Positions 1-64,000 of a stretch of 64,000 nucleotides of DNA are shown here, in pieces. Each line of letters opens with the position of its first letter. Within the stretch, counting starts at the first letter, position 1. This DNA comes from Tragulus kanchil (lineage: Eukaryota > Chordata > Mammalia > Artiodactyla > Tragulidae), in assembly GCA_022376925.1 (NCBI GenBank), contig JAIOJX010000005.1:155883501-155947500 (forward strand). Direction: 5' to 3'. The notes beneath the pieces are model-generated. The model was given only the letters and a program-made list of their open reading frames with translations. It was not told where the DNA came from and did no database searches. The position numbers were made by a program, and so were the translations under genes.

Positions 1-1214
1 CCTCCTCTGCTGCCCCCTTCTTCTCTTCCCTTCAGTCTTTCTCAGCATCAGGGTCTTTTCCAATAAGTTAGCTCTTTGCATCAGGTGACCAAAGTATGGG
101 AGTTTCAGCATCAGTTCTTCCAATGAATATTCAAGGTTGGTTTCCTTTAGGATTGACAGGTTTGGTCTCTTTGTAGTCCGAGGGACTCTCAAGAGTATTC
201 TCAAGCACCACAGTTCAAAAGCTTCAGTTCTTCAGTGCTCAGCCTTCTTTATGCTGTAGCATTCACATTCATAAATGACTACTGGAAAAACTATAGCTTT
301 GACTATATGGACATTTTTTGGCAAAATGATGTCTGCTTTTTTAATGCACAGTGTAGGTTTGTCATAGCTTTGTTCTTATCAATGAGCAAGCGTCTTTTAA
401 GTTCATGGCTGCAGTAACCATCTGCAGTAATTTTGGAGCCCAAGAAAATAAAATCTTCCATTGTTTCCAATTTTTCCCCTTCTATTTGCCATGAAGTGAT
501 AGGACCAGATGCCATGATCTTAGTTCTTTTGAATGTTAAGTTTTAAGCCAGGCTTTTCACTCTCCCCTTTCATCTTCATCAAGAAGCACCTTAGTTTCTC
601 CTCTTTCTGCCATTAGAGTGATATCATCTGCATGTTTGAGGTTGTTGACAAATCTTCTGGCAATCTTGATCCCAGGTTGAGCTTCATCCAGCCTGGCATT
701 TCACATGTTGTACTCTGCATATGAGTTAGATAAACAGGGTGACAATATGCAGCTTTGTTATACTCCTTACCCAATTTGGAACCAGTCCATTGTTCCATGT
801 CTGGTTCTAACTATTCCTTCTTGACCTGTTTACAGGTTTCTCAGGAGACAGGTAAGGTGGTCTGGTATTCCCATCTCTAAAAGTTTTTCCCTGGTTCTGA
901 TCCACACAGGTCCAAGTCAAAGACTTTAGAGTAGTTGGTGAAGCAAAAGTAAATGTTTTTCTGAATTCCCTTATTTTCTCTATGAGCCAACAAATGACCT
1001 CTGGTTCCTCTGCCTTTTCTAAACCCAGCTTATACATCTGGAAGTTCTTAGTTCACATACTGCTAATGCCTAGTTTGAAGAATTTTGAGGATTACCTTTC
1101 TAGCATGTGAAATGAGGGTAATGTGTAGTATTTCAAACATCCTCTGGCATTGCCCTTCTTTGGGACTGGAATGAAAACCAGTTTCTATGGGACCATTTGA
1201 ACTTGCTGTTTGAT
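1..1214 (-). mobile_element. BovB (RTE) LINE, decayed, cut by left window edge
   Basis: Read on the minus strand this is the 3' half of a BovB ORF: reverse transcriptase and the region downstream. The reading near 303-515 (minus) holds the segments ITSWQIEGEKLET and DFIFLGSKITADG, typical of the BovB C-terminal region. Further pieces near 613-798 and 807-1037 are in other frames, so the ORF is broken by frameshifts and stops. Because the element is antisense, its 3' end lies beyond base 1 and its upstream part fades out near 1210. BovB is a ruminant/squamate RTE retrotransposon, and its endonuclease and RT also mobilise Bov-A SINEs. This copy cannot be active. Confidence 0.93.
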
Positions 1215-2066
1215 GTGGGTTGACAGAACCAAGAGACTTATTCCAATAAAGTAAAAAATTTAAAAAAAAATGCTGGGTCAGTAGTTTCTTCGATAGTTCC
1301 AGAGAAAGACTTCAGGGCTTGACCAAGCCCACTGTAAAGTTTCTTACTGGCAAAAAATGAACAGAGTAGGCAAAGGTTTGGGCAGCTTAGGAATATTCCT
1401 TCATAAAAAAAACTATTTGCCTTTGCTAGAAAAACAAAAGACTCAAGAAATGGATTGCAAGGCCAGACCAGAAGTTGCCATGATTTGTTAGGAAAAACAA
1501 ATCAGATTTTCCTCTTGTGTTTCTCCTTCTCTATGAAAATTACCATGTTGAAGACCCCCCCTACCTGCCCCGCCCATGATGCCCATTTAAGCAGATAACA
1601 TGACAATATGACTTGGAACTAGGGGTCAAGAAAGAATATTTGCCCTCTAAGTGTCTCAAACACTTTCAGCTATAGTCTACTGCAAAGACAGCCAACAGAG
1701 CATTCCAAAAACACCCATACCAGAATTCTTAACTTCCTGTCCACTACTGTGTACCTAGGGATAGGGTACAGAAGAGTTAGCAGGTAGAGAAGTTGAAGGA
1801 ATGGGTCAACTTGAGTTAGGCTGAAAGTGAATAACATTTATAATAGGAGATAAATACAGATACTTCAGGCTCCTTGGTAGAGTGGTTAGAATAGACACAG
1901 TATATAGAGTTAATGCCACAGCCTTCTGAAGCACAACTTCCCAGGCTGAGGATAGTTAGCTGATTGTATTTGAGTCTGAGCTCCTGGAGGGTAGTCTGGG
2001 AATCAGTCTTATTAGAGCTTCATGATTAAAGTCTTGTCTCCAAACTAGAAATTAAACTAGGATTGA
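1215..2066. other. Single-copy stretch, no gene recognised
   Basis: Between the BovB element and the first duplicated block. It contains an A-rich run near 1260 and a C-rich patch near 1553-1575 (CCCCGCCC). I see no coding pattern, RNA gene or repeat I can name. Confidence 0.5.
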
Positions 2067-4230
2067 GCATTTTTGAAGAGTTGAGAAAGTTGCCATTATC
2101 TGCTTGATACATAAGGATCCTGTGCTTATGCAAGCTGACGTTGGTCTTTTTGAAACCTCTGTGCTGAAGAGCACACCTTGTTAAGAAAGAAACCCCTGTT
2201 GGTTGGCACACCTAATCTACAAGCAAGTTGATTTGCCACTATTGTCTTCCAGATCCATTACTTGCTATTTATGATTAATGGCTCACATATTAAGATGCCT
2301 GTAAATAACCCCATGCCCTCCACATTAACCCATGTCAGCTGAAAGATATGGCAGCACAATGGTTTATTCTTGAAATAAATCAGCTGTTAATAGTCTGGGT
2401 TCGCTTAGGAAGCTGGAGTCAAGAAGTTCAATAGAGAGAATTTGGTATGAGCAACAAGCTACAAAGGTATTAAAAGCTAGAAGCCAAATGGGAAATAGTG
2501 ATGAAATCCAGACTAATAGCAAGAAGCCACTTCTAGCCTTAGGGCTGAAGGGGAAGAAGCAGTGTCATGACTCCAGTGGTAAAGATTGCAGAGGCCACTG
2601 GAGACACAACAGTGGATGCTCAGAGGACACTGGGAGAGGGTCAGACACTAAATGTTGGAGACTCAGAAGTGGGAAGGGGAAACATACCCCAGTGTCTCCT
2701 GTCTACCTGCCTTTCAATCTCCCAATTCCCACTGGCCAAATACAAGTAAAAGCCAGATGACAAGAGAGCCTAGGAAAAAGGGTTTTCTCTCAGGACTCTG
2801 AAATGTTCCTCCCTTACTATGGTCTGTTGTGCTAACGTTTGTCTTTGGTCTATAACATCCTAGCCATCTAGACCTGGGATGTGCTCCGCAGTGTTTGCCA
2901 GATGGGCATCCTCTACCTTCTGGTTCCCTTGATTCCCTCATTAGTGAATAGTGTACTTTACACATGTTCAATATCAAGTTACCTAAGGTTTTATCATGGT
3001 ACCTGGATGGGGCTTCCCAGATGGCTTCGTGAAAAGAGTTTGCCTGGTGGTGCAGGAAACACAAGAGACGCAGGTTCAATCCTTGGGTTGAGAAGCTCCC
3101 CTGGAGGAGGGAGCACCCATGATTTTTTGGGGGGCCCGGTGGGCTTCAGCATTTTCGAAGAGTTGAGAAAGTTGCCATTATCTGCTTGATACATAAGGAT
3201 CCTGTGCTTATGCAAGCTGACGTTGGTCTTTTTGAAACCTCTGTGCTGAAGAGCACACCTTGTTAAGAAAGAAACCCCTGTTGGTTGGCACACCTAATCT
3301 ACAAGCAAGTTGATTTGCCACTATTGTCTTCCAGATCCATTACTTGCTATTTATGATTAATGGCTCACATATTAAGATGCCTGTAAATAACCCCATGCCC
3401 TCCACATTAACCCATGTCAGCTGAAAGATATGGCAGCACAATGGTTTATTCTTGAAATAAATCAGCTGTTAATAGTCTGGGTTCGCTTAGGAAGCTGGAG
3501 TCAAGAAGTTCAATAGAGAGAATTTGGTATGAGCAACAAGCTACAAAGGTATTAAAAGCTAGAAGCCAAATGGGAAATAGTGATGAAATCCAGACTAATA
3601 GCAAGAAGCCACTTCTAGCCTTAGGGCTGAAGGGGAAGAAGCAGTGTCATGACTCCAGTGGTAAAGATTGCAGAGGCCACTGGAGACACAACAGTGGATG
3701 CTCAGAGGACACTGGGAGAGGGTCAGACACTAAATGTTGGAGACTCAGAAGTGGGAAGGGGAAACATACCCCAGTGTCTCCTGTCTACCTGCCTTTCAAT
3801 CTCCCAATTCCCACTGGCCAAATACAAGTAAAAGCCAGATGACAAGAGAGCCTAGGAAAAAGGGTTTTCTCTCAGGACTCTGAAATGTTCCTCCCTTACT
3901 ATGGTCTGTTGTGCTAACGTTTGTCTTTGGTCTATAACATCCTAGCCATCTAGACCTGGGATGTGCTCCGCAGTGTTTGCCAGATGGGCATCCTCTACCT
4001 TCTGGTTCCCTTGATTCCCTCATTAGTGAATAGTGTACTTAACACATGTTCAATATCAAGTTACCTAAGGTTTTATCATGGTACCTGGATGGGGCTTCCC
4101 AGATGGCTTCGTGAAAAGAGTTTGCCTGGTGGTGCAGGAAACACAAGAGACGCAGGTTCAATCCTTGGGTTGAGAAGCTCCCCTGGAGGAGGAGATGGCA
4201 CCCACTCCAGTATTCTTGCCTGGAAAATCC
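2067..4230. repeat. Tandem duplication A, period 1082
   Basis: Copy 1 is 2067-3148 and copy 2 starts at 3149. Position 2068 matches 3150 and 2488 matches 3570. The copies are almost identical (2070s T/C; about 2955/4037 T/A). The last 40 bases of copy 1, inside a Bov-tA, are corrupted: GATTTTTTGGGGGG stands where copy 2 has about 85 bases of normal SINE. This looks like an unreconciled overlap between two assembled pieces. Confidence 0.93.
3009..3148 (+). mobile_element. Bov-tA SINE, truncated and corrupted (copy 1 of duplication A)
   Basis: Starts with GGGGCTTCCCAGATGG and carries the tRNA-like head (GGTTCAATCC). The second half is replaced by noise and then by the next copy. The intact counterpart is at 4091-4297. 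Confidence 0.85.
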
Positions 4231-4297
4231 CATGGGCAGAGGAGCCTGGTGGGCTTCAGTTCATAGGGCTGCAGAGTTGGACACGACTGAACTGAGC
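4091..4297 (+). mobile_element. Bov-tA SINE
   Basis: Nearly full-length: GGGGCTTCCCAGATGG head, GGTTCAATCC B-box-like segment, TATTCTTGCCTGGAAAATCC body and GACACGACTGAACTGAGC tail. Bov-tA is a tRNA-headed SINE with a BovB-derived tail, found only in ruminants. Confidence 0.93.
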
Positions 4298-4424
4298 ATG
4301 CATGCACTGTGGATAAAGTTGGTACTGAGAAACAGGGAGCTATATTTAAAACAAGATAGATCAGCCCAGAGCCTTATGGGACTTCCTTTATGTTACTTGT
4401 TACTTTTCCCTTGCAGCTTTTAAT

Positions 4425-4750
4425 ATTTTCTGACTTTATAGTTATAATGTCTTGGTGTATTTCTCTTTGGTTTAATTATCTGTGGGTCTCCATGCTTCCT
4501 GAACTTGGCTGAGGCTTTCTTAGAGCTACACTGACTTCTTTCCTTTCCCAGGTTAGGGAAGTTTTCAGCTATTATATCTTCAAATATGTTCTTAGCCCCT
4601 TTCTCCTCTTTCTGGGATTCCTATAATGTAAACACTAGTGTACTTGATGTTTTGAGTTTCCTTAAACTGTCCTAATTTTTTTTTCAGTGTCAGTGACTTC
4701 TACTACTCTGCCTCCTGCTCACTGACATGGTCCTCTGTATCATTTAGTCT
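4425..4750 (-). mobile_element. Old L1-type LINE fragment (repeated at 5558-5883)
   Basis: Phrases such as TTTTCAGCTATTATATCTTC and TTTCTGGGATTCCTATAAT match a widespread old mammalian LINE segment. The family assignment is tentative and the strand is inferred. Confidence 0.5.
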
Positions 4751-5557
4751 GTTTCTTCTGGTGTAAACAACCAGGGTAATGTAACTGAGAATTCTGGATT
4801 CCTCTACTCAACTTATGTTCATAGATCCAGTAACATGAAATCATGACCTAACCAGTTTCAACTCTGTGGGAAGGCTGAGTAATTCAGCTGACTTGAAACC
4901 ACACCTGTAGGTAACCTAGGACATTGGCATAAATATCCTCCAAAGAGTAGTTCTAGCAACCACTAGAGGAATAAGATGAAATACAAATTTAATTTTGCTA
5001 AGAGTTTGCACGGCTCCTACCCAAATGGGGCTGAGACTGAGTACTGAAAACACCCCTGCCCCTGCCTCCACCTCCAGCCTGAGATTTCTTGCTAAGACAG
5101 TAAATCAGAAGTGGCTTCTGCCTCCCTCCTCAGCCATCAACCCTGGAGAAACTATATAGAAGCAAACATATGGAATAACTACTGTAAGAGGCTCCTGGGC
5201 AGACTGAAACGGAAGTGGGACTTGACATTATATAGGGTGTTATAGATGAGAGGACTGAGTCAATTCTGATTGACAGAAAGATACCCAGAAGTCAGTTCAG
5301 CTCTAAGAAAGCCTCCAGTGGTGTCTTGGAGAGCTCTGGCTGCCCCTAGGAGAGTCCTAAGTCTGGCCCTTGTTCCCCGCCAAACTCAGTCATTGGTTGG
5401 GAACTCCCTGAGTGAAGAGCTGTCCTTGATTCTGATGCTGCAGCTGATTCCAAAGAAGCTACAGCTCTGTAGGCCGTTAGCTAACTGTACTCGTCAAGGC
5501 TGACTATCCCTCAAAAGGAGATCTGAGACTTGTTACTTTTCCCTTGCAGCTTTTAAT

Positions 5558-5883
5558 ATTTTCTGACTTTATAGTTATAATGTCTTGGTGTATTTCTCTT
5601 TGGTTTAATTATCTGTGGGTCTCCATGCTTCCTGAACTTGGCTGAGGCTTTCTTAGAGCTACACTGACTTCTTTCCTTTCCCAGGTTAGGGAAGTTTTCA
5701 GCTATTATATCTTCAAATATGTTCTTAGCCCCTTTCTCCTCTTTCTGGGATTCCTATAATGTAAACACTAGTGCACTTGATGTTTTGAGTTTCCTTAAAC
5801 TGTCCTAATTTTTTTTTCAGTGTCAGTGACTTCTACTACTCTGCCTCCTGCTCACTGACATGGTCCTCTGTATCATTTAGTCT
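5558..5883 (-). mobile_element. Old L1-type LINE fragment, duplicate copy
   Basis: Same sequence as 4425-4750, shifted by 1133 bases in duplication B. Confidence 0.5.
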
Positions 5884-7183
5884 GTTTCTTCTGGTGTAAA
5901 CAACCAGGGTAATGTAACTGAGAATTCTGGATTCCTCTACTCAACTTATGTTCATAGATCCAGTAACATGAAATCATGACCTAACCAGTTTCAACTCTGT
6001 GGGAAGGCTGAGTAATTCAGCTGACTTGAAACCACACCTGTAGGTAACCTAGGACATTGGCATAAATATCCTCCAAAGAGTAGTTCTAGCAACCACTAGA
6101 GGAATAAGATGAAATACAAATTTAATTTTGCTAAGAGTTTGCACGGCTCCTACCCAAATGGGGCTGAGACTGAGTACTGAAAACACCCCTGCCCCTGCCT
6201 CCACCTCCAGCCTGAGATTTCTTGCTAAGACAGTAAATCAGAAGTGGCTTCTGCCTCCCTCCTCAGCCATCAACCCTGGAGAAACTATATAGAAGCAAAC
6301 ATATGGAATAACTACTGTAAGAGGCTCCTGGGCAGACTGAAACGGAAGTGGGACTTGACATTATATAGGGTGTTATAGATGAGAGGACTGAGTCAATTCT
6401 GATTGACAGAAAGATACCCAGAAGTCAGTTCAGCTCTAAGAAAGCCTCCAGTGGTGTCTTGGAGAGCTCTGGCTGCCCCTAGGAGAGTCCTAAGTCTGGC
6501 CCTTGTTCCCCGCCAAACTCAGTCATTGGTTGGGAACTCCCTGAGTGAAGAGCTGTCCTTGATTCTGATGCTGCAGCTGATTCCAAAGAAGCTACAGCTC
6601 TGTAGGCCGTTAGCTAACTGTACTCGTCAAGGCTGACTATCCCTCAAAAGGAGATCTGAGAGAGGCGTCTCCATGGTTGCCACGATGTCCGTATAATTGT
6701 CCAAACAGAATGCTTCAAAGTAAAAAGGATTACACTAAGGCAGCAGGCATATTAGAGACCAGACATAAACTAGAACTGCCTGGGTAAGTTCATTCATCCA
6801 GTCCCTATGGGTTTAGTGCCTGTGATCTGAGACAAAGGGCAGTTGGCAGAGCTGAGTGTTAGAGTGATTTCAGTTCTGCGTTTGCCTCTTCACATGACTG
6901 CTTTGAGATCATCATTGATTGTTGCCTGGCAGAAATCAGTGGTTTAAAAAGGGTTAATGCAGACATTCCCTTTTTAGAATCAGGTAAGCAGGAGCCCCAT
7001 CGGATAAGGGGTCAATGAAAGCAGGGGGCAGCTGGTCAATTTCATACATGCAGTGCTTCATCCTATCCCCATTGTGGGGTTGATGGATTCCAGTCCAGGG
7101 AGGCTGCTTCCTCCCAGTGCTGCTTCTCCCAGGGAGGGAAACTCTGACCTGTTTTTATCCTGGGAACCACAGGATGTCCTTAC

Positions 7184-7391
7184 AGGTTTCCCAGGTGGCT
7201 CAGTGGTAAGAATCTGTCTGCCAATGCAGAAGACATGGGTTCAATCCCTAGGTTGGGAAGATCCCCTAGAGGAGGAAATGGCAAGCCACTCTAGTATTTT
7301 TGCCTGGAAAATCCCATGGACACAGGAGCCTCGTGGGCTACAGCCCAGGGATCACAAGGTCTGACATGACTGAGCACACGACAGCACACAC
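7184..7391 (+). mobile_element. Bov-tA SINE
   Basis: CAGGTTTCCCAGGTGGCTC head, GGTTCAATCC, GCCTGGAAAATCCCATGG body and a degenerate TGACATGACTGAGCAC tail. Full length, plus orientation. Confidence 0.93.
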
Positions 7392-8316
7392 TTAAGCACA
7401 GAATGTCCTTGACCCTTTTTTCCCATCAGGGAATTTACCAAGGCTGAAACAAATGAGAATCTTGCCTTTGATCTCTACCTAATATGACATTACCAGATAA
7501 ATCATGTTCCTCAGAGGGAGCTGGATATCTTTGCAGGCCAAATCAAGATACTAGAGGAGTACAATGACTTAAAAAGGAACACAGAACATTATGTGCCATT
7601 GGAAGCAAAAAGAACACTTAGAATGAGAATGTAAATGTATAACAGATATACTTAAGATATTTCCATTTAAAAACCCTGAGTGAAGAGCTGTCCTTGATTC
7701 TGATGCTGCAGCTGATTCCAAAGAAGCTACAGCTCTGTAGGCCGTTAGCTAACTGTACTCGTCAAGGCTGACTATCCCTCAAAAGGAGATCTGAGAGAGG
7801 CGTCTCCATGGTTGCCACGATGTCCGTATAATTGTCCAAACAGAATGCTTCAAAGTAAAAAGGATTACACTAAGGCAGCAGGCATATTAGAGACCAGACA
7901 TAAACTAGAACTGCCTGGGTAAGTTCATTCATCCAGTCCCTATGGGTTTAGTGCCTGTGATCTGAGACAAAGGGCAGTTGGCAGAGCTGAGTGTTAGAGT
8001 GATTTCAGTTCTGCGTTTGCCTCTTCACATGACTGCTTTGAGATCATCATTGATTGTTGCCTGGCAGAAATCAGTGGTTTAAAAAGGGTTAATGCAGACA
8101 TTCCCTTTTTAGAATCAGGTAAGCAGGAGCCCCATCGGATAAGGGGTCAATGAAAGCAGGGGGCAGCTGGTCAATTTCATACATGCAGTGCTTCATCCTA
8201 TCCCCATTGTGGGGTTGATGGATTCCAGTCCAGGGAGGCTGCTTCCTCCCAGTGCTGCTTCTCCCAGGAGGAAACTCTGACCTGTTTTTATCCTGGGAAC
8301 CACAGGATGTCCTTAC

Positions 8317-8524
8317 AGGTTTCCCAGGTGGCTCAGTGGTAAGAATCTGTCTGCCAATGCAGAAGACATGGGTTCAATCCCTAGGTTGGGAAGATCCCCT
8401 AGAGGAGGAAATGGCAAGCCACTCTAGTATTTTTGCCTGGAAAATCCCATGGACACAGGAGCCTCGTGGGCTACAGCCCAGGGATCACAAGGTCTGACAT
8501 GACTGAGCACACGACAGCACACAC
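8317..8524 (+). mobile_element. Bov-tA SINE, duplicate copy
   Basis: Same element as 7184-7391, repeated by duplication C at offset 1133. Confidence 0.93.
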
Positions 8525-8808
8525 TTAAGCACAGAATGTCCTTGACCCTTTTTTCCCATCAGGGAATTTACCAAGGCTGAAACAAATGAGAATCTTGCCT
8601 TTGATCTCTACCTAATATGACATTACCAGATAAATCATGTTCCTCAGAGGGAGCTGGATATCTTTGCAGGCCAAATCAAGATACTAGAGGAGTACAATGA
8701 CTTAAAAAGGAACACAGAACATTATGTGCCATTGGAAGCAGAAATAGTAGAACACTTAGAATGAGAATGTAAATGTATAACAGATATACTTAAGATATTT
8801 CCATTTAA

Positions 8809-9110
8809 AAAATAGGAACATTTTTAAAATGTAAGATGAAAAGTGTGAGTTTATCAGATGTAATAGGATTGGGAGACTAGATACAGCTAAAGAACAAGCT
8901 CATGAGTTGGAAGATCAACTTGAGGAAGTCTTCCAGAAGGAAAGTAAGAAAGATAAATAGAAAATACAAGGAGATAATGGAGGATAGAAAAACTGTAAAC
9001 ATGTTGACAATCTCAAAATAAATGTGTAAATAATTTCCAATGATCAATAAGCTCATTTTGAAAATGCTGATAGAATAAAACAAAACCTCACAACTAGATA
9101 GGGTAACAGA
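8809..9110. other. AT-rich single-copy stretch, nothing recognised
   Basis: A-rich on the plus strand. The minus-strand reading at 8877-9125 is hydrophobic simply because poly-A-rich DNA reads as Phe/Leu/Ile; I do not regard it as a gene. Confidence 0.5.
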
Positions 9111-11378
9111 AATATTAAAAGTCAACTATGACAGTTTTCAGAGAATCTACAGAATGAGAACTAGAAGCTCATAGGACTCAAATATTTGATAAAGTACAAA
9201 ATGGGAGTCAAAGTCCATTTTATAGAAGACTTTTTAAATGCACACATGGAGATGGTATAATGAACTATGTGCCTATTATTCAACTTCAGCAACTCAACAT
9301 TGTTTTAGTCTGATTTTATTTATCCCCCTAGGTGATTTTCTTTATTGGACTTCACTGGAATTCTTTCAAAGCAAACACTAGGCATATCCTTTACTCACAA
9401 ATACTGATAAAGGTCTCTCCTTGTGATCACTCTAAGACTGAACAAAATCAACAGTCCTTTTAATATCTTAACAGTTGAGCATCACTGCTTGCCTCAAATC
9501 TCCTGCAGCTGGCTTACTCAGACTGGGCTCCCAACCAGTCCACTAATGCATTTGGTTCATTTGCCTTAACCCAAATCCAAATACCCACAAAAGAGAACCA
9601 AGGCCAGCATTCATTGCTAATGCTTAAGAGATGCAGCTGAAGTAGCAACAATGAGAGGAAAAGGAAGGTAAGAAAGGGAAGAGTGAGTAAGAGATACACA
9701 TAAACTCATGGATGGAGGCTAAGCTGGCCACTGTTTCACAAAGATCACAGCTGATTTCTGGGTCTCATATGAGTCATAGGCAGACAGTATGGCAAAGGGG
9801 TGAAAAAATTAATCTGTGAGTTAATTCTCTTAGCAATAATTGGTCAGAATTTCTCCTAAGGAATAAACTCTCCCCCTCTTCCAAATGGTTAGCTAGTCTG
9901 TTTGGCAGCTGGAGGGAAATCTAAGTTTCATCCATACAATATGACACTTCCTGTGAACTCAGAAGGAGCCAGAAGCTCCAGGTATGAAGCAGCCCTAAGG
10001 TACAGGTCAGCATGGTGTTGATCAGTGTCTGACTGAGGGAGTAGGAGACAGGTGATTGTAAAAGGATCTAAGGGCTTGCATATGATGTCTCCTAAGCATT
10101 TAGACTGCTTAAATTTCTTCCTCATCTCCAGTGCCATTTAGATATTGGAGAAACTAGGTCAATTATCCTGTAGAATGCCCTGTATTCTCAACTTGGCTAA
10201 TTGGTTTTTCAGTGCTTTAGTGGTTGTTTCTTACTGTGGAGTAAACTAGGATCCAAAATATTAAAAGTCAACTATGACAGTTTTCAGAGAATCTACAGAA
10301 TGAGAACTAGAAGCTCATAGGACTCAAATATTTGATAAAGTACAAAATGGGAGTCAAAGTCCATTTTATAGAAGACTTTTTAAATGCACACATGGAGATG
10401 GTATAATGAACTATGTGCCTATTATTCAACTTCAGCAACTCAACATTGTTTTAGTCTGATTTTATTTATCCCCCTAGGTGATTTTCTTTATTGGACTTCA
10501 CTGGAATTCTTTCAAAGCAAACACTAGGCATATCCTTTACTCACAAATACTGATAAAGGTCTCTCCTTGTGATCACTCTAAGACTGAACAAAATCAACAG
10601 TCCTTTTAATATCTTAACAGTTGAGCATCACTGCTTGCCTCAAATCTCCTGCAGCTGGCTTACTCAGACTGGGCTCCCAACCAGTCCACTAATGCATTTG
10701 GTTCATTTGCCTTAACCCAAATCCAAATACCCACAAAAGAGAACCAAGGCCAGCATTCATTGCTAATGCTTAAGAGATGCAGCTGAAGTAGCAACAATGA
10801 GAGGAAAAGGAAGGTAAGAAAGGGAAGAGTGAGTAAGAGATACACATAAACTCATGGATGGAGGCTAAGCTGGCCACTGTTTCACAAAGATCACAGCTGA
10901 TTTCTGGGTCTCATATGAGTCATAGGCAGACAGTATGGCAAAGGGGTGAAAAAATTAATCTGTGAGTTAATTCTCTTAGCAATAATTGGTCAGAATTTCT
11001 CCTAAGGAATAAACTCTCCCCCTCTTCCAAATGGTTAGCTAGTCTGTTTGGCAGCTGGAGGGAAATCTAAGTTTCATCCATACAATATGACACTTCCTGT
11101 GAACTCAGAAGGAGCCAGAAGCTCCAGGTATGAAGCAGCCCTAAGGTACAGGTCAGCATGGTGTTGATCAGTGTCTGACTGAGGGAGTAGGAGACAGGTG
11201 ATTGTAAAAGGATCTAAGGGCTTGCATATGATGTCTCCTAAGCATTTAGACTGCTTAAATTTCTTCCTCATCTCCAGTGCCATTTAGATATTGGAGAAAC
11301 TAGGTCAATTATCCTGTAGAATGCCCTGTATTCTCAACTTGGCTAATTGGTTTTTCAGTGCTTTAGTGGTTGTTTCTT
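9111..11378. repeat. Tandem duplication D, period 1146
   Basis: Copy 1 is 9111-10232 and copy 2 is 10257-11378. Both start AATATTAAAAGTCAACTATG and run to AGTGGTTGTTTCTT. Copy 1 is followed by 24 unmatched bases (10233-10256) before copy 2 begins. The last 135 bases recur a third time in duplication E. Confidence 0.95.
9215..9460. mobile_element. Possible old L1-type LINE fragment (repeated at 10361-10606)
   Basis: TATAATGAACTATGTGCCTA, CAGCAACTCAACATTG and a segment like 'caaagcaaacactaggcat' follow a common diverged L1 3' pattern. The family call is from memory and tentative. Confidence 0.4.
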
Positions 11379-11689
11379 CTGTACCTGCAAATCCACAGTT
11401 GACACCATAGGTTTTATTAGACACTCTTTGGCAAGAAGACTCCATAGGTGACCTGTACTTCCTGTACTCTCACACTCAGATGTGCAATGTCTGTTCCATC
11501 TATAGTGGTGCTCAGTTTAGTGAATGGATGAGCTAACATCATCTGAACTCATTGTTAGTTTCTCATCAAGCTTTCATCTAAGGATCTTAGCCCATGTGGT
11601 TGGTCGACAATGCAAAATCCAAATCAAGTCCTCCATCCCATATCTATACCCTTCAAAAAGGGGACTTTGCCACTATTCCAATTAAGTTT

Positions 11690-11990
11690 GTTTCCTGGCC
11701 CTTGAAATCTGAGTTGACCTTGTGACTTGATTTTAGAAGACAGAATATGACAGAAATTGCCCATCCAAGCCTGGATTTCCATGGGCCTTGCATGTTCATC
11801 CCTCATTCACTGCCACTATCATGAGGATGAGACTGGGCCAGGAGGAGCATGCTGGCGACAAGACCAAGTGGGCAAAAGTCCTGCTGTCCCAGCTGAGACC
11901 ATTCTAGACCAGCCTTAAGTGAGCTGACCTCCCAACATGAGCTCAGCCTTGATCAGCAGAACTGCCCCCTGATCCAGGGCTGGTTGCATA
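11690..11990 (+). mobile_element. MLT1-like (ERVL-MaLR) LTR fragment (repeated at about 12825-13122)
   Basis: The order of blocks resembles a mammalian MaLR LTR: TTGACCTTGTGACTTG, AGACAGAATATGACAGAAAT, CCCAGCTGAGACCATTCTAG and CCTTGATCAGCAGAACTGCC. The call rests on remembered family pattern. The LTR is old and partial, and no internal retroviral sequence is seen beside it. Confidence 0.5.
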
Positions 11991-12824
11991 GAAAGGAAGC
12001 AAAGGGGAAAATGACTTACTGCAAAGGGATTTTGCTGGGGTCCCCTTCAAGATTCTGTCATCCGACTTAAGTAGATTCAACCATTCTGCCCAAGACACCT
12101 GGTCACCGCCTGTTGTTGGAGGGTGAGATAGGGCTAAGAGTGTATGGAGGTGACAACTACCTCAATCAAATGTATCTTGAGGCCTAAAGTAACAAAAGTA
12201 TAAGCTAGGGGACCAGAGCTCTTCAAAATAACTCCCAGTGCTGAAACTAGTCTCCCTGGTCATGTTTGCTAGGAAGGGACACCAGTCCTAATGACCAGTG
12301 AAGAATAAGACTAGAATCTGGGCCAAGATGCTGGAACTGGTGGTTTCAAAATATATTTCCTTAGCCTCCAGCAAAATGATTTAGACTGCTTAAATTTCTT
12401 CCTCATCTCCAGTGCCATTTAGATATTGGAGAAACTAGGTCAATTATCCTGTAGAATGCCCTGTATTCTCAACTTGGCTAATTGGTTTTTCAGTGCTTTA
12501 GTGGTTGTTTCTTCTGTACCTGCAAATCCACAGTTGACACCATAGGTTTTATTAGACACTCTTTGGCAAGAAGACTCCATAGGTGACCTGTACTTCCTGT
12601 ACTCTCACACTCAGATGTGCAATGTCTGTTCCATCTATAGTGGTGCTCAGTTTAGTGAATGGATGAGCTAACATCATCTGAACTCATTGTTAGTTTCTCA
12701 TCAAGCTTTCATCTAAGGATCTTAGCCCATGTGGTTGGTCGACAATGCAAAATCCAAATCAAGTCCTCCATCCCATATCTATACCCTTCAAAAGGTGACT
12801 TTGCCACTATTCCAATTAAGTTTG

Positions 12825-13122
12825 TTTCCTGGCCCTTGAAATCTGAGTTGACCTTGTGACTTGATTTTAGAAGACAGAATATGACAGAAATTGCCCATCC
12901 AAGCCTGGATTTCCATGGGCCTTGCATGTTCATCCCTCATTCACTGCCACTATCATGAGGATGAGACTGGGCCAGGAGGAGCATGCTGGCGACAAGACCA
13001 AGTGGGCAAAAGTCCTGCTGTCCCAGCTGAGACCATTCTAGACCAGCCTTAAGTGAGCTGACCTCCCAACATGAGCTCAGCCTTGATCAGCAGAACTGCC
13101 CCCTGATCCAGGGCTGGTTGCA
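12825..13122 (+). mobile_element. MLT1-like LTR fragment, duplicate copy
   Basis: Same sequence as 11690-11990, repeated by duplication E with a two-base indel. Confidence 0.5.
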
Positions 13123-13513
13123 TAGAAAGGAAGCAAAGGGGAAAATGACTTACTGCAAAGGGATTTTGCTGGGGTCCCCTTCAAGATTCTGTCATCCGAC
13201 TTAAGTAGATTCAACCATTCTGCCCAAGACACCTGGTCACCGCCTGTTGTTGGAGGGTGAGATAGGGCTAAGAGTGTATGGAGGTGACAACTACCTCAAT
13301 CAAATGTATCTTGAGGCCTAAAGTAACAAAAGTATAAGCTAGGGGACCAGAGCTCTTCAAAATAACTCCCAGTGCTGAAACTAGTCTCCCTGGTCATGTT
13401 TGCTAGGAAGGGACACCAGTCCTAATGACCAGTGAAGAATAAGACTAGAATCTGGGCCAAGATGCTGGAGAAAGCATACTGGTGGTTTCAAAATATATTT
13501 CCTTAGCCTCCAG

Positions 13514-13926
13514 CAAAATGATGTCTCTTGGAGTTTCAGATGCTATCAATAAAAAAAACAATTCTTAATGGAAAAACTGGTTTGAGCCACACAGACACAA
13601 TTCTTACACTGAAAGAATGTAGTAGACAGCATTTTGCCACTTTGCTAGAATTCCAAGATTGTGGGAGAAGGATGGCAGACAAAGAATCTGATTTCAAACC
13701 ATGGTATTTAACAGTACATCCCACGAAGTTTCCACTGGAGCTTCTAGTGCATGTGTAGATGCTGCAGCTGGTCTCCTACCAGCCCTTTCAATTCCTGTGG
13801 TGTCATGATGCTCTTGCATTGTAATTAGAAAATGGTCTGAAGGTCCCAAAGCATAATGGTTTCATCTAACGTGGTGCCTTTAAATTCATCCATATCATGT
13901 GCTTATTTGCCCATATAGAACCTTGA
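13514..13926. other. Single-copy stretch, no gene recognised
   Basis: A 76-codon plus reading (13528-13758) exists here. It has no familiar motif, no conserved start context and no neighbouring exon, so I treat it as chance. Confidence 0.45.
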
Positions 13927-14030
13927 TAGGAAGAAGGAAATGGCAACCGACTCCAGCCAACCTACTTTTGGCATGGAATATTCCATGGACAGAGAAGCCT
14001 AGCAAACTACAGTCCATGGGGTCTCAAATA
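13927..14030 (+). mobile_element. Bov-tA SINE fragment
   Basis: Only the second half of a Bov-tA: AAGAAGGAAATGGCAACCGA, a diverged middle, GGACAGAGAAGCCTAGC and CTACAGTCCATGGGGTCTC. It lies directly before a full-length Bov-tA in the same orientation. Confidence 0.8.
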
Positions 14031-14035
14031 TATAT

Positions 14036-14246
14036 GGGGCCTTCCTGATGGCTCAGTGGTGAAGAATCTGCCTGTAATGCAGGCAACCCAGGTTCTGTCC
14101 CTGGGTTGGGAAGCTCCCCTGAAGGAGAGCGTGGCAACCCACTCTAGTATACTTGCCTGGAAAACTCCATGAGCCTGGTGGGCTTCAGTCAATGGGATCA
14201 CACAGAGTCTGACATGACTGAAGTGACTGAGCAACAGCAGGGCCCT
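14036..14246 (+). mobile_element. Bov-tA SINE
   Basis: Full-length: GGGCCTTCCTGATGGCTCAG head through CCCTGGGTTGGGAAGC to GTCTGACATGACTGAAG. Its last about 50 bases are also the first bases of the second copy in duplication F. Confidence 0.93.
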
Positions 14247-14784
14247 CATAAGTCAGTCCCGCTGCAGGACTGCCCTGTGGTTGGCAGGGCCCCTAACTGC
14301 TAGCCAGACTTTGTCCAAGGAAGTTTCCTTTTGATGTTGAGATATGGATAGTATTTCAAAATGCAGTGCCCTTGTTTGGCTTCATGATCTTATAAGAACA
14401 CCCCATCCACACTGAAATCTTAGGCCAAGCTTCTAATGGTGTTAAATAGATGAGGATTCCTTGAAACCTAGATGATGTGGTCTTGTCCAATTTCTTGAAG
14501 GCTACTGAAGCAGTGGGCTTCTGTACTGGAATAAGTGGCAGCTCAAATACAGGCCTAGGTTACTAGAACCCTGCTTGGTAGTTGTGAGGAATCTTGATCT
14601 CTCCATAGGAGTAAGGAGAATTCCTTGAAAGATGAGGATCATAGTCTGGAATCTTGTTACGTCTTGGTGCATATGCTGTAAGCCTGGTAGAATCCGCAAG
14701 AGAAGCTCATTGGGTCATTTCATTTTTTCTTTTTTTCTCCAAAGGAAGTTTTTAGACCAGCAAGTAACATGCTTTATTGGAATA

Positions 14785-14885
14785 AGTGAAGGTTCTGAAA
14801 TTGGATCCATGTCTATCTCCCATCTTAGTGTCTTACTATGTGACCTTTAAGTTTCTAAATCCCTGAGCCTCTTTATCTCCAGCAG
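14785..14885 (-). mobile_element. MIR SINE fragment (repeated at 15892-15992)
   Basis: CTTACTATGTGACCTTTAAG followed by CTGAGCCTCTTTATCTCC matches the reverse complement of the MIR core region. The copy is very diverged. Confidence 0.55.
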
Positions 14886-15891
14886 CTTTGTAGTAATGCA
14901 TTCATTCTGAATAGAAACTTTATCCTCAAATGGTATTAAAAATCTAAAATCCCAGGAAGACTGGTGGTGAATATAAAAATTCTATTGAAATTTTATGAAC
15001 TATCCTAAAAAGTAACCAACTGTGTTGAAAATGAGTTGAAAAGGACAAGCCCTATCTAGGAACCACTCTTATCATGGTTTCAACCTCACAATGAAAAAGG
15101 AATAAGACAGAGGAAGCCCCAAACCACCCTTGTGATCTAAATTCCTGTTGCCAGAGGCATCACAAATCAATAGGCAATGCTAGGATTATTCAATGAGTTG
15201 ATACAGTTAAAACTGAGCATCAACTAACTAGAACTTGGAAAATGGGTTGAGCAGATCTTGTTCCATATTCTGAAACTGTAGAGTAGAATGTATAAAATAC
15301 TTGATCACACAGAGTCTGACATGACTGAAGTGACTGAGCAACAGCAGGGCCCTCATAAGTCAGTCCCGCTGCAGGACTGCCCTGTGGTTGGCAGGGCCCC
15401 TAACTGCTAGCCAGACTTTGTCCAAGGAAGTTTCCTTTTGATGTTGAGATATGGATAGTATTTCAAAATGCAGTGCCCTTGTTTGGCTTCATGATCTTAT
15501 AAGAACACCCCATCCACACTGAAATCTTAGGCCAAGCTTCTAATGGTGTTAAATAGATGAGGATTCCTTGAAACCTAGATGATGTGGTCTTGTCCAATTT
15601 CTTGAAGGCTACTGAAGCAGTGGGCTTCTGTACTGGAATAAGTGGCAGCTCAAATACAGGCCTAGGTTACTAGAACCCTGCTTGGTAGTTGTGAGGAATC
15701 TTGATCTCTCCATAGGAGTAAGGAGAATTCCTTGAAAGATGAGGATCATAGTCTGGAATCTTGTTACGTCTTGGTGCATATGCTGTAAGCCTGGTAGAAT
15801 CCGCAAGAGAAGCTCATTGGGTCATTTCATTTTTTCTTTTTTTCTCCAAAGGAAGTTTTTAGACCAGCAAGTAACATGCTTTATTGGAATA

Positions 15892-15992
15892 AGTGAAGGT
15901 TCTGAAATTGGATCCATGTCTATCTCCCATCTTAGTGTCTTACTATGTGACCTTTAAGTTTCTAAATCCCTGAGCCTCTTTATCTCCAGCAG
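15892..15992 (-). mobile_element. MIR SINE fragment, duplicate copy
   Basis: Same as 14785-14885, repeated by duplication F. Confidence 0.55.
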
Positions 15993-16407
15993 CTTTGTAG
16001 TAATGCATTCATTCTGAATAGAAACTTTATCCTCAAATGGTATTAAAAATCTAAAATCCCAGGAACACTGGTGGTGAATATAAAAATTCTATTGAAATTT
16101 TATGAACTATCCTAAAAAGTAACCAACTGTGTTGAAAATGAGTTGAAAAGGACAAGCCCTATCTAGGAACCACTCTTATCATGGTTTCAACCTCACAATG
16201 AAAAAGGAATAAGACAGAGGAAGCCCCAAACCACCCTTGTGATCTAAATTCCTGTTGCCAGAGGCATCACAAATCAATAGGCAATGCTAGGATTATTCAA
16301 TGAGTTGATACAGTTAAAACTGAGCATCAACTAACTAGAACTTGGAAAATGGGTTGAGCAGATCTTGTTCCATATTCTGAAACTGTAGAGTAGAATGTAT
16401 AAAAATA

Positions 16408-16618
16408 GACTGTGTGTGAGTTGCTCAGTCGTGTCCAACTTTTTACGACCCCACGGACCATAGCTCACCAGGCTCTTCTGTCCATGGGATTTTCCAGGCA
16501 AGAATACCAAAGTGGGTTGCCATTCCCTTCTCAGGGGATTTCCTTACCCAGGGATAGAATCTGGTTCTCCTGCACTTGAGGCAGATTCTTTACCATCTGA
16601 GACCATCAAGGAAACGAC
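16408..16618 (-). mobile_element. Bov-tA SINE
   Basis: Antisense copy: GAGTTGCTCAGTCGTGTCCA, TCCATGGGATTTTCCAGGCA, then TTCTTTACCATCTGAGACC. Lies just beyond duplication F and is present once. Confidence 0.93.
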
Positions 16619-17202
16619 CCCTCCCCAAGAGAAAATAGACTACAGAAACTAAACAGGAATGCTCATCACACTTGAGAGGTAAAGCAGTTTGTTTCCTGAA
16701 CTTTTAAAGAAAAGAACTAAGATACAGAAAACTGATAATATACTGAAGATACTAGGAAGTGTGTACTGGGATGTGGTAGGTCAGGGCATGATTAAGTTAA
16801 AATATTCCTAAATATCAGTGGCTTAACACAAATATTCTACTCATTTGACTGAGATTTGAGGGTTGAGTGGATCATCTTCAAACAATGACTTAAGAATTCA
16901 TGCTCCTTCCATCTCAGTTACTCTATCTGGACTGTAACTTCCAAAGTCTCCAAGGGTATGGAAGAATGAATGATATCTAGAAGGCTTATGACCAGACCTA
17001 GAGGTAGTACATATCAGTGGTACTGAAGATGTTGGACCACAGACTGTTTCACTTGTCACTGAAATAGTTTGGACCAGAATGTGGATCAACTGCATCAATA
17101 AGCACACTTTAGTTCAGCTGGGAGTATTTTGACAAGTCTTCTCAGTGGTGAGAAATGCATGTTATAGTCTGATGCATGCACATAAACTCACGGACTGATC
17201 AT
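16619..17202. other. Single-copy stretch with no gene; possible old LTR-type repeat near 16790-17010
   Basis: AGTGGCTTAACACAAATATT followed by a TGAGATTTGAGGGTTGAGTG segment resembles a common old mammalian repeat seen more clearly at 36670-36980. The rest is unassigned. Confidence 0.35.
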
Positions 17203-17452
17203 AGTTTCTAGATTGGCACTGGACTTAGGGGCAGAAATGTGTATCACTTTTCCCACAATGGGATCAGAACCCAGTCATGCTCCTACTTTACTGTGAGAAG
17301 GCAGGAAACATAGTTGTCGGTGCTATGTTCTCCCAAATCATATTTGTTCTTCCCTCATGGACACAAAGAAGGCCATGAAAGGCTGATATTCTAACTAGGT
17401 ATATAAAAACCAATAGATGAATGCCATCAGGTACAATGGCAGAGTAATAATG

Positions 17453-17655
17453 TTAGTTGCTCAGTTATGTCTGACTCTGTGACCCCAAGGACTGTAACCT
17501 GCCAGGCTCCTCTGTCCATGGAATTCTCCAGGCAAGAAGACTGGAGTGAACAGCCATCCCCTTCTTCAGGGTATCTTCCTGACCCAGGGATTGAACCTGA
17601 GTCTCCTGTGATGTAGGTAAATTCTTTAGCACCTGAACCACAAGGGAAGCCAAAA
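17453..17655 (-). mobile_element. Bov-tA SINE
   Basis: Antisense: TTAGTTGCTCAGTTATGTCT, CCAGGCTCCTCTGTCCATGG, then ACCACAAGGGAAGCC at the tRNA head. Confidence 0.93.
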
Positions 17656-18665
17656 GGTTCTCCAGAAAGAACAATGGGAGAAATTGTCAAAATCAGGTAT
17701 TTCAGACCTCAAACAAAGACCTTGCAGCATTTCAGAATAATCTCTAACAGCAGGCTCTGATGTTTTTAAAATGTTCTATTATTTCTATTCTCTTTACCTT
17801 CATGCCCAGCTCTGTGCTACTTCGAAAACCAACAAACTTGGAAGGGACCAGAGTAGAATGAAATCAGAACTCTTTCAAAACCCAATTCCTGGAGAATTGT
17901 AACTCTTTGGCCTGTTTGGGTCACTGGAAGACTCTACACTCAACACTGTCTTTATTTGACCTGACTCAGTGATCACCTAGTTCAAAACTTTACCTCAAGA
18001 GAACTCCCCCAAAGTAGAGGCAGTTGTTGAATGTAGCAGTTGCCTGAGATGATGGATATATAAGGTGGGGGAAAACATTGGACTAAGAAACTTAACAGGA
18101 AAAACTAGAACTTGTATGCCCAGATGATCTTTGAAAAGCTCCAATACGTTCTTAAGAATCTAGAAAGTCCCATATGCAGGGCTGCACACATTCCAAGAAA
18201 GACACTCGAGAAAATCCTAAGCCTTAACCTCTCACTGGTCTTGAAACTCTGAACAAGCAGAAAATGAAGGCTAAGGCAGTTTTCAGCTGCCAGACTGAGT
18301 TCTAAAGGTATGTCCTAACACATGCACAAACTTCCTCAGCAAAGACTGGGGCCTTTACGTCCCAGCTGATAAGCTACTGAGTGGCAGATTCCTTAGATCA
18401 CTTCTCTAACAGCTCAGTTTCTAGATTGGCACTGGACTTAGGGGCAGAAATGTGTATCACTTTTCCCACAATGGGATCAGAACCCAGTCATGCTCCTACT
18501 TTACTGTGAGAAGGCAGGAAACATAGTTGTCGGTGCTATGTTCTCCCAAATCATATTTGTTCTTCCCTCATGGACACAAAGAAGGCCATGAAAGGCTGAT
18601 ATTCTAACTAGGTATATAAAAACCAATAGATGAATGCCATCAGGTACAATGGCAGAGTAATAATG

Positions 18666-18868
18666 TTAGTTGCTCAGTTATGTCTGACTCTGTGACCCCA
18701 AGGACTGTAACCTGCCAGGCTCCTCTGTCCATGGAATTCTCCAGGCAAGAAGACTGGAGTGAACAGCCATCCCCTTCTTCAGGGTATCTTCCTGACCCAG
18801 GGATTGAACCTGAGTCTCCTGTGATGTAGGTAAATTCTTTAGCACCTGAACCACAAGGGAAGCCAAAA
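18666..18868 (-). mobile_element. Bov-tA SINE, duplicate copy
   Basis: Same as 17453-17655, shifted by 1213 in duplication G. Confidence 0.93.
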
Positions 18869-19280
18869 GGTTCTCCAGAAAGAACAATGGGAGAAATTGT
18901 CAAAATCAGGTATTTCAGACCTCAAACAAAGACCTTGCAGCATTTCAGAATAATCTCTAACAGCAGGCTCTGATGTTTTTAAAATGTTCTATTATTTCTA
19001 TTCTCTTTACCTTCATGCCCAGCTCTGTGCTACTTCGAAAACCAACAAACTTGGAAGGGACCAGAGTAGAATGAAATCAGAACTCTTTCAAAACCCAATT
19101 CCTGGAGAATTGTAACTCTTTGGCCTGTTTGGGTCACTGGAAGACTCTACACTCAACACTGTCTTTATTTGACCTGACTCAGTGATCACCTAGTTCAAAA
19201 CTTTACCTCAAGAGAACTCCCCCAAAGTAGAGGCAGTTGTTGAATGTAGCAGTTGCCTGAGATGATGGATATATAAGGTG

Positions 19281-21545
19281 GGGGAAAACATTGGACTAAG
19301 AAACTTAACAGGAAAAACTAGAACTTGTATGCCCAGATGATCTTTGAAAAGCTCCAATACGTTCTTAAGAATCTAGAAAGTCCCATATGCAGGGCTGCAC
19401 ACATTCCAAGAAAGACACTCGAGAAAATCCTAAGCCTTAACCTCTCACTGGTCTTGAAACTCTGAACAAGCAGAAAATGAAGGCTAAGGCAGTTTTCAGC
19501 TGCCAGACTGAGTTCTAAAGGTATGTCCTAACACATGCACAAACTTCCTCAGCAAAGACTGGGGGCCTTTACGTCCCAGCTGATAAGCTACTGAGTGGCA
19601 GATTCCCTTAGATCACTTCTCTAACAGAATAGACCTCGATCGTCATGTGATGAATCCTGACTTCACAGAATTTAGTCAAGTTACTAAATAAGCAAATGAC
19701 AGATGACAAGTCCTAGGGAGAGCCTAATCTCTGGAGCTGCCATATTAATGTCCATTTTTCAACAAAAAGTTGAAACAGTATGGCCCAAACACAAGAAAAA
19801 TAGCTGTCATAAATGGTCCTGCAGAATCCTAGATACTGGACTTATTCAACACTTTAAATTGGCTATTTAAAATACCTTTTAAGAAATGTAACCCTGCCCA
19901 AAAGACTAATTGCCAAAACTTGGAAGCAACCAAGATTTCCTTCAGTAGGTGAATGGATAAATTGGATAAATAAACCGTGATATATCCAGACAATGGAATA
20001 TCAGTCAATGCTAAAAAGAAATGAACTACTCAAGCCATGAAAAGACTCTGAACATTTCAATGCACATTACTAAGTGAAAGCAGTCAGTCAGAAAAGTTTA
20101 TACACTGTGTGCTTCCAACTATATGACATTACGGAAAAGGCAAAACAAGAGAGACAGTGAAAGGATCGGCGGTTGCCAGGAGTTGGGGGAAAGGAGGAAT
20201 GAATAGGCCAGAGCATAGAAGACCTTTATTGCCGTAAAACTATGATGGTCGATATGTTATTATATATTTATCCAAACCTGTAGGAGATACAACACCAAGA
20301 ATAAACCCTAAGGTAAACTATGGGTGAGCAGTATAGGCTCATTGATTGTAACATTTATACCAGTCTGGTGGGGGATGTTGGGATAGGGAAGGCTGCAGAT
20401 GGTGGTGTGCTGGGGAAAACATTGGACTAAGAAACTTAACAGGAAAAACTAGAACTTGTATGCCCAGATGATCTTTGAAAAGCTCCAATACGTTCTTAAG
20501 AATCTAGAAAGTCCCATATGCAGGGCTGCACACATTCCAAGAAAGACACTCGAGAAAATCCTAAGCCTTAACCTCTCACTGGTCTTGAAACTCTGAACAA
20601 GCAGAAAATGAAGGCTAAGGCAGTTTTCAGCTGCCAGACTGAGTTCTAAAGGTATGTCCTAACACATGCACAAACTTCCTCAGCAAAGACTGGGGGCCTT
20701 TACGTCCCAGCTGATAAGCTACTGAGTGGCAGATTCCCTTAGATCACTTCTCTAACAGAATAGACCTCGATCGTCATGTGATGAATCCTGACTTCACAGA
20801 ATTTAGTCAAGTTACTAAATAAGCAAATGACAGATGACAAGTCCTAGGGAGAGCCTAATCTCTGGAGCTGCCATATTAATGTCCATTTTTCAACAAAAAG
20901 TTGAAACAGTATGGCCCAAACACAAGAAAAATAGCTGTCATAAATGGTCCTGCAGAATCCTAGATACTGGACTTATTCAACACTTTAAATTGGCTATTTA
21001 AAATACCTTTTAAGAAATGTAACCCTGCCCAAAAGACTAATTGCCAAAACTTGGAAGCAACCAAGATTTCCTTCAGTAGGTGAATGGATAAATTGGATAA
21101 ATAAACCGTGATATATCCAGACAATGGAATATCAGTCAATGCTAAAAAGAAATGAACTACTCAAGCCATGAAAAGACTCTGAACATTTCAATGCACATTA
21201 CTAAGTGAAAGCAGTCAGTCAGAAAAGTTTATACACTGTGTGCTTCCAACTATATGACATTACGGAAAAGGCAAAACAAGAGAGACAGTGAAAGGATCGG
21301 CGGTTGCCAGGAGTTGGGGGAAAGGAGGAATGAATAGGCCAGAGCATAGAAGACCTTTATTGCCGTAAAACTATGATGGTCGATATGTTATTATATATTT
21401 ATCCAAACCTGTAGGAGATACAACACCAAGAATAAACCCTAAGGTAAACTATGGGTGAGCAGTATAGGCTCATTGATTGTAACATTTATACCAGTCTGGT
21501 GGGGGATGTTGGGATAGGGAAGGCTGCAGATGGTGGTGTGCTGGG
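19281..21545. repeat. Tandem duplication H, period 1131
   Basis: Copy 1 is 19281-20411 and copy 2 starts at about 20412 with GGGGAAAACATTGGACTAAG. The junction falls in a G run shared by both ends (GTGCTGGGG and GGTGGGGGAAAAC). Bases 18069-18412, 19281-19628 and 20412-20759 form a triplicate. Confidence 0.95.
19893..20411 (+). mobile_element. L1M LINE 3' end, truncated by duplication junction
   Basis: Old L1 3' end cut at 20411. The complete copy is at 21024-21635. Confidence 0.85.
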
Positions 21546-21635
21546 GGCAGGTATTCAAGGGCTCTCTGTACTTCTGCTCAACTCTGCTCTGAACCTAATA
21601 GTGCTCTAAAAAATTATCCTTTAATTTCTTTTAAA
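21024..21635 (+). mobile_element. L1M LINE 3' end
   Basis: Typical blocks of the old mammalian L1 3' end occur in order: GAAGCAACCAAGATTTCCTT, GTGAATGGATAAATTGGATA, GACAATGGAATATCAGTCAA, CCAACTATATGACATTACGG, GGTTGCCAGGAGTTGGGGGA, CTGGTGGGGGATGTTGGGAT and TGCTCTAAAAAATTATC. Non-coding 3' tail, long dead. Confidence 0.88.
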
Positions 21636-21647
21636 AGACTAAAGGAG

Positions 21648-21912
21648 GGGCTTCCCTGGTGGTCCAGGGGGTAGGGACACCACCTTGCAGTGCAAGGGGC
21701 GCCAGTTTGATTCCTGGCCTGGGAAGATCCCATGTGCCACAGAGCAGCTGGACTGATGTGTCCAACTACCGAGCCAGAGCTCTGGAGTGCATGTTCCCAG
21801 AGCTGGTGCTCTGTAACGAGAGAGGCCACTGCAATGGGAGGCCCACACAGGCCAAAGAACAAAGATGGATGAAAACAAATAAAAATGAGAGGCCAATAGA
21901 AGCAGCTAAAAA
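21648..21912 (+). mobile_element. CHR-type tRNA SINE with clear target-site duplication
   Basis: GGGGCTTCCCTGGTGGTCCA head, GGCCTGGGAAGATCCC, GAGAGGCCACTGCAATGGGA body and A-rich tail. AAAGACTAAAGGA flanks it on both sides (about 21635-21649 and 21910-21929), a target-site duplication from retrotransposition. Cetartiodactyl tRNA-derived family; the subfamily name is uncertain. Confidence 0.88.
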
Positions 21913-22670
21913 GAAAAAAGACTAAAGGAAAATATGAAGTCTTGCCAATTAGAGAATATTCAAATATTTTTAAAATAACCAAGATAGACATTCTTAAAGT
22001 ATAACTGAGACTCTTCAAGTATGCTGGTATATATCTCTGAACACCTTCTTCTGCCTAGAAGAATCTGAGCTTCTAGAGCAGCTAACTTGAATATCAAATG
22101 TACTTGAATTAGATGTAATTTAGTATATTGCAATTCTTGTGAATATATTAAAAACCGCTAGGGGCTTCCCTGGTGGTCCAGTGGGTAAGGACACCGCCTT
22201 GCAGTGCAAGGGGTGCCAGTTCGATCCCTGGCCTGGGAAGATCCCAGTGCTGGAGCAGCTGGACTGATGTGTCCAACTACCGAGCCAGAGCTCTGGAGTG
22301 CATGTTCCCAGAGCTGGTGCTCTGTAACGAGAGAGGCCACTGCAATGGGAGGCCCACACAGGCCAAAGAACAAAGATGGATGAAAACAAATAAAAATGAG
22401 AGGCCAATAGAAGCAGCTAAAAAGAAAAAAGACTAAAGGAAAATATGAAGTCTTGCCAATTAGAGAATATTCAAATATTTTTAAAATAACCAAGATAGAC
22501 ATTCTTAAAGTATAACTGAGACTCTTCAAGTATGCTGGTATATATCTCTGAACACCTTCTTCTGCCTAGAAGAATCTGAGCTTCTAGAGCAGCTAACTTG
22601 AATATCAAATGTACTTGAATTAGATGTAATTTAGTATATTGCAATTCTTGTGAATATATTAAAAACCGCT
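21740..22670. repeat. Tandem duplication I, period 511, junction inside SINEs
   Basis: Bases from about 21741 to 22159 recur from about 22252 to 22670 (21780 matches 22291; 22160 matches 22671). The junction, about 22245-22253, joins the head of the SINE at 22160 to the body of the SINE at 21648. The join reads GATCCCAGTGCTGGAGCAGC, several bases short of both parents. Confidence 0.9.
22160..22436 (+). mobile_element. Chimeric CHR-type SINE
   Basis: The first about 88 bases match the SINE head at 22671. From about 22252 on the sequence is that of the SINE body at 21741-21912. A product of joining two related SINEs, not an independent insertion. Confidence 0.85.
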
Positions 22671-22972
22671 AGGGGCTTCCCTGGTGGTCCAGTGGGTAAG
22701 GACACCGCCTTGCAGTGCAAGGGGTGCCAGTTCGATCCCTGGCCTGGGAAGATCCCACGTGCCGCGGAACGGCTGGACCAATGTGTCCAATTACCGAGTT
22801 GGAGCTCTGGCGCGCATGCGCCCAGAGCCGGTGCTCTGCGATGACAGAGGCCACCACGATGGGAGGCCCACAAGAGCCAAAGAACAAAGACGGATGAAAA
22901 TAGAGAAATGAACGACCAATAGAAGTGGCCCGCCCATCCCCCTCCCTCCCCCCCACCCCCCAAAAGATTAAT
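22671..22972 (+). mobile_element. CHR-type tRNA SINE with C-rich tail
   Basis: GGGGCTTCCCTGGTGGTCCA head, a CpG-rich body (GTGCCGCGGAACGGC, GCGCGCATGCGCCC), then a poly-C and poly-A tract at 22928-22976. The high CpG content suggests a younger copy than 21648-21912. Confidence 0.85.
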
Positions 22973-23604
22973 AAAAAACTGCTGAATTAGGGTGAATGTT
23001 AAGATATATATACTTTTAAACTATCTTTTTAGCTATCTCAAAACAACAATGGACTAGGGACAATTTACCTCACAGAGAAAAACCAATAAATATAAAGAGA
23101 TTAATTGCATAAGAGTAAAGGTGAAAACTAAAGTGAGAGATGATTATCTGCTTGAATGCTTGATACTGGTGGGATATGGTGGTTGACCTCACCAGCTGGC
23201 CCAAGTTGATAGGAAGCTTCTGAGGGACAGTCAGGCAGTGTCACCATCAGGTCTGTTCTCACTTGGATCATCTTGCCTCTGGCAGTTGAGACATAAAAGA
23301 CAAAATAGAAGAAAAGACTAAGATACTAAATATTTAACAATGACTTTATAGAATAGACCATAGTACAGACACTAGATAGAATATTGTTCATTTGAAGTAG
23401 CTGTAGAAAAATGCTTTGTTGAAAACCATAATATAGAGCTATATATAATTGAATTTATAATCAGCATTTGTATTCCATTCTAATTGCATAGTAGTCCTAG
23501 TGTATAACTCTTTTATATTTTTCATGAAAGTACTTGATAAAACAGAACCAGGGATTTAGCATAACATACTCATGGTATATTACTAATACAGTAAATTTTT
23601 TTTT

Positions 23605-23732
23605 TTTTTGGTGGTACCGTGTTCACTGCTGCTTATGGGTTTCTCTAGCTGTGGCAAGTGGGCCTACTCTTCAAGTGGGTGACTTTTGTTGCAGAGCACA
23701 GGCTGTAGGCTCTTGATTGTAGGGCTTAACTT
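23605..23732 (-). mobile_element. CHR-type SINE, truncated and corrupted copy
   Basis: Antisense SINE starting in a T run at 23597. The middle is deleted and the head missing relative to 24706-24962. Confidence 0.75.
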
Positions 23733-23770
23733 TTGAATACTTCTTGTGAGATAGTATTGAAGTAACCGCT

Positions 23771-24072
23771 AGGGGCTTCCCTGGTGGTCCAGTGGGTAAG
23801 GACACCGCCTTGCAGTGCAAGGGGTGCCAGTTCGATCCCTGGCCTGGGAAGATCCCATGTGTCGCGGAGCGGCTGGACCGATGTGTCCAATTACCAAGCC
23901 GGAGCTCTAGAGCGCATGCGCCCAGAGCCGGTGCTCTGCGATGACAGAGGCCACCACGATGGGAGGCCCACAAGAGCCAAAGAACAAAGACGGATGAAAA
24001 TAGAGAAATGAACGACCAATAGAAGTGGCCCGCCCATCCCCCTCCCACCCCCCCCCACCCCCCCCAAAAAAA
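23771..24072 (+). mobile_element. CHR-type tRNA SINE with C-rich tail, duplicate copy
   Basis: Counterpart of 22671-22972 with about eight substitutions (for example GTGTCGCGGAGCGGC against GTGCCGCGGAACGGC), mostly transitions, and a longer C/A tract. Confidence 0.85.
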
Positions 24073-24705
24073 GATTAAAAAAAAAAACTGCTGAATTAGG
24101 GTGAATGTTAAGATATATATACTTTTAAACTATCTTTTTAGCTATCTCAAAACAACAATGGACTAGGGACAATTTACCTCACAGAGAAAAACCAATAAAT
24201 ATAAAGAGATTAATTGCATAAGAGTAAAGGTGAAAACTAAAGTGAGAGATGATTATCTGCTTGAATGCTTGATACTGGTGGGATATGGTGGTTGACCTCA
24301 CCAGCTGGCCCAAGTTGATAGGAAGCTTCTGAGGGACAGTCAGGCAGTGTCACCATCAGGTCTGTTCTCACTTGGATCATCTTGCCTCTGGCAGTTGAGA
24401 CATAAAAGACAAAATAGAAGAAAAGACTAAGATACTAAATATTTAACAATGACTTTATAGAATAGACCATAGTACAGACACTAGATAGAATATTGTTCAT
24501 TTGAAGTAGCTGTAGAAAAATGCTTTGTTGAAAACCATAATATAGAGCTATATATAATTGAATTTATAATCAGCATTTGTATTCCATTCTAATTGCATAG
24601 TAGTCCTAGTGTATAACTCTTTTATATTTTTCATGAAAGTACTTGATAAAACAGAACCAGGGATTTAGCATAACATACTCATGGTATATTACTAATACAG
24701 TAAAT

Positions 24706-24962
24706 TTTTTTTTTTTTTGGTGGTACCGTGTTCACTGCTGCTTATGGGTTTTCTCTAGCTGTGGCAAGTGGGCCTACTCTTCATTGTAGTGTGCGGGCTT
24801 CTCACTGCAGTGGGTTCTTTTGTTGCAGAGCACAGGCTGTAGGCTCTTGATTGTAGGGCTTAGTTGCTCTGCTGCATATAGGATCTTTGGGGACCAGGGA
24901 TGGAACCCATATCTCCTGCTTTGGCAAGCAGATTCTGAGCCACTAGACCACTGGGGAAGCGC
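24706..24962 (-). mobile_element. CHR-type tRNA SINE
   Basis: Antisense: T run at 24705-24718, TTCTCTAGCTGTGGCAAGTG, GTGCGGGCTTCTCACTGCAG, GACCAGGGATGGAACCC and ACTAGACCACTGGGGAAGCG at the tRNA head. An internal block typical of the full element is missing. Confidence 0.85.
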
Positions 24963-25257
24963 CTGCAACAACTTGTTTTGCTACCATCAAGCTGACAATC
25001 CTATCTCTGAATGGTTGTATATGAAATGGTAACAGTCCTGGGGGACCCTGACTTACGCGTGTGTTCTCTGACCACACTGCTCTGAGATGTCCTCAGGAAA
25101 GCCATGCTGATTCTAGAATGATCAGACAGTGAACTTAAAATGCTGTGATAGCTTTGGACGTTTTGAGTGCCCTTGCAAATGCACTTTCAATACAGTAGGT
25201 ACCACCAAAATCAGTTAAATGAGGAGACTAACAGGAAGCATTTAAAGTCAGCATCTT
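24963..25257. other. Single-copy stretch, nothing recognised
   Basis: Between a CHR SINE and duplication K. No repeat or coding signature seen. Confidence 0.45.
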
Positions 25258-25483
25258 CAGCTTGTCCTGCAAATGAGGTGAGGACTGACATGCAGCAAGG
25301 TATGGTCCCCTCACAGATAGCATTGACAAATAGCCAAAGTCTTTGGAATTCCTAACACAGATGTACTGGGTAGGAATAAGCTTGAACTCCTATGTATTTG
25401 TTCACATTTGAGACTAAGTGGGAAGCAAGTTGTCCATTACTTTGAATCAGGCTGTCCTGTTTCCTATGGAGATCTAGACTCTG

Positions 25484-25600
25484 GTATCCCCATCTATAAA
25501 GATGGCTATAAATACCAACTTTCTTGACTTCCGTGTCTGAAAGAGTCCTTTGAGGACCTAACTATTTGTAAAATTGACTCACTGGCATACAGTAGACACC
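25484..25600 (-). mobile_element. MIR SINE
   Basis: CCCCATCTATAAAGATGGCT, CTTTGAGGACCTAACTATTT and CTCACTGGCATACAGTAG are in the order of the reverse complement of the MIR 3' half. Confidence 0.7.
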
Positions 25601-26641
25601 CATACGAGACTTCTCCTCAACCTTCCTTGCCTAAGGCCCCTCACCTGTTGCAGTTCTACAAATTTCGTAAATATTGAATTCATATCCCAGATAACTCTTG
25701 GGAGGAAGTTGCACCTGAACTCAGATTCCAAAGCCCTTTTCCCTAAACTTGAAATGGTGAGGGTTGAAATCTTTCCCCTCAGGAATATGAAGTCTTCAGG
25801 AGGAGTTTGGCTATGGGACGGACTTTCCACTGGAGGATAGGCTTAAGCTTTCAAGCCTAGTGCTACCTAGATCTGCTGTAGGAAGAGATCCCTAGGATAT
25901 TGGTCTTTGATGTGTAGACCCAAAGATGAGACAATGAACTGATACTATTTTTCATAGGCTTTTGATTACTCAGGGACCCCTGGGTAAGTACTGTCATCTT
26001 CTCCCTTTGGGTCCAACAAGTGGGTAAAAGAGGCTCACAGACTGGTGTGTTTAAATATTCTTTGAGTTTTTTAAGGTCTCTTTTCCCCCCACACCACTAT
26101 TCAGGAAGCAAACAATTTCCTGTCTGGGGGCCTTGGTTAGTGATCTTTGGTTCCTAGATTAGTGAAATGGGAAAAGCATTCTCCCCAGGATACACAGTTG
26201 GAGGTAAGGATGGTTAGGATGGTGATAGTTTCAGGGAGTTCTCCTTGGTTTTCCCGACCTTAATATCTTAGTCCACCGGTCAACTGGCCAGGTGTAAGTT
26301 AATAAGCTGCTAAAGTCTATCAGTTTCCTCACTGAGGACTGGGAAACATAGGATGGATCAAGAAAACCACTGACCCTATGGTGGCATGAACTGGAACCAG
26401 GACTCAATTTTTATCACTGCCTCGGCTTGTCCTGAAAGGGTGAACTGACATGCAGCAAGGTATGGTCCTCACAGATAGCATTGACAAATAGCCAAAGTCT
26501 TTGGAATTCCTAACACAGATGTACTGGGTAGGAATAAGCTTGAACTCCTATGTATTTGTTCACATTTGAGACTAAGTGGGAAGCAAGTTGTCCATTACTT
26601 TGAATCAGGCTGTCCTGTTTCCTATGGAGATCTAGACTCTG

Positions 26642-26758
26642 GTATCCCCATCTATAAAGATGGCTATAAATACCAACTTTCTTGACTTCCGTGTCTGAAA
26701 GAGTCCTTTGAGGACCTAACTATTTGTAAAATTGACTCACTGGCATACAGTAGACACC
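26642..26758 (-). mobile_element. MIR SINE, duplicate copy
   Basis: Same as 25484-25600, shifted by 1158 in duplication K. Confidence 0.7.
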
Positions 26759-27487
26759 CATACGAGACTTCTCCTCAACCTTCCTTGCCTAAGGCCCCTC
26801 ACCTGTTGCAGTTCTACAAATTTCGTAAATATTGAATTCATATCCCAGATAACTCTTGGGAGGAAGTTGCACCTGAACTCAGATTCCAAAGCCCTTTTCC
26901 CTAAACTTGAAATGGTGAGGGTTGAAATCTTTCCCTCAGGAATATGAAGTCTTCAGGAGGAGTTTGGCTATGGGACGGACTTTCCACTGGAGGATAGGCT
27001 TAAGCTTTCAAGCCTAGTGCTACCTAGATCTGCTGTAGGAAGAGATCCCTAGGATATTGGTCTTTGATGTGTAGACCCAAAGATGAGACAATGAACTGAT
27101 ACTATTTTTCATAGGCTTTTGATTACTCAGGGACCCCTGGGTAAGTACTGTCATCTTCTCCCTTTGGGTCCAACAAGTGGGTAAAAGAGGCTCACAGACT
27201 GGTGTGTTTAAATATTCTTTGAGTTTTTTAAGGTCTCTTTTCCCCCCACACCACTATTCAGGAAGCAAACAATTTCCTGTCTGGGGGCCTTGGTTAGTGA
27301 TCTTTGGTTCCTAGATTAGTGAAATGGGAAAAGCATTCTCCCCAGGATACACAGTTGGAGGTAAGGATGGTTAGGATGGTGATAGTTTCAGGGAGTTCTC
27401 CTTGGTTTTCCCGACCTTAATATCTTAGTCCACCGGTCAACTGGCCAGGTGTAAGTTAATAAGCTGCTAAAGTCTATCAGTTTCCTC

Positions 27488-29853
27488 ACTGAGGACTGGG
27501 AAACATAGGATGGATCAAGAAAACCACTGACCCTATGGTGGCATGAACTGGAACCAGGACTCAATTTATCACCTGGTCTCTGTGTACCCTATGCTAACAT
27601 GAGGCGCCTGATGGGGTCTTAGAGTTTGAACTGACATCTATACGGGTAGACCTTAAGTCTGGGTGTTCTTAGTATAGTTATTCCAAAATGATTCTTTGTC
27701 TTTCTGAGGAAAGACTAGGGAAAGATTCACTGACCTCGCAAACCTTGCTCATTATATAGTATGTATTACCATCAGACACAAAATACTAATCTAAAAAATA
27801 CCAAACTATTCAGTACTAAAATAGTAATACTAATCCTAATACTAATTTGCAGGAGACAAAACGCTACTGCCTGACCTCTGTATAGAATCTTACTTTCCCC
27901 ACTGATGCCAAGGAGCCTAATTCCACAGCGGCATCTCCTGCTGTTACACCTTAACTATAAAGGATAGCTTCTCGATGATGTTGTTGCCACCGTAATACAC
28001 TCTTTATTGCCTTTGTCTTTAAGAAGGGCCTGGAAGACACAACCTTCTTAGTGGATTTTCTGATCTTAGGGGAAAGTTCATCGTAATATCCTCCCTGTGC
28101 CTTCTAACCCCTTTCTCACTCTGCCAAAGCAGTTCACACATCGCCAGGTCATTTATTATAGCTCATCATCATCTCCAAACTTCAGAACAGCCGTCTCCAC
28201 AGCCTCTGATTAGATCTTCTCCAGGGGAAATGCTCATGTCACACTCTACCGTGGGCAGCCTGACATTCTTAACTCCATTATCCAGTATCCTCAAAACTTC
28301 CATGCCTGTTCCCACGGGTCCTGCAGTATGTACTTATCAGACCTTATGCCATTTTCAGTGAAGAAGCTGCTTCTTCTCGGGACAAAGAGAATTCCTGGCT
28401 TGGGGGTTGGAGGGGGTGCTGTGACCAAAGTTATTTTTGAGATAATAAGGGGAAGAGGTGGATATTTAGGAGAATGTGTAACAAATTTCAAGGTCTATAC
28501 CTCAAGTGCACTCTTTTTTATGATCTCTAGGCAACAGGAAGCTGTTCCTTTCTAGCCTAGGTGAGGGGAGACCACTTCTCTAAGCCTGCGGGTTTGAAGG
28601 GACCTCTGAAAGTTCAAGATTCTCAGGGGTATCTACCCAAATATACCCCTCCTGAGTCTCAACCATGGGTAGAACCTTAATTTCTGAGGACTGGGAAACA
28701 TAGGATGGATCAAGAAACCACTGACCCTATGGTGGCATGAACTGGAACCAGGACTCAATTTATCACCTGGTCTCTGTGTACCCTATGCTAACATGAGGCG
28801 CCTGATGGGGTCTTAGAGTTTGAACTGACATCTATACGGGTAGACCTTAAGTCTGGGTGTTCTTAGTATAGTTATTCCAAAATGATTCTTTGTCTTTCTG
28901 AGGAAAGACTAGGGAAAGATTCACTGACCTCGCAAACCTTGCTCATTATATAGTATGTATTACCATCAGACACAAAATACTAATCTAAAAAATACCAAAC
29001 TATTCAGTACTAAAATAGTAATACTAATCCTAATACTAATTTGCAGGAGACAAAACGCTACTGCCTGACCTCTGTATAGAATCTTACTTTCCCCACTGAT
29101 GCCAAGGAGCCTAATTCCACAGCGGCATCTCCTGCTGTTACACCTTAACTATAAAGGATAGCTTCTCGATGATGTTGTTGCCACCGTAATACACTCTTTA
29201 TTGCCTTTGTCTTTAAGAAGGGCCTGGAAGACACAACCTTCTTAGTGGATTTTCTGATCTTAGGGGAAAGTTCATCGTAATATCCTCCCTGTGCCTTCTA
29301 ACCCCTTTCTCACTCTGCCAAAGCAGTTCACACATCGCCAGGTCATTTATTATAGCTCATCATCATCTCCAAACTTCAGAACAGCCGTCTCCACAGCCTC
29401 TGATTAGATCTTCTCCAGGGGAAATGCTCATGTCACACTCTACCGTGGGCAGCCTGACATTCTTAACTCCATTATCCAGTATCCTCAAAACTTCCATGCC
29501 TGTTCCCACGGGTCCTGCAGTATGTACTTATCAGACCTTATGCCATTTTCAGTGAAGAAGCTTCTTCTTCTCGGGACAAAGAGAATTCCTGGCTTGGGGG
29601 TTGGAGGGGGTGCTGTGACCAAAGTTATTTTTGAGATAATAAGGGGAAGAGGTGGATATTTAGGAGAATGTGTAACAAATTTCAAGGTCTATACCTCAAG
29701 TGCACTCTTTTTTATGATCTCTAGGCAACAGGAAGCTGTTCCTTTCTAGCCTAGGTGAGGGGAGACCACTTCTCTAAGCCTGCGGGTTTGAAGGGACCTC
29801 TGAAAGTTCAAGATTCTCAGGGGTATCTACCCAAATATACCCCTCCTGAGTCT
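27488..29853. repeat. Tandem duplication L, period 1194-1195
   Basis: Copy 1 is 27488-28659 and copy 2 starts at about 28683 (CTGAGGACTGGGAAACATAG). Copy 1 diverges after TGAGTCTCA and is followed by about 23 unmatched bases. A one-base indel and a G/T change (AAGCTGCTTC, AAGCTTCTTC) separate the copies. Bases 26330-26420 are a third copy of the start. The unit contains no repeat or gene I recognise. Confidence 0.95.
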
Positions 29854-31030
29854 CAGGGTTCCTTGCTTTGCCTCTCAAGGTTCCAATCTAGCAAAGGAGA
29901 CCTGTCAAGGTCTCATTCAGTGCCCTTTGTATCTCTGTCACCTTTACAGTTTAGTGCTCAGTTGAGTTTTCAATATGATCTATCATCCAGCTGCAGGAGA
30001 TGAAGATCTTTTTAAAGCAAGTCACTGAAATGTCCTGGCTTTCACAGCATGTCCTGGGCTGCTAGGAAGCCTATCTAAGCCTCTCATTCTTCAAAGATTT
30101 CAGATCAGTTTTTTAAAGACGAGCTGTCCTACAGTCATGGCTTTCCATTACTCGAGGCATTTGGGTCCTAGAACCACTCCATTAGGAGTGCTTACCTTTT
30201 CACCTGTAACTCAGCCCAGGAGAGGCGAGCCTTCAACGGTGCTGCTACAGAGTTTTGCTTCTGCTGAGAAAGAGAAAGGGATGTCTTACAAACTCCATCT
30301 CTAGGCAGAATGGGCATCCAGGGCACTTTGCTGTAACTCTGGCTTCCCACTGGAGATACACCCTGAAGGTATCAACACCCCTTCACATTGAGTTTGCTTC
30401 AAGCCTGTGCCTGCACAAACACAGACCTGACTTCAGTGGCTTCGCAGAGACCCTGAGGCAGAAAGCATAAAGACATGTAGGTCACTTGAGGCTGGACACC
30501 GTCAGCATGAATTCAAGCTCATCTAGAATGATCCAAAGCATTTGCAGCTGAAATTAGATGTGAGCCAGGGGGATATGACTCAGAACAAAAGTTCCTATTA
30601 GGAAAAGGCATTAACAATGCAACTGACTTCTCAAGACTGTCGGACTCTCCTCTGAGATTTGACATAACTTTGTGTCTGTCATTTCATATGGGGAGGGAAG
30701 GGAGAACTGGCCTGCTGAGTCAGTCCCCTCTGCTGTGAGTCAGAGGCTGACTCATTGCAACATTACCTTTCTAGACATCTTCATTTGCACACACATGGGC
30801 ACTCAGCAGGGGAATGGGCATCCTGTGCCTCCATCTGAATAGGGAAACCTGTGGGTAGGAGTTGATGTCAGTATGAACACCATAGCATGTATGTCAATGT
30901 GAAATCAGCTGCCAGAACAAGGGAAAGGTCAGACTGCAGGGATGTGATGTATGTCACATGTCTGATATGGGCCATACATGTGATACACCAAGAAGGCAAA
31001 GGCAAGAACATGGAATATAGAACAAAAAAA
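29854..31030. other. Single-copy stretch with an AP-1-site cluster
   Basis: No gene or named repeat seen. It holds four TGA(C/G)TCA sites at 30576-30754 (see separate entry). The short open readings here have no recognisable motif. Confidence 0.45.
30576..30754. promoter_or_regulatory. Cluster of four AP-1/NF-E2-type sites
   Basis: Perfect TGA(C/G)TCA heptamers lie at 30576-30582, 30716-30722, 30736-30742 and 30748-30754. The 30716 site sits in GCTGAGTCAG, which also fits the NF-E2/antioxidant-element core. Three sites in 39 bases is far above chance for a 7-mer of this degeneracy. Binding is an inference; no promoter or gene is visible nearby. Confidence 0.4.
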
Positions 31031-33340
31031 TAAACACTTCACAGATAGAACTTTAGGAAGGGGTTCCCAATCTCTTGGATCTAATGCCTAATGAACTGAA
31101 GTGGAGCTGATATAATAATAGAAAAAAAGAGCACAATAAATGTAATGCACTCAAGCCATCCTGAAGCCATCCCTGTATCCCCAGTCTGTGGAAAAATTAT
31201 CTTCCAGGAAACTGGTATTGAAAAGGTTGAGGACTGCTGCCCTACAGGAAACACAGGTCCCTGAGCTCAGTAACTTAGGCTATATTCAGCTGTACCTGAA
31301 AAGCTGGTAAACCAACCAGATCCTAGGCCACAACACAACTTTCATCAGTCCTTATGATACTTAGCATCCTGTCTTAGTCTGGTGTTCCTGGGAGCTAGAG
31401 CCTAAGAGAACTCGAGTGTCGGTCAGTTACTTGGGAGGTGATCTCAGGAGACAGGAAGGAAGAGTGCGACCAGAAAAGTGCTAAAAGGAGCATCATTTTA
31501 ACTGGTTACTGCCATGGGCAGCTGGGGCTTGAACCTGCAGGGACCTGAAGAGTCTTGGAGGATTTGCCACAGGTGTGCGTCTATAGTCTGAGAGTCCAGA
31601 GCATGTACCCTCACTTCTCATCCCCTGCTGATGGAGTGTTGACCCCAGGAGTATCATCTCCCCCGCTTCTGAGCTGCTCTGCCTGTAAGCTGAATAAACT
31701 CCCAGGTTTCCTAGAAAGCTTCAAAGGAAGAAGAGGTTGGTGAGCCCTTAAAATGGGGCACCATCCTTCACAGTCAAACTGAAATCAGAAATGCCCAGAT
31801 GTGCCAAGGGGGCGGAGCTGGGCCATCAGAACTCTGCTGCAGGTAAATCACTTTATCTGACCAAAACACAACTTTGTTATCTTTGGCTTCAGCCTAATTA
31901 CTCACATGTTTAGAATTTAGAAAATACTGAAATTCTTGGTCTCAGAACAAATGAGTTACTAGAAATGAATAATTAATGCTGTAAATCATAATGTGTGGGT
32001 TAAGCTGAAGCTCCAATACATTGACCATTTGATGCAAAGAGCCAACTCACTGGAAATGACCCTGATGCTTGGCAGGATTGAAGGCAGGAGGAGAAGGGGG
32101 CACCACAGGATGAGATCATTGGATGGTATTGTTGACTCAATAAACATTTGCCCCGGATTGAAGGACAGGAGCTGGCATGCTGAGCCAGGTAAAAAGCCTA
32201 ATGCCTAATGAACAAAAAATAAACACTTCACAGATAGAACTTTAGGAAGGGTTCCCAATCTCTTGGATCTAATGCCTAATGAACTGAAGTGGAGCTGATA
32301 TAATAATAAAAAAAGAGCACAATAAATGTAATGCACTCAAGCCATCCTGAAGCCATCCCTGTATCCCCAGTCTGTGGAAAAATTATCTTCCAGGAAACTG
32401 GTATTGAAAAGGTTGAGGACTGCTGCCCTACAGGAAACACAGGTCCCTGAGCTCAGTAACTTAGGCTATATTCAGCTGTACCTGAAAAGCTGGTAAACCA
32501 ACCAGATCCTAGGCCACAACACAACTTTCATCAGTCCTTATGATACTTAGCATCCTGTCTTAGTCTGGTGTTCCTGGGAGCTAGAGCCTAAGAGAACTCG
32601 AGTGTCGGTCAGTTACTTGGGAGGTGATCTCAGGAGACAGGAAGGAAGAGTGCGACCAGAAAAGTGCTAAAAGGAGCATCATTTTAACTGGTTACTGCCA
32701 TGGGCAGCTGGGGCTTGAACCTGCAGGGACCTGAAGAGTCTTGGAGGATTTGCCACAGGTGTGCGTCTATAGTCTGAGAGTCCAGAGCATGTACCCTCAC
32801 TTCTCATCCCCTGCTGATGGAGTGTTGACCCCAGGAGTATCATCTCCCCCGCTTCTGAGCTGCTCTGCCTGTAAGCTGAATAAACTCCCAGGTTTCCTAG
32901 AAAGCTTCAAAGGAAGAAGAGGTTGGTGAGCCCTTAAAATGGGGCACCATCCTTCACAGTCAAACTGAAATCAGAAATGCCCAGATGTGCCAAGGGGGCG
33001 GAGCTGGGCCATCAGAACTCTGCTGCAGGTAAATCACTTTATCTGACCAAAACACAACTTTGTTATCTTTGGCTTCAGCCTAATTACTCACATGTTTAGA
33101 ATTTAGAAAATACTGAAATTCTTGGTCTCAGAACAAATGAGTTACTAGAAATGAATAATTAATGCTGTAAATCATAATGTGTGGGTTAAGCTGAAGCTCC
33201 AATACATTGACCATTTGATGCAAAGAGCCAACTCACTGGAAATGACCCTGATGCTTGGCAGGATTGAAGGCAGGAGGAGAAGGGGGCACCACAGGATGAG
33301 ATCATTGGATGGTATTGTTGACTCAATAAACATGAGTTTG
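31031..33340. repeat. Tandem duplication M, period 1186-1189
   Basis: Copy 1 is 31031-about 32190 and copy 2 starts at about 32220 with TAAACACTTCACAG. The A runs and a G run differ by one or two bases. The end of copy 1 is damaged: AATAAACATTTGCCCCGGAT replaces AATAAACATGAGTTTGAGCA, with about 30 bases lost in the BovB tail. Confidence 0.94.
31992..32185 (+). mobile_element. BovB 3' end fragment, corrupted copy
   Basis: Sense-strand BovB C-terminal coding remnant whose end is lost at the duplication M junction. See 33180-33437. Confidence 0.85.
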
Positions 33341-33437
33341 AGCACACTCCAGGAGATGGTGAAGGACAGAGAAGCCTGGCATGCTCGCAGTCCATGGGGT
33401 CACAAAAGAGTCGGACAGGACTAGCAACTGAACAACA
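33180..33437 (+). mobile_element. BovB LINE 3' end fragment
   Basis: The plus reading contains KLKLQYIDHLMQRANSLEMT and GRIEGRRRRG, then MSLSTLQEMVKDREAWHA. This is the C-terminal end of the BovB ORF2 product, 5' truncated. The element ends near GAGTCGGACAGGACTAGC, where the BovB and Bov-tA tails share sequence. Confidence 0.92.
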
Positions 33438-34300
33438 ATGGAAAGTTAAGTGTAAAGAGGACCTTAAATTATTTTTAACATTTTATATTGATGACTAAAC
33501 ATCAAACTTACTGTTTTTTACCACCTTTGGATTCTATAGGTATGTTGCATAAAAATGTGTATACACCAGCAGAACCTAATGAAATATATGATACAATAAG
33601 GGCAAGACCAAATATTAACTCTCTGGAAAGTCAAAGGAGGTAGACAGACCTGGTAAGACTGGAGTGGTAGGCTTGGTGCCCACCCACAGCCCTCAGGTCT
33701 TAACATACCAGCAGACACTGGCTGGCGTCTAACTACCAGTGTTGCATCTAAAGGCTCTTCAGACATAGAAGACCCTTTATCTCTGCACAGGACAGGCCCC
33801 ACTGCTAGGGAATTAACCTATTTTTGGAGCAGGGCTTAACCAATTATTTATTGGAATTAATTTGTAAATGCCCTATTCTCTTGCCCTTATTCCCAGTGTT
33901 GAGTCTTAATAACACAAGACATATTGACTGCCTTCTTTCATCTCACATCTCTACTCTCTAACTGCTGGGGTTTCCCAGATCTGTTTACACTTATCTTCAT
34001 TTTTCTCTAACTGCTCCAAGTAAAGCTTCAAAGGAAGAAGAGGTTGGTGAGCCCTTAAAATGGGGCACCATCCTTCACAGTCAAACTGAAATCAGAAATG
34101 CCCAGATGTGCCAAGGGGGCGGAGCTGGGCCATCAGAACTCTGCTGCAGGTAAATCACTTTATCTGACCAAAACACAACTTTGTTATCTTTGGCTTCAGC
34201 CTAATTACTCACATGTTTAGAATTTAGAAAATACTGAAATTCTTGGTCTCAGAACAAATGAGTTACTAGAAATGAATAATTAATGCTGTAAATCATAATG

Positions 34301-34558
34301 TGTGGGTTAAGCTGAAGCTCCAATACATTGACCATTTGATGCAAAGAGCCAACTCACTGGAAATGACCCTGATGCTTGGCAGGATTGAAGGCAGGAGGAG
34401 AAGGGGGCACCACAGGATGAGATCATTGGATGGTATTGTTGACTCAATAAACATGAGTTTGAGCACACTCCAGGAGATGGTGAAGGACAGAGAAGCCTGG
34501 CATGCTCGCAGTCCATGGGGTCACAAAAGAGTCGGACAGGACTAGCAACTGAACAACA
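34301..34558 (+). mobile_element. BovB LINE 3' end fragment, duplicate copy
   Basis: Identical to 33180-33437, shifted by 1121 in duplication N. Confidence 0.92.
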
Positions 34559-35121
34559 ATGGAAAGTTAAGTGTAAAGAGGACCTTAAATTATTTTTAAC
34601 ATTTTATATTGATGACTAAACATCAAACTTACTGTTTTTTACCACCTTTGGATTCTATAGGTATGTTGCATAAAAATGTGTATACACCAGCAGAACCTAA
34701 TGAAATATATGATACAATAAGGGCAAGACCAAATATTAACTCTCTGGAAAGTCAAAGGAGGTAGACAGACCTGGTAAGACTGGAGTGGTAGGCTTGGTGC
34801 CCACCCACAGCCCTCAGGTCTTAACATACCAGCAGACACTGGCTGGCGTCTAACTACCAGTGTTGCATCTAAAGGCTCTTCAGACATAGAAGACCCTTTA
34901 TCTCTGCACAGGACAGGCCCCACTGCTAGGGAATTAACCTATTTTTGGAGCAGGGCTTAACCAATTATTTATTGGAATTAATTTGTAAATGCCCTATTCT
35001 CTTGCCCTTATTCCCAGTGTTGAGTCTTAATAACACAAGACATATTGACTGCCTTCTTTCATCTCACATCTCTACTCTCTAACTGCTGGGGTTTCCCAGA
35101 TCTGTTTACACTTATCTTCAT

Positions 35122-35465
35122 GTCTGATTTTGGGAAAACTCAACTAAAATAATTGGTCAAAAGATGCTCCAAGTAAATATTCGGATGTAGAAAACTGGTA
35201 TTCACAGTCTTAAAACCAGTTAAGCTGACTTAGCAATATGTACAGCTATAAAAGCACAATAATAGATTCTTTTAACAATCAGGGAAAAGGACCTTTGTTT
35301 GAAATATTCAAAATTGTTTCTAATACACCTGATTTTTGCATGAGTGATTGAAAGCAGATAAGCAAAGCTTAACAGAGAGGATGAAGCAAAATAGATTAAC
35401 AAGGTCCAACTTAACCTTTATGTGTAGATTGAAGTATGAGATAGGATTTGTGGAGTTAACTCTCT
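35122..35465. other. Single-copy stretch, nothing recognised
   Basis: AT-rich, with no gene or repeat signature I can name. Start of the longest part of the window without tandem duplication (35122-39187). Confidence 0.45.
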
Positions 35466-36305
35466 TCCAATTGAAATATCTACTCTTAGTCATATTATAA
35501 AAGCTTCTCCATTGATTGTGTGGATATCTTTGTTAAAGACCCATTGAAACATAGGAGTCAATTTCTGGATTCCCTATTATTCTGATGTATTCAAGAAAGG
35601 ACCTACTGCCCAGGTACAAAAAACATGGTTATCCTGCATCTTCCAGTTGTTAGCTCTTCAAGGTCTGTCTTAGCTTTTGACACAAGGTCTGCTTTTCAGG
35701 GTTGCCCCCAACCAATTACTGTACCACTACCTTGGTCAGTCATGGGCTTGCATCTGCCCAGAGAAGAGCTTGCCCTCAAATGCTACCTTGACCAAAGACC
35801 TAGCTCTGTCTATCCATTATGGACCTCCCTCAGGACCAAATTTCCCCCATTGCAGGGAGTTTCATCAGGCTATTCAGTAATCTGGTGGATTCTCCTGCTC
35901 CACCTTTCTTCCTCCTTCCCTTTCAAAGGCATTTCTCTTTCAAAATGTTTGCATTCCTAACTCTCAGGATCTGTCTCCTAGAAAGCCTGATGAGACAAGT
36001 GATGTATGTCTACCTTATGTCAATACCACTCTGTCTTGGTTATTATAGTTCTATTAAGTCTTGAAATCAGGTGATAAAATTGCACTTATCTTCATTAAAA
36101 TAACTTGGGCCACTCTCCTTTTACTTCCGGATGAATTTTTGAATAGTGTCAATTACTATAGAAAATTGTTTTTGTTTGGCGTGGTGTTGATTATATATAT
36201 CAATGAGGGAATATGGGCCTTGTAACAATAGAAATTATCTAATCCATAGATGATATATCACTCAGATCTTTTTTTGTTTCTCCACGTTTCACATGTATTT
36301 ATGTT
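35466..36305 (-). mobile_element. L1 LINE, antisense, split by an insertion at 35591-35999
   Basis: The left part (about 35500-35590) and right part (36000-36305) read as one antisense L1 ORF2 3' segment. GATATCTTTGTTAAAGACCC and CAATTTCTGGATTCCCTATT come first. After the insertion, TGTCTACCTTATGTCAATAC, TCTTGGTTATTATAGTTCTA and AAGTCTTGAAATCAGGTG continue in the same order as the L1 consensus. No coding capacity remains. Confidence 0.8.
35591..35999. mobile_element. 409-bp insertion of unknown family inside L1
   Basis: The insert is bounded by the 8-base direct repeat TGATGTAT at 35583-35590 and 36000-36007. Removing the insert and one repeat restores a continuous L1 order. It has no obvious TG...CA LTR ends, no terminal inverted repeat, no poly-A tail and no tRNA head. 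An 8-base duplication fits a hAT-type DNA transposon or an unusual retroelement, but I cannot assign a family. Open readings across it look like chance. Confidence 0.6.
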
Positions 36306-36669
36306 ACCTCATTAAGAAATAAAGAATAAATCCTTTGTAGATTAGCCCCTTTTGTCAGCATTGGCACAGTTTTCCTTATTGGAAAGACTTCAGGAGAATT
36401 CATTACATAGCTATCATAAAAATAAAGCAAAAAGGAATTAGTGCAGTAAGCCAGAGATCAGTAACAGCAGACTTGTGAGGCAAAGTGGGGATCTGGTGTT
36501 CCCAGAGCCTAGGAGCCAGGGTCATGTGAGGCTACCTGGAAGGAGGGGGCAATATGGCATCATTGAGATGATGCTCAAAGCTGAAAGAGAAGGTAAATAC
36601 ATGAGCTTGTCTGTCCTCTGTCCAATATCCTGTACGTAAGCCATTTTCTGAACCTAGCCAGAAGTTGCT
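36306..36669. other. Single-copy stretch, nothing recognised
   Basis: Between the antisense L1 and the old repeat at 36670. No coding or RNA signature seen. Confidence 0.4.
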
Positions 36670-36980
36670 GATGGATTCATTTCTTAACTATTGCTGCCTA
36701 AGAACAGGACTGAACTTGGCAGCTGAAATCAATTCTCCCAGTTCCTAAGGATTGAGAGTCAGGCACAGCCCAACTGGTCCTGCGCTTCAGAGTCTCTCAA
36801 AATTGCACCCCAGGTGTTGGCTGGGCTGCATTCTCACAAAGACTGGACTGGGGAAGAATCTATCTTCAAACTCAGGTGGGCAGTAAAATTCAGTTCCCTG
36901 TAGTTTTTGAACTACAGTTTGTGGCTGGCTTTTGGCCAGAGGCAGTCCCCAGTTTTCTAGAGGTTTCCCAAATTTCCTTG
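36670..36980 (+). mobile_element. Ancient mammalian LTR-type repeat, family uncertain
   Basis: TTAACTATTGCTGCCTAAGA, GGCTGGGCTGCATTCTCAC, GACTGGACTGGGGAAGAATC and TCTAGAGG are in the order of a common old interspersed repeat (CTGGGCTGCATTC and GGGGAAGAATC are its hallmarks). I am confident it is a repeat but not of the family name. Confidence 0.5.
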
Positions 36981-37080
36981 CCATATGGATTTCCCTAGTA
37001 CAGATGGCAGCTTCATTAAAGCCAAAAGGAAAATTGTGATCTTCCTCTTATGTGGGTGCTGTCTTATAAAACACAAGCAG

Positions 37081-37335
37081 AGGGATCCTTGGTGGTCCGG
37101 TGGGTGGGGAGTCTGCCTTGCAGTGCAGGGGGCACCGGTTCGATCCCTGACCCAGGAGAGTTGCACATGCCGCAGAGGGACTGGACTGGTGTGTCTAATT
37201 ACGTGCCAGTGCTCTGGAGCACATGTGCCCACAGTCTGTGCTCAGTGGTGAGAGAGGCCACTGCTATAGGAGGCTCACACAGGCTGAAGAATAAAGATAG
37301 GTGAAAATGAATAAATAGAAAACCAATAAAAGATG
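37081..37335 (+). mobile_element. CHR-type tRNA SINE
   Basis: GGGATCCTTGGTGGTCCGGT head, GGTTCGATCCCTGACCC, GGACTGGACTGGTGTGTC, GAGAGGCCACTGCTATAGGA and an A-rich tail. Same family as the 21.6-24 kb cluster. Confidence 0.85.
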
Positions 37336-37585
37336 CCAAGTTTAAAGAAAGCACACACACATGCGCGGGGAAGTGTCACCCTTGCTGTATCCTACTATTT
37401 AGAAACAAGTGACAGGTCCTGCCCACACTGAAGAGTAGGGTGTTATGGAATGATGTGAATTCCAAGAAGCAGGGTTCGTGAGGGCTGTCACAGCAGGGAA
37501 ACCTGCAAATAATAGTTTGCAGGGGAAGGGAGGCAAAGGATCTGAGAACAAATCAGTTGACTTGCACGAGCCTGATTCCTTAGGG

Positions 37586-37624
37586 TGTGTGTGTGTATGT
37601 GCGTGCGCGCACACATGCGCATGC
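37586..37624. repeat. Alternating purine-pyrimidine microsatellite
   Basis: GTGTGTGTGTGTATGTGCGT followed by GCGCGCACACATGCGCATGC: a mixed (GT)n/(GC)n tract that also forms an imperfect palindrome. Such tracts can adopt Z-DNA; function is not implied. Confidence 0.7.
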
Positions 37625-37689
37625 TCAGAAGTACCAAATATCAAATAATCTAAACCAGAATGATTGTAATTTTTCTTTCTTCTTCTCTT

Positions 37690-38170
37690 CTTATCCTTGA
37701 TTTTTCACTCCAATGTCAACCTCTCCCATAGCTAATCACTCTAGATCGTGTTAAATGTCTGAAAACATGCATTTATCCTTGGATAATATAAAGTGTTACA
37801 TGTATTTTTCATTTACACAAATGATATTGTGCTATAGATCTTTCTCTTTCATTTAACACTGAAATTGGTTGTTACACTACATGCAGTTCATGGCTTCTGA
37901 CTTCTGTAATTTTATTTTTCATTTCCTGTAATGAGCATCTAGGTTCTTTGCCAGCTTTCCTTAACACCATAATGAATATTCTAGAATATTTATGAATCTG
38001 AGAATACTCTGGAATTTATCCAAGAATATGACTGTTGGGTTACATTTCTTCATCTTCTGATTTTCTTAGGGAAAAATAGATCTCTCTGCTAAACTGACAA
38101 TTAGACATTGAACTTCATACCCTATTAAGAGTATGAATTTTCTAAGCATTCATGAAAGGCTGATAAAAAT
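37690..38170 (-). mobile_element. L1M LINE fragment, antisense
   Basis: ATTTACACAAATGATATTGT, CTTTCTCTTTCATTTAACAC, AGCATCTAGGTTCTTTGCCA, CACCATAATGAATATTCTAG and TATGACTGTTGGGTTACATT follow the order of the antisense strand of an old L1 3' region. Heavily diverged. Confidence 0.65.
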
Positions 38171-38748
38171 CAGCTCTATCCTGGGCCAGAGAATCTTACA
38201 TTTCAAAAGGCAGAAATTACATTGTCACAAGAGAATATAACTTACGCAAAGGAAAAAATCCCCATACTCTTCCCATTTAAAATGCTGTGCTTCATAACTA
38301 CTGATTCAAAGAATAAATCAAATGCCCAGAGGTAAACTCATAACCTTAAATAATTTTAAAAAACACATGTTTTTAAAAGACATTACAGAACATTCAAGTG
38401 TAGCTATAGTTTTAACCAAATCCCATAAACAAGTTTTCTGTTTAAATGAAATCACTAAAGAAAGTAACAGAGGAATAGATGGTGAATAGCTTGCTCTCTC
38501 TCTTTTTTTTTTTTTTATGTTCATGGAATAGACATGTCAGATGATAAATGATGGGGCTAAGGGGGATCTGGCCATTAACTCATCACTTAGCTTTGGATAA
38601 ACTGTTTCTCTCCTCAGTTTAATCTTATCTCTAAGCTAAAATAAGATTTGAAAAGGAGAAGAAGACTTGACTACATAAAGCTTAAGTACCTTCTGTTCTT
38701 TGCTGCTGTGAATTGTGGACTGCCCAGGTCAGTGAAGGATCTCAAGAG
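38171..38748. other. Single-copy stretch upstream of the ATP5PD retrocopy
   Basis: Contains CTCTCTCTCTTTTTTTTTTT at about 38497-38516. No promoter or gene recognised. The last about 60 bases before 38749 could be decayed ATP5PD 5' UTR; I cannot confirm this. Confidence 0.4.
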
Positions 38749-39075
38749 GACTGGCCAGAAACTTGCTGTAAAAGCCACTGACTGGGTGGTTTTGGGGGAG
38801 ATCATCCTCTGGAACCAGAGGCCGTGACTAACTCCTTGAAGTCCTGGAATGAGACCCTCACCTCCAGGCTGGCTGCACTGCCTGAGAAGCCACCTGCCAT
38901 TTACTGGGCCTACTACAAGGCCAACGTGGCAATGGCTGGCTTGGTGGATGGCTTTGAGAAGATGTTTCATGTGCTGAAGGTCCCTATACTGGAGGATAAA
39001 CATACTTCTCAGGTGGATGCTGAAGAAAAAAGAAGATATGAAAAATCACACTGAGTTTTTGTCTCTCAAAGACCC
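38749..39075 (+). pseudogene. ATP5PD: ATP5PD (ATP synthase peripheral-stalk subunit d) processed pseudogene, 5' half only
   Basis: Plus-strand translation contains [20 protein letters not shown] followed by [20 protein letters not shown], matching the N-terminal half of mitochondrial F1Fo ATP synthase subunit d (about 161 residues in mammals). The start region reads [13 protein letters not shown] with the ATG lost. A one-base deletion near 38822 (AGGCCGTGACTAAC) shifts frame, as does an extra A in GAAGAAAAAAGAAGAT near 39031. It is colinear with spliced coding sequence with no intron, so it is a retrocopy. It ends after about 95 codons at EFLSLK, where an antisense Bov-tA SINE (39062-39241) begins. 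No 3' half is seen beyond the SINE. Non-functional. Confidence 0.9.
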
Positions 39076-39241
39076 CATGGACTGTAGCCCACTAGGGTCC
39101 TCTGTCCATGGGATTTTCCAGACAGGAATACTGGAGTGGGTTGCCACTTCCCTCTCCAGGGAATCTTCCTGATCCAGGATAGAATCTGTGTCTCCTGCAT
39201 TGGCAGGTGGATTCTTCACCACTGAGCCACCTGGGAAACCC
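39062..39241 (-). mobile_element. Bov-tA SINE that ends the ATP5PD retrocopy
   Basis: Antisense: CCCATGGACTGTAGCCCACT, TCCATGGGATTTTCCAGACA, TCCTGCATTGGCAGGTGGAT and CACTGAGCCACCTGGGAAAC. The usual tail sequence is shortened where it meets the pseudogene. Confidence 0.93.
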
Positions 39242-39299
39242 CTCGGTCACTTTAAGCATGCCTATGTTGTCTTTCATGAACTTTCTGAAACACTGACAT

Positions 39300-39885
39300 A
39301 TGAAGTGAGGAATAATAAGTATAAATTCTAGCATGTATTCAGTATGAACTTGAATTTTTCTTCTTGAGGTTGAAATGTGATCATAGCTACAAATATTTCT
39401 CTCTTTAATGTTAAGCGTATTTATTTTCCCAGGACAGCATTAATAACAATAGTAGTAATATGATCTCATTAAATTGAATGCTTCTAATGGTTCATTAAAT
39501 GTGGTATTTGCTCTAAGCCTTTGGAAGATTCTCTGTCAAGCTACAAATGTTTCCTTTCATTCCTAGCTTGACAAAATTCGTTCATTCGCAAAGATTGCAA
39601 TTGATTTTTTAAAACTTGAGATAGTGTGGTTTTAGCATACTAGTAAAATTATTGACATCCCTCCTATAGTGACCTATCCTTACATTTCTGAGGCAAATTC
39701 TACTTGGTCCCTGTTTATTTTAATACACTGCTGTATTTGATTTTCCAATATTTTTAGACTCCTTGCATCTGCTAATGACATATACCTTGCTTTTCTCTTT
39801 CTGTCTGTGGTATTGAAACTATGCTAGTTTCACAGAATGAATTACTCAGTCTTCTTCTTTGGCATTCGTTTTAGCTCAGTGGTCT
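39300..39885 (-). mobile_element. L1 LINE fragment, antisense ORF2 (repeated at 40378-40963)
   Basis: CTTACATTTCTGAGGCAAAT, TCTACTTGGTCCCTGTTTAT, TGCTGTATTTGATTTTCCAA and TAGTTTCACAGAATGAATTA are in the order of the antisense L1 reverse transcriptase region. Diverged and non-coding. Confidence 0.75.
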
Positions 39886-39918
39886 TCTAACTCTTATCAT
39901 TCCGAGTCTAAACCTGGA

Positions 39919-40045
39919 AAGGACTTCCCTGGTGTTCGAGTGGCTAAGACTGCAGGCTTATAAGACTGGGGGCCTGGGTTTGATTGCTGATAAAAGCACT
40001 AGATTCCACATGCAGCAACTAAAGGTCTTGCATACCACAACCACA
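39919..40045 (+). mobile_element. CHR-type tRNA SINE, 3' truncated (repeated at 40998-41124)
   Basis: GGACTTCCCTGGTGTTCGAG head, GGGGCCTGGGTTTGATTGC, GATTCCACATGCAGCAACTA, then ends abruptly against BovB sequence. Confidence 0.8.
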
Positions 40046-40250
40046 TCAATCCTAAAGGAAATCAACTTTGAGTATTCATTGGAAGGATTGTGCTGAAGCT
40101 GAATATTTTGCCCGCCTGATTTAAAGAGCCACCTCATTGGAAAAGACCCTGATGTTGGGAAAGATTGAAGGTGAAAGAAGGGAGCAGAGATGAGATAGTC
40201 GAATTGCATTACTGACTCATTAGACATGAAACTGAGCAAATTTCAGGAGG
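40046..40250 (+). mobile_element. BovB 3' end fragment, truncated copy
   Basis: Same as 41125-41416 but cut at the duplication O junction. Confidence 0.85.
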
Positions 40251-40264
40251 TCAGAGGGGAAAGG

Positions 40265-40320
40265 GGTGTCTCCTGCATTGGCAGGTGGATTCTTCACCAC
40301 TGAGCCACCTGGGAAACCCC
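40265..40320 (-). mobile_element. Bov-tA head fragment, created by duplication O
   Basis: Second copy of the tRNA-head end of the SINE at 39062-39241. Not an independent insertion. Confidence 0.85.
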
Positions 40321-40377
40321 TCGGTCACTTTAAGCATGCCTATGTTGTCTTTCATGAACTTTCTGAAACACTGACAT

Positions 40378-40963
40378 ATGAAGTGAGGAATAATAAGTAT
40401 AAATTCTAGCATGTATTCAGTATGAACTTGAATTTTTCTTCTTGAGGTTGAAATGTGATCATAGCTACAAATATTTCTCTCTTTAATGTTAAGCGTATTT
40501 ATTTTCCCAGGACAGCATTAATAACAATAGTAGTAATATGATCTCATTAAATTGAATGCTTCTAATGGTTCATTAAATGTGGTATTTGCTCTAAGCCTTT
40601 GGAAGATTCTCTGTCAAGCTACAAATGTTTCCTTTCATTCCTAGCTTGACAAAATTCGTTCATTCGCAAAGATTGCAATTGATTTTTTAAAACTTGAGAT
40701 AGTGTGGTTTTAGCATACTAGTAAAATTATTGACATCCCTCCTATAGTGACCTATCCTTACATTTCTGAGGCAAATTCTACTTGGTCCCTGTTTATTTTA
40801 ATACACTGCTGTATTTGATTTTCCAATATTTTAGACTCCTTGCATCTGCTAATGACATATACCTTGCTTTTCTCTTTCTGTCTGTGGTATTGAAACTATG
40901 CTAGTTTCACAGAATGAATTACTCAGTCTTCTTCTTTGGCATTCGTTTTAGCTCAGTGGTCTT
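40378..40963 (-). mobile_element. L1 LINE fragment, duplicate copy
   Basis: Same as 39300-39885, shifted by about 1078 in duplication O. Confidence 0.75.
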
Positions 40964-40997
40964 CTAACTCTTATCATTCCGAGTCTAAACCTGGAAA

Positions 40998-41124
40998 GGA
41001 CTTCCCTGGTGTTCGAGTGGCTAAGACTGCAGGCTTATAAGACTGGGGGCCTGGGTTTGATTGCTGATAAAAGCACTAGATTCCACATGCAGCAACTAAA
41101 GGTCTTGCATACCACAACCACATC
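40998..41124 (+). mobile_element. CHR-type SINE, duplicate copy
   Basis: Same as 39919-40045. Confidence 0.8.
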
Positions 41125-41416
41125 AATCCTAAAGGAAATCAACTTTGAGTATTCATTGGAAGGATTGTGCTGAAGCTGAATATTTTGCCCGCCTGATTTA
41201 AAGAGCCACCTCATTGGAAAAGACCCTGATGTTGGGAAAGATTGAAGGTGAAAGAAGGGAGCAGCAGAGATGAGATAGTCGAATTGCATTACTGACTCAT
41301 TAGACATGAAACTGAGCAAATTTCAGGAGGTAGCAAAGGACAGAGAAGCCTGGTGTGCTGCAGTCCATGGGGTTGCAAGCAGTTGTATGTGACTTAGTGA
41401 CTGAACAACAACAAAC
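41125..41416 (+). mobile_element. BovB LINE 3' end fragment
   Basis: CATTGGAAGGATTGTGCTGA, GCTGAAGCTGAATATTTTGC, TCATTGGAAAAGACCCTGAT and AAAGGACAGAGAAGCCTGGT match the BovB 3' coding end. The tail has GACTTAGTGACTGAACAACA. 5' truncated, diverged. Confidence 0.88.
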
Positions 41417-41717
41417 CTGGAAAATGAAACATGCCAAGTATTTACTACAAAGGGAATTCAAGCCAAGTGATAAATTATTCTGAATATGGAGGTGCTGGAA
41501 AATAGACTGAGATGGTGAGGAAGCCAAGAAATTAGGAGCTTCAGGGGTGTACAACTGCTGTTGGATTGGGGAGACAGAGTAGGAAACAGAGTCTGAAGAA
41601 GTCCAAAGTGGAGACCCTGGAGAGGCAGAAACAAGGCAACCTTCATGGAGTCAGAGAAGCTTCCTGAGACAAAGACTAGATGGAAGGAACAACCCTGGAC
41701 TCTCCCATCCTACAACT

Positions 41718-41880
41718 CCTCTATTTTTTTTAATTGGAGTATAGTTGTTTTACAATGTTGTGTTAGTTTGTTGTTAGTCTCCGCTGTACAATGAAGTGAA
41801 TCAGCTATATGTGTACATAGATCCTCTCTCTTGGATCTCTCCACACCACCATCCATCCCACCCATCTTGGTCTTAATTCT
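41718..41880 (+). mobile_element. Cetartiodactyl L1 3'-end type fragment (repeated at 42804-42967)
   Basis: TTAATTGGAGTATAGTTGTT, TTACAATGTTGTGTTAGTTT, CTCCGCTGTACAATGAAGTG and AATCAGCTATATGTGTACAT follow the L1 3' region widespread in cetartiodactyls. Orientation inferred. Confidence 0.7.
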
Positions 41881-41889
41881 TTCTCTTTT

Positions 41890-42222
41890 TTTAAAGATTT
41901 ATTTATTTATTCATTTTGTTTGCTGTGGTAGATCTTTGTTGCTCACTTGGGCTTTCTCTAGTTGCGGGAGTGGGGGTTACTCTCCAGTTATGGTGTGTGG
42001 GCTTCTCAGTGCAGTGGCTTCTCTTGTTTCAGAGCATAGGCTCTAGGCACATGGGCTCAGTAGTTGCAGCTAAGAAGCTCTAAAGCACAGGCTCAATAGT
42101 TACACCACCACAGGTTTAGTGGCTCCAAGGCATGTGGGATTTTCCTAGACCAAGGACTGAACTGGTGTCCCTTGCATTTCAAGGTGGATTCCTAACCACT
42201 GGACCTACCAAGAAAGCCCCTG
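41890..42222 (-). mobile_element. CHR-type tRNA SINE
   Basis: Antisense, nearly full-length: TTCTCTAGTTGCGGGAGTGG, GGTGTGTGGGCTTCTCAGTG, GGGCTCAGTAGTTGCAGCTA, AGGACTGAACTGGTGTCCCT and CCACTGGACCTACCAAGAAA at the tRNA head. Confidence 0.88.
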
Positions 42223-42453
42223 GTATTAATTCTTTATAGTAAATTATTTGATGCTCTTGTGTGCTTTTTATGTACCCCAGAATTCCTTCTATTTTAGCCC
42301 CAAGTCAAAGCAACTTTAGAAGACAACATAGAAAATCTTGCTCTTACATCTACATCTTTATATCTGCAGCAGGCAAGTGTTTTGCCCATGATACAGTCCA
42401 TTCTCAAAGTTTTCCTCATGTGAATAACCTTGTCCTAGACTCATGTATTGAAG

Positions 42454-42546
42454 CCCCTCATAATCTTGCTCTACTCATCTTTAATCTAACATTATTCTGA
42501 AAGAGTGCTGGCAAGGTAATTTATGACTAGAGATGGTGAAATGGTA
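42454..42546. other. 93-bp orphan sequence at the duplication P junction
   Basis: Sequence between copy 1 and copy 2 of duplication P with no counterpart in copy 2. It is not obviously noisy, so it may be real sequence from an alternative haplotype or a misjoined piece. Confidence 0.6.
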
Positions 42547-42803
42547 AGCCAAGTGATAAATTATTCTGAATATGGAGGTGCTGGAAAATAGACTGAGATG
42601 GTGAGGAAGCCAAGAAATTAGGAGCTTCAGGGGTGTACAACTGCTGTTGGATTGGGGAGACAGAGTAGGAAACAGAGTCTGAAGAAGTCCAAAGTGGAGA
42701 CCCTGGAGAGGCAGAAACAAGGCAACCTTCATGGAGTCAGAGAAGCTTCCTGAGACAAAGACTAGATGGAAGGAACAACCCTGGACTCTCCCATCCTACA
42801 ACT

Positions 42804-42967
42804 CCTCTATTTTTTTTAATTGGAGTATAGTTGTTTTACAATGTTGTGTTAGTTTGTTGTTAGTCTCCGCTGTACAATGAAGTGAATCAGCTATATGTGT
42901 ACATAGATCCCTCTCTCTTGGATCTCTCCACACCACCATCCATCCCACCCATCTTGGTCTTAATTCT
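42804..42967 (+). mobile_element. L1 3'-end type fragment, duplicate copy
   Basis: Same as 41718-41880 with one extra C. Confidence 0.7.
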
Positions 42968-42976
42968 TTCTCTTTT

Positions 42977-43309
42977 TTTAAAGATTTATTTATTTATTCA
43001 TTTTGTTTGCTGTGGTAGATCTTTGTTGCTCACTTGGGCTTTCTCTAGTTGCGGGAGTGGGGGTTACTCTCCAGTTATGGTGTGTGGGCTTCTCAGTGCA
43101 GTGGCTTCTCTTGTTTCAGAGCATAGGCTCTAGGCACATGGGCTCAGTAGTTGCAGCTAAGAAGCTCTAAAGCACAGGCTCAATAGTTACACCACCACAG
43201 GTTTAGTGGCTCCAAGGCATGTGGGATTTTCCTAGACCAAGGACTGAACTGGTGTCCCTTGCATTTCAAGGTGGATTCCTAACCACTGGACCTACCAAGA
43301 AAGCCCCTG
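42977..43309 (-). mobile_element. CHR-type SINE, duplicate copy
   Basis: Same as 41890-42222, shifted by 1087. Confidence 0.88.
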
Positions 43310-45480
43310 GTATTAATTCTTTATAGTAAATTATTTGATGCTCTTGTGTGCTTTTTATGTACCCCAGAATTCCTTCTATTTTAGCCCCAAGTCAAAGCAA
43401 CTTTAGAAGACAACATAGAAAATCTTGCTCTTACATCTACATCTTTATATCTGCAGCAGGCAAGTGTTTTGCCCATGATACAGTCCATTCTCAAAGTTTT
43501 CCTCATGTGAATAACCTTGTCCTAGACTCATGTATTGAAGCACTCATTCCTGTCTCATCCACACCTGCTATAAGGCAGCTGTCATTTTAAACTACTATGT
43601 ACTCATGTCTGTTCTGGGTGATAACATGTTGTCTAACCTGTCCACCATGCCCTCTTGTAAAATCCTAGTTGAAGTCTTCATGTGATTCTCTGGTGTCTGA
43701 AGTATCCTTGAACTGGCTTTGTGGACTGTATCATCCCTTTGCAATTGGTTACCTTCTTTTTATTCTCAGTGTGCCTAAGAGCCAGCTTCTATGAATAGCA
43801 CAGACAAATCTCACACCTGAAAATAGGCGGTTAGGCTGTTGGCTGGATGCGTGGAGAGGTAGGGTAGTGAGTCTAATTAACTGTAGGCTTTTCTTGGGGC
43901 TGTTGCGACTTTCACGACTTCCAGTTTTTCCAGTGGAGTCTACTCCTGCCTTGTGTTCGTGATGCCAGAAGCTTTTCCTGTGTTCTCACCCATCCTCAGC
44001 TTTTCACTGTTCCTGGACCACAGAAAGGGTCTCTCTCTGTGGCTGTGCCCTGCCCCAGCAGTAAACCTCTGAGATTGTTTCCCATGCTAGGCTTGCGGTG
44101 TGGGCAGAGGTCTTCTCTGTTCTTGTCCAGTGTTTGTCTCAGTCTCACTGCGTTCCAGGACCTCCAGAGTGGAGGTTTCTGAGCAGCTCTGCCCCATCTC
44201 CAGGGCAACCACACGCCCTCTGGTCTTAGCAGGAAAGTACCTTCTGCCAAGTGCCAGCAGCAGCACTCCTCTATGGGTGTAGGAGTCGGGATAGGCTCTG
44301 GGTTTCCCTCTTCCAACAGCTGTGACTTACCTTTCAGCTCTTAATAGTTACACCACCACAGGTTTAGTGGCTCCAAGGCATGTGGGATTTTCCTAGACCA
44401 AGGACTGAACTGGTGTCCCTTGCATTTCAAGGTGGATTCCTAACCACTGGACCTACCAAGAAAGCCCCTGGTATTAATTCTTTATAGTAAATTATTTGAT
44501 GCTCTTGTGTGCTTTTTATGTACCCCAGAATTCCTTCTATTTTAGCCCCAAGTCAAAGCAACTTTAGAAGACAACATAGAAAATCTTGCTCTTACATCTA
44601 CATCTTTATATCTGCAGCAGGCAAGTGTTTTGCCCATGATACAGTCCATTCTCAAAGTTTTCCTCATGTGAATAACCTTGTCCTAGACTCATGTATTGAA
44701 GCACTCATTCCTGTCTCATCCACACCTGCTATAAGGCAGCTGTCATTTTAAACTACTATGTACTCATGTCTGTTCTGGGTGATAACATGTTGTCTAACCT
44801 GTCCACCATGCCCTCTTGTAAAATCCTAGTTGAAGTCTTCATGTGATTCTCTGGTGTCTGAAGTATCCTTGAACTGGCTTTGTGGACTGTATCATCCCTT
44901 TGCAATTGGTTACCTTCTTTTTATTCTCAGTGTGCCTAAGAGCCAGCTTCTATGAATAGCACAGACAAATCTCACACCTGAAAATAGGCGGTTAGGCTGT
45001 TGGCTGGATGCGTGGAGAGGTAGGGTAGTGAGTCTAATTAACTGTAGGCTTTTCTTGGGGCTGTTGCGACTTTCACGACTTCCAGTTTTCCAGTGGAGTC
45101 TACTCCTGCCTTGTGTTCGTGATGCCAGAAGCTTTTCCTGTGTTCTCACCCATCCTCAGCTTTTCACTGTTCCTGGACCACAGAAAGGGTCTCTCTCTGT
45201 GGCTGTGCCCTGCCCCAGCAGTAAACCTCTGAGATTGTTTCCCATGCTAGGCTTGCGGTGTGGGCAGAGGTCTTCTCTGTTCTTGTCCAGTGTTTGTCTC
45301 AGTCTCACTGCGTTCCAGGACCTCCAGAGTGGAGGTTTCTGAGCAGCTCTGCCCCATCTCCAGGGCAACCACACACCCTCTGGTCTTAGCAGGAAAGTAC
45401 CTTCTGCCAAGTGCCAGCAGCAGCACTCCTCTATGGGTGTAGGAGTCGGGATAGGCTCTGGGTTTCCCTCTTCCAACAGC
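43182..45480. repeat. Tandem duplication Q, period 1160-1161
   Basis: Copy 1 is 43182-44336 and copy 2 starts at 44343 with AATAGTTACACCACCACAGG. The end of copy 1 is damaged (GTGACTTACCTTTCAGCTC against GTGACACTTACCTTTCGTCC). CACACGCCC/CACACACCC and one T run differ. Bases 42095-42453, 43182-43540 and 44343-44701 are a triplicate. Confidence 0.95.
44343..44470 (-). mobile_element. CHR-type SINE head fragment, created by duplication Q
   Basis: Third appearance of the tRNA-head end of the SINE at 41890-42222. Confidence 0.85.
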
Positions 45481-45914
45481 TGTGACACTTACCTTTCGTC
45501 CTGGTGGTGGGAGAAGAAACACCTTCCCTCCTGCAGAAGCAGATGGGTTTGGCCTCTCTTCTTCCAGAAGCTTTGGTCTTGGCCAGGCTTGCCAGGGGAG
45601 AGCATTGCCACTCCTCTTCAGTGGCATAAGGTTTCAATTCTTTCTAAGAGAGGAGGTCCAGGGATGAAGAGGTGTTTGTACCTGGGTCCAGCAGCATCCA
45701 GTCCTACCTCACAAGCCTGTCCCACTAGGCAGGGCTCTAGTCTCTGCCCGAGTCTTTCTCATGAATAGCTGGCAGGGATCCTAGGCAAAGAGACTAAGCA
45801 TGTGAACTTCTCGTGTGTTTTGGGGGCCCCCAATATTCCAAACTTGAGCCCACACTTGGCCTTGAAGTCCTTAATGTTTGCCCACCTCTATGATAATTAC
45901 TCTTAGTGTGCTTT
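45481..45914. other. GC-rich single-copy stretch, no gene recognised
   Basis: Readings of 60-126 codons are open on both strands across about 45.0-45.8 kb. None has a domain I recognise, and openness in several frames at once fits base composition rather than coding. Confidence 0.4.
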
Positions 45915-46072
45915 ATACCAATGATCCTCACATTTTTGAGATCAAAATCACCTCTAGAATTCGAAAGTAAAGTCCAGAGATCTTCCTGCTTCAAGGAGCC
46001 TGGGCCTCTCTGTTTGACTAGCATTCCAGGGGATCCCAGCTCTGAGTCTGGGAACCTCTGTACTATAGCACT
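45915..46072. mobile_element. Possible MER5-type (hAT-Charlie) DNA transposon fragment
   Basis: CAATGATCCTCACATTTTTG at one end, CTAGCATTCCAGGGGATCCC inside and CTGGGAACCTCTGTACTATA at the other end resemble the layout of MER5 non-autonomous hAT elements. Diverged, tentative. Confidence 0.4.
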
Positions 46073-46851
46073 GTTAATTACTAAGACTTGTCTGATGAGG
46101 CTGATGGAGGTCAGAGGGGATGTACTCATTCAGACCATTTATCTAGCATTTGACAGAGAGGGAGGCAGTAGTGATCACCAGGACTGAGAAACTCACTAAT
46201 GGGCCAGCTAGCACTGAAGGAAAATGGGAACTCAGTTCAGCTAAATATAGACTATGGCAATAGAGGATGAGAACACCTTTAAATGGTGCTAAAGTGCACA
46301 TGGAGCTAAGAACTGGGCCCAGTATATGATCAGGACCATAGAGTTACTGGGAGGTAAGTTCTCACCCTGGCAAGCCTAGCACTAGACCCTGATAAAGTAG
46401 GATCCTGGTCCAGGGACATATGGATGGAGGCACTTCAGAGCCTTGAACTACCTAGTTCCCTAGAGTCCTCTGAGCCCCTCCCTTTTCTCACATGAGGCAT
46501 CTCTCAAACTGATGTTTGCTCCTTGTAAGAGATACCCTGTATCCCCCACAGCTTCTAGGACAATGTTGGTGTCAACTCCAGTGTGGTCCAAGTGGAGCAG
46601 TCTCTTCTTATTCACTGAAGGACCTATAGGACCTGGTGACTCTGTCAGTCAGAGCTCTAAGACTTAAGGAATGACTTGGAGGGTGCTGGAGCAGGGTTGC
46701 AGAACACAAGGCTGGATGATGGGGAATAGGTGGGGTGCTCTCACTGGACTAATGTCCTGGCAAAGACGTATGGAGCCAGTCTTAATAATGCTGCTGGTAT
46801 AGCTATCAGAAGCTTTGGCAAGGGAGGGGTATGGAAAGGTGGCTTATAGTA

Positions 46852-47000
46852 TCAGTCCTCAAACTGGCTGTGGATTCACATCGTGTAAGATATTTCTTAA
46901 AAATCCCAACCTTTAAACTCCCCATAATCTTCTCTAAACCTCCGGAGACAATGCCCAAGTACCAGTGTATTTAGAATTCCTCAGGTGACTTTAACTTCAG
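46852..47000 (+). mobile_element. MER5-type (hAT-Charlie) DNA transposon fragment (repeated at 47950-48101)
   Basis: CAGTCCTCAAACTGGCTGTG, AAGATATTTCTTAAAAATCC, TTTAGAATTCCTCAGGTGAC and TTTAACTTCAGCCAAG match the block order of MER5A-like elements. The end is incomplete. Confidence 0.6.
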
Positions 47001-47949
47001 CCAAGTGTAAGAGCCTTTGACATGCAGCAAATGCAGAAGAAATGTCAGTGACCTTGGGAAAGTCTTAAGGACCAGAGTTGGGCTTTTAAAAGATGTTTAT
47101 TATTCATCACCAGAGAAGCCTGGATGGTCCCCAGGATGCTCCTAAAACAAGGAAGGTACTAGAGATGGAAGGGGGCACAGCATCAGGAGCTTTTTAGGAC
47201 TATGGGGTTGGTGTCAGAGGAGGGTACGGTCATTCAGACCATTTATCTAGCATTTGACAGAGGGAGGCAGTAGTGATCACCAGGACTGAGAAACTCACTA
47301 ATGGGCCAGCTAGCACTGAAGGAAAATGGGAACTCAGTTCAGCTAAATATAGACTATGGCAATAGAGGATGAGAACACCTTTAAATGGTGCTAAAGTGCA
47401 CATGGAGCTAAGAACTGGGCCCAGTATATGATCAGGACCATAGAGTTACTGGGAGGTAAGTTCTCACCCTGGCAAGCCTAGCACTAGACCCTGATAAAGT
47501 AGGATCCTGGTCCAGGGACATATGGATGGAGGCACTTCAGAGCCTTGAACTACCTAGTTCCCTAGAGTCCTCTGAGCCCCTCCCTTTTCTCACATGAGGC
47601 ATCTCTCAAACTGATGTTTGCTCCTTGTAAGAGATACCCTGTATCCCCCACAGCTTCTAGGACAATGTTGGTGTCAACTCCAGTGTGGTCCAAGTGGAGC
47701 AGTCTCTTCTTATTCACTGAAGGACCTATAGGACCTGGTGACTCTGTCAGTCAGAGCTCTAAGACTTAAGGAATGACTTGGAGGGTGCTGGAGCAGGGTT
47801 GCAGAACACAAGGCTGGATGATGGGGAATAGGTGGGGTGCTCTCACTGGACTAATGTCCTGGCAAAGACGTATGGAGCCAGTCTTAATAATGCTGCTGGT
47901 ATAGCTATCAGAAGCTTTGGCAATGAGGTGTATGGAAAGGTGGCTTATA

Positions 47950-48101
47950 GTATCAGTCCTCAAACTGGCTGTGGATTCACATCGTGTAAGATATTTCTTA
48001 AAAATCCCAACCTTTAAACTCCCCATAATCTTCTCTAAACCTCCGGAGACAATGCCCAAGTACCAGTGTATTTAGAATTCCTCAGGTGACTTTAACTTCA
48101 G
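47950..48101 (+). mobile_element. MER5-type fragment, duplicate copy
   Basis: Same as 46852-47000, repeated by duplication R. Confidence 0.6.
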
Positions 48102-48512
48102 CCAAGTGTAAGAGCCTTTGACATGCAGCAAATGCAGAAGAAATGTCAGTGACCTTGGGAAAGTCTTAAGGACCAGAGTTGGGCTTTTAAAAGATGTTTA
48201 TTATTCATCACCAGAGAAGCCTGGATGGTCCCCAGGATGCTCCTAAAACAAGGAAGGTACTAGAGATGGAAGGCACAGCATCACTGAGGAATGGGGGTGG
48301 CTGCCATCTATAGGCCAGCGTTGACAGGAGCAAAGGTTTGTGTTGAACTGGACTTGCTGCTGTCCATGGGGATATTAGGATTTGGGAAAAGCAGAGGCCA
48401 GGCAATAATACTTGATCACATCCACTTTGCCATAAAGCCAGAACAGCAAGTGAGAGGCCTTGATCCATGAGACATTAGACCATGTGTAACCAGTGGTACT
48501 AAAAGATCAATG

Positions 48513-50760
48513 GCCCTGCAGGTATTACTTGACCTGTATAGCCAAAGACGAGGAGTGGCTGAGAAAATTGACCCCAGTTGCTCCAGTGGGGAAACCACTA
48601 TCCCTTACTCAGTTCTCACCTGAACCAGTACTAGTTAATTCCCCTTGAATTTCATTTTTTTTTTCCTCTCCTAGGAAGAAGTTAAAAGGTATGGTAAGCA
48701 GGTGGTCTGGATGGTTTGGATATTGGGCCAGAGAAGTCATGAGCTGTCCATTCTCCAGGGTGCTGCAGAGATTGCCTTTTTCTCTGGACACACAGGAGAA
48801 CGCTAATGACACCAGACACTGTGAGCAGTTTGTGAGGGATCTTTTGCCAGCCAGGGTGAACAGCAATGGATATATAGAGCTGGGCTCCCTGGTGCCCATG
48901 AGGATGGGATGAGTCAGGACAGCAGAGGCTGGCCCAGTCCTTAACTACGTATACATTGCCCCTGAGGGTTGCCATAAAAGCCACAAAGCCATAGCGGCAA
49001 GCAGAAACCCCAACCCACAGGGCTACTAGACCATTATCCATGGAGTAGTGGAAAGGATATCCCACAAAAGTGTCACCTGAATTACCCAACCAAAGGCGAT
49101 CAAGACTATATGAGCAGAATGTTGACATGTGCTACCTCCATGGGAAGTAAGTGTCCTTCGCTTGGTTCTTACAACTGAACCAGTACTGGCCAAGATCCTT
49201 TGAGGAAGGACCAGTACACAGAGCAATTCCCCAACTCCCTCCCCAAAAGTGTCTATAGACAGAGGTATGTGAGGACTCCACCCTGTGGAAAGGAAACTAC
49301 TCAGATCAATCAGAGTCTTTGGATACAATGTCAGCTATGTTACTGACAAAGAACCTGAAACACTCATTATAACTTTTCTATTAAAATAAAGGCATGTGGA
49401 ATCTAAAGTTCCCCTCCAAAGTTGGCCTTACTGTGGGTCCAGTGGGTCTCTGGATCCACCCTATGGTCATGCTCCATCACACTGAAGGCCTGAGAGGGTT
49501 AACCTACTTGGCCATTGGTAGAGCCCTCATGTCACTGCTTGATTTGTGGACTTTGGGGCCTTTAAAAAGGAAAACTAGAATTAATACTCTGTGCAGAATA
49601 CAAGATCCTACTGTTGCCCTGCAGGTATTACTTGACCTGTATAGCCAAAGACGAGGAGTGGCTGAGAAAATTGACCCCAGTTGCTCCAGTGGGGAAACCA
49701 CTATCCCTTACTCAGTTCTCACCTGAACCAGTACTAGTTAATTCCCCTTGAATTTCATTTTTTTTTCCTCTCCTAGGAAGAAGTTAAAAGGTATGGTAAG
49801 CAGGTGGTCTGGATGGTTTGGATATTGGGCCAGAGAAGTCATGAGCTGTCCATTCTCCAGGGTGCTGCAGAGATTGCCTTTTTCTCTGGACACACAGGAG
49901 AACGCTAATGACACCAGACACTGTGAGCAGTTTGTGAGGGATCTTTTGCCAGCCAGGGTGAACAGCAATGGATATATAGAGCTGGGCTCCCTGGTGCCCA
50001 TGAGGATGGGATGAGTCAGGACAGCAGAGGCTGGCCCAGTCCTTAACTACGTATACATTGCCCCTGAGGGTTGCCATAAAAGCCACAAAGCCATAGCGGC
50101 AAGCAGAAACCCCAACCCACAGGGCTACTAGACCATTATCCATGGAGTAGTGGAAAGGATATCCCACAAAAGTGTCACCTGAATTACCCAACCAAAGGCG
50201 ATCAAGACTATATGAGCAGAATGTTGACATGTGCTACCTCCATGGGAAGTAAGTGTCCTTCGCTTGGTTCTTACAACTGAACCAGTACTGGCCAAGATCC
50301 TTTGAGGAAGGACCAGTACACAGAGCAATTCCCCAACTCCCTCCCCAAAAGTGTCTATAGACAGAGGTATGTGAGGACTCCACCCTGTGGAAAGGAAACT
50401 ACTCAGATCAATCAGAGTCTTTGGATACAATGTCAGCTATGTTACTGACAAAGAACCTGAAACACTCATTATAACTTTTCTATTAAAATAAAGGCATGTG
50501 GAATCTAAAGTTCCCCTCCAAAGTTGGCCTTACTGTGGGTCCAGTGGGTCTCTGGATCCACCCTATGGTCATGCTCCATCACACTGAAGGCCTGAGAGGG
50601 TTAACCTACTTGGCCATTGGTAGAGCCCTCATGTCACTGCTTGATTTGTGGACTAAGTTATAAAGGCAGGGAAGTATTTCAAAGAAAATGACTGTGAAAT
50701 TAATGGAAAACTAGAATTAATACTCTGTGCAGAATACAAGATCCTACTGTTGCCCCAGAG
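48513..50760. repeat. Tandem duplication S, period 1102-1103
   Basis: Copy 1 is 48513-49618 and copy 2 starts at about 49616 with GCCCTGCAGGTATTACTTGA. Near the end the copies differ: copy 1 has TTGGGGCCTTTAAAAA where copy 2 has about 48 other bases (about 50654-50702). Both then resume at GGAAAACTAGAATTAATACT. Confidence 0.93.
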
Positions 50761-51267
50761 ACTTAAAGGAGGTGGGAGTCATGGTCCCTGTCAGTCATCT
50801 CCCCATTCAGTGCGTGTGTATGACCCATAGTGATCCGTTGGGTTCAGTCGTCATCTACCATGAGTCTGACAATAGGCACAACAGGAGTATAGATTACCAT
50901 GGTAGACTGCACAGCCCTGGCCTGACATTCCCAAATATGGCCTCTTGTCCAGAGCTAGTGCATCTGTTTTTGATGCCTGATGCCTTCCTGTCTTAAAATG
51001 CATGCATAGTCACTGCTTGATACCACCCATAGGTAGCCTCTGAGGATATCTAGTGTGAGTGGAGTAAGAGGGGCCACTCCGCTCCTTCTCAAGATCTGCT
51101 TTGGAACTTGTGCTCCCCCTTGGTATGGTGTTAGATGTTCTGGTTTTTAACAGAAGGAGGGAAAGCAGTCATATTCCCGTAAAAGGGATGGAAGTTTCCC
51201 CAAACAGGATGGATACTGCCAGACTCCACAGGACCGAGCAACGGGTGAAACAATTTTGAATGATGAT

Positions 51268-51366
51268 GTGATTGACTCTAGCCATTATGAAGAACCAGGG
51301 CTACTGCTACATAATGGGAGCATGTGTGGGATTCACTGGGCACTTTTTGCTACTTCCATGCCTTGA
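51268..51366 (+). pseudogene. dUTPase-like motif remnant (retroviral type)
   Basis: In frame from 51241 to the stop at 51364-51366. Residues V-I-D, then Y, E and GLLLHNG fall at the spacing of dUTPase motif III, whose VID...Y.G...L.N pattern lines the nucleotide site. GLLLHN is the flavour seen in class III endogenous retroviruses. Only this one motif is visible; the other four are absent. It could be chance, though the match spans about 16 residues. Confidence 0.4.
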
Positions 51367-52021
51367 TAACAGGAATTCCAGAAACAGTAATTGGTAAAAC
51401 AGGTTAAGACTAAGGACTGCTCAAGATTTACCTCTCTGGGCACATCTAGACTGTACAAGTGAAGTCTGAGAAAAGTCTAGAACAGGTAGTAGGGGAGGAA
51501 CACAACATCAGCAGTGACCCACTGCATGTTGGAGTCTCCCAAAGCAAAAGCTGAGTGTAATTGGGGGTGTAAGATGATTCTTAGGGATTGACATTGGGAA
51601 GATGAGGTCAGACTGGGAAACAGGAGAGAAGGCTCCAGCCAACCGAATGGGCATGCTCAAACCAGAGTTCCTCATCAGTGTCCCACTTTGGACAGAAGCA
51701 ACCATGAGCTAACTGCTCTTCAGTCCATAATAGTTCTTCCCCAGAGAGAACTTTACCTTGAGCAGGGACATTCTGACTTGTCTAGACATTGAAGAAGGTG
51801 ATGAACTTGCAGGTTCCAGTTGCTGGTTTAGTGACAAACAACTCTGTCTGCGTGTGCCAGCTGGTTGAGCAGAGAGAGGATAAGGTGTGGGGAAGAATGA
51901 GGACAACATAAACCATGGCAGCAGCCTTGGCACTGTCTGTGTATATTCCCATGGCCCCTTGCCTACTTAATTTATGAGGCCTGATCTCTCCTGAACTGCC
52001 TAGCTTGTCCAGCTATGCTGT

Positions 52022-52219
52022 CCTTAGTTGCTCAGTCATGTCTGATTCTTTATGACCCCATGGACTACAGCCCACCAAGCTCCTCTGTCCATGGGAATTC
52101 TCAAGAATACCAGAATGGGTGGCCATGCCTTCCTCCAGGGGATCTTCTCAACCAGGAGTCAAACACAGATCTCCCACACTGAGGGTGATTCTTTACTGTC
52201 TGAGCCACCAGGGAAGCCC
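52022..52219 (-). mobile_element. Bov-tA SINE
   Basis: Antisense: CTTAGTTGCTCAGTCATGTC, CCCATGGACTACAGCCCACC, CTCCTCTGTCCATGGGAATT and TGAGCCACCAGGGAAGCC. Confidence 0.93.
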
Positions 52220-53124
52220 TGCTATAGCTACATTTATTTCCTTTGCTCTGATCTCAAACCAGATCCTTGCTAGTATTGTTCCCTGTTGAGTATAAACTAC
52301 TTCAGCTACTGCCTCTACTTAAAGTCTGGGTGATCTCACTTGTGTCTCCAGTTCATCCCATTTTTTGGCATGGCCTGTGGTCTCCAATAATTAATCATCA
52401 TCTCGTAGGAGCATCTCTCTTCCGTTTCCAACCTGGGTCCACTGCAGTGCCAGTGCAGGATGGGGGGTTTGGGGGTTTTTTGAATTTTTAGGATGCCAGG
52501 AAAAAGGAAACTAGCTAGACTGCTCAAGATTTACCTCTCTGGGCACATCTAGACTGTACAAGTGAAGTCTGAGAAAAGTCTAGAACAGGTAGTAGGGGAG
52601 GAACACAACATCAGCAGTGACCCACTGCATGTTGGAGTCTCCCAAAGCAAAAGCTGAGTGTAATTGGGGGTGTAAGATGATTCTTAGGGATTGACATTGG
52701 GAAGATGAGGTCAGACTGGGAAACAGGAGAGAAGGCTCCAGCCAACCGAATGGGCATGCTCAAACCAGAGTTCCTCATCAGTGTCCCACTTTGGACAGAA
52801 GCAACCATGAGCTAACTGCTCTTCAGTCCATAATAGTTCTTCCCCAGAGAGAACTTTACCTTGAGCAGGGACATTCTGACTTGTCTAGACATTGAAGAAG
52901 GTGATGAACTTGCAGGTTCCAGTTGCTGGTTTAGTGACAAACAACTCTGTCTGCGTGTGCCAGCTGGTTGAGCAGAGAGAGGATAAGGTGTGGGGAAGAA
53001 TGAGGACAACATAAACCATGGCAGCAGCCTTGGCACTGTCTGTGTATATTCCCATGGCCCCTTGCCTACTTAATTTATGAGGCCTGATCTCTCCTGAACT
53101 GCCTAGCTTGTCCAGCTATGCTGT

Positions 53125-53322
53125 CCTTAGTTGCTCAGTCATGTCTGATTCTTTATGACCCCATGGACTACAGCCCACCAAGCTCCTCTGTCCATGGGAA
53201 TTCTCAAGAATACCAGAATGGGTGGCCATGCCTTCCTCCAGGGGATCTTCTCAACCAGGAGTCAAACACAGATCTCCCACACTGAGGGTGATTCTTTACT
53301 GTCTGAGCCACCAGGGAAGCCC
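53125..53322 (-). mobile_element. Bov-tA SINE, duplicate copy
   Basis: Same as 52022-52219, shifted by 1103. Confidence 0.93.
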
Positions 53323-55495
53323 TGCTATAGCTACATTTATTTCCTTTGCTCTGATCTCAAACCAGATCCTTGCTAGTATTGTTCCCTGTTGAGTATAAAC
53401 TACTTCAGCTACTGCCTCTACTTAAAGTCTGGGTGATCTCACTTGTGTCTCCAGTTCATCCCATTTTTTGGCATGGCCTGTGGTCTCCAATAATTAATCA
53501 TCATCTCGTAGGAGCATCTCTCTTCCGTTTCCAACCTGGGTCCACTGCAGTGCCCAGTGTTGACAGGATGCCTGGGCTCGACTTCATTGGGCAATTCTGA
53601 TCAGTGCAGGTGTGGGGTTCTTAAATAGGTGGTCTGGATGGCTTGACTATTGGGCCAGAGAAACCATGTGGTGTCTGTCCTCCAGGATGCCCTAGAGGTT
53701 ACTCCTTTCTCTAGATCTGAAGGAGAACAGTAGTGAATATAGGTCATCCTATTCCTATTCTAGCATGGGTACACTTCTAACCCCCCTTGTTAGCAGAGTT
53801 GCAAGGGCTGCTACATTAGGCCATCCTGCTCACTGGGGGAAACCGAGCTGGTAGGTGGCCTGGATGGCATTTTAATAGTAGGAATGAGAGTGTCCCTCCT
53901 CATTCAAGGAACACAAAAGACTGAGCAGCTATCAACTCAGGCACCCTGATGTCCGGCTGAAATAAGCACTGAAAACGAATCACACGCACAGTCAACAACA
54001 TGGATAAATCTTACAGTGAAGGATTTACCTGAGTCTTGTACCACAGAAGATGATCAGTGTATTCTCAGTCAAAAAGATGAGACATTTGGTGCCTTCTGAT
54101 CCAAGTTTGCAGCATGGCATTTCTGGATTCAGATGTGGTGCACCACTCTTAACTCATTCACTTGGCCGGAGTCCAGTGCCTCTAATGCTGGGTAGAACTT
54201 TTCTGTAGTCTGGGGAGAGAAATTGCTGCTGCCTTAGCCACTGCCTCAGTGTGGCAGTGGTCTGCGAGGGCTGTAGGAGGGCATCAGGTTGCTCATAGCC
54301 TTGCCTTACAGTGCCTTCCTCTGAGAACGTAAGACCACTGGAGACTCTCTTGACAGATGTCGGGGGTGGAGGTAAAAGGGTTTTCCAGGTCAACCAGATC
54401 TCCCACACAGGGTGATTCTTTACTGTCTGAGCCACCAGGGAAGCCCTGCTATAGCTACATTTATTTCCTTTGCTCTGATCTCAAACCAGATCCTTGCTAG
54501 TATTGTTCCCTGTTGAGTATAAACTACTTCAGCTACTGCCTCTACTTAAAGTCTGGGTGATCTCACTTGTGTCTCCAGTTCATCCCATTTTTTGGCATGG
54601 CCTGTGGTCTCCAATAATTAATCATCATCTCGTAGGAGCATCTCTCTTCCGTTTCCAACCTGGGTCCACTGCAGTGCCCAGTGTTGACAGGATGCCTGGG
54701 CTCGACTTCATTGGGCAATTCTGATCAGTGCAGGTGTGGGGTTCTTAAATAGGTGGTCTGGATGGCTTGACTATTGGGCCAGAGAAACCATGTGGTGTCT
54801 GTCCTCCAGGATGCCCTAGAGGTTACTCCTTTCTCTAGATCTGAAGGAGAACAGTAGTGAATATAGGTCATCCTATTCCTATTCTAGCATGGGTACACTT
54901 CTAACCCCCCTTGTTAGCAGAGTTGCAAGGGCTGCTACATTAGGCCATCCTGCTCACTGGGGGAAACCGAGCTGGTAGGTGGCCTGGATGGTATTTTAAT
55001 AGTAGGAATGAGAGTGTCCCTCCTCATTCAAGGAACACAAAAGACTGAGCAGCTATCAACTCAGGCACCCTGATGTCCGGCTGAAATAAGCACTGAAAAC
55101 GAATCACACGCACAGTCAACAACATGGATAAATCTTACAGTGAAGGATTTACCTGAGTCTTGTACCACAGAAGATGATCAGTGTATTCTCAGTCAAAAAG
55201 ATGAGACATTTGGTGCCTTCTGATCCAAGTTTGCAGCATGGCATTTCTGGATTCAGATGTGGTGCACCACTCTTAACTCATTCACTTGGCCGGAGTCCAG
55301 TGCCTCTAATGCTGGGTAGAACTTTTCTGTAGTCTGGGGAGAGAAATTGCTGCTGCCTTAGCCACTGCCTCAGTGTGGCAGTGGTCTGCGAGGGCTGTAG
55401 GAGGGCATCAGGTTGCTCATAGCCTTGCCTTACAGTGCCTTCCTCTGAGAACGTAAGACCACTGGAGACTCTCAAAATGTGCATCAGATGTCGTG
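53265..55495. repeat. Tandem duplication U, period 1124-1127
   Basis: Copy 1 is about 53265-54372 and copy 2 starts at about 54394 inside the Bov-tA (AGATCTCCCACACAGGGTGA; compare CACACTGAGGGTGA). The end of copy 1 is damaged (GACTCTCTTGACAGATGTCG against GACTCTCAAAATGTGCATCA). Part of the unit is triplicated with duplication T. The rest of the unit has no recognised gene. Confidence 0.93.
54394..54446 (-). mobile_element. Bov-tA head fragment, created by duplication U
   Basis: Third appearance of the tRNA-head end of the SINE at 52022-52219. Confidence 0.85.
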
Positions 55496-56727
55496 GTGGA
55501 GGTAGTCTATTGTCCCCAGGGCAGCTCTGGCAGAGGGAGGAAGGAGCTGGTGGACAAACCATTCCTTCTCTGTTTTGGGGATTCTAGGGGGAATAAATAC
55601 CTTGTCCTCTCAAAAGACTTCCAGAGAAATCAGCTTGTCAGAGAACTATGGCCTACTCATGTCCCCTTGGCATGTTTGCCATCCCTCTTTCCCCTTTCCC
55701 ACTTTTCTTGGTATTTTACCTTATTACAATACAGTGTCTGAACCTGTGGCAAAAATATTTGCTGTGCCCCAGAACAGGTGACTTGAAACAGTTCCCTATT
55801 CACTGTTCTTGCTAAAACACAGGCTTGAATCCAGTGTCTAGCTCTAACTTTCTACTTATAAAAGATAGGGACAGAGAACATGACCAATGACACTATGAGG
55901 GAATAAATCTGTGATCCTAGGTCATCTACCTTGTAAATGCTTCCAGTTTCAAGGAACTATTAAGAGAAACTGAATAGGTTTGAATTTGGATCCTAGTAGA
56001 AAATAGAGACTTCAAAGGTAGTGGTAAAATTCCATTTCTTGGTGAATGGTTTATGCATATAAATGTTTACTGAATTACCCCTTAAGCTATATCATAAATA
56101 TTCATAAAACTAAATGATTAGAGAAGGTCAAATATGGGGTGAACAAAATCAGATGAGACAGCAATTGGGTTTTTAGATACAGGGATTCTAACTAAGGTTT
56201 CTGTGGTTGGGGAGATATAGGCACAGCATTTAGAATTGTGACCTGTTAGAGGAGTGAGAAAATGGAGATCTCAAGAATGACTTGAGATCCTCAGGAGTGA
56301 TCAGCTCAAAATGATGGTAACTCTTACTAAAATAAGGGGCAAGGTAAGAAAGGTCATTCGGGTAGACATGGACGCTGGCAATTAGACATGCTGGACAGAA
56401 GCCATGTGAAGGAGATCTGTGGATGTGGAAGTTCAGGTGGTTGGTGATGGAGCCTATCCCAAGTCTTTGTTTCTGATTCTGTTTTACAGGGACCCAAGTC
56501 AAGACTGAAGCATAGGTAGTTTATTGGGAACATAGCAAGAGTGAGATAGAGAGGCTAAGCAAGGAGGGCTCACTGTCCAGTGCACGTAGAAACCAATACC
56601 ATGGCACTAGCTTCTGAGAAAAGAAAGCATTATTGCAAGGTCAATGCTCAGACCTGTCTCCTGGAGTCAGGGTTGGGGGAAAAATGTAAAGGTTTAAGGA
56701 AATTTCAAACTTGGGTAATGATAGGCT
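55496..56727. other. Single-copy stretch, no gene or repeat recognised
   Basis: Readings of 68-90 codons are present on both strands without motifs. No splice-flanked exon or known element could be named. Confidence 0.4.
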
Positions 56728-58807
56728 GGTCTCAAATCAGTCCATATATGTTAACAAAACTGCTTGGACTACTGGAAGCTCATTTTTCTTAATGAAGAAC
56801 ATACTGCTTTGTAAATGACTCTAGTGGCAATATTGTTATGACTTGGATACCATAGACATTTGATTCTTGGTTCCAGGGTCTTGTAGGAGATGTGGGTTCC
56901 CATCTTGTACATACACAGTGCTGTTCCTATGAAATCACTCAATGTATGATTAATCAACAATCTGCTACAGGAACCAAAACTAGTTTAAGCTGGTCAGTAT
57001 CTTACATGCTGTCTTGGTAGTAGGGAAATGAGAGACAATGAAAGGATTTATTGAGCTGAGCTTCAATTCAGGTGACTGATTGCTCCAGCCCATGAAGTTT
57101 CAGGAAACGTTTCAGAAGAAACAGGGAGGCATTTACTTAGAAGACTTCATTGTCCCTTTCAATCAAGTTTTGCTGAGTGTAACTTCATAGTTTCCTGGAC
57201 TACATGTACCAGCACTGAGCACATTCCCTCAGGCATCTGTGTGGCATGAAGCTACATAGATGAATCTATGAAGCACCAGGTCAGTGTGCCAGGTGAGTGA
57301 GGTGATGTTGAACTGCTCTCGAGCTGGTTCCTGTAGCAGTGTCTTAAAGATGAGATCAAAGAGCTTGAAGTGCAGAAATATCTTCAGTCCACTCCAAGGA
57401 TGTATATAGAAATACATACACCTGAGCACCTGGGGAGCACCGCTTTTAAGGAACAGGTGGAATGAACTGCCTCGAGAAAAGCTTTAAGAATTAATAGTAA
57501 AAGAGAGAAGAAAATTTGTCACAAAACCTAGGGGAGACACACTTGCAGGAAGAGAAAGTAAAAAATGGTGTCAAATCAAAGTAGATACAACTGATAAATT
57601 TGGGAAATCATTAGCTAAAATCTAACTCCTGGAATGAAAATTAAAAGATCAAGGCCACAATATACCAACCAGTAAATGGATTGTGATGTGGGTAGACAAG
57701 TTATATTGGTATGTCTGTGTATTTATGTCATGTATACACAGCTGTATTAATGTAGGATGTATATTTTGGTCTCAAATCAGTCCATATATGTTAACAAAAC
57801 TGCTTGGACTACTGGAAGCTCATTTTTCTTAATGAAGAACATACTGCTTTGTAAATGACTCTAGTGGCAATATTGTTATGACTTGGATACCATAGACATT
57901 TGATTCTTGGTTCCAGGGTCTTGTAGGAGATGTGGGTTCCCATCTTGTACATACACAGTGCTGTTCCTATGAAATCACTCAATGTATGATTAATCAACAA
58001 TCTGCTACAGGAACCAAAACTAGTTTAAGCTGGTCAGTATCTTACATGCTGTCTTGGTAGTAGGGAAATGAGAGACAATGAAAGGATTTATTGAGCTGAG
58101 CTTCAATTCAGGTGACTGATTGCTCCAGCCCATGAAGTTTCAGGAAACGTTTCAGAAGAAACAGGGAGGCATTTACTTAGAAGACTTCATTGTCCCTTTC
58201 AATCAAGTTTTGCTGAGTGTAACTTCATAGTTTCCTGGACTACATGTACCAGCACTGAGCACATTCCCTCAGGCATCTGTGTGGCATGAAGCTACATAGA
58301 TGAATCTATGAAGCACCAGGTCAGTGTGCCAGGTGAGTGAGGTGATGTTGAACTGCTCTCGAGCTGGTTCCTGTAGCAGTGTCTTAAAGATGAGATCAAA
58401 GAGCTTGAAGTGCAGAAATATCTTCAGTCCACTCCAAGGATGTATATAGAAATACATACACCTGAGCACCTGGGGAGCACCGCTTTTAAGGAACAGGTGG
58501 AATGAACTGCCTCGAGAAAAGCTTTAAGAATTAATAGTAAAAGAGAGAAGAAAATTTGTCACAAAACCTAGGGGAGACACACTTGCAGGAAGAGAAAGTA
58601 AAAAATGGTGTCAAATCAAAGTAGATACAACTGATAAATTTGGGAAATCATTAGCTAAAATCTAACTCCTGGAATGAAAATTAAAAGATCAAGGCCACAA
58701 TATACCAACCAGTAAATGGATTGTGATGTGGGTAGACAAGTTATATTGGTATGTCTGTGTATTTATGTCATGTATACACAGCTGTATTAATGTAGGATGT
58801 ATATTTT
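56728..58807. repeat. Tandem duplication V, period 1040
   Basis: Copy 1 is 56728-57767 and copy 2 is 57768-58807. Both begin GGTCTCAAATCAGTCCATAT. I saw no internal difference. The cleanest pair in the window. No named repeat or gene inside the unit. Confidence 0.95.
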
Positions 58808-59504
58808 TGTTCTTAGATACCATAAAATGTAATATAAAACTTTTCTTCACAAAAAATGAAAACATTAATTTGTCAATGCTGTGAGTAAAAGCACTGTCTT
58901 CTAAAGTTTGTTTTTTAACACTGTGATATAGAATTTTGAAGTTTTAAGTTTAGTTTGTTTTGATTCATGCCTTTAAGGATTGTCACAGCTGAGAGCACCT
59001 GAGAAATATCTTTAATGGGTAGCTCCGAATGAACTACACTGCTGGCTCTTATATTAAGTCATGAAACTGACTGGTTACTTCCATGTACCAATTATGCAAA
59101 ACTATTTGTTTCTGAGATTCTTCTGTAAAGCCCACATCTTCTCTATCATTCAATTGTTGCAACTATTTGAAAGATGTAGTATTTTCTACATCTTCAACCA
59201 TGTAGCCCAAACCTGCATAAAATTGTCTGAAAACAGAATCTTCTAATCTGTTTTAAAACCTTTCCAGATTTTAATATGCAGACACAAGAGTTTTTAGGCA
59301 TTTTTTTTTCCAGAATAAAATCTCAACATTGGAATCATGTCAAAATGAGCTTTTACAATACCATTCTCCTAGTGTGAATTTCTTCAAAAGCAGGTTGCCC
59401 TATCATTGTTACAAGTTCACTTGAACCTCTCCAAGAGCATATCCTGTTATCAAGGTCAGCAAATGTGGACCATATGAAATTTTGAAAAGATAAATGCATC
59501 ACTC
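58808..59504. other. AT-rich single-copy stretch, nothing recognised
   Basis: No gene or repeat I can name. A 61-codon reading at 59061-59246 has no motif. Confidence 0.4.
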
Positions 59505-59605
59505 GTCTTTTATTTTTATTGGCTTATAGTTTCAGGTGTACAGCCAAGTGAATGTTATGCATATATCCATTCTGTTTTAGGTTCTTTTCCCATATCTATT
59601 TTTTT
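59505..59605. mobile_element. L1 3'-end type fragment
   Basis: TTTATTGGCTTATAGTTTCA, GGTGTACAGCCAAGTGAATG, CATATATCCATTCTGTTTTA and GGTTCTTTTCCCATAT follow the cetartiodactyl L1 3' region also seen at 41718. Confidence 0.6.
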
Positions 59606-59629
59606 CTTTTTTGCAATAGAAAATGGTGA

Positions 59630-59950
59630 ATTTTTCATACCATGGACATTTGGGTTCTCACTGCAAAATATCATGAAAAGTCAATTATGATTGAAGTCTT
59701 TCATGAAATGAGTCTCATCAATGACAACTTAAACACTATGTATACCATTATTCAGCTTCCTCCTGGAGACTCCCTGTTTGTGAATGATGTGATGGATGAA
59801 TTGCACATGTGATGTGATATTCATAAACCTACTGGTATCAACTGTAGTTACACTTATATTTTCCACAATGGGGTCTTTCATGTTGAAGTTGTCTTGCACA
59901 AGTAATTGTAGGTATATATCATTTTTGAAATAGAATCTGACAGACACTAT
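59630..59950 (+). pseudogene. Possible decayed coding segment, unknown origin
   Basis: A plus-strand frame reads MDIWVLTAKYHEKS, later IIQLPPGDSLFVND, is interrupted by TGA at about 59810, then continues NCSYTYIFHNGVFHVEVVL before further stops. The stretch looks more protein-like than its AT-rich surroundings, and the first stop could be a CGA-to-TGA change. I do not recognise the family. It may be chance. Confidence 0.2.
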
Positions 59951-60486
59951 AATCTAAGACATGTTCAAAACATTTATACTTTCATCTAACTGTATAGCAA
60001 CCTCCCACACTATATAATTTATTCTAAACTATTTCTTCAAATGTTCAGTATTTTCTGTGCATCTGCCAATAGTATTTGGTGATAAGGGGATACATCTGGT
60101 TTTATTTCCAGTGTATTCTAGCAATTTCCATCATGGTAGGGAGAGCCAAATGTTTCCCCAGTGGTAAATGGATTTTTTATCTTTCACTCCTAAACATTTA
60201 TGGCTAAATTTAGTGAAATTTTGCAGAGTCTTGGAATCATTATATAACTACAGAGCACTGACAGAATTAGAAGTTTCTCTATATTCTGAATACTTAGCAT
60301 AAATTTAACATGTCAAGTCACTGTATACAATTAAGAAAAGGGATTTTTCTACTAATGACAAACATTAATTACCCTGTCTTAATTTTCAGTTAAATCTCTT
60401 GGTGGATTTATTGATCCGTTGTCTCTTAGCATGGTTCTTAACATGGCTATTGAAGAAACACACTAGGTGTCAGTTTCTTCCATCTG
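59951..60486. other. AT-rich single-copy stretch, nothing recognised
   Basis: No repeat or coding signature seen. Confidence 0.4.
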
Positions 60487-60490
60487 TAGC

Positions 60491-62674
60491 AGTCTAAATC
60501 ACACACTGCCTCATGATGAGGATTAGTTTAGTTACAATAATATGCCCCAACACACTTAGGACAACACCTTGAGTGAAGGCAGAGCCATGCCTGATGGGGC
60601 CCTGATCTGCACCTCTAGACTGGAGTGCCCTCTCTGTTCAAGTCTCTTGTGCCTCAGGTGCCCCTGCACCAATGACCCAGGACTGTTCTGTGTGTCGTGC
60701 CCCTTGTCAGAATTCACCAACATTTATGTGAGTCTCATTGGTGTAGATTCAGGGTACATTCACCTCATTCTGGGATCTGCTGATACAATGTGTAAGCACT
60801 TGAAGAAGCTGGTCTGTGAGGAAAACCATGATAATTAGCAATGAATTGGAAGATTTTTAAAAATACATCAGGGAAATAGGAGTATTAAGCTATGGGAAAG
60901 AAACCACCGGAAGAGAAGTTGAAGGTGCAAGAGAACGGATAGATAATCAATAGAGTATATCAGAAAAAGGTAAAACCAGGGATTTAGGAAACATGGAAGG
61001 ATTAACCTACCCAAAAGAGGCTACCTCCTGCTAAGATCCTAAGTGATGTTCTGGATAAGGATAAGGAGGTAAAGAAGTTGAGAAGTTGGGAGTGAGGACT
61101 TGCATTGAGAGAAAAGAGCAATAAAGTTTACTCTTTGCGAAAGAAACCAGCTTGCCATAGCTGCCATTTATAATGAGAGTTAATGAAGGATACCAGTCAG
61201 TTTCTTTATAACAGGATAGTTATCTTGTCCTTATGTAAGAACTAACTGGTTTATGAGAGCTAAAGCTGCAGTTGGAGTAGCCCAGGGGTCCTGCAACTGA
61301 CAGACACTGCAGAGTAAGGCTCTGGGCTCCGTACAAATAAGTGCCCTAAATGCCCAAATACAGGATCACAAATACAAGGCACTTCCACCTTCCAGCAAGA
61401 CGCGTAGAAATTACACACGGAAATTACATTCTTAGTGCCGAAACTGCCAAATGTCTACCAATTGGAGTAGATATACCCTTCAAATCAGACATTCTTTTCA
61501 ATACTGCTTTTTCTAGTCATATAACAACTCATTCTTCATATGTAGCTCTTAACGCTGTGTCATCCAGAGCAACACACCAAGTCAGTCTAAATCACACACT
61601 GCCTCATGGGATTAGTTTAGTTACAATAATACGCCCCAACACACTTAGGACAACACCTTGAGTGAAGGCAGAGCCATGCCTGATGGGGCCCTGATCTGCA
61701 CCTCTAGACTGGAGTGCCCTCTCTGTTCAAGTCTCTTGTGCCTCAGGTGCCCCTGCACCAATGACCCAGGACTGTTCTGTGTGTCGTGCCCCTTGTCAGA
61801 ATTCACCAACATTTATGTGAGTCTCATTGGTGTAGATTCAGGGTACATTCACCTCATTCTGGGATCTGCTGATACAATGTGTAAGCACTTGAAGAAGCTG
61901 GTCTGTGAGGAAAACCATGATAATTAGCAATGAATTGGAAGATTTTTAAAAATACATCAGGGAAATAGGAGTATTAAGCTATGGGAAAGAAACCACCGGA
62001 AGAGAAGTTGAAGGTGCAAGAGAACGGATAGATAATCAATAGAGTATATCAGAAAAAGGTAAAACCAGGGATTTAGGAAACATGGAAGGATTAACCTACC
62101 CAAAAGAGGCTACCTCCTGCTAAGATCCTAAGTGATGTTCTGGATAAGGATAAGGAGGTAAAGAAGTTGAGAAGTTGGGAGTGAGGACTTGCATTGAGAG
62201 AAAAGAGCAATAAAGTTTACTCTTTGCGAAAGAAACCAGCTTGCCATAGCTGCCATTTATAATGAGAGTTAATGAAGGATACCAGTCAGTTTCTTTATAA
62301 CAGGATAGTTATCTTGTCCTTATGTAAGAACTAACTGGTTTATGAGAGCTAAAGCTGCAGTTGGAGTAGCCCAGGGGTCCTGCAACTGACAGACACTGCA
62401 GAGTAAGGCTCTGGGCTCCGTACAAATAAGTGCCCTAAATGCCCAAATACAGGATCACAAATACAAGGCACTTCCACCTTCCAGCAAGAAGACGCGTAGA
62501 AATTACACACGGAAATTACATTCTTAGTGCCGAAACTGCCAAATGTCTACCAATTGGAGTAGATATACCCTTCAAATCAGACATTCTTTTCAATACTGCT
62601 TTTTCTAGTCATATAACAACTCATTCTTCATATGTAGCTCTTAACGCTGTGTCATCCAGAGCAACACACCAAGT
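60491..62674. repeat. Tandem duplication W, period 1089-1093
   Basis: Copy 1 is 60491-61585 and copy 2 starts at 61584 with AGTCTAAATCACACACTGCC. The start of copy 2 has lost four bases (CATGGGATTAG against CATGATGAGGATTAG) and has ATACGCCCC for ATATGCCCC. The end of copy 1 has lost three bases (GCAAGACGCG against GCAAGAAGACGCG). Confidence 0.95.
60588..60839 (+). other. 83-codon cysteine-rich ATG reading frame, unrecognised
   Basis: From ATG at 60588 the frame encodes an 83-residue peptide with CPLC, CLRCPC and CVSC. A second identical copy lies at 61677-61928 in duplication W. No zinc-finger spacing I know, no signal peptide and no promoter or poly-A signal identified. Most likely chance. 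Confidence 0.15.
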
Positions 62675-64000
62675 CAGCTAAGTTTTCCAGAATTCATGAG
62701 TTTAATCATATAATGGGCGATATTTGAATCAGACACAACTACAGGAAGCTTGATCCCAAAGCATGGGGATTCCCATAATGTACCACCAGTCTTTTATCAA
62801 TGATCAGATATTTGTTTCTCCTGCTGTTTACCTTACTCTTCTTTTTAAATTGACTCCTCAGAGGCTTCATAGTGGCACCTAAGGTTTGGCTGAGAACTCA
62901 GGACATATACCCGGGGGTAGTTAGCAAGCTGGTATCACTGTGTGTGCTCATGTGTGTGTCTGCATGGTCACTACTTTTGCCAATTTGGGCACAGGACCTC
63001 TAGCCATCCTGAACCAGCATGGATTGAGGTCTTTTCTGGTTAATGCATCCTCCTCGCATGGCACTTTGTATTTAAAATAAAACTACAACTGCACCAAAAC
63101 GAGTCATCATAGGCCGTTATTGTAAACTCAGGTCATTTTAGAGTCACATAATTTGACTCTATCTCTCCTGAGGATTGGAAAATTCTGATATCCAGGCAGC
63201 ATACTGCGTGATACTGGGCTAGCTTCTAGGAAATAGTCATTAGTGATATGGCCAAATGATGAATGTATGAATGTTCACTGCCACCTCCTTCCCCTCCCTC
63301 ATCTCTGCCACGCCTCCAGCTCCTGGGCCTCATTCAGATACAAGTCATCAGGAAAACATGAGAACCAGGGAAGTTGTGTTTGTAATAGTGACTTTACTGC
63401 CAGTGGAGAAATTATCACAGAAGTTTAAAAGAAAAATATGGGGATGAGTGGGAGTGAGTGTTTGGAGGCTAAACAGAGTTTAGGGAGGATTTTAGGGGGG
63501 GATGAGTTTTTTGGATGACAGAGTAAGGCTCTGGGCTCCGTACAAATAAGTGCCCTAAATGCCCAAATACAGGATCACAAATACAAGGCACTTCCACCTT
63601 CCAGCAAGAAGACGCGTAGAAATTACACACGGAAATTACATTCTTAGTGCCGAAACTGCCAAATGTCTACCAATTGGAGTAGATATACCCTTCAAATCAG
63701 ACATTCTTTTCAATACTGCTTTTTCTAGTCATATAACAACTCATTCTTCATATGTAGCTCTTAACGCTGTGTCATCCAGAGCAACACACCAAGTCAGCTA
63801 AGTTTTCCAGAATTCATGAGTTTAATCATATAATGGGCGATATTTGAATCAGACACAACTACAGGAAGCTTGATCCCAAAGCATGGGGATTCCCATAATG
63901 TACCACCAGTCTTTTATCAATGATCAGATATTTGTTTCTCCTGCTGTTTACCTTACTCTTCTTTTTAAATTGACTCCTCAGAGGCTTCATAGTGGCACCT
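62401..64000. repeat. Tandem duplication X, period 1120, runs off right edge
   Basis: Copy 1 starts at about 62401 and copy 2 at about 63517 (GAGTAAGGCTCTGGGCTCCG at 63521). Base 62880 matches 64000, so copy 2 continues past the window. Copy 1 ends in G/T-rich noise (63490-63515: TTTTAGGGGGGGATGAG, TTTTTTGGATG). Bases 61312-61585, 62401-62674 and 63521-63794 are a triplicate. Confidence 0.94.

Follow-up and report, generated by a model that had tools for sequence, protein, structure and literature searches.

The 64-kb stretch of Tragulus kanchil DNA that was analysed here, referred to as the window, raises the question whether a long run of adjacent direct duplications of about 1.1 kb is present in the animal or was made when the sequence was assembled. 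The original prediction, made from the letters of the sequence, had described 24 consecutive duplications with a near-constant period from position 2067 onwards and had proposed a self-comparison of the window as a check. This self-comparison, performed with BLAST, confirmed the run of adjacent direct duplications. In total, 32 matches above 95% identity and 50 bp were identified, 32 of 32 in direct and none in inverted orientation, and these consist of 23 duplications with offsets of 1040-1213 bp, eight secondary matches and one 54-bp continuation at a junction. According to self-BLAST and the pairing of exact 30-mers, the series begins at 2060 rather than at the predicted position and runs to the end of the window, with 22 complete pairs and one pair truncated at 64000. 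The paired copies are 97.5-100% identical in self-BLAST. The offsets of all 25,245 exact 30-mer pairs are in the bins 500-2399, with 23,012 pairs in the bins 1000-1299, an excess that is far above chance. Of the 24 duplications predicted, 23 were thus recovered by self-BLAST, with predicted offsets that agree within 7 bp with the self-BLAST or 30-mer values, and the remaining item, with an offset of 511, corresponds to a different, older tandem repeat with a period of 514 bp.

The junctions are lettered a to w from left to right, and positions and offsets are given in bp. At nine of the 22 complete junctions fewer than ten bases were left between the copies, and these junctions are uninformative on the nature of any filler. 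In six of the nine, as located by self-BLAST, the copies abut directly or have 1-8 bases in common: b (4395-5528 and 5528-6661, offset 1133), c (6539-7673 and 7674-8811, offset 1135), e (11244-12380 and 12379-13522, offset 1135), h (19281-20415 and 20412-21546, offset 1131, 100% identical), u (56727-57767 and 57767-58807, offset 1040, 100% identical) and v (60490-61590 and 61583-62681, offset 1093). At the other three, also from self-BLAST, 3-5 bases separate the copies: f (14196-15297 and 15303-16404, offset 1107), g (17203-18412 and 18416-19627, offset 1213) and p (43179-44335 and 44340-45497, offset 1161).

The 13 junctions with at least 11 leftover bases form the testable set. Self-BLAST located ten of these at a (2060-3119 and 3142-4204, 22 bases between, offset 1082), d (9110-10237 and 10256-11382, 18 bases, offset 1146), j (25257-26410 and 26422-27567, 11 bases, offset 1165), k (27489-28661 and 28684-29855, 22 bases, offset 1195), m (32895-34000 and 34015-35121, 14 bases, offset 1120), n (39188-40251 and 40266-41331, 14 bases, offset 1078), o (41460-42461 and 42546-43547, 84 bases, offset 1086), q (46110-47185 and 47213-48283, 27 bases, offset 1103), s (51415-52455 and 52518-53559, 62 homopolymer-smeared bases, offset 1103) and t (53261-54374 and 54389-55504, 14 bases, offset 1128). 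The other three are i (22645-23673 and 23741-24783, 67 bases, offset 1096), l (31020-32147 and 32210-33333, 62 bases, offset 1190) and r (48513-49552 and 49616-50654, 63 bases, offset 1103). In the truncated pair w, copy 1 starts at 62399 and copy 2 at 63519, is cut at 64000 and has an offset of 1120 in self-BLAST; this pair was excluded from all statistics except the offset mean. The stretch 63474-63518, just 5' of this last junction, is homopolymer-smeared with runs of G and T and resembles the leftovers at a and s. As predicted, no motif common to the breakpoints could be seen, a comparison that was made by eye only.

The dimensions of the series are tight in one respect and loose in another. 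The offset amounted to 1124.5 ± 41.0 bp (range 1040-1213, n = 23), and its coefficient of variation of 0.036 bears out the near-constant period; the shared block measured 1103 ± 53 bp (range 1002-1210) in the 22 complete pairs. In contrast, the distance from block to block varied between 633 and 5173 bp with a coefficient of variation of 0.61. The 21 pieces bounded by two full junctions were 1790-6237 bp long with a median of 2564 bp, so that the predicted spacing of 1.5-4 kb was too low at its upper end. In 7 of these 21 pieces, which are shorter than their summed overlaps, the blocks shared with the left and the right neighbour run into each other for 79-439 bp. Because of these seven pieces, together with the last, cut piece, eight secondary self-BLAST matches with offsets of 2209-2352 bp link a piece to the next but one. 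The sum of the 23 offsets corresponds to about 26 kb of redundant sequence in the 64 kb, and about 38 kb remains after its subtraction. Overlap length drops with rising length of the leftover (Spearman -0.53, p = 0.01), which suggests that the whole unit is a fixed quantity.

The differences between the copies were analyzed by position and type. Indels account for 54 of the 82 differences in 22 pairs. Pair i, which contributes 18 of the 82 events, was omitted from the statistics on differences because it touches the 514-bp repeat and is rich in substitutions. Of the 64 differences in the remaining 21 pairs, 46 fall in the outermost 100 bp of a block, a zone comprising 18% of the length, and the density is 10.95 per kb at the block ends versus 0.95 per kb inside, where it has to be considered that the block ends were placed by BLAST and that this placement affects the number of end differences seen. 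The copy that faces the junction is copy 2 at the start of a block and copy 1 at its end. Among the indels in the end zones, 29 of 37 are bases lost from this junction-side copy and 8 of 37 are the opposite (p = 0.0004 by event, an optimistic value like all event-wise p-values here, since differences within one junction are non-independent). The direction test was tried at three limits, resulting in 24 of 32 at 60 bp, 29 of 37 at 100 bp and 30 of 38 at 150 bp. Counted by junction, 12 agreed with this direction, 4 opposed it and 5 were neutral (p = 0.04). With their concentration at the ends, the predominance of indels and the junction-side losses, the differences between the copies look like sequencing or consensus error.

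The bases left between the copies were compared with the sequence on either side of the duplications. At i, l and r (3 of the 13 testable junctions), the leftover aligns to the sequence that follows copy 2 better than to the flanks of all 21 other junctions, with alignment scores of 99, 39 and 95, respectively, versus maxima of 20, 24 and 27 for the other flanks. At i the leftover matches the continuation after copy 2, at l it is a deletion-rich version of this continuation, the alignment being a string of scattered small deletions, and at r it is the continuation minus a stretch. At the remaining 10 of the 13 junctions, the leftover has no outstanding local match in the flank after copy 2, and at none of the 13 does it have one in the flank before copy 1. 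In an anchored extension test of the 13 junctions against permuted flanks, the tails gave p = 5e-5 and the heads p = 0.002-0.003; the tail result is due mostly to i, l and r, and its scoring was picked after the junctions had been inspected. When i, l and r were left out, the ten other junctions gave p = 0.04 for tails and p = 0.01 for heads. Together, the matches at i, l and r and the anchored test indicate that the ends of the pieces often carry a poorly read form of the true continuation, which would be the expected look of the thinly covered ends of consensus pieces.

It is concluded that the duplication series is an assembly artefact, which is held to be near certain (probability of about 0.97). 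The proposal in the original prediction that pieces were laid end to end with uncollapsed overlaps of about 1.1 kb is supported by the end-loaded differences, the junction-side losses and the degraded continuation at i, l and r. The sequence would have been built by concatenating about 24 consensus pieces, each computed on its own, with neighbouring pieces both containing one block of about 1.1 kb that would have been left uncollapsed at each join. A near-constant block common to neighbours points to an assembly graph with fixed-size vertices, and the artefact is probably of this kind, as in the wtdbg family, a family that we infer together with the read type and the failed merge step. Beyond the original prediction, a fixed-size vertex is thus added as the likely cause of the period and deletion-rich long reads as the likely type of read. 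Assemblers of this family divide the reads into segments of 1024 bp, which serve as the vertices; the consensus of an edge spans one vertex through the next, and the consensus program has to merge neighbours over the shared vertex. After a failed merge, two copies of the vertex would be output, and the pieces would end in ragged bases with thin support. In deletion-rich, nanopore-like reads, 1024 raw bases would represent about 1.1 kb of true sequence. The mean block is 1.077 x 1024 bp, which would be compatible with one vertex if the reads drop several per cent of their bases. In the wtdbg consensus program, adjacent layout units are expected to overlap by the length of a vertex, and wtdbg works on a 256-bp grid. 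When the spacing of the vertices (n = 21) was compared with this grid, no significant periodicity was seen, with Rayleigh p = 0.33 at 256 bp and, for two scaled units, p = 0.11 and p = 0.06. A systematic fault would be needed for 23 successive merges to fail.

What is described of these programs resembles the window in two respects, namely a fixed unit near 1 kb and edge sequences from which the consensus is made (PMC10989838; PMC8434745). According to these papers, wtdbg2 splits reads into segments of 1024 bp and merges similar segments to a vertex (PMC10989838), and it outputs the contig layout with the edge sequences, from which wtpoa-cns then makes the consensus (PMC8434745). A correct run of wtdbg or wtdbg2 merges the shared vertex, whereas in the window the vertex is doubled, presumably after a merge that failed. 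Two further papers describe yak genomes that were built with wtdbg2 on nanopore reads (PMC9448747) and a sika deer genome for which wtdbg 1.2.8 was run on PacBio reads (PMC10372904); they demonstrate no more than the existence of such ruminant assemblies. A published description of this artefact or of its exact signature was not found in a literature search, which is weak evidence.

Two other origins during assembly would also leave duplicated blocks. Another assembler, or a contig-merging step, might have yielded contigs or unitigs that share a terminal read or overlap by at least about 1 kb, and these might have been concatenated unmerged. The smallest block of 1002 bp is what a 1-kb minimum would give, the differences are located at piece ends as this explanation would have it, and a block just as constant would result from a common terminal read about 1.1 kb long. 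However, the lengths of the overlaps follow a bell-shaped distribution (Shapiro p = 0.68), to which a decay starting at a 1-kb threshold is a poor fit (calibrated p = 0.014; plain Kolmogorov-Smirnov p = 0.08), and a minimum-overlap cut-off alone was set aside on this distribution. Furthermore, the deletion-rich tail at l appears to favour noisy long reads over Sanger-length reads, and shared Sanger-length reads were set aside because it fits the former better. An overlap artefact of this other kind is regarded as doubtful. Gap filling, in which fills were inserted together with about 1 kb of each contig flank while the flanks were kept, would create two duplications per gap. Several pieces barely exceed two joined flanks, with overlapping flanks in 7 of 21, which could be understood in this way, and the eight secondary matches show outer pieces that overlap each other. 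Yet a strict alternation of contig and fill predicts that short pieces occur at one parity, whereas four were found at even and three at odd positions, and on this mixed parity the strict gap-filling model was set aside. The errors are also found at both block ends and, as far as could be judged by eye, not in every second piece. Gap filling is considered unlikely, ranking below the concatenation of contigs.

The remaining explanation is that unrelated 1.1-kb segments were duplicated in tandem in the animal, recently and 23 times in succession. The copies are adjacent and nearly identical, as in fresh tandem duplications, and the 6 of 22 junctions that are blunt or have 1-8 common bases could be read as microhomology. 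In real duplications, however, differences should be spread along the copies instead of being concentrated at their ends, a loss of bases from the junction-side copy is unexpected, and filler should be absent or unrelated to the far flank, whereas i, l and r have filler that is the continuation after copy 2 in degraded form. Tandem duplicator phenotypes in tumours resemble the window in that many tandem duplications of a characteristic size arise in unrelated sequence; in contrast to the window, these are scattered over the genome and do not follow each other every 2-3 kb, and their junctions are not known to have tails of read errors. We know of no process that gives a fixed span of 1.1 kb with irregular spacing in unrelated sequence, and a duplication process that is so far unknown would be required if the duplications were true. 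Real biology is judged extremely improbable. A slightly fainter chance still is given to a specific version, in which the copies exist in the animal through a process that duplicates successive unrelated 1.1-kb blocks in tandem with irregular spacing and the ragged junctions stem from error-prone repair synthesis that miscopied the continuation.

As an assembly artefact, the window is an extreme and regular case that is nearest to the homotype false duplications of vertebrate assemblies (PMC9516828). There, as in the window, under-collapsed adjacent copies are driven by read errors and are absent from the animal in duplicate; the window differs in the near-constant length of the copies, their serial order and the lack of an N gap. 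A gap between the copies is, in PMC9516828, a usual mark of a false duplication but not essential, and in the window, which has 0 N, no run of N lies between copies. Taken at face value, such a series inflates genome size, doubles exons or regulatory elements and mimics recent tandem duplications. Long-read drafts could easily be screened for its signature, which consists of adjacent near-constant blocks of about 1.1 kb with differences at their ends and losses on the junction side.

Other features of the window were also examined. Scanning with Rfam gave 0 matches at the gathering score, and a search of a plasmid collection with 35200-39100 only gave no match. Tandem Repeats Finder, whose longest period was 500, reported three short rows. 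The observed/expected ratio of CpG in the window is 0.13, as is usual in mammals. A 16-base motif of ruminant tRNA-derived SINEs has five exact matches (at 4220, 7304, 8437, 16482 and 39106) and ten with at most three mismatches, the copies made by the artefact included. These matches support a ruminant origin, in agreement with the ruminant comparison named in the original prediction.

The tandem repeat with a period of 514 bp extends from 21646 to 22925 with about 2.5 units that are 94% identical and have 36 mismatches. On this identity and these mismatches, the predicted offset of 511 was rejected as a member of the series, and the repeat is probably a different, older and genuine one outside the 1.1-kb series. 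A stretch near 37062-37315 is related to it at 77-78%. In pair i, a cluster of mostly transition-type substitutions between the copies was observed at 22758-22811, unlike in the other pairs, and it may have arisen because different units of the 514-bp repeat, or two haplotypes, were mixed.
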